A stretch of 64,000 nt of DNA from Galerina marginata (Eukaryota; Basidiomycota; Agaricomycetes; Agaricales; Galerinaceae), in NCBI GenBank assembly GCA_023014335.1, contig JAECYW010000015.1, positions 682,001 to 746,000 of the forward strand, read 5' to 3'. Shown here in pieces: positions 1 through 64,000 of the stretch. Below the pieces are notes generated by a model that was not told the DNA's origin, ran no database searches, and saw nothing but the letters and a program-made list of their open reading frames with translations. The first letter of the stretch is position 1, and the number at the start of each line of letters is the position of its first letter. The position numbers were made by a program, and so were the translations under genes.

Positions 1-606
1 TGTACATGATGCAAAACTGGAAAGGGAAACAGGTAAGGATGAAAGGATTGTCGATATATAGTCTTGCTGACTGATAGAAACCCCAGCGGATGCCAGCTCC
101 TTGTGCTTAACGCGCAAGATTTCGAGGAACTTGTGCACATTCCCTTTGTCCGGGCACTTGGACTTGAGGAAGTGCACACGCATATTGGTCTGTGCATACT
201 TGCCTTTCTTGGTAAACTCCCGAACAATGATCTCCCAGCGCTCGCGGATTGTGTTCTTATTGTGAATGCGCATCAACGTCGAGTTGGGGATCTTCTGGGT
301 CAGTAGGGATTTTGTGGACAACTCGTCCTTGTCCCACTGCTGCTGGGCTGTGATTTCATCCGTCGTCGGGGCTTTGACCTTGGCTGTGGTGGTTGTGGTC
401 CCCTCGGGCGTAGTTGTTGTGACTGCTAGCGTTGCGATTCGAAGAACTGGTCGGGTAGAGGTTCTGTCGAAGTGGCCCCAAAAGCCTTTTGCTTCGATAG
501 CGTCCTTGAAGCGCACGTGGAAGACGGCCCAGTTTTTACCCTTCAGCTTGAGCTTTGGGACAGTAGACGGGAGGGTATCAGATAAGGAAGTGGTTGACTG
601 AGACAT
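1..606 (-). CDS. Ty1/copia-type Gag, partial (3' end outside window)
   Basis: The minus strand is open from an ATG at 604-606 to base 1 (202 codons, no stop), so the protein continues beyond the window. The N-terminus is Ser/Thr-rich (MSQSTTSLSD). It is followed by LKGKNWAVFHVRFKDAIEAK, which resembles the N-terminal core of Ty1/copia Gag in basidiomycetes (LxGxNWxxF..R...A). Further on come WDKDELSTKSLLTQKIPNS and an ERWEIIVREFTKKGKYAQ segment, as expected for the helical capsid-like Gag domain (UBN2-like). The last visible residues include YISTILSSLPVSLSSFASC, which fits the family. Gag would package the element RNA in cytoplasmic particles. No Pol is visible because the window starts here. 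Family assignment is from recognised residues only. Confidence 0.72.
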   Translation of the reverse strand, partial: MSQSTTSLSDTLPSTVPKLKLKGKNWAVFHVRFKDAIEAKGFWGHFDRTSTRPVLRIATLAVTTTTPEGTTTTTAKVKAPTTDEITAQQQWDKDELSTKSLLTQKIPNSTLMRIHNKNTIRERWEIIVREFTKKGKYAQTNMRVHFLKSKCPDKGNVHKFLEILRVKHKELASAGVSISQQDYISTILSSLPVSLSSFASCT

Positions 607-875
607 GGTAGGAACAAAATAAACTTTCGAGGTTGACATGAGCTAATAACAAGGTTTAGATGCAGGGGGCAGGGCCCATAACCTGTAGGAAAACTAGATA
701 CAAAACAGCTCAGTGCTTTGGGGGCAAAGACTATAACATTGATAAGTACCTAGATACGAAACAGCTAGGTACTTTGTAAGTAAAGATATACTATCTTAAA
801 ATAAAGTTAAGATCTCACCTCAGTGCTTTGGGGGCAAAGACTGAGGTGCACAGAAACAAAATAGTGCACTATAAG
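607..875. other. 5' flank of the copia gag with short direct repeats
   Basis: This AT-rich region lies upstream of the copia gag start. A 22-bp direct repeat (cagtgctttgggggcaaaga plus ct) occurs at 711-732 and 821-842. A 10-bp inverted repeat (AAGTACCTAG / CTAGGTACTT, 744-753 and 765-774) lies between the two. It could be the leader or LTR of the copia element, but I see no LTR boundaries. The MITE at 876 is inserted at its far edge. Confidence 0.35.
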
Positions 876-1320
876 TAGTGTTTGGAAGTCCAGTCTCAAG
901 ACTGGGAAAAGACCGCAACCAGACCGGACTGGACTGGAAAAAGACCGGACCAGCAGTCCGGTCTTTTGGTTTTTGAGATTGAAAGACTGCAAAAAGACCG
1001 GTCTTGGGGGACTGGTCTCATCTGTTAAGACCGTTCTTTTGTAACCCAATATATACCCTTTAAAACGCGCCCAAGAATGTCTCAATCGGTTGAAAACTGA
1101 CAAAGTTACGGTAAAAACTGTAAAATTCTTCGAAAAACAGTAGATAGATTCTAATTATTTTATTTCTTTGTCAATTTGGCATGGATTTTCACGTTCTTGG
1201 GCTTGTTTTAAAGCTAACTAGTATTTGATTAAGTCTACCGAGTGATATGTTTAATATTTTTCATGTAAATACAGCTCACAACCTGTTTTAAATAATTATT
1301 ACAAAGACCAGTCTTGGCAC
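876..1320. mobile_element. hAT-type MITE, truncated copy
   Basis: It begins with TAGTGTTTGGAAGTCCAGT, the same terminus as the intact MITEs at 13791 and 21776, followed by many AAGACCG / ACCGGTC-type motifs. The right terminus (ending CCAATCACTA) is absent, and similarity fades after the accagtcttgg near 1310, so the right boundary is approximate. It is non-coding and non-autonomous. Confidence 0.6.
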
Positions 1321-1439
1321 CTTGTGGCATGATCTCCACTCGTGAAACCTTCTTTTATGCAGAAGCGCTTTACAGCTATCTAAGGCACTTACAACATCCC
1401 TAGGAAATGATAACACGGACTTACTGCCTTCCCAGCACT

Positions 1440-1735
1440 ATGCCCGACCACATTTTCTTTGACAACAAATGCTCCATCGCGAAGATCGTCAAAAACGACC
1501 CTGTCTTCCAAAACATTGGACTCACAGTGTCAGAAGAACTGTGATCCAGCAAAATATCCGGAGCTGCTGGGAGAGGACGGCAAGCCATGGTATTTTAATT
1601 CTTCCATTGCCAAACAGACCAATGCATGGCTTGGAGGATATCAGGCCATTTGCCGAGAGATGTCTGCCCATTGTTTTACTTGCCTTGCGGGCCAACGCTG
1701 CGCGTGGCATTTACGAGACCCCCCTTGTTGCCCCC
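1440..1735 (+). pseudogene. KDZ-type (Kyakuja-Dileera-Zisupton) transposase relic
   Basis: Two adjacent reading frames each carry residues that I recognise as the C-terminal part of the KDZ transposases common in mushroom genomes. Frame one, from 1440, reads MPDHIFFDNKCSIAKIVKND and continues to QNIGLTV, then stops. Frame two, from about 1518, has CQKNCDPAKYPELLGEDGKP followed by YFNSSIAKQTNAWLGGYQAI and CREM. The frames change where family members have extra residues between IGL and the Cys cluster, so a small deletion with frameshift is likely. The rest of the protein is missing on both sides. This is a dead fragment. The family call comes from memory of the motif order and is inference. 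Confidence 0.6.
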
Positions 1736-2655
1736 TTGAGGTTTGAAAACCAGTGACGTTTTTAGTGACCTGGCGCATTGAGCATGCCCTCGGAATTCAG
1801 ATAATATATCATGTCAATTTATGCCCTCAGAACTCTTAGTGGGATTATATCTATATCTTTTGAACACTTCTTACCATAGCAAATTTTATTCACATCTCGC
1901 CGGTTTCACGCGATAGGCGCCATCGCCGCTTAGTTCGTATTCTATTCCGGAGACAGCCTCTCCCCCGTGGTCATCTTACCGGGGGCATTTTCGAAATGCC
2001 CCCGCTAAGCCGACAACCAGTTTGGTCAATTCCCCCATGTGCCACACTTCATTGTTCATCGACATTTCGGATTTTTTGTTTCTTCCAGCACTTGACTCCG
2101 CACCGCCTTTTCCTCAATCGCTTCTCTTGTCGTCCCAATGGACCTCCGTGAAAGCCTACCGTAATTCATTTAATAGAGTCATCATGGCCGTTTCACCCTG
2201 ACAAATTTTCTCATTTATTGTCAAGTACATTATTCTCGTTTGATTTCAGTTCTCCATTTCATTTTGATTTTTTACTCCAATTTCCAATGTTTTTACACTA
2301 TTTAAGCCCCCGCCCGTATCGTCGGCAAGAGCAAGTGAATTACACTCCCATTTTTCCCTCTCAAATCTCGTTTACTCAGCCTCTAATTTTGAACTCAGTG
2401 GCCTTTGTCGTTTGCAATGCCAGCCTCGCTCTCGATCTTCGTTTAGAGCCATCTTCATTGTCTACGGCTTCGCTCATGCTCCCTACTTCATACTTCGACC
2501 TTTCCACTTTGTTCAGTATTCTTGTCAGACCCTAAGAACCCTCGGGGTCATTCGTTACGGCGCTTATTTGTTGAGATTTCGTGAACATATCTTGTCGATA
2601 GCAGCTTTCGGAATCCTTGGTCAGAAATGTCTGGAGGACTTATCACTCCCCCACC
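1736..2655. other. Region without a recognisable gene
   Basis: There are no coding features I can support. A hairpin lies at 1980-2004 (stem CGGGGGCATTT / AAATGCCCCCG around TCG). A TATA-like ctatttaagcccc near 2299 is followed by pyrimidine-rich sequence, as in basidiomycete core promoters or LTRs. Small open frames here have no recognisable features. Confidence 0.4.
1980..2004. repeat. Near-perfect hairpin
   Basis: An 11-bp stem (CGGGGGCATTT paired with AAATGCCCCCG) encloses a TCG loop and is directly followed by CTAA. A Helitron 3' end is possible in principle, but no matching 5' TC end or AT insertion site was found. Confidence 0.5.
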
Positions 2656-2659
2656 TTTT

Positions 2660-2942
2660 CCATACGGATTCCGTGGATTTATACATATCCACACGGAATC
2701 CATGTAATCCATGGTACTCCATAACCATTTTATTTTGGCAGAGAACACAGCCAAATTGGGACTTTTTTCCATGGATTTTTCCATGGAATTGTTAAATTTT
2801 GTGGTTTCCATGGACTTTTTCGAAGGATTCCACGGACAATCCATGGAAAATCCACAGAATAAATATAAATTTAATTTCCATGAATATTCCACATGAATTC
2901 CATGGATTACTAATAGTGTATCCATGGAATCCACGTGGAAAT
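2660..2942. mobile_element. MITE with clustered TCCATGGA motifs
   Basis: This is an AT-rich segment with numerous copies of TCCATGGA or TCCACGG variants in both halves. The ends are inverted relative to each other: the left has TTTCCATACGGATTCC, the right reversed gives TTTCCACGTGGATTCC. There is no coding capacity. The boundaries and target duplication are not resolved. Confidence 0.5.
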
Positions 2943-2975
2943 GTCCCCAATTAAATATTTAGTGGTCTTAAAAAA

Positions 2976-3051
2976 AAGTGCACACAAGGAGAATTGAACC
3001 CACAGCCTCGGGCCGAGAAGGTAGCACGCCAAACCGTTGAGCCACGAAGCC
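2976..3051 (-). repeat. tRNA-like (SINE-type) sequence
   Basis: On the minus strand there is a box A-like TGGCTCAACGG and, about 40 nt later, a box B-like GGTTCAATTCT, followed by a T run on the far side. The acceptor and T stems pair poorly, so this is a tRNA-derived repeat or degenerate tRNA gene rather than a functional tRNA. Confidence 0.45.
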
Positions 3052-3344
3052 GATATATATTGGCGAAATTATGACTTACATATACGTATACGAATCACGT
3101 GACGTTTCCCGCGCTCCATGGCAGTAAACGTTGACGTGTTTGGTTCATTTCTTCTTCGTTCCCACCTCCACCACTCCACCCATCCACCCATCCCATCCAC
3201 GTCCGTCCCCGCCGCCACGCCCAAGCCCACTCCACCGTCCACTCCCTGCCTCGAGCCCTCACGATACAAACACAAACCACGCCCCGGGACCGAACGACGA
3301 CGACGACGCGAAACAACATGCCACGCCAGGCACGCCTGAGCGAG

Positions 3345-3921
3345 ATGACGAGAAACACGGGGAATGGGCCGTAAGGTGGAGTGCCCACCCCTCTTCCCCG
3401 CCCCCGCTAACCCTTTTCGACAGGAAACGCGCCTCCCGACCGTTCAAAGGCGGTCATGCAGGCGGGGGAGAACGTAGGGCACCGCAGTGCCACGTCAAAG
3501 CAGCAGGACGGTGAGTAGGGCCCCACCGCCGTCCCATCTCACTACTAACCAGCCCCACAGCCCAGACAACCCCAGAGGACGAAACGGCCCCACGAGCGAC
3601 ACCGGGGGCGATCGACGACGACGGCAGCAGCTACCCCGGAAGAGCCAACGACCAGGCCAGCGCGAACGACGCTGCGGGAGCGAACAACGCGGGCGGATAA
3701 CGAAGGCAAGGGAACGACGGCACGGGCAAAGGGAGAGGGAACAAAGACCGACGGGGGCAGCAAGGTGCGCCCCACTGCTTTCCCCTCCTCCCCCGCTAAC
3801 CATTTCTGACAGAAAACGCGCCGCCAAGACTGGTGGTAACCACTTTTATGATAAAAACCAGGCAATTGCCTGCAGGCCAATTGTGTATAATGCCACATGC
3901 TTTAATGAGATATCTCATTAA
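3345..3921 (+). CDS. Candidate spliced gene in a GC-rich island (unknown product)
   Basis: I do not recognise this gene. Three intron-like segments of 48-53 nt (3371-3423, 3511-3560, 3765-3812) each start with GT, contain CTAAC and end in CAG. Removing them joins exons 3345-3370, 3424-3510, 3561-3764 and 3813-3921 into one open frame of 141 codons plus stop. The product would be very basic and low in complexity (many Arg, Gly and Gln). Exons 2 and 4 start almost identically (AAACGCGCC), and their introns share a CCCCCGCTAACC segment, so a duplicated intron/exon unit is likely. The last exon runs into the fold-back MITE at 3831, so the original 3' end is lost. The frame could be fortuitous in such GC-rich DNA. 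Confidence 0.3.
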
Positions 3922-4713
3922 ACTATAGGCACTATTTCATAACTCTTTTGGCTGGGCAATTTTTTAATTTTCATAAGTTTGTCTGCTACTTTCATTGAGA
4001 ATTTCATTTCTTTGCCAGAGAAATTTCATTCATATTCATTCTTGTCTTAATGTTTTCATAACTATTTCATTGTTATTTCTGGGGTATTTCATAACTTATA
4101 AGAGAGACTATTTCATAACTTTCTATCTGGATATTTCATATCAATTTCATAACTTTTCCAGGTGATTTCATTGTGATTTCGCCTGCTACTTTCACTGAAT
4201 ATTTTCATTAATCCTAGGCAACTGTTTATTAATCTATTTATTGTTATTAATGAGGTATTAATTGATTAATTGTGTCTGTTTGGTATATGCTTGCCTGTAG
4301 GGGGTAGCTAGGCATGTTTCTAGATAACTTTGGATTTGAGGCCAGAATCTGATGCCAAACTAAGCTAAAAAGCAAGGGAAAGGCACTTAGTAAGTCACAC
4401 AATCATATTACATAATCACATCAATAGATTTAATTAAAAATCACAATGAAAATTGCAGGGTAAAAGTTATGAAATTGCTTTGAAATTGGCCTGGAAAAAG
4501 AATGAAATGGCTTTGAAATTCTCTGGCAAAGAAATGAAATTGACAATGAAATTCAGAGACAAGCTTATGAAAATTAAAAAATTGCCCAGCCAGAAGAGTT
4601 ATGAAATAGTACCTACATTATAATGAGATATCTCATTAAAGCATGTGGCATTATACACAATTGGCCTGCAGGCAATTGCCTGGTTTTTATCATAAAAAAA
4701 GTGGTTACCACTA
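3831..4713. mobile_element. Fold-back MITE with long terminal inverted repeats
   Basis: The outer about 90 bp (from 3831 and ending at 4713) are near-perfect inverted copies. Each starts TGGTAACCAC and includes CAGGCAATTGCCTGCAGG and TAATGAGATATCTCATTA. Inverted similarity continues into the interior for about 200 bp, where ATTTCAT / ATGAAAT repeats dominate. The right edge reads CACTA, like hAT-type ends. The flanks (gccaagac / gtgcattt) do not form an 8-bp duplication, so the flanks may have been rearranged. It is non-coding. Confidence 0.75.
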
Positions 4714-4848
4714 GTGCATTTCCGGCACCCTACAGGCTTTTTTCTGAGGTGCTACCTAAAATGGTAGCCAGGCAAACTCCCGGAAATTCCATATCGGTGG
4801 ATCAGGCAACTGCCACTAGTTGGTATAGAAATGTAGCAACCATGGCTG
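4714..4848. mobile_element. Solo right end of an E1-family element
   Basis: About 130 bp nearly match the end of the 5.4-kb element E1. They include cggcaccctacagg, the imperfect hairpin GCTACCTAAAATGGTAGC, and the terminus ending AAATGTAGCAACCATGGCTG at 4848. The interior is missing because the fold-back MITE and a GC-rich island lie directly to the left. It is a remnant. Confidence 0.65.
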
Positions 4849-5530
4849 TGAAGATACGGCGTTGGAGCAGCAGCACATATTTGTGCTGCTGCTCGCGCTT
4901 GTCCTTCAACCCAATGCCTCCCCACTACATGAACTCCGCGTTGGGGGCTGGTCGGCCGCGACCAGCACCCGCACCACCTCACTGCCCAGGTCACCGTGAC
5001 CGATACGGCATGAGAGAGCTGTGTGGGGAGTAGCAGCAGCCATATGCTGTCGCTCGTTGGCTGCGCAGATGGTGCAGGCGGACACGAGTACCAGCACCAG
5101 CACTACGACCCAGTCGTGGTGGTGCTCGCCCTTGCGCTTGACCTCCAGATGGCCAAAGGAGGAGACGATGTGACAAACAGTACGGTTTGTCCCGTTTCTC
5201 CGACCTCCATTTGACGAGGTTGTCGCGACGCCACCCCCCCCCAACCCTTATTACCTGGGGCTCAGCCGCCACCCACCGTCAACTCCCTCAGATCCTCCCC
5301 GGCCACAAACCCCATGGCGTTGGACTTGTTTCCTCCACAAATGAAGACGTCGTGGGAATGGGGATATGCAATCGCGACAAGGGCAGCGACTGGCTACTGA
5401 AGACGGCGCCTCCCCCCATCGATGAATCAACCACGCAGCAGGCGACCCACGAGGAGCCGTGCCCTCCTTCTTTGCCACTTTCCACCTCCTTACCGCTGCT
5501 CCCTTGGTCCACACGGCTTTATATTTAGCT
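4849..5530. other. GC-rich island without recognisable gene
   Basis: GC-rich sequence includes a perfect 13-bp-stem hairpin at 4865-4894 (GAGCAGCAGCACA, loop TATT). Short open frames exist on both strands, none recognisable. On the minus strand, CCCCAG/GTAATAAGG near 5250 could be a 5' splice site. The composition contrasts sharply with the AT-rich DNA on the right. Confidence 0.4.
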
Positions 5531-6375
5531 ACCACTGTGTACCAAGTAGTTATTGTAGGATAATATGATTTACATGTTTATTACACAATGGCTGAAGACA
5601 AAAGCAGAAAATTAATAGATCTCCTGGGGTAATTTTTGAATGATATTGGTACTATTAGATTCAGAATTAAGTGTAGGTTACAGATATACCTAATAAAGTG
5701 AGGGGCAGGCAAAATTGAGGGCAATGGAGAACGAAAATGAAGGGGAATTGGATGCAATCTATTTATAGCAAGATTTCAGAGCAGTATCCACTCCCGAAGG
5801 CATTCATATGTCTTCTCGCTCACTTTTGGCAATAAAAATTATATCACTGTGTTTGTATTCGCAAGGAGATTACGATTGCATTGTAAAATTGGAGGGGACG
5901 CAAAATCTGAAGGTAATATACCCCCCAAAACGAAAGGAGAATTTGCGAACAAATCCAATCTATTTTTATCGTGACCGCCAAATGACGCCAAGCTTCATCC
6001 AAATGGATGAATGTGCATCCATCCCTTCCAGTCCAAATTTTGAAATAAAAAGTATATAGTTAGACTCGTACAGATCTCTAGACTACATATATGTATTTAT
6101 TATTGCAAAATTCCAGCGGGAGCAGCATGCAAAGCGCCAAATGAGCCCCAGCAGCCAATTCGGGGTTCCCGAATGATCACATCAATTCCGCTATTAATAT
6201 ATCCACCTGTTCTGAGGGAGCCAGGAACCGAAATGACACGCGTGTTGCGTGTTTCTAAATTTATCCAGTTTTGATGGATTTGACGTGTCGTCCCAAAATA
6301 GCGCAATATCCGGATTTGGCGTGGCGGGACTCATGAGACCCGTTGTCGGATTCATTTTGACATGACAGGCGGCAC
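5531..6375. other. AT-rich region, nothing recognised
   Basis: I see no gene, RNA or complete element here. It holds scattered short open frames and polypurine tracts only. Confidence 0.4.
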
Positions 6376-6622
6376 CTGGACGCGTAAAAACATCCTAGAT
6401 GGCATCTACACCTAAATATAAGCCTCTGGGCGCTTTCCTGACCCTGAGAAGCGTGTTTTATGACGAGCAGCACCCAAAACATTTTTTTACCTATGCCCGG
6501 GCTCCCTGGGCTCTTATAGGGCATTTGTAGGCCAAAAGGCCTTGGGCAATCTGCTGTTAAATCTGTATCAGACAGTTGGGCAATTTGCCTAAGGTGATAT
6601 AGAAATATAGCTACCATGGCTG
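6376..6622. mobile_element. Solo right end of another E1/E2-family element
   Basis: It ends TATAGAAATATAGCTACCATGGCTG-like at 6622, the same terminus as at 4848. It also shares internal blocks with the E2 end at 44642 (reverse complement): AGCAGCACCCAAAA, CCCGG and a GGCAATTTGCC palindrome about 30 bp from the end. It interrupts the region just 3' of the gypsy integrase. Confidence 0.5.
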
Positions 6623-6858
6623 GTCGTTGAGCGTGGATTTAAGTGACTACAATTATCGTGTTACTTATAATCTTTGCCAACATGAAGCCGTCCTTCTCAA
6701 AATTGCCAAGCTTAAAAGAAGCCCGTTTACATCTGGATGTCTCTCTCGATGATGCTGATAATAACTAATCCTTATACACATAAATAGTCTTAGGTTTCTC
6801 CCTTAGTAGTTTGTACTGCTACTTAGGCACTTTTCCCCTATCGTCAATTTTTACGCAT

Positions 6859-7584
6859 CTATTCTTCATTGCTATCTGTTTCTAAGTGGACTTTCTCTAG
6901 TGCATAGTCATGCTGTTTCTTGCCTAAGTCCTCAATTTCTTCTGGTCCTGCTAGAATCTTTTCTAGGCCTTCTCTAGAGACGTCTATGAGATCTAATATA
7001 TCCCCTGTCACTTCTATCTTTTCTCTGGCATAGTACAGTATCACTCTGAACGCGCCAACCTTATGTTGCCGGACGGCACTGTTCATTTCAGCAACTATGT
7101 ACAATCCTCCCAGAGTTCGTCTAATTACTATCATTGGCCCTAAATATCTGGGTTTCATTTTCTTATCCAGACTATCCTCAACGGTAGTATTCCTCACTAA
7201 TCCTAAATCACCCGGCTGGAAGTCATAATCCTTAATAACCGCATGGTTATCGGCTTTGTAGCGTAATAAGCGCTCGTACTTCTGTTGGTCAATTCGTTTT
7301 CTCATTTGATCAATGTGGACCTTATGGTTAGCCAGTGCCTGGGCATGAAATGCTATTAATTCATTGTACGTTAGGATACCCGTCGGTGGTTTCACTAGCC
7401 AAGTGGCTTCTTTCACGTCTAAAGGTAATATAGGATGTGCTCCTGTCACCATAAAGAAAGGTGAACACCCCATTCTTCTTCTGATCGTGATTCTGTCAGC
7501 CCACATAATGTACGGTAGGAACCAGTACCACTTGTGCATGTTCTTTTCACTGAGTAATTTATAAGCATTTGCCTGACGTCCCAA
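6859..7584 (-). pseudogene. Ty3/gypsy integrase, C-terminal part
   Basis: This 241-codon frame continues the integrase of the split Pol. It contains [20 protein letters not shown] and a [13 protein letters not shown] segment matching the GPY/F-type module that follows the DDE core in this gypsy lineage. It then has VGAFRVI and a Glu-rich tail ending at the stop at 6859. The catalytic core lies in other frames upstream, so at least one frameshift (near 7560-7590) separates them. A purine run (gataggggaaaag on the minus strand), a possible polypurine tract, lies about 20 nt beyond the stop. Confidence 0.85.
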
Positions 7585-7724
7585 TGGGGTCGTTCTACAG
7601 TACTGTTAGCTTGCAAATTGTACGGTGATATTCGAATTCCTTTAATCCCGTACTTCTCCTCAAACCATTTAACTGCTGCTAAAAACGCTGGTCCATTATC
7701 CGTCACAAATTCTACGATACAAGC
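7446..7724 (-). pseudogene. Ty3/gypsy integrase catalytic core fragment
   Basis: This continues the frame of the 7725-9086 segment after an in-frame TGA at 7725-7727. It has VTDNGPAFLAAVKWFEEKYG with the second catalytic Asp, then [15 protein letters not shown] with the catalytic Glu. After about 7590 the frame degenerates and the true sequence moves to the frame ending at 6859. All three DDE residues of the integrase are therefore still encoded, but in three broken pieces. Confidence 0.8.
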
Positions 7725-9086
7725 TCATCGACATATAATATCTTCCCAGATCCACATGCCAATCGACCGTCCGTCTTGTTTTCTAAGTGCCCGTCCTTCC
7801 ATCCAAGATGTCATCGCACACCGTCCATGGGCAATAAATCCACACTGATTAGAAGCGGGCGTCATATGCATAGCATCTGCATGTAAGGTTTGAAAAATGG
7901 ACGGTGAATGAGTTATAATTGGTTTAATCTTGATCATAGTCTTCTGCCATTCCTGGCAAACATGACAAGTCTTAATAAACCAATTAATGTCTCTCTCCAT
8001 TTCTGGCCACCAGAATCGTTGCATCAACAGTTTGTTAGTAGCATAAAACCCTCTATGTCCAACGTGATCATGAGCTGCAGTCAACATGTACATCCGTTTA
8101 TCTTTCTCGACGTATAGACGATGCTGAGCGTTTTGCCCGCGATGATACAACCGTCCTTCGTACATGATAAAACGGTTAGCGAACCGTACAAACTGCTTGT
8201 ATTCTTTCTTGTTGAGGCCCTTGGGCCTATACTTCCTGTTGGCGAACCATTTCTGGACTGCTGGTATCCTACCGTCCTGTTGAATAGCACTTGCTGTCCT
8301 GTGCTTTTCAGGGTACGGTCCTTTCTGCTGAAGTTTATCGTTGTCTGGTAATGCCAATACATTAACTAACTGTTGTACAGTGTCACATTGTTCTGATCCC
8401 AGAGCCGCTTGATTATTAGCTAAATAGTTTTCTAAATGGATCTTTTCTTGTATTCTGAATAAATTGGCTTCCTCTAGTTCCTGTTTGAAACACAAAGTTG
8501 ACTTGGCCACTCTGTCGAACCGTCCACAATCTTCCTCTATAAGATGGGCAAATTCTAGGATCGGTAAGGGATGGGTCACACTGTTATCAGCCAAAATGAT
8601 ACATGGGCCTACTCCCACTTGCAAGAAGGTCTCAGAGACTACTTGCTGCATGAATCCCTTATGATTGTCGATCTTATCTGCAAAGTCATTAATAGATTTG
8701 ATCAGTGGCTCCGTCGGATCAGCAATAGTTATTTTAAAATGTCCCGTCAATTTGTCTTTGTCTTCAGGGTCTGAGTCTGTCTCCGTTTCCGATACTTCAG
8801 GATTAGTGGGTTGCCTATGACATCTAGACAAACTGTCAGGGCCAAAGGTTTTCCCTGCCTTATGACGCAACTCAAAGTGATACATGCCGATCTGTTCTAT
8901 CCATCGGTTTATGACCGCATTAGGCATCATGTCCGGGTTGTGCAACATTCCCCCTATGAATTGGGCGTCTGTTTCCACAATTAATTTTCTGACGCCTATC
9001 AACCATTTCTTGTTAGCTTCTAAGGCTTTCTTTAATCTGAAGAGCTCTCTTTTAGGTTGAGAATAACGAGCTTCTTGTTCATTCAA
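7725..9086 (-). pseudogene. Ty3/gypsy RNase H (distal) and integrase N-terminal half
   Basis: Reading 3' to 5' on the plus strand, the segment has REARYSQPKRELFRL-type residues, IVETDAQFIGGML and GKTFGPDSLSR, the distal RNase H motifs with its last two Asp. It then has the integrase zinc-binding module (DHVGH and TCHVC, an HHCC pattern) and the first catalytic Asp in LHADAMHM. The frame ends at a TGA after WEDIICR where relatives have a coding codon. Homologous residues continue upstream of the ATG at 9086 to about 9140 in this frame (DDPKKHYYAKFG), so a one-base frameshift joins it to the RT segment. Confidence 0.85.
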
Positions 9087-9088
9087 GG

Positions 9089-10744
9089 TTATTGAGCCGA
9101 ATTTTGCATAATAATGCTTCTTTGGGTCGTCCTTGTCTTCTGGTAGATATAATACCCTATGGCAATGTAAGACATATCTACCGCAAGTACTACGGCTCCC
9201 TGCCCTTCATAATCTATTGGCTTTAATGAATAAGAGTTATGAACACCCTCTTTTGGCATAGCCATACTCTTTTCTTGATCAGGGCCCCATTTAAACGGAG
9301 TATCTTTGCGTGTTAATTTCTGTAGGTGATGGGCTCTTAGTGCATAGTTGGAAATATAACACCGGAGAACTCCTGCCGTTCCTAGAAACGCCTGTACGTC
9401 CAATAAATCTTTGCACAGTCCCCAATCCTCAATTATCTTAACACAATCAGTAGTAGGTTTCCGCCCGTTAGGGGTACACTGATGCCCTACCACGGTGATC
9501 TCTTCTGCACATAGGAGTGACTTAGTGCCAGAGAAAGTTCCCCCACAATATTTCATCCATTGAATTATTCTGTTGATGTTCTGCATGTGTTCCCAGATAA
9601 AATGCCTGATCCTGTCATTTTCTGGTATAGTTTCACATGTACCGTCTGCTTTTTCATATCTAGTAGCTGGGCCCCGTACTGGCACATCATCTATATAAGG
9701 CATTGTATATTCCGGTATTTCTGCTTGTAAAATGAAATTTACATCGTCATGAAATATAGGTATGGAGTTCGTCCAACCCATGGGTAAAGTCACTAGTCTC
9801 ATGGCACCGTACGGTGTCTGGAATGTAGTGAGATCCCTACTGGCCTCGTCCAAAATTCTTTCATCATATCCAACGTATAAATCAAACATTCCACCGCATG
9901 CCCGTCCAGCGAAATGGGTAGCTAAATCTTCAGTTGCTTGGGGAACCCCCGAATGAGCAATAGTTACTGCATTCAATGGTTCTAGACTGTGTACTAGCCT
10001 GAGACTCTTACCGTCCTTCTTGAGTACTGTAAACCATTTAGATCGGTACGACGAGTTCGATACTTGATAGATGCCCGAGTCCCTCTTGGACTTGATAATC
10101 CTACAAACCTCATCATACAGTCCCAGCGGGATAGGAATATTTTTATATACCCAAGGTGTGTGTTCGACGGTGGGTATCACTACAGGAGAAAAGAAATCTT
10201 CCCAAAATGTGCCCCGTTCAACGGATTTTGTACCAACTGGACGGTACACTGAAGCCAGACAGAAAGTGTTTGATAAAGTACATGAAGGCGATTTTCTTTT
10301 ACCAGAAGAAAGAAAATTAGTACACAATATTATGATGAACCAGAATGAGGCTTTTGCATGGGAAGACTCAGGGTTCGGATTTAATTCCAGCATGTTTTCT
10401 AAGGGATCGCCCTTAATTTCCCTAATTATCCTAAATTTCTCTGGTAGTTCCGCGTACACTGGACATACTTTCTGTGCTACTGGCTTATACTTCTTTCCTA
10501 AGAATACCGATGCAGACGGTTCACTAGGAAGTGAGGCTGCTGTCTGTTGGAAGTATGCTTGGGCTTTATTTCTATCTGATTCTTCAATGCCATCTTCTTG
10601 TAGGGCTTGGGATAAATATGCATCCTGTACTCCCGTATCTGTAAATTTCTGTTCTTTCAGTTGTGCATAACTAATCAAATTAATTGTCTGTGTTTCTTCA
10701 TTAAGCTCAAACACCACAGCTACCTCTCCTTGATCTGGGATCAA
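9089..10744 (-). pseudogene. Ty3/gypsy reverse transcriptase and start of RNase H
   Basis: The 551-codon frame holds the RT of the element. FDLYVGYDER carries the first catalytic Asp, PMGWTNSIPIFHDD is the family's conserved block, and PYIDDVP is the YxDD active site. The thumb follows (GLCKDLLDVQAFLG), then the first RNase H Asp in VLAVDMS. Residues roughly 130-175 are unlike any RT because a segment is inverted (see 10222-10369). The 3' end shifts frame near 9140. It lies between protease and integrase in normal gypsy order. The product would copy element RNA into DNA, but this copy cannot make an intact Pol. Confidence 0.88.
10222..10369. other. About 148-bp inverted segment inside the RT frame
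   Basis: Within the minus-strand Pol, this stretch encodes the expected pre-RT linker on the plus strand instead (including LLPEERKLVHNIMMNQ and AFAWED). The flanking minus-strand residues (LELNPNP on one side, VERGTFWEDFF on the other) are exactly those that normally border the linker. The inversion is in place and does not disturb the frame at either edge. Confidence 0.8.
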
Positions 10745-10758
10745 TTCCTCAAGGCCGT

Positions 10759-11223
10759 CTAAAAAGATTGAGCTTTTTGTTGCTGGAGAACATCAGGACT
10801 TTCACTCCGACAGTACGTTGGAAGTACTGCTCTCTGTTCACTATTTGGATCCGAGATCACAATCCTTTGGTCGCCATCATCGGTATTTTGTACCATACTA
10901 CTAGTCAACATGTCAAACAGTCGTCCCAATAATACTCGGTACGGTGGGTTCTTAATGATGTGTACTTGTAAGTACACTGTCACTCCGCCGAATGAAAATG
11001 GTACATTCTCTGCCAATCCCAGCGTCTTTTCAACCGAGCTGTTTGCCGTTTGCATGTTAATAGTGACGTTTGGGTTCCAAGTTAAACTGATCTCAATAGC
11101 TATGGCCTCAGACATAGAAACAATCTGTGAGCCACTATCTACAATCAATTCTTCTTGTCCTATATGATTTATTTTAGGATATAAGGAGTGCAGGGCATAA
11201 GTATCCCTTGCAACATCAGCCAT
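10759..11223 (-). CDS. Ty3/gypsy aspartic protease region
   Basis: It contains LIVDSGSQIVSM (the DSG active site) and, later, VLLGRLFD (the hydrophobic-G partner motif), the arrangement of retropepsin-like proteases. The apparent start (MAD) lies in the terminus of the inserted element E1; the gypsy reading really begins after it at 11216. In the unsplit element this domain would follow the Gag-linker region at 16651. A frame change separates it from the RT frame starting at 10744. The palindrome arm starts inside this gene at 10868. Confidence 0.8.
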   Translation of the reverse strand: MADVARDTYALHSLYPKINHIGQEELIVDSGSQIVSMSEAIAIEISLTWNPNVTINMQTANSSVEKTLGLAENVPFSFGGVTVYLQVHIIKNPPYRVLLGRLFDMLTSSMVQNTDDGDQRIVISDPNSEQRAVLPTYCRSESPDVLQQQKAQSF

Positions 11224-11984
11224 GGTTGCTACATTTCTATATCAACTCGTGGCAGTTGCCTGATCCACCGATATGGAATTTCCGGGAGTTTGCCTGGCTA
11301 CCATTTTAGGTAACCCCTCAGAAAAAAGCCTGTAGGGTGCCGGAAATGCCGGGGGTAGGTTGGGGATGTCTCTCGGAAGGCAGGTAGGGTGTTTTAGATG
11401 CCGAAAATTCCAGGGAATGGGGCGGGATATGGGTAGAAAAGCGCGGGGGGCAGGGATGTACAAACAAGAAACAAACAATGCACCATTTTGATCCTTGGGC
11501 GGTATTTTTGCTCCTGCACGGGATATGGGTCAATTTGCAGCGCCAAAATTTGTGCAGTAGGTTGGAATATATTATCTATACCCTATTCACCCTTTAGCGC
11601 ATGTCAAACGAGTTGGGAATGGGTGGATTAGAGAATGAGCATCTGGATGACGCTCTATTTTTAGTTCACAAATATTCCGAAAGCGGAAATTAACCCCGGG
11701 ATGATTTGATGCACGTGCTTTTGCTCCCCCGTTTCTCTGCTTTTGCTGTCCTCTTTAAATAAAAGACATGACTGTATTCTCCTCAAAAATGCGAACAAAA
11801 TGATACCAATTTTATCCCTTGAACCTGCCTGGAATCTAGGAAATGACTTCTTTGAAATGTCCAGGTGACATTTACACCTCACATTCTGGTTTCTTTTGCT
11901 GTTCGTGCCTCTGGCTTTAATTAAGTAGCAAAATGTATTTTTACTATGCTACAAGACATTGGTAGTCTACTGAGGGCCTAATAA

Positions 11985-13260
11985 ACAAAAGAGCAGATAG
12001 AGGAAAAGGAGGGATGAGGGATGATGCGTGGTGTACGAACACCGTCCTGTGGTACCCCAACCACCGAGCGGGCTCACGCAGCCCACTATCCAAAGGCAGT
12101 TGGCACCTACACCGGACCCGAAGATGAGTCGGCGTCACAGCAGACGACCATTTGGAAAGGGTAGGTGGGTCTGGGCGAGCGCATGGTGGCGCGGTACGTC
12201 GACGGCGCTGGGTACAGTCCGAAATGAACACGAACACTGCGGTAATGACAGTGTTTGCATTCTCTCGCTCCCTAACACCAGACACCAATGAAGGTGAACG
12301 TGCACTGGAAGGTGGAGGTGCGAGAAGGAAGTCCCCGGTTCGGCTGCCCACTGGTGCCATTGAAGTCGTCGTCTCCCGTGCATCGAGCCCCACAAGTGAC
12401 GTGGAGCACGAGCAGGGAGACGTCAGGAGCTGCAGGCACGGAGATGGGAGGTGTCGCATCGGCATTCTTGGCACAGCGGGGACCGGTGGTTGGATTGTTG
12501 ATGCGGACGCTGGAGGATGTTGAGGTGGACTGACATAGACGATGGTGCTGGGCAACGGTCAATGGGGTGGCAATGACACGGACATCGTCGCAAACAGACG
12601 ACATTTCCGTCTGGCTCCGTAGTTCATGTTGTGTCGCCGTTGTTGAAACGATGAGCCTCGGTGATCATGTTGTTGAGGCAGAGGAGCCGGCGGGGGTCGG
12701 GCTGGAACGTACTCGATAGCGAGACGACGTGCTATGCCGAGTATCGTCCGCGTCTGCTCTGCGCAGTTGGAAGGGGTGGGGAGATGAGTGGACGGGTTGA
12801 CAAAGGACACAAATCGAGTTGTATGACTCGATTTGGCACGCACTAGCCGGGTCTCCCCCTTCCAGGGCCTCCCCTTGCACATCCTAGCCCTTCAATTCCC
12901 GCTGGGATCCCTCCTGAGTTGGCCCACATCCTGGAGGAAGGGAGGGGCCCGCGACGTTAAACCGATGTCGTCAAGGTGTAGACAGTCCCTAAATACAGTT
13001 TGATTTGTTAGAAATACGGTCTTGATATGGATAAATACTAACTTACCTGGTTTAAAGCATCATTTGGGGTTGGGACGGACGAGGGAGAGGGAGGAAGAGG
13101 CGGTCGTGGTGGTTGAGGACGAGATCAACGATGTTTGAACATTGTTGATGTGTTACCCAGATGTTTCCGCGACCGACCCGATTGGCTCGGAAACCCGGAC
13201 CAACCAGTCTCCGATCCGCTCTCGAGGTTTGCAACCCCTCCGAGGACATCCCCAGCAGAT
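11985..13260 (-). other. E1 cargo, half A (GC-rich, intron-containing, unknown)
   Basis: On the minus strand an ATGTTCAAA exon is followed by an intron-like segment at 12989-13046 (GTAAGT ... TTCTAAC ... TTTAG, 58 nt). A GC-rich exon follows with GGGGAGGCCCTGGAAGGGGG and several long open frames on both strands. The same module recurs in half B and in E2. The first exon here is broken early by a stop. I cannot name a product. Confidence 0.45.
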
Positions 13261-13790
13261 TTAAGTGCTTTATTATCGACGGGATGTGTTACCAGGTATT
13301 TATGATCTACTATTCCCAGCTTATAGGTCTTATTAAGGTAAATACAATTTATTACATTCAAAAAACATGCCGTTGGCACTGAATACACTCATTGCTGAGC
13401 TACTCCTTCATGGAATAGACCAACTGCAAGGGTAAGGGGGGTATTAGTAAACTAGTTTAATTGTTATAGATGTGTTTATAAATTTAATACATGAGTTTGG
13501 GGGAATATATAGGCTGATACCTTGAGATGTTCTCAAGGTGTGGATCAATCAAGTAGCTGTACGGTGAATATCGATGGTAATAAAAAAATGTTCTTCGAAT
13601 TTCGTCCAAAGTATCTACTTCAAAGCATGTACATTAGATGCTCTTCAAAATGTATTTTTTATTGCAATACTTGACTCAATCCGCGTGGTATGGCCTGTAA
13701 GATATAAGGTACCTGTACCGAAATCACCTCTCAAATACAATTACCCTTATTATGAGGCTTATATATTTTTATTTACTGATACGTAGTCAG

Positions 13791-14468
13791 TAGTGTTTGG
13801 AAGTCCAGTTACAAGACTGCGAAAAGACCGAGACCGGACCAGGACTGGACTGATAAAGACCGGAAACTTGCAAGACTGATCAAGACCGTAACCGCAGTCC
13901 GGTCTTTGGTCTTTGTCAATCTCAAAATTATAAAGACCTACGAAAAACCGGTTTAAACCGGTCTCAACCGGTCCTTTCGCGTATAAATTTACACAAAAAT
14001 ACGCCTATTAAATACCTTTCGAACAATGTTAATTTCATATTTTTAAGGCAAGAACTCAGAAAGTTACAGCCAGTTTCGTTAATTTTATCGAATTTAGGTA
14101 TAACTCAGCTAATCCTTGACAAAATTTGATGCACTTACACTTATTTTCATGTCAGTACCAAGGTAAATTCATTTATTACTGTATTCAGTTCGATTTACAG
14201 GTCTTTCTATGTAAATTAACCTCACATATCAATGAATATATATGATTGTACATGTCTATCTACCAGTTTGAGAATATATTACCAGGAACTAAAAAGACCG
14301 GTTCAGACCGGTTGAAAGACCACCCAAGACCGTCCAAGACTGCTCTAAACCGGTCCTGGTCAGTCCTGGGCGGTCCTTTGCAGTTAATGAACCACAAAAG
14401 ACCGGTCTCGGTCTCGGTCTTTGGATTTCAGACCCAAAGACCGGACTGGACCGGACTTCCAATCACTA
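13791..14468. mobile_element. hAT-type MITE (678 bp) in E1, copy L
   Basis: The termini are TAGTGTTTGGAAGTCC and, inverted, TAGTGATTGGAAGTCC, which match the TAGNG start of hAT elements. A perfect 8-bp target duplication GTAGTCAG flanks it (13783-13790, 14469-14476). Both subterminal regions are packed with AAGACCG / ACCGGTC motifs. It is non-coding. Confidence 0.9.
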
Positions 14469-14588
14469 GTAGTCAGTAGTACTGTTTAGAATGCTCATTC
14501 AAATAACCTCCTCAATTAATTTTATCTATCAACCTTTTCCAACGTCGTCAGCCTCGATGCGCGCAGTCTCCGGATTGCCCGGTCCGCC

Positions 14589-15740
14589 ATGTTCAACAAC
14601 GACATCAACCAACTCCAACCGTGCGACCTCTGTTATCAATCAACACCACCACCTCTCTCACCTCTCCCTTGCCCCCTCATGCCCCGAATTTTTATCAGGT
14701 ACGTTTCCTTTTGCATAGTATTGTTATCTGACTAATTACTAATAACTTATTTATCTGAGTAGGTTCCTCCACCAATTATGAACCCGCCTACCGACGCCGT
14801 GTTCTGACGCCTTGCGCCCCTCCCCTTGCTGAGGAATGTAGGCCAGCTCAGGAAGGATCCCAGAGGAGTGAGAGGGCTAAAGTGCATCAGGGGAGGCCCT
14901 GGAAGTAGGGGACCCGCCCAGTACATGGTGAATTTGCACAGGGAGCAGAGTACGACGGCCGTGTTGTGCTCTCCTCATCGTAGCCTAGGTTAACGCTCCC
15001 CCAGCACTGCATACGCCATCTCCCAGTGCACACATACGCCCCCGCTTCGACTGCTTGGCCTGCAAACGACGCACCGCAGCCTTGCAAACCGCCTCAAGGA
15101 AACCAACACGAACGCCGTTTGCGTGACGACATTCGCGTTTGGCGACACCCCTCACCTCTGCGAGCCGAGTCGAGGTAACGAACGCAAACTCAATCTTCAT
15201 GAAAGTGTTTGGTTCTTGCATCCTGCCCACGCTTCCTATCTGGTGCATCACAGCTCCCCATTCACCGTTCATGTCACACGGGGGCGACGAGATGTGGGAG
15301 GGAGGCCATTGGCCAAAGTTAGTGCTGTGGTCTTCACTGGCCCCTTTTACACCGCATTTGGGATGCCCTCCGTTGACGTCAAGTGCACATTCCAATCTGC
15401 ACGTCGCTCGTATTCGCCCGCGTCGCCTCCGTTGCCTCACACGTCAACTCAACCGGATTGCCCACCACCAGCTAACCAGCAACATCTGTTGCCAGCACAA
15501 ACACGCTGTCAGTACTGCACCTGGCGTGCCCTCCTTTGACGTTGAGTACACCCTCCAAACTCCACGTTGCTCTCGCGTTAACTCAACCGAATCGCGCTGC
15601 CACCAGCTCACCACCAACACCCAGCACAAACACGTGTCCCTTGTTACCGGCAACGACAACGAGCTGGCTGCGACACACACAACATCACCTTCGTATCATC
15701 TCACCAGATAGGACGAGTCGGTTGGAGGCTGCTAGGCAGT
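14589..15740 (+). other. E1 cargo, half B (GC-rich, intron-containing, unknown)
   Basis: An exon starting ATGTTCAACAACGACATC (14589-14698) is followed by an intron-like segment 14699-14762 (GTACGT ... TAATAAC ... GAGTAG). A GC-rich region follows that is homologous to half A: it shares GGATCCCAG and GGGGAGGCCCTGGAAG in the same order. A spliced frame closes soon after the intron, so this is probably a decayed captured gene. Larger open frames on either strand (such as 15139-15711) have no recognisable features. Confidence 0.4.
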
Positions 15741-16650
15741 AGATAGGCTGCACGATCGCGCTGGATGATTGAGTACCGCAAAGGAGTGCCACAAAGTTAT
15801 GAGGACAGTGCGAGACCTTGTCATCGCACAATGGTCCTCATGCTCATTTCTTCTTTGTTCATCTCTTGTTCATTGGGTCCACCGTAGAGTACTGATGTCT
15901 TGTAGAATAAATATAAAGATTATCTTTCCACTATTTGATTAAGGTTGAAGGCATCAACGGCAAACCAAACGAGGATGCAAGGATTTCGACGGTGAAATCA
16001 GCCGAATGTTAGAGAAGTCATTTCTCGGCTTCCAGCTGGCTTTAAGGAATGAATTGGGTATCAATGGATTCGCATTTTTGAGGAGAATAGAACTATGTAT
16101 TTTATTTTAAGGGGAAAGCAAAAGGAGGGAAACGGGGGAGCAAAAACAAGCCCATCAAACTATTCCGGAGCTAATTCCCACTTTCGGAATATTCGTGAAC
16201 TAAAAATAGAGCGTCATCCAGATGCTCATTCTCTAATCCACCCATTCCCAACTCTTTTGACACGCGCTAAAGGGTGAATAGGGTATAGATAATATATTCC
16301 AACCTACTGCACAAATTTTGGCGCTGCGAATTGACCCATATCCCGTGCAGGAGCAAAAATACCGCCCAAGGATCAAAATGGTGCATTGTTTGTTTCTTGT
16401 TTGTACATCCCTGCCCCCCGCGCTTTTCTACCCATATCCTGCCCCATTCCCTGGAATTCTCGGCATCTAAAACACCCTATCCGCCTTCCGAGAGACATCC
16501 CCAACCTACCCCCGGCATTTCCGGCACCCTACAGGCTTTTTTCTGAGGGGCTACCTAAAATGGTAGCCAGGCAAACTCCCGGATATTCCATATCAGTGGA
16601 TCAGGCAACTGCCAGTAGGTCATATATAAATGTAGTCACCACAGGTGGCG

Positions 16651-17405
16651 ACATACACCTCCTTTGGAACTGCACTGTCATGCATTTGGGCAAACTGAAA
16701 GTACGGGTCCGATGCAACTTGTAAATCGGGCTGAAGGTTCTGATCGTTGAGAATCCCGGCTAGCATGAAGTTAGATAAGGGTAGCTGATCGACCATTAAA
16801 CCTGTCTCTATTTCTCTTGTCCTAGCATTGGCCTCTAATATTTCCTCCATGAAGACTTGTTTTCTGGCTTTAGTGACATTCTTCTTAAATGCTTCCTGGA
16901 TGCCGGGTGCATTGCCCAACAAGTTCTTTAATGGTATGGCTACCGAAAGGTCCATGATTTCATCTAGGACTTTACTAGACTCTGCGTTTTCCTCAACGGG
17001 TGCCTTAGTTTTATATGCTGGACCGTCCTTAGGTGCCTCATTTGTGGCCGGTCGCGGCTCACTAGTACAGGTCACAGTTTTCAACGGTGGGACATCTACA
17101 TAAGGCAACTCCCTCGGCTTTACTACTGCTTTTGGTAAGGTCTTAGCCTTAACCGTACGCTCTTTTTCTTTACTCTTCTGCAATGAAACTGGCGGCCCTC
17201 TTGGTACCGGTTCTTCTTCAACTTCTTCTTCCTGCTCTTCTTCAGTCTCTTCGTGATCTCCTTCATCAGCTGATTCTTGGGGTATTTCTGTTTTCTTGAT
17301 AAACCTGACACTTTTTTTTTTTTTACGGTTCTCCAGGGGCTTCGCTTTAGTCAACTTATCCACCGGTTTAGTAGAGGAAGTTGCTGCCCCTTTCCTCAAA
17401 CTCAT
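16651..17405 (-). CDS. Ty3/gypsy Gag-protease linker region (DUF4100-like), copy L
   Basis: The protein begins Lys-rich, has an acidic coiled stretch (EETEEEQEEEVEEE) near residues 52-70, and then a conserved block (PYVDVPPLK ... APVEE ... DLSVAIPLKNLLGNAPGIQE) that I associate with the DUF4100 region of basidiomycete gypsy polyproteins. The start codon overlaps the stop of the preceding frame (ATGA), so reinitiation or a frameshift could link them. The apparent C-terminus up to 16620 reads into the end of E1. Confidence 0.75.
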
Positions 17406-17671
17406 TGAAAATTTGACTGGTCGGCAGTGTATCCCCCTTCTGACCTGGAGAAATCATTCTGACTCAATACTCTATCCAGAGTCTCCCATCCGTAATTTTG
17501 TGCCATGGTCGCTAACTGTCTAGCTACCTCTGTATCGTTTATAAGCTGATCATAAGTCTGGGTGAAGTAGACGTTGTGCTCGTAATCGGCATCTTGGAAA
17601 AATCCGGCTTGTGACTGGCCAATTTTGGCTAGAGGTTGCCTCTTATTCTTCGCTTCGATGACTTCTCTCAT
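17402..17671 (-). pseudogene. Ty3/gypsy Gag C-terminal segment, copy L
   Basis: An 89-codon frame lies in the same frame as the two Gag segments upstream and is separated from them by in-frame TAG and TGA codons. It contains AKNKRQPLAKIGQSQ and NVYFTQTYDQLINDTEVARQ. In copy B the same codons are split by the 1854-bp hAT-like insertion. Confidence 0.7.
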
Positions 17672-17743
17672 AGTCTTATTACCATCTCACGGTACGAAAT
17701 CTCCTGTTGGTAGCCTTATCTGATTCTGCTCATTACGCATTAT

Positions 17744-18154
17744 CTAGCCTTGCCCGAGATGCTTATTTGCATGTGGACAGTCAAGGATTTGGTGACCTGT
17801 CTCTCTGCAATAGAAACAGATGTTCCCGGCCGCATCCCGTCCTACATAAACATTCCTGTTATAGCCCGTCGGATTGTACGGTGCACTCGCCATCGGCAAA
17901 GGTGCTGGTGCGTTCTTTAGAGTATTAACAGCGGTCAATAGCTGTTCTAATGTTTTAGAAATGGTCTGACTCTGTTGACTCTGAAGCCATACGGTATCTT
18001 GTAACAATGCCATGTCTTCTTCTAATTTTGGATTCTGGCTATTGTGTCCTTTGTCCCGTACTAAGGTTCTGGAGAAAGTAGACCCTTCTTCCACATTATA
18101 TCTGCTGGTTGACCCATGCAAACGTTCAGCTATTACTATCGCGGTCTTGATCAC
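17744..18154 (-). pseudogene. Ty3/gypsy Gag zinc-knuckle segment, copy L
   Basis: It ends with a CCHC nucleic-acid-binding knuckle (CFYCRETGHQILDC, spacing CX2CX4HX4C), preceded by a Gln-rich helical stretch. It continues the frame of the 298-codon segment directly upstream after one TGA codon. A TAG ends it where the sequence otherwise stays Gag-like. The stop codons are shared by all three copies, so the element was already inactive before the duplication. Confidence 0.8.
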
Positions 18155-18169
18155 TTCATTTAAGGTGAA

Positions 18170-19066
18170 TCAATCCTCGTTTCTGTAGTTAACCGTCGCT
18201 GCTGCTGGGGCTGCCACTACTTTATCATGAATGAGATCCAGTCTATTTTCTATTCTGTTGACGAAGTCTGGGTGTAAGCACAAATATAACTTAATTACTA
18301 ACTCCCTATTCGAGAGTAGCTTAGATTCTGCTTGCAACTTTGCCACTTCTGCACAGAATGATCGCTTGAGACTGAGTAGCTCATCTAGATTATTCTCTCT
18401 TATCCTGTTTCTGCTCCCTTTAGCCTTTAAGATCTTTTCCAATCTTTCTAACGATCCCGTCTCCAAAGCTGCTGCTTCTGGATAACTCCTAACAATTTCC
18501 TTTTTATAGTCTGCCCATTTCCCAAGCTCATAGGACGGGAACGCTCTCCATTCTGACTCTGTTACAGCCGACGCATACTTTCCAAGAGTTTCAACTTTTG
18601 TCTTCTCACTAGTGATATTGTGAGTAGCAAACAAGTCCTCCACTCTATTTATGAATCGTGATAATTTGGACGGTTGCTCATCATCAAACTTCGTTGCGTC
18701 CCTCAATCCGGGAATTGGCATAGGCATGATTGTCTGAGGTTGTACAGGTAAATTGGTAGAAATATTGGTATTGTTCGGTACATCTGGGGTAACTGGATTG
18801 GTAGTAGCCACGGTTGTTGCTAAGACTGGTACGGTACTAAATGATGCCCTTGGTGATTCCTCAGGTCCTTCGCTAATCTGTTGTCTCTGACTTTCAACAC
18901 TGGCCGATATGCGTGCCCTGTAATGTGCTTCTGTGGGGTTATTGTTGCTAATAAATTTGGCCTTAGGCTTCAATCTACTAATGCTCAGAAGTTTATCTTG
19001 GTAAGGAAGGGTTGCTCCACTGGAATTATTCGTCTCCCTAGATGTTGACAGTTGATTAAACTCCAC
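18170..19066 (-). CDS. Ty3/gypsy Gag capsid segment, copy L
   Basis: This is a 298-codon frame with a Ser/Thr/Pro-rich N-terminus and a capsid-like helical region: LSRFINRVEDLFATHNITSE, then EWRAFPSYELGKWADYKKEI, then LERLEKILKAKGSR. It matches the arrangement of basidiomycete gypsy Gag. It ends at a TGA but the same frame continues as Gag. It is the first gene of the element, with protease, RT and integrase downstream on the same strand. Confidence 0.8.
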   Translation of the reverse strand: MEFNQLSTSRETNNSSGATLPYQDKLLSISRLKPKAKFISNNNPTEAHYRARISASVESQRQQISEGPEESPRASFSTVPVLATTVATTNPVTPDVPNNTNISTNLPVQPQTIMPMPIPGLRDATKFDDEQPSKLSRFINRVEDLFATHNITSEKTKVETLGKYASAVTESEWRAFPSYELGKWADYKKEIVRSYPEAAALETGSLERLEKILKAKGSRNRIRENNLDELLSLKRSFCAEVAKLQAESKLLSNRELVIKLYLCLHPDFVNRIENRLDLIHDKVVAAPAAATVNYRNED

Positions 19067-21380
19067 TGGTGCTGGCTCCGTCCGCTTCCTTTTACCTCTT
19101 CCTCTGTCTGCTATGTTTAATAAAAGGACGGTTACCCGTGTCTTTTAAAATAGTAGCTTTCTGTAACCGTCAAATTACGGTTGTGATTTTTCAGCTTTCC
19201 GATATAGACAGAAAGATCAAAGGTTTGATCTGGAATTTAACCCTCCCTTGCGGTGGGCTCCAGATAAGATGGTTGCTGCGGGGTAGTTCTGAATACTAGC
19301 TAGACCACAATAGATAAACACTTCAATAATGAAATGAAAATCCCTACTATATGTCTCCAATGGTCTCAGTCAATATTCAAATCTAACACTCTTATTTGTC
19401 TAGCAGTAATCACCCAATCAAATATTTGACTAGTCGTCTCTGGGAGGGACAGTAATTTTACAATGCCCTGATCAAAGCCGATGATTCCCGTCAATCTCAT
19501 GAACTGAAGGGACACGTACACAAATATAAGTGCGACGACCCGGAGAAAGGTTGTAAATTGGATTGAGAAATAGAATGATATTTTTGGTGTAGAGTCCTGT
19601 ACTCTGTGTTGAAGTGAAAATGTCGGCTAACGACGTATACTCAATAATTGGTGCATTACCGAAACGCAAGTGCTCTTAGGTTACCAAAACCTATCAACTA
19701 AAATAAACTCTTCAATGTCCCGGATAGTCTACAATTACTGAAATTGTCCCTATCACAGTCCAGGTCTTTGACAACACTGTACTACCGAAGTACGATTTAA
19801 CATGCTGCCAAATTGGAGGGCCACCGGAGCCTTATTCTAGTCAACAATATGATGGTGAACAAGATCTTTGTTTCAAGTCTTAGAACCATTATCTAAAGTT
19901 TGTTTGTTTGTAATTCCATATATATTTTAAGACCATCCTTTGCAATTATGCACCGTTATCTAAAGTACTCTCACTCTGATCACAAAAGTGAAATTCTTTC
20001 AAGTCAAATACTATTCAAAATTCTTTGAAGACAAGTCAACAAATCGAAGTCACTTAGGCAGCTTGTATAAACTGTCCAAATATAATTTTGTGGGTGGTAA
20101 ATTGCTTGTTATTGTGCTACAAATGTCTACTAACTTTATACTACGCAATACTAATTTTACATGTGTTATTTTGGAGCACCGTCCTTTTACAAACCTCCAG
20201 TCCCATGTGAGTACTTGTATCTTACTAAGTCGTGAACTGGGTTTAACTGTGCAAAAGAGGAGATATTGGCACGTGTCCCCGTTAGGTCTGAGTCCCGTAA
20301 CTCCTTTATGCAATAATACTGTCCTTTGATAGAACCGTACCATGTGGAACAGTCCATATGCTCACTGGTTAACTTGTTTCTTCAATATCTCCAGGTGCCT
20401 ACAACCGAAAGGGGAAATATCTCCATGGATTTAATAATTCCCGTCCCCGTTTGTAGAACTCTCCATTAATTCCTTATACTGTATATCAGTGTACGGTATG
20501 TTCAGCATGGTATTCCTGTCTTATGTTCTAAGTCTCCCGCATGTTAAACTTGTTCACGCGCTACATTCCTTGCTAAATATAGATATGCCCCATCAGTGAA
20601 GTCGGAGGTACCGTACTAGCTCAAATTGGACTTATCTCTGTTCTTCGGTTCTTTCAAGGGTTCTGCAAATCTCTTCAGTAAGCATGGGAATATCCGCAAC
20701 TCATGTTCTGACTTCTCGGGCCCGCTTCCCGTCTTATTCGGATTGTGCCAAGACGGCATGCGATAATAAGGCAATCACTGCATTGTTTTGGTTCACATTG
20801 AGCACTAAAGACCCACGCTTATCTGTAGTGGGTGCTTGGGTTGGCTCGTGTTCGTAGCACCGTCCATTAATGTATTCACTGTACATTTTGTGGTACCATA
20901 GTTATGAATACTATTATTTTTATCACAGTGTTCCGTCACGTACAATAGTTTTCTTTAGTCTATGCTCTGCATGTACTGTCTGGGACGTTCAATATACTTC
21001 ATTTCTATCTAAGTTTGAGAGAGAAGAACTTGTAAAATCAAAAAATTCAGGGCTGGACCAAGGACCGTCCCTTCAGCATCGCTGCGCTAGTGAAGGCTTG
21101 GGGTGGCTCTACCAAGTACTAATCGAGTTCTGATCCTCAGTAAGCGATTCTGACTTCGCTTCTTTGCAGACATGCTTATCTCTTCCGGTGACAGTGTGCA
21201 AGCAAAAGAATTGCACATCGGTTTTTTTACTATATGGAGTTTATTTGATGTTACGAACATGGCTGCTTATTCTACTTTCTATGGACGCATTATGTACTTG
21301 TCTACCTACAATTCGAGTACCTATTTATCTTGATATGACGCGTTTTGCAATCTCGAGATCAGTTTTGATGGTGCACGTGG
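19067..21380. other. Upstream region of the gypsy element (leader/LTR not delimited)
   Basis: No gene is recognised. A possible primer-binding site TGGAGCCCACCGCAAG (minus strand, 19247-19262) lies 180 nt before the gag ATG. LTR ends could not be fixed because the 3' LTR side near 6.6 kb is disrupted by another element. The pentamer ACGGT/ACCGT recurs often, as in the pol region. Confidence 0.35.
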
Positions 21381-21409
21381 TGGCTGTGCAATACTTTTGA
21401 TCGCCACTG
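21381..21409. repeat. Tc1/mariner-like terminal inverted repeat, copy L
   Basis: Read inward, the sequence is CAGTGGCGATCAAAAGTATT next to TA, the form of Tc1/mariner ends. A partner end and a transposase were not found, so this is a remnant. Mirrored at 34067-34095 and repeated at 51980-52008. Confidence 0.5.
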
Positions 21410-21775
21410 TATATACCTACAGAGGAAAACATAACTGAAATCTGACTACTTTGCAATCAATTTGTCACACCCACAGACTGGGATTGTATTGCTATCTCCC
21501 AACTGACAGTTCCCGAATATCAACAAATCTGCTATGCTCGCACCCAATGAGAGAGTGAGGGGGCTCTGTAAGGAATATATTCAATATACCAGTCATATTT
21601 TCTTTCTTTTTTGAATACTAACTCTCTCATACACGCTAGGAGTTGTTAGTCATGTATATATGATTATGTAACCAGTTCCTTGTATTAGCTCAGGGTAGAC
21701 CCAAGTAAATGACAATTCTTTTTCACCCTTACTTCCAACTTTTGAGTATTTTGAGGCCCTGTTAACAGCTCTAAC

Positions 21776-22463
21776 TAGTGTTTGGAAGTCCAGTTGAAAG
21801 ACTGCAAAAAGACCGAGACTGGACCGGAACCGGACTGATAAAGACCGGAAATTCACAAGACTGATGAAGACCGCAACCGCGGTCCGGTCTTCGGTCTTCG
21901 TCAAAGTCAGAATTTTCAAGACCGACCAAAAACCGGTTTTAACCGGTCTCAACCGGTCCTTCCTCTCCAAATTTTACACAAAAATATATACCCTTAAGAG
22001 CTTTCGAACGATCAAAAGTTCATAATTTTAGAGTAAAAACTGAGAAAGTTATAGCTAAATTCGTAAATTTTGACGGATTTGGCTGTAACTCAGTCAATTC
22101 CTGATGGACCCTGATGCCCTTGGGCCTGTTCAAATGGAAAAAATGCACCAGACCTAATTCACGGCCGTATTCAGGTCAATACACATGGTACTCCATGCAA
22201 TTACTATCACAGATTGTGAGATTGTGATGTTTATACTAAGTTTCTTTGATTATTGACTAAATTTCTAGAAAACAGTACAATGCTTTGAAAGACCGGTTCA
22301 GACCGGTTAAAAGACCGCCAAAAACCGACCAAGACTGCTCTAAACTGGTCCTGGTCAGTCTTGTGCGGTCCTTTACAGTCCGTGAACCGCAAAAGACCGG
22401 TCTCAGTCTCGGTCTTCGGATTTCAGACCCAAAGACCAGACCGGACCGGACTTCCAATCACTA
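21776..22463. mobile_element. hAT-type MITE (688 bp), copy L
   Basis: It belongs to the same family as 13791-14468: TAGTGTTTGGAAGTCC at the left, CTTCCAATCACTA at the right, and AAGACCG / ACCGGT-rich interiors. A perfect 8-bp target duplication GCTCTAAC lies at 21768-21775 and 22464-22471. Confidence 0.9.
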
Positions 22464-22471
22464 GCTCTAAC

Positions 22472-23610
22472 TACCAAAGAGGAAGACAGTTTGCACTGGA
22501 ATTGGGTCTCTGGCTTTGTTTCGAAGTCAGAAGGACATTTGAGAGCTATGATTCGGAGCTAACTTAAAGTGTCCGCAACCTGTTCAGTGCAATTAGATTC
22601 TGACTATCTGAAAAGGTCCTCACACCTTATTTCGATTGCCTTTTCATCTTATGTTGATCTCTTGAGGATAAGTCCACCTCACAGGTGTCCGTATCTGAGT
22701 TGCTGTCACCTGCATTATCCTTCTCCAAATCAGCAAAATAAAGATCAAGTTTGTCCTGAGTAGCAAGAAGAATAGCATGAATGAGTGTTGACAATCCGAA
22801 GGGTTGGCATGTTGGCTGGAACAACACAAGACAAGATGAGACACAAAATCAAGAATGTGGTGGATTAAATACCTAAGATATCGTCAAGGTCTCGGAAATG
22901 CCACTATGAGTTGAGGGTTGAGGGATGTGGATATTCTGCTGCAAGGCATGGAAAACAGCGGAATTGTGCAGGAGGACATCTTTGCACGCTCAACCCGGAA
23001 AATTGAAATTGAGGCACTTAATTCCCAGGAAGGACTGGGTGGCTTTGTGTCTTTGGCATCTTTGGAGTTCTAGAGACACTCAAAACAACTTACTGAGGCC
23101 AGACAATTTCAACTCTTGTCAAAATATCTGGGCATGTCATTTGAGTTTTGCTTTCTCATTTTGCCGTCCTGTGTACCCCTGGATTATAAGAGCAAGATGT
23201 CTTAGCAAAATCTGAGCGCCATGACTTGCCTTTTGACCACAGGCAAAAGTTTCCCACCTCAGTAGTGTCTGGGACTAAACCTCCTTTTCCTGATGTTTCC
23301 ACTGCTAGCTAAGGTTGTCTATTTTTGGGCAATTTTGGCCTTAAAATATCTCCCCAGCTGGCTGTGGATAATTGTGCAGAGTGCAGAATCATTCTAAAAC
23401 ATATCCCAGCTGTGTTGCTGTGATGTATTTAGTGGTGGTTATTTGGTCTGTTCTGGTGTAGTCTGACTGTTGATGGTAAAATTCCATTGCTCAGTCTCTG
23501 CACACAGTCCACTAGACTCACAATCCAGTCAGACATGCATTAGACAGGCTCTGGAAAGACAGCAGAAAAATTCAGCAAGTGCAAACTAGAAAAATGCTCA
23601 TTCTGAGTAT
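22472..23610. other. Region with no recognised gene
   Basis: Two short frames (22627-22827 minus, acidic C-terminus DLYFADLEKDNAGDSNSDT; 22925-23215 plus) have no family features I recognise. A possible 3' splice site precedes the first on the minus strand (tgttgttccag). They may be fragments of a transposon gene. Confidence 0.3.
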
Positions 23611-24903
23611 GAAGTCTAACTGGACTCTGGCTTGAAAAGATTTAAGATACAATTTCAAGTTTAATGTCATCTTTAATGTTGCATTAAATTCAATATACCA
23701 TTTCAGATTTAATATCATGTTTAATGTTGTCTCAAATATGATATACAATTTCAGGTTTAATGACATGTTCAATATCATGTTTAATGTTGCATTAAATTTA
23801 ATATACAATTTCACATTTAATGTCATGTTTAATTTTGAATTAAATTACTATCTTCCTCTGATTCAGCTTATCAGATCTGGAGGTCAAATTTCAGATTTCC
23901 TCTTTTTCTCTATTTTTGTCTTCCTTACCTCCACTGTTTCCCTTTCAGTCAGTTATTTTGTCAGTGAATTAACTTATTAATAAAATCAGCTTTGGATCCT
24001 CTTCTAGTTTAATTAACCTTGCTTAACTTCTGGTCTCAAGGAGCATTAAATTAAATATAATACTACATCTAAAATTGTATATTAAATTTAATGCTATATT
24101 AAACATGATATTAAGTCTGAAATTGTATATTAAATTTAATGCTACATTAAACATGATATTAAGTCTGAAATTGTATATTAAATTCAATGCAACATTAAAC
24201 ATGACATTAAACCTGAAGTTGCATATTAAATTTAATGCAACATTAAACCTGAAATTGTACATTAAATTTGATGCAACATTAAACATGATATTAAATCTAA
24301 AATTGTATATTGAATTCAATGCAACATTAAACATGACATTAAACCTGAAATTGTATATTAAATTTTTTCTGATCAGAGTCCAGTCAGCAAGTGCTCTCCA
24401 TTGGAACATTGTCTCTGTGAGGTCTTCAGAAATTCACTGCGTTGTCAGATATTGAGAAGATAGATCTCAGCTTTCCAAATTTGACATTCCTTGCAGAGTT
24501 CAGTCTGTGAGGGCCTATCTCAACGGCACTGTCAATACATAAGGCGGACTTGAGGGACAAGCTGCAAACGGAGGTGTGAGACCCAAGATAATAGAATAAC
24601 TCTTTAGTCTTAAATATAATATTACATCTAAAATTGTATATTAAATTTAATGCAACATTAAACATGACATTAAACCTGAAGTTGTATATTAAATTTAATG
24701 CAACATTAAACCTAAAATTGTACATTAAGTTTAATGCAACATTAAACATGATATTAAGTCTAAAATTGTATATTAAATTTAATGCAACATTAAATATGAT
24801 ATTAAATCTAAAATTGAATAACGAATACAATGCAACATTAAACATGACATTAAATCTGAAATTGTATATTAAATCTTTTCTGGCCAGAGTCCAGTCAGAC
24901 TTC
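23611..24903. repeat. Three 48-bp minisatellite arrays in inverted arrangement, copy L
   Basis: The arrays lie at about 23645-23850 (one orientation) and about 24040-24370 and 24610-24880 (the other). They are built from 48-bp units such as attaaatttaatgctatatt followed by aaacatgatattaagtctg. Each array has one end carrying GACTGGACTCTGGCCAG-like sequence, and 23611 and 24903 share inverted GAAGTC ends. Both strands stay open over most units (16 codons per unit), but I do not regard the frames as genes. Confidence 0.8.
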
Positions 24904-25345
24904 ATTGGACCCTAGAACCTCAGATGCCATACAAATGTTGACTCTTCCAATCATGAAATGGCAAGATCAGGTAAGATTGCAATATTGCATGGCAAGTGCT
25001 CTCTGAGATTGGAACATTAGGGAAAGTCAGAGCACCCAGTTCTGGGCCAGTTCTGGGATTTGATTCTGAAGTTGGTTCTGTCAGAATTATTTTCTACAGA
25101 ACCATGAGAAACACCTGAACCGGAACCGTTGCAGTTTTGAGTCCTGAGCAGAAACTGCAACAGTTCTTGTTTTGGTTCTGAGACCTTTTCCAAGTTGCCT
25201 ATCAATAGTCTATTTAGTATTTACTTCATTTGATTACATATTTACATGAATTTTTTTTGCAACCTGACTCTCCTCTTGGTCCTCCATTATCCCCAGTGTT
25301 CACTGCCAAGTCTGTGTTCCTGCACCTCTATTCTGAATCCTTCCT

Positions 25346-26105
25346 ATGACAAAAAAGAAACTTGCTGCTGCAGCAGAAGCAAAGGCAAAGGCTGTTAGAC
25401 AATCGAAGAACAAGAAGAAAACGGACAAATGCATCAGAAATTGATGAGTCTATGGGCAGTGCATTTGTTAACAAGTGGGGTATGTATTTACAGGTCCAGA
25501 ATTCATTCTGACACATTAACTCACCAAAAAAAAAAAAAGCTGAGGTTAAGGCCGACTGCCCATGGTTTTTCAAGATGTGTAACATCATTGCCATCATTGC
25601 GGAGCAGCCAAATTTAGTTCCAACCATCATTGGTCACAGTAGCAGCAGCATCAACATTTTCGTCCTCCAGAATGTGAACGAGGATGACAAGGTTGCTGAC
25701 GGTGACAGAGATGGAGATTTCACATCTGAGGCTGGTTTAACATCTGAGCCCAGGGTTTTGGAGGACAATGTCACTGATGAGATCATGGATACATCAAAGC
25801 TCAAAGATAAGAAAGACAGTGGGAAGAATTTGGGTGGGAATGCAGAAGAACAAATCAAGGAGCGTGGTGGTAAGCCCAAGGCCATTGACTTTGACCATAC
25901 AGACTCAAAGACAAATGCCTGCCCTGGTAGTTCCAAACCAGCTGTTGTCAAGTCCAAGGTCAAGAAGAGCTGCATTGAAGAATTTTTACTTACTGCTCAG
26001 GCTGAAAAGGGGACTAAGCAAAAGGAGATCAATCTTGACAAAGCCAAAGTTGAGTCTGTGGTGCTCATCAAACCTTATGGATGCAATAGTAGAAAAATGT
26101 TTTAA
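25346..26105 (+). CDS. Harbinger-associated partner protein (Myb/SANT-like), copy L
   Basis: The second exon (open to the stop at 26105) has KADCPWFFKMCNIIAIIAEQ followed by PNLVPTIIGHSSSSINIFVL, the layout I know from the DNA-binding partner encoded by basidiomycete Harbinger-like elements. A long charged linker follows. The first part, from ATG 25346, is Ala/Lys-rich and needs a small frame correction before DESMGSAFVNKW. An intron with GTATGT probably lies around 25479-25545, ending after an A-run. It converges with the transposase and overlaps its 3' end. In copies A and B this gene is cut after PNLVPT-type codons. Confidence 0.5.
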
Positions 26106-26988
26106 AATGGAGAAATATTTGCACTGGATACGCAGAGTCACCCCATATGAACTCACCTTTGTCAAAGATCTCTTCATGTTTCTTGTAGACTCTGGTCTTT
26201 TTTTCCCATGCTGTTGCATCATGGGTGCTTCCTGTAAATCCATAGCCAAAGTCAATGATACGGAGGTTTGGAATTGACACAATCTTTTAGTTTGTCAAAA
26301 TAAGCATAAATTACAACAAGTATCATATCTATTGATCACATACTTGAATGTTAAGGGAGTAATTACTTTTCCTGTCAAAATAGCTCTCACCATACCAGAA
26401 CAGACGGTCATAGAAAGGAATGAGTGTTCCATCTACCATACACCATCCATCACACCATCCCTTGCATGAGTGATCCTCAATCCACTTCTTTGCTGCTTCT
26501 TTCTCTTCCTCAGTCGGAAGTGATACAGCCTTGTCCATGAACTCCCTGTGTAAGATTGCAGTCATGACTTGTTTAGTTGCCAGATGGACTATCCTCTTGG
26601 CATATCCTGACCATTTGGTGACTTTGTCAAGACCGGTGGCATTTCCAAAGTGCCCGAAACGATAGAGGGCAATAGTAACCTGATCCTCAACAGGCATTTG
26701 GCCATGCACAGAGACATTGGTGAAAATGGGATCATACATGAGACGCTCCACAAGCCTGTCAAAAGTGTATGGACTGACTTGGAGTTTTTGGAAAAAATGG
26801 TTGGGTTGTTCATGCTTCAGAACATTCAGTATATGCAGCAGTTGACCAGGACCATGAGGGAATTTTTTGCAAGGGGCTCTATACCGAGATGAGTACATTT
26901 TTTCCACAGTTTTCCTCACAAAGCAGCCTAACTTAGACATTATGTTGCTGCGGCACCTGCTTGTGTCAAAGGTCAAGTCAAAGATCAA
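26068..26988 (-). CDS. Harbinger-like DDE transposase (DDE_Tnp_4 type), 3'-truncated
   Basis: Exon 1 (26344-26988) ends with GWCMVDGTLIPFYDRLF (first catalytic Asp) and YSLNIQ. A 60-nt intron (26284-26343; GTATGT ... AAAAG) is removed and exon 2 continues IVSIPNLRIIDFGYGFTGST with HDATAW (second Asp) and WGDSAYP. The frame then degenerates, so the C-terminus with the last acidic residue is not seen. About 285 residues remain where relatives have more. An N-terminal helix-rich part (FDRLVERLMYDPIF) fits the family. It occurs only once in the window, ending at the rearrangement junction side (27027). Confidence 0.75.
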
Positions 26989-27026
26989 GTCATCACCAAA
27001 TTCTTCCCAATCCTCAACATCTCCAT

Positions 27027-27028
27027 TT
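27027..27028. other. Fold-back junction (Harbinger locus joined to inverted E2)
   Basis: Left of this point the sequence continues the Harbinger locus of copy L. From 27028 on it is the inverted unit, starting inside element E2. The same E2 sequence at 44941 has its own continuous left part (44642-44940), so 27027/27028 is a breakpoint and not an element end. Confidence 0.75.
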
Positions 27029-28990
27029 TATATCCGCCCCCACCCTTTGCGCGCCTCTCGGGGGGCGGGAATGGATGGATTGGCGCGGATGCCTTTGGAT
27101 GACGCGGAAATATTGGGTGGGGGCTGCTGTCAAACAGCTGTCAACAGCACCCAAAATGCTGTTCCCGAAATGCTGTTTCAGGCTGCCCGACACTGTATTT
27201 TGTGTCACGCTCGTCGTACAGCTCGGATCCCGATGTGGAAAAAATTGCAGTAGCTTCCCTTTATTATTCTCTCCCTAATGGCGCCCTTTGCGCACCTTCT
27301 GGGGGCGGACAAAGGATGGATTGGCGCTCGTCAGTTTGGATGTTGTTCCAAAAATAATGCGTGCCAGGCACCCTATTTTTAGAACCTTTGATGGGATCTC
27401 ACGTTTGGCAGCTGGCCATTATTTCACATTTGCGCCTCCTCCTCATTAAAATTTTACTTTCCTTAGTATACAGCTAAGATCCCCTTGTAATTATGAACCC
27501 AATGATATAAATTTTATTGAAAAAGATGCAGAGGAAGGGGGTGGGTGCATTCCCACCTCTCCGGATGAGGACTCAACCACCTGAACTCAGTTCTCAATAC
27601 TGGCATATGTAGAGCAGTTAAAAGAATATATTATACTACTAACTATACATATAGATGTACTCTATTAGTCAATAAAATTATGTGCTTGGAATGCGTCTGC
27701 ATTCCAAACCCCACCGCCCTTGCTCGTCGTGCTCTCAGCTTCATTCTTGGGCGGTGACAGCTGGTCCTGCTGGGGAATGATAGAGGTAAGGCAAGGTGCG
27801 CAGACCCCAGCAATTGCCGTGAGCAGGGGCCCCCACAGTGGCGCCGTCGATCGAGGGCTAGGATGATATAGCAAATGACGCCGACAGCAACAGTAATGCT
27901 GCTGCCGGACCTCGGGCTTGTACTCTTGCCGCATCGCCTGCAGCCCCTCTGCATGATGCTCATGCTATATCTGTCGTCCGTGCCTCCACCTTTACCGTCT
28001 CAGCACAGTTGAATGGCGGCAAAGGCATTGGTCCTGCCAGCTCGCCGTAACCCAGCAATGTGATCGGCTGCGTTGTGACCGAGTGATTGTGTGGGCATGC
28101 AAGCAGCGGAGGCCGCGTTACTGCTGTCGGTCTGGTTGCTCAAACTCGTGACAAAGGCGGGGTCGAAGAGGAGGGGGGGTTGCCAGTAGTGGTGCTTGGG
28201 CTGGACTGAAGGAGAGGCTGGTGGTAGTCCGTTGTCGTGATGTGGTAATGACATAGCCACTAATCCTAGTGAACTCCAGCGACCCGCGAAGAAGTCGAAT
28301 GGGACGAAGAGAGGTGCGGGGCGGGTTATGAAGGAGGTCGTGGGTGACGGGTGGGTGGACTGGTCCAGTGCTGTTCAGGCCGTTCGGCGACGTTGAGGGA
28401 GTTGAGAGAGGTGAGGAGAGGTGCTGGGCAAGCAAAGAGAAAGGTCGTGGGGGCCACGGGTGACGGCCGCGGCTACGACGTGGAGGAAGGATGGGCAGTG
28501 GGTATGCTGTGGGGTGGCAAGGAGAAGTCAGACGAGTCATGTCGACTCGCTTCACGACGTACCTGGTGGGTCTCCCACACCATGGGTCTCCCCTTGTTAT
28601 CCGTATCCCCCGCCGACTCCTTCACGATCCAAACATCGGCCCACAGCCCTCAGGTTTTGAGGGGGGGGCTCACAACGTGGCTGCACATTTGAACCGTCGT
28701 AGGATCCTATGGGAAGAGATCAAGTTAGTTGAAAAGTAAGCAATTCAAGTAAAAAAACACTTACTATACCTTTTGTTGGGTTTGTGGGAGCGGACAGGTG
28801 AAATGGATGAGGTGGTGGTGGTTCAAGACGAAGCTCAAACAGGATTGATGGCTGTTGACCCGCGTACTGCTGTTTTCGGAAAGCACTGTGATTGGTTGGA
28901 TCACGCGGCCCGGTCGGTCTCGGGAGGTTGCTAGTCGTCGAGAACATTGCGGAAAGCAATACAATAGCCCCTGGTAGTAAATTTTAACGT
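27028..28990. mobile_element. E2 element, left-truncated copy (unit A)
   Basis: It corresponds to 44941 to about 46900, where the left terminus is also present. It contains a GC-rich cargo block on the minus strand: an ATGTTCTCGACGACTAGC exon near 28935, then an intron-like segment 28707-28769 (GTATAG ... CCATAG). A GC-rich region with GGGGAGACCC follows, homologous to the E1 cargo. No transposase was recognised. The right end is not defined. Confidence 0.5.
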
Positions 28991-29573
28991 CGGAATCTAA
29001 TATAAGGTGTATTTGCAAACTTAATACCAGCCTCCGAAGGCAAATTTTCAAGTTTGTTGAGGTAAATTTGTATTCTGCTAGACTAAATGGTGATTTACAG
29101 ACATTCAAGTTCGACTTAATACATCTTTATCAACTTAGTATCCTTGTTTTGTTCATATGAACGACTCCAGTTTATAGAAAATAGTAGTTACGATACATTA
29201 TAAGAATTTTCTGAGCATAGACTGGGTCTACACAAACTAAGTAGAGCTAATGCATTCAAATTGACATGAATCACGAAGAACATTCCTTGCGAATTCAGCT
29301 CTTCAGCCGACATTTGCAAATGCTAACCTTGCCCACCCACTTTGGTGCTCTGGAAGTACCTAGAAAGTATTTAATTGGATAAAATTTAAATTTCCCGCTG
29401 TTTTTTGGTGCTCCAATCCATTGGGGCCAGACCAATGAAACCTCACAATTCTCGACAACCCAAAATCACCACAAAATGCAACAATTCACTTCCAATTGCC
29501 ACAGGTGAGCTGTTTTTGGAAACTACAGGTTGGAAATTTTCTGTACTTTACCTCCACCTACATACTCCACATG
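28991..29573. other. AT-rich region with no recognised gene
   Basis: Only short frames, for example 29405-29659 plus. There is nothing I can name. The same sequence recurs at 46904-47486. Confidence 0.4.
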
Positions 29574-29710
29574 GACTCCATGTGAGAGCAGATACTCCAG
29601 TAGACTCCAGATGGACTCCAGATAGAGTCCATCTAAAGGCATCTATTCTGATACTTTGAGGTGAATTCCACCTGGAGCTTACTGGAGTCCACATGGAGTC
29701 CATGTGGAGT
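29574..29710. mobile_element. Small MITE built from ACTCCACATGG motifs (unit A)
   Basis: Perfect 21-bp inverted ends begin ACTCCACATGGACTCCATGT. The interior has further GGAGTCCA-type motifs. The core is about 137 bp with no coding capacity. No target duplication could be fixed. Confidence 0.55.
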
Positions 29711-29769
29711 CTCCACTTACTGGATGTCTGACTTGAACTTAGACAAGATCAAGGAATAAAATAACATGC

Positions 29770-29842
29770 ATGAGCATGAATTGAACCCAAGACCTCATCA
29801 AAGCCAAAGCCATAGAAACTTTAACCACTACACCATCAGTGC
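29770..29842 (-). repeat. tRNA-like SINE (unit A)
   Basis: The minus strand has box A TGGTGTAGTGG (29825-29835) and box B GGTTCAATTC (29778-29787) at tRNA-like spacing. The stems pair poorly. It lies immediately before the point (29858) where the inverted Harbinger partner gene resumes. Confidence 0.5.
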
Positions 29843-29857
29843 TTTCAAAAATCTATG

Positions 29858-30130
29858 TGGTTGGAACTAAATTTGGCTGCTCTGCAATGATGTTACACAT
29901 CTTGAAAAACCATGGGCAGTCGGCCTTAACCTCAGCTTTTTTTTTTTTTTGGTGAGTTAATGTGTCAGAATGAATTCTGGACCTGTAAATACATACCCCA
30001 CTTGTTAACAAATGCACTGCCCATAGACTCATCAATTTCTGATGCATTTGTCCGTTTTCTTCTTGTTCTTCGATTGTCTAACAGCCTTTGCCTTTGCTTC
30101 TGCTGCAGCAGCAAGTTTCTTTTTTGTCAT
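29858..30130 (-). pseudogene. Harbinger partner gene, 5' remnant (unit A)
   Basis: Inverted copy of the first part of the partner gene in copy L. It stops after the codons for EQPNLVP, where foreign sequence begins at 29857. It lacks nine bases present in L around 25585-25600 and has one more A in the A-run. The transposase is absent here. Confidence 0.6.
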
Positions 30131-30572
30131 AGGAAGGATTCAGAATAGAGGTGCAGGAACACAGACTTGGCAGTGAACACTGGGGATAATGGAGGACCAA
30201 GAGGAGAGTCAGGTTGCAAAAAAAATTCATGTAAATATGTAATCAAATGAAGTAAATACTAAATAGACTATTGATAGGCAACTTGGAAAAGGTCTCAGAA
30301 CCAAAACAAGAACTGTTGCAGTTTCTGCTCAGGACTCAAAACTGCAACGGTTCCGGTTCAGGTGTTTCTCATGGTTCTGTAGAAAATAATTCTGACAGAA
30401 CCAACTTCAGAATCAAATCCCAGAACTGGCCCAGAACTGGGTGCTCTGACTTTCCCTAATGTTCCAATCTCAGAGAGCACTTGCCATGCAATATTGCAAT
30501 CTTACCTGATCTTGCCATTTCATGATTGGAAGAGTCAACATTTGTATGGCATCTGAGGTTCTAGGGTCCAAT

Positions 30573-31865
30573 GAAGTCTGACTGGACTCTGGCCAGAAAA
30601 GATTTAATATACAATTTCAGATTTAATGTCATGTTTAATGTTGCATTGTATTCGTTATTCAATTTTAGATTTAATATCATATTTAATGTTGCATTAAATT
30701 TAATATACAATTTTAGACTTAATATCATGTTTAATGTTGCATTAAACTTAATGTACAATTTTAGGTTTAATGTTGCATTAAATTTAATATACAACTTCAG
30801 GTTTAATGTCATGTTTAATGTTGCATTAAATTTAATATACAATTTTAGATGTAATATTATATTTAAGACTAAAGAGTTATTCTATTATCTTGGGTCTCAC
30901 ACCTCCGTTTGCAGCTTGTCCCTCAAGTCCGCCTTATGTATTGACAGTGCCGTTGAGATAGGCCCTCACAGACTGAACTCTGCAAGGAATGTCAAATTTG
31001 GAAAGCTGAGATCTATCTTCTCAATATCTGACAACGCAGTGAATTTCTGAAGACCTCACAGAGACAATGTTCCAATGGAGAGCACTTGCTGACTGGACTC
31101 TGATCAGAAAAAATTTAATATACAATTTCAGGTTTAATGTCATGTTTAATGTTGCATTGAATTCAATATACAATTTTAGATTTAATATCATGTTTAATGT
31201 TGCATCAAATTTAATGTACAATTTCAGGTTTAATGTTGCATTAAATTTAATATGCAACTTCAGGTTTAATGTCATGTTTAATGTTGCATTGAATTTAATA
31301 TACAATTTCAGACTTAATATCATGTTTAATGTAGCATTAAATTTAATATACAATTTCAGACTTAATATCATGTTTAATATAGCATTAAATTTAATATACA
31401 ATTTTAGATGTAGTATTATATTTAATTTAATGCTCCTTGAGACCAGAAGTTAAGCAAGGTTAATTAAACTAGAAGAGGATCCAAAGCTGATTTTATTAAT
31501 AAGTTAATTCACTGACAAAATAACTGACTGAAAGGGAAACAGTGGAGGTAAGGAAGACAAAAATAGAGAAAAAGAGGAAATCTGAAATTTGACCTCCAGA
31601 TCTGATAAGCTGAATCAGAGGAAGATAGTAATTTAATTCAAAATTAAACATGACATTAAATGTGAAATTGTATATTAAATTTAATGCAACATTAAACATG
31701 ATATTGAACATGTCATTAAACCTGAAATTGTATATCATATTTGAGACAACATTAAACATGATATTAAATCTGAAATGGTATATTGAATTTAATGCAACAT
31801 TAAAGATGACATTAAACTTGAAATTGTATCTTAAATCTTTTCAAGCCAGAGTCCAGTTAGACTTC
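30573..31865. repeat. 48-bp minisatellite arrays (unit A)
   Basis: Mirror image of 23611-24903 with the same three arrays in reversed order. Confidence 0.85.
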
Positions 31866-33012
31866 ATACTCAGAATGAGCATTTTTCTAGTTTGCACTTG
31901 CTGAATTTTTCTGCTGTCTTTCCAGAGCCTGTCTAATGCATGTCTGACTGGATTGTGAGTCTAGTGGACTGTGTGCAGAGACTGAGCAATGGAATTTTAC
32001 CATCAACAGTCAGACTACACCAGAACAGACCAAATAACCACCACTAAATACATCACAGCAACACAGCTGGGATATGTTTTAGAATGATTCTGCACTCTGC
32101 ACAATTATCCACAGCCAGCTGGGGAGATATTTTAAGGCCAAAATTGCCCAAAAATAGACAACCTTAGCTAGCAGTGGAAACATCAGGAAAAGGAGGTTTA
32201 GTCCCAGACACTACTGAGGTGGGAAACTTTTGCCTGTGGTCAAAAGGCAAGTCATGGCGCTCAGATTTTGCTAAGACATCTTGCTCTTATAATCCAGGGG
32301 TACACAGGACGGCAAAATGAGAAAGCAAAACTCAAATGACATGCCCAGATATTTTGACAAGAGTTGAAATTGTCTGGCCTCAGTAAGTTGTTTTGAGTGT
32401 CTCTAGAACTCCAAAGATGCCAAAGACACAAAGCCACCCAGTCCTTCCTGGGAATTAAGTGCCTCAATTTCAATTTTCCGGGTTGAGCGTGCAAAGATGT
32501 CCTCCTGCACAATTCCGCTGTTTTCCATGCCTTGCAGCAGAATATCCACATCCCTCAACCCTCAACTCATAGTGGCATTTCCGAGACCTTGACGATATCT
32601 TAGGTATTTAATCCACCACATTCTTGATTTTGTGTCTCATCTTGTCTTGTGTTGTTCCAGCCAACATGCCAACCCTTCGGATTGTCAACACTCATTCATG
32701 CTATTCTTCTTGCTACTCAGGACAAACTTGATCTTTATTTTGCTGATTTGGAGAAGGATAATGCAGGTGACAGCAACTCAGATACGGACACCTGTGAGGT
32801 GGACTTATCCTCAAGAGATCAACATAAGATGAAAAGGCAATCGAAATAAGGTGTGAGGACCTTTTCAGATAGTCAGAATCTAATTGCACTGAACAGGTTG
32901 CGGACACTTTAAGTTAGCTCCGAATCATAGCTCTCAAATGTCCTTCTGACTTCGAAACAAAGCCAGAGACCCAATTCCAGTGCAAACTGTCTTCCTCTTT
33001 GGTAGTTAGAGC
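31866..33012. other. Region with no recognised gene (unit A)
   Basis: Mirror of 22464-23610; the same two unrecognised short frames occur here on opposite strands. Confidence 0.3.
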
Positions 33013-33700
33013 TAGTGATTGGAAGTCCGGTCCGGTCTGGTCTTTGGGTCTGAAATCCGAAGACCGAGACTGAGACCGGTCTTTTGCGGTTCACGGACTG
33101 TAAAGGACCGCACAAGACTGACCAGGACCAGTTTAGAGCAGTCTTGGTCGGTTTTTGGCGGTCTTTTAACCGGTCTGAACCGGTCTTTCAAAGCATTGTA
33201 CTGTTTTCTAGAAATTTAGTCAATAATCAAAGAAACTTAGTATAAACATCACAATCTCACAATCTGTGATAGTAATTGCATGGAGTACCATGTGTATTGA
33301 CCTGAATACGGCCGTGAATTAGGTCTGGTGCATTTTTTCCATTTGAACAGGCCCAAGGGCATCAGGGTCCATCAGGAATTGACTGAGTTACAGCCAAATC
33401 CGTCAAAATTTACGAATTTAGCTATAACTTTCTCAGTTTTTACTCTAAAATTATGAACTTTTGATCGTTCGAAAGCTCTTAAGGGTATATATTTTTGTGT
33501 AAAATTTGGAGAGGAAGGACCGGTTGAGACCGGTTAAAACCGGTTTTTGGTCGGTCTTGAAAATTCTGACTTTGACGAAGACCGAAGACCGGACCGCGGT
33601 TGCGGTCTTCATCAGTCTTGTGAATTTCCGGTCTTTATCAGTCCGGTTCCGGTCCAGTCTCGGTCTTTTTGCAGTCTTTCAACTGGACTTCCAAACACTA
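33013..33700. mobile_element. hAT-type MITE (688 bp), unit A
   Basis: Mirror of 21776-22463, with its GCTCTAAC target duplication in reverse (GTTAGAGC) on both sides. Confidence 0.9.
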
Positions 33701-36409
33701 GTTAGAGCTGTTAACAGGGCCTCAAAATACTCAAAAGTTGGAAGTAAGAGTGAAAAAGAATTGTCATTTACTTGGGTCTACCCTGAGCTAATACAAGGAA
33801 CTGGTTACATAATCATATATACATGACTAACAACTCCTAGCGTGTATGAGAGAGTTAGTATTCAAAAAAGAAAGAAAATATGACTGGTATATTGAATATA
33901 TTCCTTACAGAGCCCCCTCACTCTCTCATTGGGTGCGAGCATAGCAGATTTGTTGATATTCGGGAACTGTCAGTTGGGAGATAGCAATACAATCCCAGTC
34001 TGTGGGTGTGACAAATTGATTGCAAAGTAGTCAGATTTCAGTTATGTTTTCCTCTGTAGGTATATACAGTGGCGATCAAAAGTATTGCACAGCCACCACG
34101 TGCACCATCAAAACTGATCTCGAGATTGCAAAACGCGTCATATCAAGATAAATAGGTACTCGAATTGTAGGTAGACAAGTACATAATGCGTCCATAGAAA
34201 GTAGAATAAGCAGCCATGTTCGTAACATCAAATAAACTCCATATAGTAAAAAAACCGATGTGCAATTCTTTTGCTTGCACACTGTCACCGGAAGAGATAA
34301 GCATGTCTGCAAAGAAGCGAAGTCAGAATCGCTTACTGAGGATCAGAACTCGATTAGTACTTGGTAGAGCCACCCCAAGCCTTCACTAGCGCAGCGATGC
34401 TGAAGGGACGGTCCTTGGTCCAGCCCTGAATTTTTTGATTTTACGAGTTCTTCTCTCTCAAACTTAGATAGAAATGAAGTATATTGAACGTCCCAGACAG
34501 TACATGCAGAGCATAGACTAAAGAAAACTATTGTACGTGACGGAACACTGTGATAAAAATAATAGTATTCATAACTATGGTACCACAAAATGTACAGTGA
34601 ATACATTAATGGACGGTGCTACGAACACGAGCCAACCCAAGCACCCACTACAGATAAGCGTGGGTCTTTAGTGCTCAATGTGAACCAAAACAATGCAGTG
34701 ATTGCCTTATTATCGCATGCCGTCTTGGCACAATCCGAATAAGACGGGAAGCGGGCCCGAGAAGTCAGAACATGAGTTGCGGATATTCCCATGCTTACTG
34801 AAGAGATTTGCAGAACCCTTGAAAGAACCGAAGAACAGAGATAAGTCCAATTTGAGCTAGTACGGTACCTCCGACTTCACTGATGGGGCATATCTATATT
34901 TAGCAAGGAATGTAGCGCGTGAACAAGTTTAACATGCGGGAGACTTAGAACATAAGACAGGAATACCATGCTGAACATACCGTACACTGATATACAGTAT
35001 AAGGAATTAATGGAGAGTTCTACAAACGGGGACGGGAATTATTAAATCCATGGAGATATTTCCCCTTTCGGTTGTAGGCACCTGGAGATATTGAAGAAAC
35101 AAGTTAACCAGTGAGCATATGGACTGTTCCACATGGTACGGTTCTATCAAAGGACAGTATTATTGCATAAAGGAGTTACGGGACTCAGACCTAACGGGGA
35201 CACGTGCCAATATCTCCTCTTTTGCACAGTTAAACCCAGTTCACGACTTAGTAAGATACAAGTACTCACATGGGACTGGAGGTTTGTAAAAGGACGGTGC
35301 TCCAAAATAACACATGTAAAATTAGTATTGCGTAGTATAAAGTTAGTAGACATTTGTAGCACAATAACAAGCAATTTACCACCCACAAAATTATATTTGG
35401 ACAGTTTATACAAGCTGCCTAAGTGACTTCGATTTGTTGACTTGTCTTCAAAGAATTTTGAATAGTATTTGACTTGAAAGAATTTCACTTTTGTGATCAG
35501 AGTGAGAGTACTTTAGATAACGGTGCATAATTGCAAAGGATGGTCTTAAAATATATATGGAATTACAAACAAACAAACTTTAGATAATGGTTCTAAGACT
35601 TGAAACAAAGATCTTGTTCACCATCATATTGTTGACTAGAATAAGGCTCCGGTGGCCCTCCAATTTGGCAGCATGTTAAATCGTACTTCGGTAGTACAGT
35701 GTTGTCAAAGACCTGGACTGTGATAGGGACAATTTCAGTAATTGTAGACTATCCGGGACATTGAAGAGTTTATTTTAGTTGATAGGTTTTGGTAACCTAA
35801 GAGCACTTGCGTTTCGGTAATGCACCAATTATTGAGTATACGTCGTTAGCCGACATTTTCACTTCAACACAGAGTACAGGACTCTACACCAAAAATATCA
35901 TTCTATTTCTCAATCCAATTTACAACCTTTCTCCGGGTCGTCGCACTTATATTTGTGTACGTGTCCCTTCAGTTCATGAGATTGACGGGAATCATCGGCT
36001 TTGATCAGGGCATTGTAAAATTACTGTCCCTCCCAGAGACGACTAGTCAAATATTTGATTGGGTGATTACTGCTAGACAAATAAGAGTGTTAGATTTGAA
36101 TATTGACTGAGACCATTGGAGACATATAGTAGGGATTTTCATTTCATTATTGAAGTGTTTATCTATTGTGGTCTAGCTAGTATTCAGAACTACCCCGCAG
36201 CAACCATCTTATCTGGAGCCCACCGCAAGGGAGGGTTAAATTCCAGATCAAACCTTTGATCTTTCTGTCTATATCGGAAAGCTGAAAAATCACAACCGTA
36301 ATTTGACGGTTACAGAAAGCTACTATTTTAAAAGACACGGGTAACCGTCCTTTTATTAAACATAGCAGACAGAGGAAGAGGTAAAAGGAAGCGGACGGAG
36401 CCAGCACCA
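33701..36409. other. Gypsy upstream region (unit A)
   Basis: Mirror of 19067-21775. It contains the Tc1/mariner-like end (34067-34095) and the possible primer-binding site (36214-36229). No gene is recognised. Confidence 0.4.
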
Positions 36410-37306
36410 GTGGAGTTTAATCAACTGTCAACATCTAGGGAGACGAATAATTCCAGTGGAGCAACCCTTCCTTACCAAGATAAACTTCTGAGCATTAGTA
36501 GATTGAAGCCTAAGGCCAAATTTATTAGCAACAATAACCCCACAGAAGCACATTACAGGGCACGCATATCGGCCAGTGTTGAAAGTCAGAGACAACAGAT
36601 TAGCGAAGGACCTGAGGAATCACCAAGGGCATCATTTAGTACCGTACCAGTCTTAGCAACAACCGTGGCTACTACCAATCCAGTTACCCCAGATGTACCG
36701 AACAATACCAATATTTCTACCAATTTACCTGTACAACCTCAGACAATCATGCCTATGCCAATTCCCGGATTGAGGGACGCAACGAAGTTTGATGATGAGC
36801 AACCGTCCAAATTATCACGATTCATAAATAGAGTGGAGGACTTGTTTGCTACTCACAATATCACTAGTGAGAAGACAAAAGTTGAAACTCTTGGAAAGTA
36901 TGCGTCGGCTGTAACAGAGTCAGAATGGAGAGCGTTCCCGTCCTATGAGCTTGGGAAATGGGCAGACTATAAAAAGGAAATTGTTAGGAGTTATCCAGAA
37001 GCAGCAGCTTTGGAGACGGGATCGTTAGAAAGATTGGAAAAGATCTTAAAGGCTAAAGGGAGCAGAAACAGGATAAGAGAGAATAATCTAGATGAGCTAC
37101 TCAGTCTCAAGCGATCATTCTGTGCAGAAGTGGCAAAGTTGCAAGCAGAATCTAAGCTACTCTCGAATAGGGAGTTAGTAATTAAGTTATATTTGTGCTT
37201 ACACCCAGACTTCGTCAACAGAATAGAAAATAGACTGGATCTCATTCATGATAAAGTAGTGGCAGCCCCAGCAGCAGCGACGGTTAACTACAGAAACGAG
37301 GATTGA
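36410..37306 (+). CDS. Ty3/gypsy Gag capsid segment (unit A)
   Basis: Same 298-codon protein as copy L, read on the plus strand. It ends at TGA (37304-37306), after which the frame stays Gag-like. Confidence 0.8.
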   Translation: MEFNQLSTSRETNNSSGATLPYQDKLLSISRLKPKAKFISNNNPTEAHYRARISASVESQRQQISEGPEESPRASFSTVPVLATTVATTNPVTPDVPNNTNISTNLPVQPQTIMPMPIPGLRDATKFDDEQPSKLSRFINRVEDLFATHNITSEKTKVETLGKYASAVTESEWRAFPSYELGKWADYKKEIVRSYPEAAALETGSLERLEKILKAKGSRNRIRENNLDELLSLKRSFCAEVAKLQAESKLLSNRELVIKLYLCLHPDFVNRIENRLDLIHDKVVAAPAAATVNYRNED

Positions 37307-37321
37307 TTCACCTTAAATGAA

Positions 37322-37732
37322 GTGATCAAGACCGCGATAGTAATAGCTGAACGTTTGCATGGGTCAACCAGCAGATATAATGTGGAAGAAGGGTCTACTT
37401 TCTCCAGAACCTTAGTACGGGACAAAGGACACAATAGCCAGAATCCAAAATTAGAAGAAGACATGGCATTGTTACAAGATACCGTATGGCTTCAGAGTCA
37501 ACAGAGTCAGACCATTTCTAAAACATTAGAACAGCTATTGACCGCTGTTAATACTCTAAAGAACGCACCAGCACCTTTGCCGATGGCGAGTGCACCGTAC
37601 AATCCGACGGGCTATAACAGGAATGTTTATGTAGGACGGGATGCGGCCGGGAACATCTGTTTCTATTGCAGAGAGACAGGTCACCAAATCCTTGACTGTC
37701 CACATGCAAATAAGCATCTCGGGCAAGGCTAG
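37322..37732 (+). pseudogene. Ty3/gypsy Gag zinc-knuckle segment (unit A)
   Basis: It carries the CCHC knuckle CFYCRETGHQILDC. It is in frame with the capsid segment and cut off by TGA before it and TAG after it, as in L and B. Confidence 0.8.
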
Positions 37733-37804
37733 ATAATGCGTAATGAGCAGAATCAGATAAGGCTACCAACAGGAGATTTCGTACCGTGAGATGGTAATAA
37801 GACT

Positions 37805-38074
37805 ATGAGAGAAGTCATCGAAGCGAAGAATAAGAGGCAACCTCTAGCCAAAATTGGCCAGTCACAAGCCGGATTTTTCCAAGATGCCGATTACGAGCAC
37901 AACGTCTACTTCACCCAGACTTATGATCAGCTTATAAACGATACAGAGGTAGCTAGACAGTTAGCGACCATGGCACAAAATTACGGATGGGAGACTCTGG
38001 ATAGAGTATTGAGTCAGAATGATTTCTCCAGGTCAGAAGGGGGATACACTGCCGACCAGTCAAATTTTCAATGA
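37805..38074 (+). pseudogene. Ty3/gypsy Gag C-terminal segment (unit A)
   Basis: Uninterrupted version of the segment that carries the hAT-like insertion in unit B. The site GCGACCAT at 37964-37971 is the empty target. Confidence 0.75.
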
Positions 38075-38825
38075 GTTTGAGGAAAGGGGCAGCAACTTCC
38101 TCTACTAAACCGGTGGATAAGTTGACTAAAGCGAAGCCCCTGGAGAACCGTAAAAAAAAAAAAAGTGTCAGGTTTATCAAGAAAACAGAAATACCCCAAG
38201 AATCAGCTGATGAAGGAGATCACGAAGAGACTGAAGAAGAGCAGGAAGAAGAAGTTGAAGAAGAACCGGTACCAAGAGGGCCGCCAGTTTCATTGCAGAA
38301 GAGTAAAGAAAAAGAGCGTACGGTTAAGGCTAAGACCTTACCAAAAGCAGTAGTAAAGCCGAGGGAGTTGCCTTATGTAGATGTCCCACCGTTGAAAACT
38401 GTGACCTGTACTAGTGAGCCGCGACCGGCCACAAATGAGGCACCTAAGGACGGTCCAGCATATAAAACTAAGGCACCCGTTGAGGAAAACGCAGAGTCTA
38501 GTAAAGTCCTAGATGAAATCATGGACCTTTCGGTAGCCATACCATTAAAGAACTTGTTGGGCAATGCACCCGGCATCCAGGAAGCATTTAAGAAGAATGT
38601 CACTAAAGCCAGAAAACAAGTCTTCATGGAGGAAATATTAGAGGCCAATGCTAGGACAAGAGAAATAGAGACAGGTTTAATGGTCGATCAGCTACCCTTA
38701 TCTAACTTCATGCTAGCCGGGATTCTCAACGATCAGAACCTTCAGCCCGATTTACAAGTTGCATCGGACCCGTACTTTCAGTTTGCCCAAATGCATGACA
38801 GTGCAGTTCCAAAGGAGGTGTATGT
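38071..38825 (+). CDS. Gag-protease linker, DUF4100-like (unit A)
   Basis: Same as copy L. It starts at an ATGA overlap with the preceding stop. The gypsy sequence ends at the ATGT target duplication (38822-38825), after which the frame runs 31 nt into E1. Confidence 0.75.
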
Positions 38826-41007
38826 CGCCACCTGTGGTGACTACATTTATATATGACCTACTGGCAGTTGCCTGATCCACTGATATGGAATATCCGGGAG
38901 TTTGCCTGGCTACCATTTTAGGTAGCCCCTCAGAAAAAAGCCTGTAGGGTGCCGGAAATGCCGGGGGTAGGTTGGGGATGTCTCTCGGAAGGCGGATAGG
39001 GTGTTTTAGATGCCGAGAATTCCAGGGAATGGGGCAGGATATGGGTAGAAAAGCGCGGGGGGCAGGGATGTACAAACAAGAAACAAACAATGCACCATTT
39101 TGATCCTTGGGCGGTATTTTTGCTCCTGCACGGGATATGGGTCAATTCGCAGCGCCAAAATTTGTGCAGTAGGTTGGAATATATTATCTATACCCTATTC
39201 ACCCTTTAGCGCGTGTCAAAAGAGTTGGGAATGGGTGGATTAGAGAATGAGCATCTGGATGATGCTCTATTTTTAGTTCACGAATATTCCGAAAGTGGGA
39301 ATTAGCTCCGGAATAGTTTGATGGGCTTGTTTTTGCTCCCCCGTTTCCCTCCTTTTGCTTTCCCCTTAAAATAAAATACATAGTTCTATTCTCCTCAAAA
39401 ATGCGAATCCATTGATACCCAATTCATTCCTTAAAGCCAGCTGGAAGCCGAGAAATGACTTCTCTAACATTCGGCTGATTTCACCGTCGAAATCCTTGCA
39501 TCCTCGTTTGGTTTGCCGTTGATGCCTTCAACCTTAATCAAATAGTGGAAAGATAATCTTTATATTTATTCTACAAGACATCAGTACTCTACGGTGGACC
39601 CAATGAACAAGAGATGAACAAAGAAGAAATGAGCATGAGGACCATTGTGCGATGACAAGGTCTCGCACTGTCCTCATAACTTTGTGGCACTCCTTTGCGG
39701 TACTCAATCATCCAGCGCGATCGTGCAGCCTATCTACTGCCTAGCAGCCTCCAACCGACTCGTCCTATCTGGTGAGATGATACGAAGGTGATGTTGTGTG
39801 TGTCGCAGCCAGCTCGTTGTCGTTGCCGGTAACAAGGGACACGTGTTTGTGCTGGGTGTTGGTGGTGAGCTGGTGGCAGCGCGATTCGGTTGAGTTAACG
39901 CGAGAGCAACGTGGAGTTTGGAGGGTGTACTCAACGTCAAAGGAGGGCACGCCAGGTGCAGTACTGACAGCGTGTTTGTGCTGGCAACAGATGTTGCTGG
40001 TTAGCTGGTGGTGGGCAATCCGGTTGAGTTGACGTGTGAGGCAACGGAGGCGACGCGGGCGAATACGAGCGACGTGCAGATTGGAATGTGCACTTGACGT
40101 CAACGGAGGGCATCCCAAATGCGGTGTAAAAGGGGCCAGTGAAGACCACAGCACTAACTTTGGCCAATGGCCTCCCTCCCACATCTCGTCGCCCCCGTGT
40201 GACATGAACGGTGAATGGGGAGCTGTGATGCACCAGATAGGAAGCGTGGGCAGGATGCAAGAACCAAACACTTTCATGAAGATTGAGTTTGCGTTCGTTA
40301 CCTCGACTCGGCTCGCAGAGGTGAGGGGTGTCGCCAAACGCGAATGTCGTCACGCAAACGGCGTTCGTGTTGGTTTCCTTGAGGCGGTTTGCAAGGCTGC
40401 GGTGCGTCGTTTGCAGGCCAAGCAGTCGAAGCGGGGGCGTATGTGTGCACTGGGAGATGGCGTATGCAGTGCTGGGGGAGCGTTAACCTAGGCTACGATG
40501 AGGAGAGCACAACACGGCCGTCGTACTCTGCTCCCTGTGCAAATTCACCATGTACTGGGCGGGTCCCCTACTTCCAGGGCCTCCCCTGATGCACTTTAGC
40601 CCTCTCACTCCTCTGGGATCCTTCCTGAGCTGGCCTACATTCCTCAGCAAGGGGAGGGGCGCAAGGCGTCAGAACACGGCGTCGGTAGGCGGGTTCATAA
40701 TTGGTGGAGGAACCTACTCAGATAAATAAGTTATTAGTAATTAGTCAGATAACAATACTATGCAAAAGGAAACGTACCTGATAAAAATTCGGGGCATGAG
40801 GGGGCAAGGGAGAGGTGAGAGAGGTGGTGGTGTTGATTGATAACAGAGGTCGCACGGTTGGAGTTGGTTGATGTCGTTGTTGAACATGGCGGACCGGGCA
40901 ATCCGGAGACTGCGCGCATCGAGGCTGACGACGTTGGAAAAGGTTGATAGATAAAATTAATTGAGGAGGTTATTTGAATGAGCATTCTAAACAGTACTAC
41001 TGACTAC

Positions 41008-41685
41008 TAGTGATTGGAAGTCCGGTCCAGTCCGGTCTTTGGGTCTGAAATCCAAAGACCGAGACCGAGACCGGTCTTTTGTGGTTCATTAACTGCAAAG
41101 GACCGCCCAGGACTGACCAGGACCGGTTTAGAGCAGTCTTGGACGGTCTTGGGTGGTCTTTCAACCGGTCTGAACCGGTCTTTTTAGTTCCTGGTAATAT
41201 ATTCTCAAACTGGTAGATAGACATGTACAATCATATATATTCATTGATATGTGAGGTTAATTTACATAGAAAGACCTGTAAATCGAACTGAATACAGTAA
41301 TAAATGAATTTACCTTGGTACTGACATGAAAATAAGTGTAAGTGCATCAAATTTTGTCAAGGATTAGCTGAGTTATACCTAAATTCGATAAAATTAACGA
41401 AACTGGCTGTAACTTTCTGAGTTCTTGCCTTAAAAATATGAAATTAACATTGTTCGAAAGGTATTTAATAGGCGTATTTTTGTGTAAATTTATACGCGAA
41501 AGGACCGGTTGAGACCGGTTTAAACCGGTTTTTCGTAGGTCTTTATAATTTTGAGATTGACAAAGACCAAAGACCGGACTGCGGTTACGGTCTTGATCAG
41601 TCTTGCAAGTTTCCGGTCTTTATCAGTCCAGTCCTGGTCCGGTCTCGGTCTTTTCGCAGTCTTGTAACTGGACTTCCAAACACTA
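41008..41685. mobile_element. hAT-type MITE (678 bp) in E1, unit A
   Basis: Mirror of 13791-14468 with the target duplication CTGACTAC on both sides. Confidence 0.9.
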
Positions 41686-42215
41686 CTGACTACGTATCAG
41701 TAAATAAAAATATATAAGCCTCATAATAAGGGTAATTGTATTTGAGAGGTGATTTCGGTACAGGTACCTTATATCTTACAGGCCATACCACGCGGATTGA
41801 GTCAAGTATTGCAATAAAAAATACATTTTGAAGAGCATCTAATGTACATGCTTTGAAGTAGATACTTTGGACGAAATTCGAAGAACATTTTTTTATTACC
41901 ATCGATATTCACCGTACAGCTACTTGATTGATCCACACCTTGAGAACATCTCAAGGTATCAGCCTATATATTCCCCCAAACTCATGTATTAAATTTATAA
42001 ACACATCTATAACAATTAAACTAGTTTACTAATACCCCCCTTACCCTTGCAGTTGGTCTATTCCATGAAGGAGTAGCTCAGCAATGAGTGTATTCAGTGC
42101 CAACGGCATGTTTTTTGAATGTAATAAATTGTATTTACCTTAATAAGACCTATAAGCTGGGAATAGTAGATCATAAATACCTGGTAACACATCCCGTCGA
42201 TAATAAAGCACTTAA

Positions 42216-43532
42216 ATCTGCTGGGGATGTCCTCGGAGGGGTTGCAAACCTCGAGAGCGGATCGGAGACTGGTTGGTCCGGGTTTCCGAGCCAATCGGGT
42301 CGGTCGCGGAAACATCTGGGTAACACATCAACAATGTTCAAACATCGTTGATCTCGTCCTCAACCACCACGACCGCCTCTTCCTCCCTCTCCCTCGTCCG
42401 TCCCAACCCCAAATGATGCTTTAAACCAGGTAAGTTAGTATTTATCCATATCAAGACCGTATTTCTAACAAATCAAACTGTATTTAGGGACTGTCTACAC
42501 CTTGACGACATCGGTTTAACGTCGCGGGCCCCTCCCTTCCTCCAGGATGTGGGCCAACTCAGGAGGGATCCCAGCGGGAATTGAAGGGCTAGGATGTGCA
42601 AGGGGAGGCCCTGGAAGGGGGAGACCCGGCTAGTGCGTGCCAAATCGAGTCATACAACTCGATTTGTGTCCTTTGTCAACCCGTCCACTCATCTCCCCAC
42701 CCCTTCCAACTGCGCAGAGCAGACGCGGACGATACTCGGCATAGCACGTCGTCTCGCTATCGAGTACGTTCCAGCCCGACCCCCGCCGGCTCCTCTGCCT
42801 CAACAACATGATCACCGAGGCTCATCGTTTCAACAACGGCGACACAACATGAACTACGGAGCCAGACGGAAATGTCGTCTGTTTGCGACGATGTCCGTGT
42901 CATTGCCACCCCATTGACCGTTGCCCAGCACCATCGTCTATGTCAGTCCACCTCAACATCCTCCAGCGTCCGCATCAACAATCCAACCACCGGTCCCCGC
43001 TGTGCCAAGAATGCCGATGCGACACCTCCCATCTCCGTGCCTGCAGCTCCTGACGTCTCCCTGCTCGTGCTCCACGTCACTTGTGGGGCTCGATGCACGG
43101 GAGACGACGACTTCAATGGCACCAGTGGGCAGCCGAACCGGGGACTTCCTTCTCGCACCTCCACCTTCCAGTGCACGTTCACCTTCATTGGTGTCTGGTG
43201 TTAGGGAGCGAGAGAATGCAAACACTGTCATTACCGCAGTGTTCGTGTTCATTTCGGACTGTACCCAGCGCCGTCGACGTACCGCGCCACCATGCGCTCG
43301 CCCAGACCCACCTACCCTTTCCAAATGGTCGTCTGCTGTGACGCCGACTCATCTTCGGGTCCGGTGTAGGTGCCAACTGCCTTTGGATAGTGGGCTGCGT
43401 GAGCCCGCTCGGTGGTTGGGGTACCACAGGACGGTGTTCGTACACCACGCATCATCCCTCATCCCTCCTTTTCCTCTATCTGCTCTTTTGTTTATTAGGC
43501 CCTCAGTAGACTACCAATGTCTTGTAGCATAG
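42216..43532 (+). other. E1 cargo, half A (unit A)
   Basis: Plus-strand version of the cargo. An intron-like segment lies at 42430-42487 with GTAAGT, TTTCTAACAA and TTTAG. The open frame 42921-43532 (203 codons, Pro/Ser-rich) is the longest in this block but has no recognisable domain. Confidence 0.4.
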
Positions 43533-44252
43533 TAAAAATACATTTTGCTACTTAATTAAAGCCAGAGGCACGAACAGCAAAAGAAACCAGAATGTGAGGT
43601 GTAAATGTCACCTGGACATTTCAAAGAAGTCATTTCCTAGATTCCAGGCAGGTTCAAGGGATAAAATTGGTATCATTTTGTTCGCATTTTTGAGGAGAAT
43701 ACAGTCATGTCTTTTATTTAAAGAGGACAGCAAAAGCAGAGAAACGGGGGAGCAAAAACACGTGCATCAAATCATCCCGGGGTTAATTTCCGCTTTCGGA
43801 ATATTTGTGAACTAAAAATAGAGCGTCATCCAGATGCTCATTCTCTAATCCACCCATTCCCAACTCGTTTGACATGCGCTAAAGGGTGAATAGGGTATAG
43901 ATAATATATTCCAACCTACTGCACAAATTTTGGCGCTGCAAATTGACCCATATCCCGTGCAGGAGCAAAAATACCGCCCAAGGATCAAAATGGTGCATTG
44001 TTTGTTTCTTGTTTGTACATCCCCGCCCCCCGCGCTTTTCTACCCATATCCTGCCCCATTCCCTGGAATTTTCGGCATCTAAAACACCCTACCTGCCTTC
44101 CGAGAGACATCCCCAACCTACCCCCGGCATTTCCGGCACCCTACAGGCTTTTTTCTGAGGGGTTACCTAAAATGGTAGCCAGGCAAACTCCCGGAAATTC
44201 CATATCGGTGGATCAGGCAACTGCCACGAGTTGATATAGAAATGTAGCAACC

Positions 44253-44669
44253 ATGGCTGATGTTGCAAGGGATACTTATGCCCTGCACTCCTTATATCCT
44301 AAAATAAATCATATAGGACAAGAAGAATTGATTGTAGATAGTGGCTCACAGATTGTTTCTATGTCTGAGGCCATAGCTATTGAGATCAGTTTAACTTGGA
44401 ACCCAAACGTCACTATTAACATGCAAACGGCAAACAGCTCGGTTGAAAAGACGCTGGGATTGGCAGAGAATGTACCATTTTCATTCGGCGGAGTGACAGT
44501 GTACTTACAAGTACACATCATTAAGAACCCACCGTACCAAGTATTATTGGGACGACTGTTCGACGTGTTGACTAGTAGTATGGTACAAAATACCGATGAT
44601 GGCGACCACATTCTGGAGGACGGAAATGTTGATGCTGCTGCCAGCCATAGCAGCTATAATTATATATGA
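44253..44669 (+). pseudogene. Ty3/gypsy protease fragment (unit A)
   Basis: It has LIVDSGSQIVSM and VLLGRLFD as in L, with two substitutions near the end (YQVLLGRLFDV). After NTDDGD the frame runs into the 35-bp patch and E2, so the C-terminal 25 residues are foreign. RT, RNase H and integrase are absent from this copy. Confidence 0.8.
44607..44641. other. 35-bp patch at the A/B junction
   Basis: Reverse complement of 25642-25676 (Harbinger partner gene) with one mismatch. It overlaps the arm end by CA and abuts the E2 terminus at 44642. It marks the breakpoint between tandem units. Confidence 0.75.
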
Positions 44670-46903
44670 CCTGTAGCATTTCTACTAAGTAAAGTCAGAT
44701 ATCCACAGCGCATTTTTGCCAAGGTGGCAAACTTGCCAACAGCACGTATTATGCTCATATATGCCTGCCGGGGGTGCCGGGGAAGGGTATTTGATGCCTG
44801 CTGGGGGCGGGACAATGTAAACAACTGTCAACAATGCTAAAAGGCTCTCCGGGATGCCTGGAAACTGTATTTTGGGTGCTGCTTGTTGTTGGGGGCGCAT
44901 TTAGGCGCGGAAAAAACATATTCAGGGTCCAATAATATTATTATATCCGCCCCCACCCTTTGCGCGCCTCTCGGGGGGCGGGAATGGATGGATTGGCGCG
45001 GATGCCTTTGGATGACGCGGAAATATTGGGTGGGGGCTGCTGTCAAACAGCTGTCAACAGCACCCAAAATGCTGTTCCCGAAATGCTGTTTCAGGCTGCC
45101 CGACACTGTATTTTGTGTCACGCTCGTCGTACAGCTCGGATCCCGATGTGGAAAAAATTGCAGTAGCTTCCCTTTATTATTCTCTCCCTAATGGCGCCCT
45201 TTGCGCACCTTCTGGGGGCGGACAAAGGATGGATTGGCGCTCGTCGGTTTGGATGTTGTTCCAAAAATAATGCGCGCCAGGCACCCTATTTTTAGAACCT
45301 TTGATGGGATCTCACGTTTGGCAGCTGGCCATTATTTCACATTTGCGCCTCCTCCTCATTAAAATTTTACTTTCCTTAGTATACAGCTAAGATCCCCTTG
45401 TAATTATGAACCCAATGATATAAATTTTATTGAAAAAGATGCAGAGGAAGGGGGTGGGTGCATTCCCACCTCTCCGGATGAGGACTCAACCACCTGAACT
45501 CAGTTCTCAATACTGGCATATGTAGAGCAGTTAAAAGAATATATTATACTACTAACTATACATATAGATGTACTCTATTAGTCAATAAAATTATGTGCTT
45601 GGAATGCGTCTGCATTCCAAACCCCACCGCCCTTGCTCGTCGTGCTCTCAGCTTCATTCTTGGGCGGTGACAGCTGGTCCTGCTGGGGAATGATAGAGGT
45701 AAGGCAAGGTGCGCAGACCCCAGCAATTGCCGTGAGCAGGGGCCCCCACAGTGGCGCCGTCGATCGAGGGCTAGGATGATATAGCAAATGACGCCGACAG
45801 CAACAGTAATGCTGCTGCCGGACCTCGGGCTTGTACTCTTGCCGCATCGCCTGCAGCCCCTCTGCATGATGCTCATGCTATATCTGTCGTCCGTGCCTCC
45901 ACCTTTACCGTCTCAGCACAGTTGAATGGCGGCAAAGGCATTGGTCCTGCCAGCTCGCCGTAACCCAGCAATGTGATCGGCTGCGTTGTGACCGAGTGAT
46001 TGTGTGGGCATGCAAGCAGCGGAGGCCGCGTTACTGCTGTCGGTCTGGTTGCTCAAACTCGTGACAAAGGCGGGGTCGAAGAGGAGGGGGGGTTGCCAGT
46101 AGTGGTGCTTGGGCTGGACTGAAGGAGAGGCTGGTGGTAGTCCGTTGTCGTGATGTGGTAATGACATAGCCACTAATCCTAGTGAACTCCAGCGACCCGC
46201 GAAGAAGTCGAATGGGACGAAGAGAGGTGCGGGGCGGGTTATGAAGGAGGTCGTGGGTGACGGGTGGGTGGACTGGTCCAGTGCTGTTCAGGCCGTTCGG
46301 CGACGTTGAGGGAGTTGAGAGAGGTGAGGAGAGGTGCTGGGCAAGCAAAGAGAAAGGTCGTGGGGGCCACGGGTGACGGCCGCGGCTACGACGTGGAGGA
46401 AGGATGGGCAGTGGGTATGCTGTGGGGTGGCAAGGAGAAGTCAGACGAGTCATGTCGACTCGCTTCACGACGTACCTGGTGGGTCTCCCACACCATGGGT
46501 CTCCCCTTGTTATCCGTATCCCCCGCCGACTCCTTCACGATCCAAACATCGGCCCACAGCCCTCAGGTTTTGAGGGGGGGGCTCACAACGTGGCTGCACA
46601 TTTGAACCGTCGTAGGATCCTATGGGAAGAGATCAAGTTAGTTGAAAAGTAAGCAATTCAAGTAAAAAAACACTTACTATACCTTTTGTTGGGTTTGTGG
46701 GAGCGGACAGGTGAAATGGATGAGGTGGTGGTGGTTCAAGACGAAGCTCAAACAGGATTGATGGCTGTTGACCCGCGTACTGCTGTTTTCGGAAAGCACT
46801 GTGATTGGTTGGATCACGCGGCCCGGTCGGTCTCGGGAGGTTGCTAGTCGTCGAGAACATTGCGGAAAGCAATACAATAGCCCCTGGTAGTAAATTTTAA
46901 CGT
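44642..46903. mobile_element. E2 element with intact left terminus (unit B)
   Basis: It starts CAGCCATAGCAGCTATAATT, similar to the E1 terminus, followed by TATATGACC and a GCCAAGGTGGCAAACTTGCC block. From 44941 it equals unit A. A diverged internal repeat links 44830-44900 with 45040-45130 (CCCAAAATGCTG / TGTATTTTGGGTGCTG-type words). Cargo on the minus strand has an intron at 46620-46682. Confidence 0.55.
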
Positions 46904-47486
46904 CGGAATCTAATATAAGGTGTATTTGCAAACTTAATACCAGCCTCCGAAGGCAAATTTTCAAGTTTGTTGAGGTAAATTTGTATTCTGCTAGACTAAA
47001 TGGTGATTTACAGACATTCAAGTTCGACTTAATACATCTTTATCAACTTAGTATCCTTGTTTTGTTCATATGAACGACTCCAGTTTATAGAAAATAGTAG
47101 TTACGATACATTATAAGAATTTTCTGAGCATAGACTGGGTCTACACAAACTAAGTAGAGCTAATGCATTCAAATTGACATGAATCACGAAGAACATTCCT
47201 TGCGAATTCAGCTCTTCAGCCGACATTTGCAAATGCTAACCTTGCCCACCCACTTTGGTGCTCTGGAAGTACCTAGAAAGTATTTAATTGGATAAAATTT
47301 AAATTTCCCGCTGTTTTTTGGTGCTCCAATCCATTGGGGCCAGACCAATGAAACCTCACAATTCTCGACAACCCAAAATCACCACAAAATGCAACAATTC
47401 ACTTCCAATTGCCACAGGTGAGCTGTTTTTGGAAACTACAGGTTGGAAATTTTCTGTACTTTACCTCCACCTACATACTCCACATG

Positions 47487-47623
47487 GACTCCATGTGAGA
47501 GCAGATACTCCAGTAGACTCCAGATGGACTCCAGATAGAGTCCATCTAAAGGCATCTATTCTGATACTTTGAGGTGAATTCCACCTGGAGCTTACTGGAG
47601 TCCACATGGAGTCCATGTGGAGT
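47487..47623. mobile_element. Small ACTCCACATGG MITE (unit B)
   Basis: Direct copy of 29574-29710. Confidence 0.55.
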
Positions 47624-47682
47624 CTCCACTTACTGGATGTCTGACTTGAACTTAGACAAGATCAAGGAATAAAATAACATGC

Positions 47683-47755
47683 ATGAGCATGAATTGAACC
47701 CAAGACCTCATCAAAGCCAAAGCCATAGAAACTTTAACCACTACACCATCAGTGC
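47683..47755 (-). repeat. tRNA-like SINE (unit B)
   Basis: Direct copy of 29770-29842, with box A and box B retained. Confidence 0.5.
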
Positions 47756-47770
47756 TTTCAAAAATCTATG

Positions 47771-48043
47771 TGGTTGGAACTAAATTTGGCTGCTCTGCAA
47801 TGATGTTACACATCTTGAAAAACCATGGGCAGTCGGCCTTAACCTCAGCTTTTTTTTTTTTTTGGTGAGTTAATGTGTCAGAATGAATTCTGGACCTGTA
47901 AATACATACCCCACTTGTTAACAAATGCACTGCCCATAGACTCATCAATTTCTGATGCATTTGTCCGTTTTCTTCTTGTTCTTCGATTGTCTAACAGCCT
48001 TTGCCTTTGCTTCTGCTGCAGCAGCAAGTTTCTTTTTTGTCAT
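47771..48043 (-). pseudogene. Harbinger partner gene, 5' remnant (unit B)
   Basis: Direct copy of 29858-30130. Confidence 0.6.
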
Positions 48044-48485
48044 AGGAAGGATTCAGAATAGAGGTGCAGGAACACAGACTTGGCAGTGAACACTGGGGAT
48101 AATGGAGGACCAAGAGGAGAGTCAGGTTGCAAAAAAAATTCATGTAAATATGTAATCAAATGAAGTAAATACTAAATAGACTATTGATAGGCAACTTGGA
48201 AAAGGTCTCAGAACCAAAACAAGAACTGTTGCAGTTTCTGCTCAGGACTCAAAACTGCAACGGTTCCGGTTCAGGTGTTTCTCATGGTTCTGTAGAAAAT
48301 AATTCTGACAGAACCAACTTCAGAATCAAATCCCAGAACTGGCCCAGAACTGGGTGCTCTGACTTTCCCTAATGTTCCAATCTCAGAGAGCACTTGCCAT
48401 GCAATATTGCAATCTTACCTGATCTTGCCATTTCATGATTGGAAGAGTCAACATTTGTATGGCATCTGAGGTTCTAGGGTCCAAT

Positions 48486-49778
48486 GAAGTCTGACTGGAC
48501 TCTGGCCAGAAAAGATTTAATATACAATTTCAGATTTAATGTCATGTTTAATGTTGCATTGTATTCGTTATTCAATTTTAGATTTAATATCATATTTAAT
48601 GTTGCATTAAATTTAATATACAATTTTAGACTTAATATCATGTTTAATGTTGCATTAAACTTAATGTACAATTTTAGGTTTAATGTTGCATTAAATTTAA
48701 TATACAACTTCAGGTTTAATGTCATGTTTAATGTTGCATTAAATTTAATATACAATTTTAGATGTAATATTATATTTAAGACTAAAGAGTTATTCTATTA
48801 TCTTGGGTCTCACACCTCCGTTTGCAGCTTGTCCCTCAAGTCCGCCTTATGTATTGACAGTGCCGTTGAGATAGGCCCTCACAGACTGAACTCTGCAAGG
48901 AATGTCAAATTTGGAAAGCTGAGATCTATCTTCTCAATATCTGACAACGCAGTGAATTTCTGAAGACCTCACAGAGACAATGTTCCAATGGAGAGCACTT
49001 GCTGACTGGACTCTGATCAGAAAAAATTTAATATACAATTTCAGGTTTAATGTCATGTTTAATGTTGCATTGAATTCAATATACAATTTTAGATTTAATA
49101 TCATGTTTAATGTTGCATCAAATTTAATGTACAATTTCAGGTTTAATGTTGCATTAAATTTAATATGCAACTTCAGGTTTAATGTCATGTTTAATGTTGC
49201 ATTGAATTTAATATACAATTTCAGACTTAATATCATGTTTAATGTAGCATTAAATTTAATATACAATTTCAGACTTAATATCATGTTTAATATAGCATTA
49301 AATTTAATATACAATTTTAGATGTAGTATTATATTTAATTTAATGCTCCTTGAGACCAGAAGTTAAGCAAGGTTAATTAAACTAGAAGAGGATCCAAAGC
49401 TGATTTTATTAATAAGTTAATTCACTGACAAAATAACTGACTGAAAGGGAAACAGTGGAGGTAAGGAAGACAAAAATAGAGAAAAAGAGGAAATCTGAAA
49501 TTTGACCTCCAGATCTGATAAGCTGAATCAGAGGAAGATAGTAATTTAATTCAAAATTAAACATGACATTAAATGTGAAATTGTATATTAAATTTAATGC
49601 AACATTAAACATGATATTGAACATGTCATTAAACCTGAAATTGTATATCATATTTGAGACAACATTAAACATGATATTAAATCTGAAATGGTATATTGAA
49701 TTTAATGCAACATTAAAGATGACATTAAACTTGAAATTGTATCTTAAATCTTTTCAAGCCAGAGTCCAGTTAGACTTC
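48486..49778. repeat. 48-bp minisatellite arrays (unit B)
   Basis: Direct copy of 30573-31865, with no change in unit number that I can see. Confidence 0.85.
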
Positions 49779-50925
49779 ATACTCAGAATGAGCATTTTTC
49801 TAGTTTGCACTTGCTGAATTTTTCTGCTGTCTTTCCAGAGCCTGTCTAATGCATGTCTGACTGGATTGTGAGTCTAGTGGACTGTGTGCAGAGACTGAGC
49901 AATGGAATTTTACCATCAACAGTCAGACTACACCAGAACAGACCAAATAACCACCACTAAATACATCACAGCAACACAGCTGGGATATGTTTTAGAATGA
50001 TTCTGCACTCTGCACAATTATCCACAGCCAGCTGGGGAGATATTTTAAGGCCAAAATTGCCCAAAAATAGACAACCTTAGCTAGCAGTGGAAACATCAGG
50101 AAAAGGAGGTTTAGTCCCAGACACTACTGAGGTGGGAAACTTTTGCCTGTGGTCAAAAGGCAAGTCATGGCGCTCAGATTTTGCTAAGACATCTTGCTCT
50201 TATAATCCAGGGGTACACAGGACGGCAAAATGAGAAAGCAAAACTCAAATGACATGCCCAGATATTTTGACAAGAGTTGAAATTGTCTGGCCTCAGTAAG
50301 TTGTTTTGAGTGTCTCTAGAACTCCAAAGATGCCAAAGACACAAAGCCACCCAGTCCTTCCTGGGAATTAAGTGCCTCAATTTCAATTTTCCGGGTTGAG
50401 CGTGCAAAGATGTCCTCCTGCACAATTCCGCTGTTTTCCATGCCTTGCAGCAGAATATCCACATCCCTCAACCCTCAACTCATAGTGGCATTTCCGAGAC
50501 CTTGACGATATCTTAGGTATTTAATCCACCACATTCTTGATTTTGTGTCTCATCTTGTCTTGTGTTGTTCCAGCCAACATGCCAACCCTTCGGATTGTCA
50601 ACACTCATTCATGCTATTCTTCTTGCTACTCAGGACAAACTTGATCTTTATTTTGCTGATTTGGAGAAGGATAATGCAGGTGACAGCAACTCAGATACGG
50701 ACACCTGTGAGGTGGACTTATCCTCAAGAGATCAACATAAGATGAAAAGGCAATCGAAATAAGGTGTGAGGACCTTTTCAGATAGTCAGAATCTAATTGC
50801 ACTGAACAGGTTGCGGACACTTTAAGTTAGCTCCGAATCATAGCTCTCAAATGTCCTTCTGACTTCGAAACAAAGCCAGAGACCCAATTCCAGTGCAAAC
50901 TGTCTTCCTCTTTGGTAGTTAGAGC

Positions 50926-51613
50926 TAGTGATTGGAAGTCCGGTCCGGTCTGGTCTTTGGGTCTGAAATCCGAAGACCGAGACTGAGACCGGTCTTTTGC
51001 GGTTCACGGACTGTAAAGGACCGCACAAGACTGACCAGGACCAGTTTAGAGCAGTCTTGGTCGGTTTTTGGCGGTCTTTTAACCGGTCTGAACCGGTCTT
51101 TCAAAGCATTGTACTGTTTTCTAGAAATTTAGTCAATAATCAAAGAAACTTAGTATAAACATCACAATCTCACAATCTGTGATAGTAATTGCATGGAGTA
51201 CCATGTGTATTGACCTGAATACGGCCGTGAATTAGGTCTGGTGCATTTTTTCCATTTGAACAGGCCCAAGGGCATCAGGGTCCATCAGGAATTGACTGAG
51301 TTACAGCCAAATCCGTCAAAATTTACGAATTTAGCTATAACTTTCTCAGTTTTTACTCTAAAATTATGAACTTTTGATCGTTCGAAAGCTCTTAAGGGTA
51401 TATATTTTTGTGTAAAATTTGGAGAGGAAGGACCGGTTGAGACCGGTTAAAACCGGTTTTTGGTCGGTCTTGAAAATTCTGACTTTGACGAAGACCGAAG
51501 ACCGGACCGCGGTTGCGGTCTTCATCAGTCTTGTGAATTTCCGGTCTTTATCAGTCCGGTTCCGGTCCAGTCTCGGTCTTTTTGCAGTCTTTCAACTGGA
51601 CTTCCAAACACTA
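50926..51613. mobile_element. hAT-type MITE (688 bp), unit B
   Basis: Direct copy of 33013-33700 with the same flanking duplication. Confidence 0.9.
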
Positions 51614-54322
51614 GTTAGAGCTGTTAACAGGGCCTCAAAATACTCAAAAGTTGGAAGTAAGGGTGAAAAAGAATTGTCATTTACTTGGGTCTACCCTGAG
51701 CTAATACAAGGAACTGGTTACATAATCATATATACATGACTAACAACTCCTAGCGTGTATGAGAGAGTTAGTATTCAAAAAAGAAAGAAAATATGACTGG
51801 TATATTGAATATATTCCTTACAGAGCCCCCTCACTCTCTCATTGGGTGCGAGCATAGCAGATTTGTTGATATTCGGGAACTGTCAGTTGGGAGATAGCAA
51901 TACAATCCCAGTCTGTGGGTGTGACAAATTGATTGCAAAGTAGTCAGATTTCAGTTATGTTTTCCTCTGTAGGTATATACAGTGGCGATCAAAAGTATTG
52001 CACAGCCACCACGTGCACCATCAAAACTGATCTCGAGATTGCAAAACGCGTCATATCAAGATAAATAGGTACTCGAATTGTAGGTAGACAAGTACATAAT
52101 GCGTCCATAGAAAGTAGAATAAGCAGCCATGTTCGTAACATCAAATAAACTCCATATAGTAAAAAAACCGATGTGCAATTCTTTTGCTTGCACACTGTCA
52201 CCGGAAGAGATAAGCATGTCTGCAAAGAAGCGAAGTCAGAATCGCTTACTGAGGATCAGAACTCGATTAGTACTTGGTAGAGCCACCCCAAGCCTTCACT
52301 AGCGCAGCGATGCTGAAGGGACGGTCCTTGGTCCAGCCCTGAATTTTTTGATTTTACGAGTTCTTCTCTCTCAAACTTAGATAGAAATGAAGTATATTGA
52401 ACGTCCCAGACAGTACATGCAGAGCATAGACTAAAGAAAACTATTGTACGTGACGGAACACTGTGATAAAAATAATAGTATTCATAACTATGGTACCACA
52501 AAATGTACAGTGAATACATTAATGGACGGTGCTACGAACACGAGCCAACCCAAGCACCCACTACAGATAAGCATGGGTCTTTAGTGCTCAATGTGAACCA
52601 AAACAATGCAGTGATTGCCTTATTATCGCATGCCGTCTTGGCACAATCCGAATAAGACGGGAAGCGGGCCCGAGAAGTCAGAACATGAGTTGCGGATATT
52701 CCCATGCTTACTGAAGAGATTTGCAGAACCCTTGAAAGAACCGAAGAACAGAGATAAGTCCAATTTGAGCTAGTACGGTACCTCCGACTTCACTGATGGG
52801 GCATATCTATATTTAGCAAGGAATGTAGCGCGTGAACAAGTTTAACATGCGGGAGACTTAGAACATAAGACAGGAATACCATGCTGAACATACCGTACAC
52901 TGATATACAGTATAAGGAATTAATGGAGAGTTCTACAAACGGGGACGGGAATTATTAAATCCATGGAGATATTTCCCCTTTCGGTTGTAGGCACCTGGAG
53001 ATATTGAAGAAACAAGTTAACCAGTGAGCATATGGACTGTTCCACATGGTACGGTTCTATCAAAGGACAGTATTATTGCATAAAGGAGTTACGGGACTCA
53101 GACCTAACGGGGACACGTGCCAATATCTCCTCTTTTGCACAGTTAAACCCAGTTCACGACTTAGTAAGATACAAGTACTCACATGGGACTGGAGGTTTGT
53201 AAAAGGACGGTGCTCCAAAATAACACATGTAAAATTAGTATTGCGTAGTATAAAGTTAGTAGACATTTGTAGCACAATAACAAGCAATTTACCACCCACA
53301 AAATTATATTTGGACAGTTTATACAAGCTGCCTAAGTGACTTCGATTTGTTGACTTGTCTTCAAAGAATTTTGAATAGTATTTGACTTGAAAGAATTTCA
53401 CTTTTGTGATCAGAGTGAGAGTACTTTAGATAACGGTGCATAATTGCAAAGGATGGTCTTAAAATATATATGGAATTACAAACAAACAAACTTTAGATAA
53501 TGGTTCTAAGACTTGAAACAAAGATCTTGTTCACCATCATATTGTTGACTAGAATAAGGCTCCGGTGGCCCTCCAATTTGGCAGCATGTTAAATCGTACT
53601 TCGGTAGTACAGTGTTGTCAAAGACCTGGACTGTGATAGGGACAATTTCAGTAATTGTAGACTATCCGGGACATTGAAGAGTTTATTTTAGTTGATAGGT
53701 TTTGGTAACCTAAGAGCACTTGCGTTTCGGTAATGCACCAATTATTGAGTATACGTCGTTAGCCGACATTTTCACTTCAACACAGAGTACAGGACTCTAC
53801 ACCAAAAATATCATTCTATTTCTCAATCCAATTTACAACCTTTCTCCGGGTCGTCGCACTTATATTTGTGTACGTGTCCCTTCAGTTCATGAGATTGACG
53901 GGAATCATCGGCTTTGATCAGGGCATTGTAAAATTACTGTCCCTCCCAGAGACGACTAGTCAAATATTTGATTGGGTGATTACTGCTAGACAAATAAGAG
54001 TGTTAGATTTGAATATTGACTGAGACCATTGGAGACATATAGTAGGGATTTTCATTTCATTATTGAAGTGTTTATCTATTGTGGTCTAGCTAGTATTCAG
54101 AACTACCCCGCAGCAACCATCTTATCTGGAGCCCACCGCAAGGGAGGGTTAAATTCCAGATCAAACCTTTGATCTTTCTGTCTATATCGGAAAGCTGAAA
54201 AATCACAACCGTAATTTGACGGTTACAGAAAGCTACTATTTTAAAAGACACGGGTAACCGTCCTTTTATTAAACATAGCAGACAGAGGAAGAGGTAAAAG
54301 GAAGCGGACGGAGCCAGCACCA
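51614..54322. other. Gypsy upstream region (unit B)
   Basis: Direct copy of 33701-36409, with the Tc1/mariner-like end at 51980-52008. No gene is recognised. Confidence 0.4.
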
Positions 54323-55219
54323 GTGGAGTTTAATCAACTGTCAACATCTAGGGAGACGAATAATTCCAGTGGAGCAACCCTTCCTTACCAAGATAAACTT
54401 CTGAGCATTAGTAGATTGAAGCCTAAGGCCAAATTTATTAGCAACAATAACCCCACAGAAGCACATTACAGGGCACGCATATCGGCCAGTGTTGAAAGTC
54501 AGAGACAACAGATTAGCGAAGGACCTGAGGAATCACCAAGGGCATCATTTAGTACCGTACCAGTCTTAGCAACAACCGTGGCTACTACCAATCCAGTTAC
54601 CCCAGATGTACCGAACAATACCAATATTTCTACCAATTTACCTGTACAACCTCAGACAATCATGCCTATGCCAATTCCCGGATTGAGGGACGCAACGAAG
54701 TTTGATGATGAGCAACCGTCCAAATTATCACGATTCATAAATAGAGTGGAGGACTTGTTTGCTACTCACAATATCACTAGTGAGAAGACAAAAGTTGAAA
54801 CTCTTGGAAAGTATGCGTCGGCTGTAACAGAGTCAGAATGGAGAGCGTTCCCGTCCTATGAGCTTGGGAAATGGGCAGACTATAAAAAGGAAATTGTTAG
54901 GAGTTATCCAGAAGCAGCAGCTTTGGAGACGGGATCGTTAGAAAGATTGGAAAAGATCTTAAAGGCTAAAGGGAGCAGAAACAGGATAAGAGAGAATAAT
55001 CTAGATGAGCTACTCAGTCTCAAGCGATCATTCTGTGCAGAAGTGGCAAAGTTGCAAGCAGAATCTAAGCTACTCTCGAATAGGGAGTTAGTAATTAAGT
55101 TATATTTGTGCTTACACCCAGACTTCGTCAACAGAATAGAAAATAGACTGGATCTCATTCATGATAAAGTAGTGGCAGCCCCAGCAGCAGCGACGGTTAA
55201 CTACAGAAACGAGGATTGA
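54323..55219 (+). CDS. Ty3/gypsy Gag capsid segment (unit B)
   Basis: Same protein as in L and A, ending at the same TGA. Confidence 0.8.
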   Translation: MEFNQLSTSRETNNSSGATLPYQDKLLSISRLKPKAKFISNNNPTEAHYRARISASVESQRQQISEGPEESPRASFSTVPVLATTVATTNPVTPDVPNNTNISTNLPVQPQTIMPMPIPGLRDATKFDDEQPSKLSRFINRVEDLFATHNITSEKTKVETLGKYASAVTESEWRAFPSYELGKWADYKKEIVRSYPEAAALETGSLERLEKILKAKGSRNRIRENNLDELLSLKRSFCAEVAKLQAESKLLSNRELVIKLYLCLHPDFVNRIENRLDLIHDKVVAAPAAATVNYRNED

Positions 55220-55234
55220 TTCACCTTAAATGAA

Positions 55235-55645
55235 GTGATCAAGACCGCGATAGTAATAGCTGAACGTTTGCATGGGTCAACCAGCAGATATAATGTGGAA
55301 GAAGGGTCTACTTTCTCCAGAACCTTAGTACGGGACAAAGGACACAATAGCCAGAATCCAAAATTAGAAGAAGACATGGCATTGTTACAAGATACCGTAT
55401 GGCTTCAGAGTCAACAGAGTCAGACCATTTCTAAAACATTAGAACAGCTATTGACCGCTGTTAATACTCTAAAGAACGCACCAGCACCTTTGCCGATGGC
55501 GAGTGCACCGTACAATCCGACGGGCTATAACAGGAATGTTTATGTAGGACGGGATGCGGCCGGGAACATCTGTTTCTATTGCAGAGAGACAGGTCACCAA
55601 ATCCTTGACTGTCCACATGCAAATAAGCATCTCGGGCAAGGCTAG
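55235..55645 (+). pseudogene. Ty3/gypsy Gag zinc-knuckle segment (unit B)
   Basis: CCHC knuckle retained, bounded by the same TGA and TAG as in the other copies. Confidence 0.8.
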
Positions 55646-55717
55646 ATAATGCGTAATGAGCAGAATCAGATAAGGCTACCAACAGGAGATTTCGTACCGT
55701 GAGATGGTAATAAGACT

Positions 55718-57849
55718 ATGAGAGAAGTCATCGAAGCGAAGAATAAGAGGCAACCTCTAGCCAAAATTGGCCAGTCACAAGCCGGATTTTTCCAAGATGC
55801 CGATTACGAGCACAACGTCTACTTCACCCAGACTTATGATCAGCTTATAAACGATACAGAGGTAGCTAGACAGTTAGCGACCATCAGTACTTTTCATTCC
55901 CCCACTGATTCCCTAGGAATGGCGGGAATCCCTCTATTCCTGTAGGATTCCCAGTGGAATGGAGGGAATTCCCTTTATTCCTTGGGGAATTCCTTCCATT
56001 CTCTCTATTCCTGTGGATTCCCTATATTCCCTGAGGATTCCCCAAGGAATAGAGGGAATAGTACCAATAGTAGTGTAATATAGGCCATCTGACTGATGTT
56101 TTCTTATTACTTGCTAACTTCACTGTCAAATCTCAAATCATGACATTAAACATTAAACATTACATTACTGTTACTTGTAGTAGTCTGTTCTAATTACTAC
56201 TTTAATTATACCTACTCTATTCTAATTACTACTTTAATTACACCTACAATAAACGGAGGGGGGGTGGGTGCCATACACAAAACACAGCGGCCAAGCCGCG
56301 GGAGTTCGGCGGCCGTTCGCGAAACGCGTCGGCGTGAGGAGTTGGAGGGCGGGCGTGAGTGTGGCAGTAGCCGCGGGCGGGTTAAACGAGATGGGGTGAG
56401 TTTAAAAGGATGTGAATGGGCTGGGGAACTTACCGAGCGCCCTACTCCCTAAACCCCGTGGTTCGTTGAGCTACGCAGTCGCGGTGGCCGTTCGTTCGAC
56501 GTGGCGAGGGGGACATGGTGGCGGTATGGGCTGGGGCGCGGAGCGGCAACGAAGACGTTGGGCCCGAGGCGGCGACGTGTGGTGCGGCTCGAAATGGCGG
56601 CGGCTGTGGCTAATGCGTCAACGGGGGGCTTACGACGGTGGATGGGGTGCTTACCCGTCTCGCGAGCTCCGCGACGTGGCATTCGCGCCACGTCAGCGAG
56701 CTGTGGGGTCGTGGAGGCGGGGCCGGCATTCGTTCGACGTAGCGCGGGCGACGCAGTGGTGGCGGGCGTTGACGTGGTGGCGGTAGGGGGCGCCTGGGGG
56801 TGCTAACGGTGGGGTTGGGTTCGAAAAAGCGGCGGCGGGGTTGGGCACCAGGTCGCGTTCGCGAAATGGATGCGAATGGATGGGAATTGGGTGCTGGTGG
56901 TTGAAAATGGGCGCCGCGGGAGTCCCAGCACACGGGCGGTGGGCATCGTCAAAGGTGGTGGGGGTTAACGAGGCGGCGGTGGACTCGAAATGGGACCGGG
57001 GGGCGATGCGGGGTCGAACCGGCGGTAATGGGGGTCGACGTGGCCGCTGTTGGTTCAAAATGACGGCGGAGGGGTCGACGTGGGGTCGACGTGGCAGTTC
57101 TCGTGGCTGCCGTGGGTTCGAAACGGCAGTGGACGGGTCTGAGGTGATTGTTGGGGTATCAACGGGGGGGCGGGACGTGTGGATGGGTTTGGGGGTGCTT
57201 ACCGGGTATCTGAGCCCTTTCCCCCCACTCCGTAAGCCGCTGCGACGTGGCAGACGCGCTGTTCGCCCTCTAGGGCCCGTGAGGTGGCAGTCGCGAAGGG
57301 GCAGCGAGGTGCGTGGAGTCGTGGTGGCGGGGTCGGGGACGTTCTACGGTGCGGGCAACGCGACGTGGCGGGGTCTGTGACGTGGCGAGGTTGACGTGGT
57401 GCCAGGGAGTCGTGGGGGTGGAAAGTCGAGGGTACGGGAGGGAGGGGAGGGGAGGGATAGTGGTGGTTGAAAAGAAAGAAACCGGCACGGCGTGGCGGAA
57501 TCAACAAGCACGGGCGGTGGGAACGTTACGTAATCGTTGATTTAGCTCGCTATTCCGCCGCGGAATCCCACCCAATTCCCCATTCCGGACGTTCCGCGCC
57601 GTATTCCGCCGGATTATAGCCCACGGAATTGGGGCTTTTGGCTGGTCCCCCTGCCATTCCGATTCCGGCAGGAATCCGCGGAATTACGATATTCCGGCCG
57701 GAATCCTGCAGGAATCAGTGGGGCATCACTAAGACCTCGCGACCATGGCACAAAATTACGGATGGGAGACTCTGGATAGAGTATTGAGTCAGAATGATTT
57801 CTCCAGGTCAGAAGGGGGATACACTGCCGACCAGTCAAATTTTCAATGA
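55718..57849 (+). pseudogene. Gag C-terminal segment split by a transposon (unit B)
   Basis: Codons 55718-55884 and 57747-57849 correspond to the single frame 37805-38074 in unit A. The 1854-bp hAT-like element sits between them. Confidence 0.85.
55885..57738. mobile_element. hAT-like insertion, 1854 bp, unique to unit B
   Basis: A perfect 8-bp target duplication GCGACCAT lies at 55877-55884 and 57739-57746; L and A show the empty site. The 28-bp imperfect inverted ends share CCCCACTGATTCC (left CAGTACTTTTCATTCCCCCA, right reversed GAGGTCTTAGTGATGCCCCA). The subterminal 150 bp on both sides are dense in GGAAT/ATTCC motifs. The GC-rich core (about 56260-57540) encodes no recognisable transposase. 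Its minus strand has splice-like GTAAGCACCCC and GTAAGT sites, for example 56590-56655 with CAG at the far end. Confidence 0.88.
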
Positions 57850-58600
57850 GTTTGAGGAAAGGGGCAGCAACTTCCTCTACTAAACCGGTGGATAAGTTGA
57901 CTAAAGCGAAGCCCCTGGAGAACCGTAAAAAAAAAAAAAGTGTCAGGTTTATCAAGAAAACAGAAATACCCCAAGAATCAGCTGATGAAGGAGATCACGA
58001 AGAGACTGAAGAAGAGCAGGAAGAAGAAGTTGAAGAAGAACCGGTACCAAGAGGGCCGCCAGTTTCATTGCAGAAGAGTAAAGAAAAAGAGCGTACGGTT
58101 AAGGCTAAGACCTTACCAAAAGCAGTAGTAAAGCCGAGGGAGTTGCCTTATGTAGATGTCCCACCGTTGAAAACTGTGACCTGTACTAGTGAGCCGCGAC
58201 CGGCCACAAATGAGGCACCTAAGGACGGTCCAGCATATAAAACTAAGGCACCCGTTGAGGAAAACGCAGAGTCTAGTAAAGTCCTAGATGAAATCATGGA
58301 CCTTTCGGTAGCCATACCATTAAAGAACTTGTTGGGCAATGCACCCGGCATCCAGGAAGCATTTAAGAAGAATGTCACTAAAGCCAGAAAACAAGTCTTC
58401 ATGGAGGAAATATTAGAGGCCAATGCTAGGACAAGAGAAATAGAGACAGGTTTAATGGTCGATCAGCTACCCTTATCTAACTTCATGCTAGCCGGGATTC
58501 TCAACGATCAGAACCTTCAGCCCGATTTACAAGTTGCATCGGACCCGTACTTTCAGTTTGCCCAAATGCATGACAGTGCAGTTCCAAAGGAGGTGTATGT
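57846..58600 (+). CDS. Gag-protease linker, DUF4100-like (unit B)
   Basis: Same as 38071-38825. The gypsy part ends at the E1 insertion site. Confidence 0.75.
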
Positions 58601-61600
58601 CGCCACCTGTGGTGACTACATTTATATATGACCTACTGGCAGTTGCCTGATCCACTGATATGGAATATCCGGGAGTTTGCCTGGCTACCATTTTAGGTAG
58701 CCCCTCAGAAAAAAGCCTGTAGGGTGCCGGAAATGCCGGGGGTAGGTTGGGGATGTCTCTCGGAAGGCGGATAGGGTGTTTTAGATGCCGAGAATTCCAG
58801 GGAATGGGGCAGGATATGGGTAGAAAAGCGCGGGGGGCAGGGATGTACAAACAAGAAACAAACAATGCACCATTTTGATCCTTGGGCGGTATTTTTGCTC
58901 CTGCACGGGATATGGGTCAATTCGCAGCGCCAAAATTTGTGCAGTAGGTTGGAATATATTATCTATACCCTATTCACCCTTTAGCGCGTGTCAAAAGAGT
59001 TGGGAATGGGTGGATTAGAGAATGAGCATCTGGATGATGCTCTATTTTTAGTTCACGAATATTCCGAAAGTGGGAATTAGCTCCGGAATAGTTTGATGGG
59101 CTTGTTTTTGCTCCCCCGTTTCCCTCCTTTTGCTTTCCCCTTAAAATAAAATACATAGTTCTATTCTCCTCAAAAATGCGAATCCATTGATACCCAATTC
59201 ATTCCTTAAAGCCAGCTGGAAGCCGAGAAATGACTTCTCTAACATTCGGCTGATTTCACCGTCGAAATCCTTGCATCCTCGTTTGGTTTGCCGTTGATGC
59301 CTTCAACCTTAATCAAATAGTGGAAAGATAATCTTTATATTTATTCTACAAGACATCAGTACTCTACGGTGGACCCAATGAACAAGAGATGAACAAAGAA
59401 GAAATGAGCATGAGGACCATTGTGCGATGACAAGGTCTCGCACTGTCCTCATAACTTTGTGGCACTCCTTTGCGGTACTCAATCATCCAGCGCGATCGTG
59501 CAGCCTATCTACTGCCTAGCAGCCTCCAACCGACTCGTCCTATCTGGTGAGATGATACGAAGGTGATGTTGTGTGTGTCGCAGCCAGCTCGTTGTCGTTG
59601 CCGGTAACAAGGGACACGTGTTTGTGCTGGGTGTTGGTGGTGAGCTGGTGGCAGCGCGATTCGGTTGAGTTAACGCGAGAGCAACGTGGAGTTTGGAGGG
59701 TGTACTCAACGTCAAAGGAGGGCACGCCAGGTGCAGTACTGACAGCGTGTTTGTGCTGGCAACAGATGTTGCTGGTTAGCTGGTGGTGGGCAATCCGGTT
59801 GAGTTGACGTGTGAGGCAACGGAGGCGACGCGGGCGAATACGAGCGACGTGCAGATTGGAATGTGCACTTGACGTCAACGGAGGGCATCCCAAATGCGGT
59901 GTAAAAGGGGCCAGTGAAGACCACAGCACTAACTTTGGCCAATGGCCTCCCTCCCACATCTCGTCGCCCCCGTGTGACATGAACGGTGAATGGGGAGCTG
60001 TGATGCACCAGATAGGAAGCGTGGGCAGGATGCAAGAACCAAACACTTTCATGAAGATTGAGTTTGCGTTCGTTACCTCGACTCGGCTCGCAGAGGTGAG
60101 GGGTGTCGCCAAACGCGAATGTCGTCACGCAAACGGCGTTCGTGTTGGTTTCCTTGAGGCGGTTTGCAAGGCTGCGGTGCGTCGTTTGCAGGCCAAGCAG
60201 TCGAAGCGGGGGCGTATGTGTGCACTGGGAGATGGCGTATGCAGTGCTGGGGGAGCGTTAACCTAGGCTACGATGAGGAGAGCACAACACGGCCGTCGTA
60301 CTCTGCTCCCTGTGCAAATTCACCATGTACTGGGCGGGTCCCCTACTTCCAGGGCCTCCCCTGATGCACTTTAGCCCTCTCACTCCTCTGGGATCCTTCC
60401 TGAGCTGGCCTACATTCCTCAGCAAGGGGAGGGGCGCAAGGCGTCAGAACACGGCGTCGGTAGGCGGGTTCATAATTGGTGGAGGAACCTACTCAGATAA
60501 ATAAGTTATTAGTAATTAGTCAGATAACAATACTATGCAAAAGGAAACGTACCTGATAAAAATTCGGGGCATGAGGGGGCAAGGGAGAGGTGAGAGAGGT
60601 GGTGGTGTTGATTGATAACAGAGGTCGCACGGTTGGAGTTGGTTGATGTCGTTGTTGAACATGGCGGACCGGGCAATCCGGAGACTGCGCGCATCGAGGC
60701 TGACGACGTTGGAAAAGGTTGATAGATAAAATTAATTGAGGAGGTTATTTGAATGAGCATTCTAAACAGTACTACTGACTACTAGTGATTGGAAGTCCGG
60801 TCCAGTCCGGTCTTTGGGTCTGAAATCCAAAGACCGAGACCGAGACCGGTCTTTTGTGGTTCATTAACTGCAAAGGACCGCCCAGGACTGACCAGGACCG
60901 GTTTAGAGCAGTCTTGGACGGTCTTGGGTGGTCTTTCAACCGGTCTGAACCGGTCTTTTTAGTTCCTGGTAATATATTCTCAAACTGGTAGATAGACATG
61001 TACAATCATATATATTCATTGATATGTGAGGTTAATTTACATAGAAAGACCTGTAAATCGAACTGAATACAGTAATAAATGAATTTACCTTGGTACTGAC
61101 ATGAAAATAAGTGTAAGTGCATCAAATTTTGTCAAGGATTAGCTGAGTTATACCTAAATTCGATAAAATTAACGAAACTGGCTGTAACTTTCTGAGTTCT
61201 TGCCTTAAAAATATGAAATTAACATTGTTCGAAAGGTATTTAATAGGCGTATTTTTGTGTAAATTTATACGCGAAAGGACCGGTTGAGACCGGTTTAAAC
61301 CGGTTTTTCGTAGGTCTTTATAATTTTGAGATTGACAAAGACCAAAGACCGGACTGCGGTTACGGTCTTGATCAGTCTTGCAAGTTTCCGGTCTTTATCA
61401 GTCCAGTCCTGGTCCGGTCTCGGTCTTTTCGCAGTCTTGTAACTGGACTTCCAAACACTACTGACTACGTATCAGTAAATAAAAATATATAAGCCTCATA
61501 ATAAGGGTAATTGTATTTGAGAGGTGATTTCGGTACAGGTACCTTATATCTTACAGGCCATACCACGCGGATTGAGTCAAGTATTGCAATAAAAAATACA

Positions 61601-64000
61601 TTTTGAAGAGCATCTAATGTACATGCTTTGAAGTAGATACTTTGGACGAAATTCGAAGAACATTTTTTTATTACCATCGATATTCACCGTACAGCTACTT
61701 GATTGATCCACACCTTGAGAACATCTCAAGGTATCAGCCTATATATTCCCCCAAACTCATGTATTAAATTTATAAACACATCTATAACAATTAAACTAGT
61801 TTACTAATACCCCCCTTACCCTTGCAGTTGGTCTATTCCATGAAGGAGTAGCTCAGCAATGAGTGTATTCAGTGCCAACGGCATGTTTTTTGAATGTAAT
61901 AAATTGTATTTACCTTAATAAGACCTATAAGCTGGGAATAGTAGATCATAAATACCTGGTAACACATCCCGTCGATAATAAAGCACTTAAATCTGCTGGG
62001 GATGTCCTCGGAGGGGTTGCAAACCTCGAGAGCGGATCGGAGACTGGTTGGTCCGGGTTTCCGAGCCAATCGGGTCGGTCGCGGAAACATCTGGGTAACA
62101 CATCAACAATGTTCAAACATCGTTGATCTCGTCCTCAACCACCACGACCGCCTCTTCCTCCCTCTCCCTCGTCCGTCCCAACCCCAAATGATGCTTTAAA
62201 CCAGGTAAGTTAGTATTTATCCATATCAAGACCGTATTTCTAACAAATCAAACTGTATTTAGGGACTGTCTACACCTTGACGACATCGGTTTAACGTCGC
62301 GGGCCCCTCCCTTCCTCCAGGATGTGGGCCAACTCAGGAGGGATCCCAGCGGGAATTGAAGGGCTAGGATGTGCAAGGGGAGGCCCTGGAAGGGGGAGAC
62401 CCGGCTAGTGCGTGCCAAATCGAGTCATACAACTCGATTTGTGTCCTTTGTCAACCCGTCCACTCATCTCCCCACCCCTTCCAACTGCGCAGAGCAGACG
62501 CGGACGATACTCGGCATAGCACGTCGTCTCGCTATCGAGTACGTTCCAGCCCGACCCCCGCCGGCTCCTCTGCCTCAACAACATGATCACCGAGGCTCAT
62601 CGTTTCAACAACGGCGACACAACATGAACTACGGAGCCAGACGGAAATGTCGTCTGTTTGCGACGATGTCCGTGTCATTGCCACCCTATTGACCGTTGCC
62701 CAGCACCATCGTCTATGTCAGTCCACCTCAACATCCTCCAGCGTCCGCATCAACAATCCAACCACCGGTCCCCGCTGTGCCAAGAATGCCGATGCGACAC
62801 CTCCCATCTCCGTGCCTGCAGCTCCTGACGTCTCCCTGCTCGTGCTCCACGTCACTTGTGGGGCTCGATGCACGGGAGACGACGACTTCAATGGCACCAG
62901 TGGGCAGCCGAACCGGGGACTTCCTTCTCGCACCTCCACCTTCCAGTGCACGTTCACCTTCATTGGTGTCTGGTGTTAGGGAGCGAGAGAATGCAAACAC
63001 TGTCATTACCGCAGTGTTCGTGTTCATTTCGGACTGTACCCAGCGCCGTCGACGTACCGCGCCACCATGCGCTCGCCCAGACCCACCTACCCTTTCCAAA
63101 TGGTCGTCTGCTGTGACGCCGACTCATCTTCGGGTCCGGTGTAGGTGCCAACTGCCTTTGGATAGTGGGCTGCGTGAGCCCGCTCGGTGGTTGGGGTACC
63201 ACAGGACGGTGTTCGTACACCACGCATCATCCCTCATCCCTCCTTTTCCTCTATCTGCTCTTTTGTTTATTAGGCCCTCAGTAGACTACCAATGTCTTGT
63301 AGCATAGTAAAAATACATTTTGCTACTTAATTAAAGCCAGAGGCACGAACAGCAAAAGAAACCAGAATGTGAGGTGTAAATGTCACCTGGACATTTCAAA
63401 GAAGTCATTTCCTAGATTCCAGGCAGGTTCAAGGGATAAAATTGGTATCATTTTGTTCGCATTTTTGAGGAGAATACAGTCATGTCTTTTATTTAAAGAG
63501 GACAGCAAAAGCAGAGAAACGGGGGAGCAAAAACACGTGCATCAAATCATCCCGGGGTTAATTTCCGCTTTCGGAATATTTGTGAACTAAAAATAGAGCG
63601 TCATCCAGATGCTCATTCTCTAATCCACCCATTCCCAACTCGTTTGACATGCGCTAAAGGGTGAATAGGGTATAGATAATATATTCCAACCTACTGCACA
63701 AATTTTGGCGCTGCAAATTGACCCATATCCCGTGCAGGAGCAAAAATACCGCCCAAGGATCAAAATGGTGCATTGTTTGTTTCTTGTTTGTACATCCCCG
63801 CCCCCCGCGCTTTTCTACCCATATCCCGCCCCATTCCCTGGAATTTTCGGCATCTAAAACACCCTACCTGCCTTCCGAGAGACATCCCCAACCTACCCCC
63901 GGCATTTCCGGCACCCTACAGGCTTTTTTCTGAGGGGTTACCTAAAATGGTAGCCAGGCAAACTCCCGGAAATTCCATATCGGTGGATCAGGCAACTGCC
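58601..64000. mobile_element. E1 element (unit B, right end just outside the window)
   Basis: Direct copy of 38826-44225, including cargo half B (about 59511-60663), MITE 60783-61460 and cargo half A (about 61991-63307). The window ends within the terminal repeat, about 34 bp before the expected terminus. Confidence 0.85.
60783..61460. mobile_element. hAT-type MITE (678 bp) in E1, unit B
   Basis: Direct copy of 41008-41685 with the same flanking CTGACTAC. Confidence 0.9.

What the first reader, a model, noticed from the sequence alone, without database searches (positions are those of the whole stretch)
10868..44608. Giant, nearly identical inverted duplication (two about 14.75-kb arms, 4.2-kb asymmetric centre)
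Both arms carry the same gypsy gag, E1, MITEs and minisatellites in mirror order, differing only at scattered single bases and small indels. The edges fall inside genes (protease outside, Harbinger partner inside), so this is a chromosomal fold-back event and not an element with long TIRs. Such palindromes are unstable and rarely kept or assembled.
Basis: seen in the sequence. Interest (0 to 1): 0.75.

Follow-up and report, generated by a model that had tools for sequence, protein, structure and literature searches.

The report
Transposon-made tandem array with inverted copy
A stretch of a mushroom-type fungal chromosome made largely of old transposons has been copied several times, once backwards and a little over twice in a row, and the copies look as if they have overwritten one another; it is a clear but fairly ordinary example of how repeat-rich DNA reshuffles itself.

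Summary
The inverted repeat is real: 10868-25626 matches 44608-29858 at 99.86%. It is only part of the structure. Read past the window's end, contig C7 carries a head-to-tail array of a 17.9-kb unit: B 27028-44608, C 44609-64383, and D 64384-69947, which is broken off (about 2.3 units).

A is not a simple fold-back twin of B. A keeps 15 bp of an uninterrupted ORF (25627-25641) where the three units carry a 3.1-kb chimera of two transposon pieces. A's gypsy runs on past 10868, where B and C turn into the tandem junction. Copy C has a private 1854-bp transposon with an 8-bp target duplication.

A and the units differ by 4 fixed SNPs in the inner 14.5 kb but by 5 in 235 bp at the edges. This fits an older duplication later homogenised by gene conversion.

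Best reading: break repair, possibly through a circular or rolling intermediate, amplified part of a transposon island beside a related copy. The way it formed is inferred, and no reads could be checked. New member of a known kind; interest moderate to low.

The parts
10868..25626 (-). Copy A: single inverted copy of the arm (gypsy 5' part with a nested long-TIR transposon, other repeats, start of ORF X)
   Evidence: 99.86% identical to 44608-29858. At 10868 the gypsy simply continues.
6859..11241 (-). Rest of the gypsy element of copy A: protease 10759-11241, RT 9089-10792 (assigned by position and eye; no Pfam hit), RNaseH-integrase 7725-9206
   Evidence: PF13975, PF17917, PF17921. B and C stop at the equivalent of 10868.
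11217..16641 (.). Long-TIR transposon (terminal repeats of about 0.8 kb, 85% alike) nested in the gypsy between DUF4100 and protease; present in A, B and C
   Evidence: 11223-12006 against 16641-15847, inverted; 9 similar inverted pairs elsewhere among 40 scored candidates of 96.
16620..19144 (-). Gypsy 5' ORFs: DUF4100-like 16620-17453 and gag-like 18170-19144 (repeated at 38023-38856, 36332-37306, 57798-58631, 54245-55219)
   Evidence: PF13352, E 1e-5, 26.2 bits, under its 27.9-bit cut-off. Gag is by position only; Pfam found nothing.
25512..26105 (+). ORF X, uninterrupted in A; the 15 bp at 25627-25641 are replaced in the units by the Z-Y chimera
   Evidence: the relative at C40 aligns without a gap at the site.
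26329..27027 (-). 5'-truncated Harbinger-type DDE transposase ORF, cut at junction J1
   Evidence: relatives at C42 and C25 continue upstream; 70% to a PF13359 protein listed; conserved first exon found only at C42 and C25.
27027..27028 (.). Junction J1: A-side DDE ORF joined to base 300 of transposon Z
   Evidence: no N in the 134 kb around it.
27028..44608 (+). Unit B (first direct unit, lacking the first 332 bp of the unit); ends at tandem junction J2
44609..44641 (+). 33-bp piece of X (reverse complement of 25642-25674) at the tandem junction; same at 64384-64416
   Evidence: 35-bp match, 97%, of which the outer 2 bp are shared with the gypsy side.
44642..47467 (+). Transposon Z, left part with its long TIR (same in B from 27028, truncated)
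   Evidence: first base matches the start of full-length copies such as C5:1954730-1959920.
47454..47768 (+). Piece of the TIR of another long-TIR transposon (Y), overlapping Z by 14 bp; B equivalent 29541-29855
   Evidence: 89% to both TIRs of the C12 element.
44609..64000 (+). Unit C (runs on to 64383, past the window's end); junction J2 at its start 44608/44609 and again at 64383/64384
55885..57738 (.). 1854-bp transposon private to unit C, flanked by 8-bp direct repeats (55877-55884 and 57739-57746)
   Evidence: flanks; 8 further full-length relatives, 76-94%.

Best explanation
This is a local amplification inside a transposon island of an Agaricomycete chromosome. SHOWN: a 17.9-kb unit made largely of transposon remains stands head to tail about 2.3 times (27028-69947 in window coordinates), and a single related copy A faces it in inverted orientation. 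The unit's closing junction joins the gypsy protease (equivalent to 10868) to ORF X (equivalent to 25674-25676) with 2 bp of microhomology. The array opens 300 bp inside transposon Z and closes 5.6 kb into the third unit, so it is a permuted slice of a repeating unit and not an in-place tandem duplication with its natural flanks. INFERRED: A and the units separated before Z and Y entered ORF X in the unit lineage. A broken piece of that lineage was then closed on itself and copied (circle, rolling circle or repeated template switching) and joined by end-joining or microhomology to a broken DDE gene 1.4 kb from copy A. Since then the copies have exchanged sequence, so the 14.5-kb interiors are almost identical while the edges, where pairing partners run out, keep the older differences.
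For: Array and periods. Tandem junction present twice with identical letters; among 40 scored candidates of 100, no other place carries the whole stretch. A holds the uninterrupted ORF X. Z-Y is a chimera of two partial transposons overlapping by 14 bp. Edges against interior: 4 fixed A/unit SNPs in about 14,550 bp against 5 in 235 bp, one of the 5 being in the 35-bp X match (Poisson 9e-9). Of 9 arm events (8 SNPs and a 1-bp homopolymer indel; the 9-bp indel left out) 5 lie within 130 bp of an end, reached in 0 of 200,000 random placements. Restricted to CpG-type changes: 4 of 7 at the edges, where 9 of 492 CpGs lie, P 4e-6. At the gypsy edge A carries the derived base at two sites and the units at one, against 5 distinct relatives, so both lineages have old private changes. 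Units differ privately: B 4, C 2, D 6 SNPs, and C has its own transposon.
Against: No reads were available, so copy number and J1/J3 rest on the assembly. The edge windows were chosen after seeing the data. The edge signal rests on few sites, 4 of the 5 known to be CpG-type and so hypermutable. Two of the four interior SNPs (43758, 44024) also lie within 0.9 kb of the gypsy edge. No long match above 94% to the Z-Y chimera was found outside the array (40 of 215 candidates scored). The base pairs at J1 cannot be checked, because the rest of that DDE gene was not found in the assembly; this also fails a simple insertion model. Nothing shows a circle directly. Hits on contigs C17 and C27 suggest that the assembly holds one region twice, so some redundancy in it may be artificial.
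Confidence: 0.5

Rival explanations
1. In-place tandem duplication by unequal exchange or microhomology, later inverted or broken at both ends, with no circular intermediate.
For: Head-to-tail units with one junction are the ordinary product of tandem duplication. The right end lies inside a MITE whose relative (92%) starts the right flank, so a repeat-based break there is easy.
Against: Neither natural flank (X-DDE on the left, gypsy pol on the right) is found at the array's ends, so two further events are needed.
Confidence: 0.27
2. Simple fold-back or breakage-fusion inverted duplication, with later additions.
For: One inverted junction (27027/27028) beside near-identical arms.
Against: A lacks Z-Y, which the three units have; edge divergence is uneven; the direct tandem units are unexplained. 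It would need fusion of two different homologues.
Confidence: 0.1
3. Assembly or haplotype chimera: copy A and the units come from two nuclei of a dikaryon, or the tandem copies are over-assembled.
For: A without and the units with Z-Y look like two alleles. C17 and C27 share hits at a nearly constant offset with equal scores, so the assembly may not be free of redundancy.
Against: No N in 134 kb. Each unit has private SNPs, and C a private transposon with its target duplication. The flank 25627-27027 has one full-length match, itself, in the assembly.
Confidence: 0.13
4. One very recent duplication without gene conversion; the clustered edge differences are mutations made by error-prone repair at the breakpoints or CpG hot spots.
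For: 13 of 20 SNPs are CpG-type changes although CpGs are 16% of G+C sites. Three of the edge SNPs lie in 27 bp.
Against: Two of the three gypsy-edge changes are derived in A, which has no breakpoint there. The bias towards edges remains among CpG sites alone. It does not explain why A lacks Z-Y.
Confidence: 0.1

Closest known systems
Segmental duplications attributed to circular DNA intermediates (human cSDPs; PMC7450558, abstract and one Results section read)
   Same: Permuted order of the copied segment, a closing junction with little homology (0-2 bp or a 1-nt insertion there, 2 bp here).
   Different: Here more than two head-to-tail copies, beside a related copy and inverted; the acceptor gene was not found again on the other side; the right end lies in a shared MITE.
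Gene-converting palindromes and inverted repeats, e.g. human Y palindromes (PMC6790999, abstract read)
   Same: Inverted arms nearly identical, with sequence exchange as the explanation; copy-number change near a palindrome.
   Different: Made largely of transposon remains; conversion inferred from edges only, no population data.
Breakage-replication/fusion and inverted amplification models (PMC12807874, abstract read; PMC4689423 ODIRA and PMC10622511 fold-back, listings only)
   Same: Amplification that includes inverted copies.
   Different: Hallmarks such as adjacent parallel breakpoints or inverted triplications were not tested here.
Fungal centromeres with homogenised inverted repeats (Candida tropicalis, PMC4741521, abstract and section titles seen)
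   Same: Near-identical inverted repeats around a short centre.
   Different: Arms of 14.75 kb against 2-5 kb; no kinetochore data; this structure found at one place only.

Membership tests
Segmental duplication | More than 1 kb and 90% identity, not a single mobile element's copies | tested here: met
   14.76 kb at 99.86% with several nested and truncated elements.
Transposon with giant terminal inverted repeats | Arm ends coincide with element ends flanked by a target duplication | tested here: not met
   Ends lie inside the gypsy protease ORF and ORF X; A's gypsy continues past 10868.
Simple fold-back inverted duplication | Second arm is a copy of the same molecule, so the content matches up to the turn | tested here: not met
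   Z-Y chimera in the units, absent from A; 15 bp of X kept in A.
Circle-derived duplication | Permuted order with a circle-closing junction | tested here: met
   J2 inside the array, array ends elsewhere in the unit; also compatible with a slice of any tandem array.
Circle-derived duplication | Acceptor locus continuous on both sides of the insert | tested here: not met
   The DDE first exon is not within 54 kb right of the array (best match 19 aa at E 4.8) nor elsewhere apart from C42 and C25; a deletion would have to be assumed, so it is not filed as circle-derived.
Gene-converting inverted repeat | Interior more alike than edges | tested here: met
   windows chosen after inspection.
Gene-converting inverted repeat | Alleles shared between arms within a population | not testable with these tools
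   One assembly only.
Inverted-repeat centromere | CENP-A binding; one such locus per chromosome | not testable with these tools
   No ChIP data. The exact structure was found at one place in the genome.

The most novel reading that the evidence does not exclude
An extrachromosomal circle made from a transposon island of a fungus was rolled into a multimer and put back, inverted, within 1.4 kb of the copy it is related to, and has since been kept nearly identical to that copy by gene conversion across the inverted pair: a natural case in which circle formation, reinsertion and concerted evolution can be read from one locus.
Probability: 0.22. Interest if true: 0.5.

Novelty: new member of a known kind. 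Interest (0 to 1): 0.33.

Why it matters
It is a base-resolved example of how a transposon island in a mushroom-type fungus can grow by segmental copying and not by transposition alone. It also suggests how gene conversion can make an old duplication look brand new: dated by the interior, the duplication seems almost contemporary, while its edges look far older. Junctions J1-J3 are short PCR targets for measuring copy-number change or circles. Nothing in the locus requires a new mechanism.

Tried and rejected
Chance or single-transposon origin of the inverted repeat: rejected (arm ends inside ORFs).

Genome-wide palindromes as a feature of this assembly: mirror coordinates on C5 (1462292-1474530) suggested another large palindrome. 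On reading part of the DNA it is two 99.9%-alike Z transposons facing each other. Similarly C5:1916340 and 1954730 are two near-identical Z copies, with identity starting at the element end. Dropped.

A second 'two direct, one inverted' set on the same contig (C7:1637183, 1659349, 1694143): a 2-kb flank of the first (L052) is not shared by the others. The other side was not tested, so this is inconclusive.

Array as an insertion into the DDE gene with the gene's other half on the right: no significant first-exon match in 154 kb around the locus (the positive control from C25 was found) nor in the genome beyond C42 and C25. One search used a query without the conserved exon.

Right of the array: a 3-kb test stretch (C7:766001-769000) is itself a dispersed repeat with 96% copies on C11 and at C7:1688939; it told nothing about the array's origin.

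Gypsy LTRs flanking copy A: none seen as long direct repeats. Rfam: no match in the window.

In one search the rows at B positions 29854-29857 (junction with Y), 32255-32264 (next to J3) and the seven bases at 37964 (a leftover part of the 8-bp target duplication from my cut) were left out of the SNP counts; the 9-bp indel was left out of the event count.

Literature: five searches. I make no claim that such a locus is unpublished.
Full report
WHAT IS THERE. The window is C7:682001-746000 of a 69.3-Mb, 43-contig assembly without names. Named relatives of a DDE transposase copy on C42 of the same genome come mostly from Agaricomycetes such as Lyophyllum, Agrocybe and Mycena (best 120 of 174 hits listed), so the source is taken to be an Agaricomycete. 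Self-comparison confirms the reported inverted repeat to the base: 10868-25626 against 44608-29858, 99.864% over 14,760 columns. The same comparison shows direct copies as well. I read on to C7:796000 (L009-L013) and back to C7:662001 (L014, L015), 134 kb without an N. Taking the tandem junction as the border, the structure is: copy A inverted (10868-25626); unit B (27028-44608); unit C (44609-64383, longer by a private insert); unit D (64384-69947, broken off). The period is about 17.91 kb, and B, C and D together make about 2.3 units without the insert. The whole structure spans 10868-69947, 59 kb.

ANATOMY. Copy A sits in a gypsy element on the minus strand: gag-like ORF 18170-19144, DUF4100-like 16620-17453, a nested long-TIR transposon at about 11217-16641, protease 10759-11241, and RT/RNaseH/integrase down to 6859 (gag and RT by position, without a Pfam hit). 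To its right lie ORF X (25512-26105) and a DDE transposase ORF (26329-27027, minus), probably together a Harbinger-type element. That label is an inference: Pfam gives no hit on the two fragments, but among the 120 proteins the DDE ORF is up to 70% identical, over 187 residues, to one with PF13359.

JUNCTIONS. J2 (44608/44609 and again 64383/64384) joins gypsy protease to a 33-bp piece of X (reverse complement of 25642-25674) with 2 shared bases, followed at once by the first base of transposon Z. Z (44642-47467) gives way to a TIR piece of a second transposon, Y (47454-47768), with 14 shared bases. Y then meets X at the equivalent of 25626. In A the 15 bp 25627-25641 stand in place of Z-Y, and a relative of X on C40 aligns across them without a gap. 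A is therefore the state before insertion. At 10868 nothing is broken in A; its gypsy continues. J1 (27027/27028) joins the DDE ORF to base 300 of Z. Relatives of the ORF on C42 and C25 run on upstream, so the ORF is cut there. Its conserved first exon was found only in those two relatives and not within the 154 kb examined. J3 (69947/69948) lies inside a MITE, and the right flank starts with another member of the same MITE family, 92% alike and out of register.

DIFFERENCES BETWEEN COPIES. Fixed A/unit differences: 8 SNPs, a 9-bp and a 1-bp indel in the arm, plus one SNP in the 35-bp X match. Private SNPs: B 33749 and 44052 plus two in Z; C 34660 and 42912; D four in the 2.4 kb of arm it has, plus two in Z. 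At one of D's sites (31889) the single relative seen agrees with D. The 1854-bp insert of C has 8-bp flanking repeats and 8 further full-length relatives at 76-94%, so it is a mobile element, most simply one that arrived after C existed. The edges of the arm are far more diverged than its interior (5 SNPs in 235 bp against 4 in 14,550), although two of the four interior SNPs lie within 0.9 kb of the gypsy edge. At the gypsy edge A carries the derived base at two sites and the units at one, judged by 5 distinct gypsy relatives (whose counts of 7 include two overlapping loci). Of 20 SNPs, 13 are CpG-type, as expected if these repeats carry methylated CpGs (general knowledge, not tested). Among CpG-type A/unit changes alone, 4 of 7 lie within 130 bp of an end, where 9 of 492 CpGs lie. 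The windows were chosen after seeing the sites.

HOW IT PROBABLY WORKS. The array's ends are not the natural flanks of the unit, and its internal junction is constant, so what was joined in was a slice of a repeating molecule or array. A closing junction with 2 bp of microhomology and a permuted order resemble what has been described for human duplications attributed to circular intermediates (PMC7450558, abstract and one section read). In that model the acceptor should continue on both sides; here the DDE gene's other half was not found, so a deletion or a second event must be assumed, and I do not file it as circle-derived. In-place tandem duplication with later breakage remains close behind. 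A plain fold-back does not fit, because A lacks Z-Y. After formation, exchange between A and the units, and among the units, made the interiors alike. This last step is the best supported of the inferred ones.

ARTEFACT. No reads could be examined. Private SNPs, the private transposon and the absence of N speak for real copies. Contigs C17 and C27 share hits at an offset of about 691.3-691.4 kb with equal scores, so the assembly may contain some redundancy, and a dikaryon mix-up between A and the units cannot be excluded.

VERDICT. It is a new member of a known kind, of moderate to low interest.

Noticed in passing
G000 C17 (about 0.75-1.19 Mb) and C27 (about 0.06-0.50 Mb): Hits recur on both contigs at an offset of about 691.3-691.4 kb with equal scores: perhaps one chromosome region assembled twice, or a very recent large duplication.
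   Followed up: no
G000 C7:1637183-1639253, 1659349-1661418, 1694143-1696212: Three nearly equal hits of the insert family, two direct and one inverted, within 60 kb of the same contig; a 2-kb flank of the first is not shared.
   Followed up: partly
G000 C5:1462292-1474530 and C5:1916340 / 1954730: Pairs of about 99.9%-alike 5.3-kb Z transposons, one pair face to face with a 1.5-kb gap: this long-TIR family seems to have moved recently (parts of the elements compared).
   Followed up: partly
G000 C1, C5, C7, C8, C9, C13, C18, C23, C34, C41: Z-family hits fall mostly in one cluster per contig, two on C5 (40 of 100 candidates scored), which could mark centromere-like islands.
   Followed up: no
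window 27028-47768: 13 of 20 SNPs between copies are CpG-type changes, a possible sign of CpG methylation in these repeats.
   Followed up: partly
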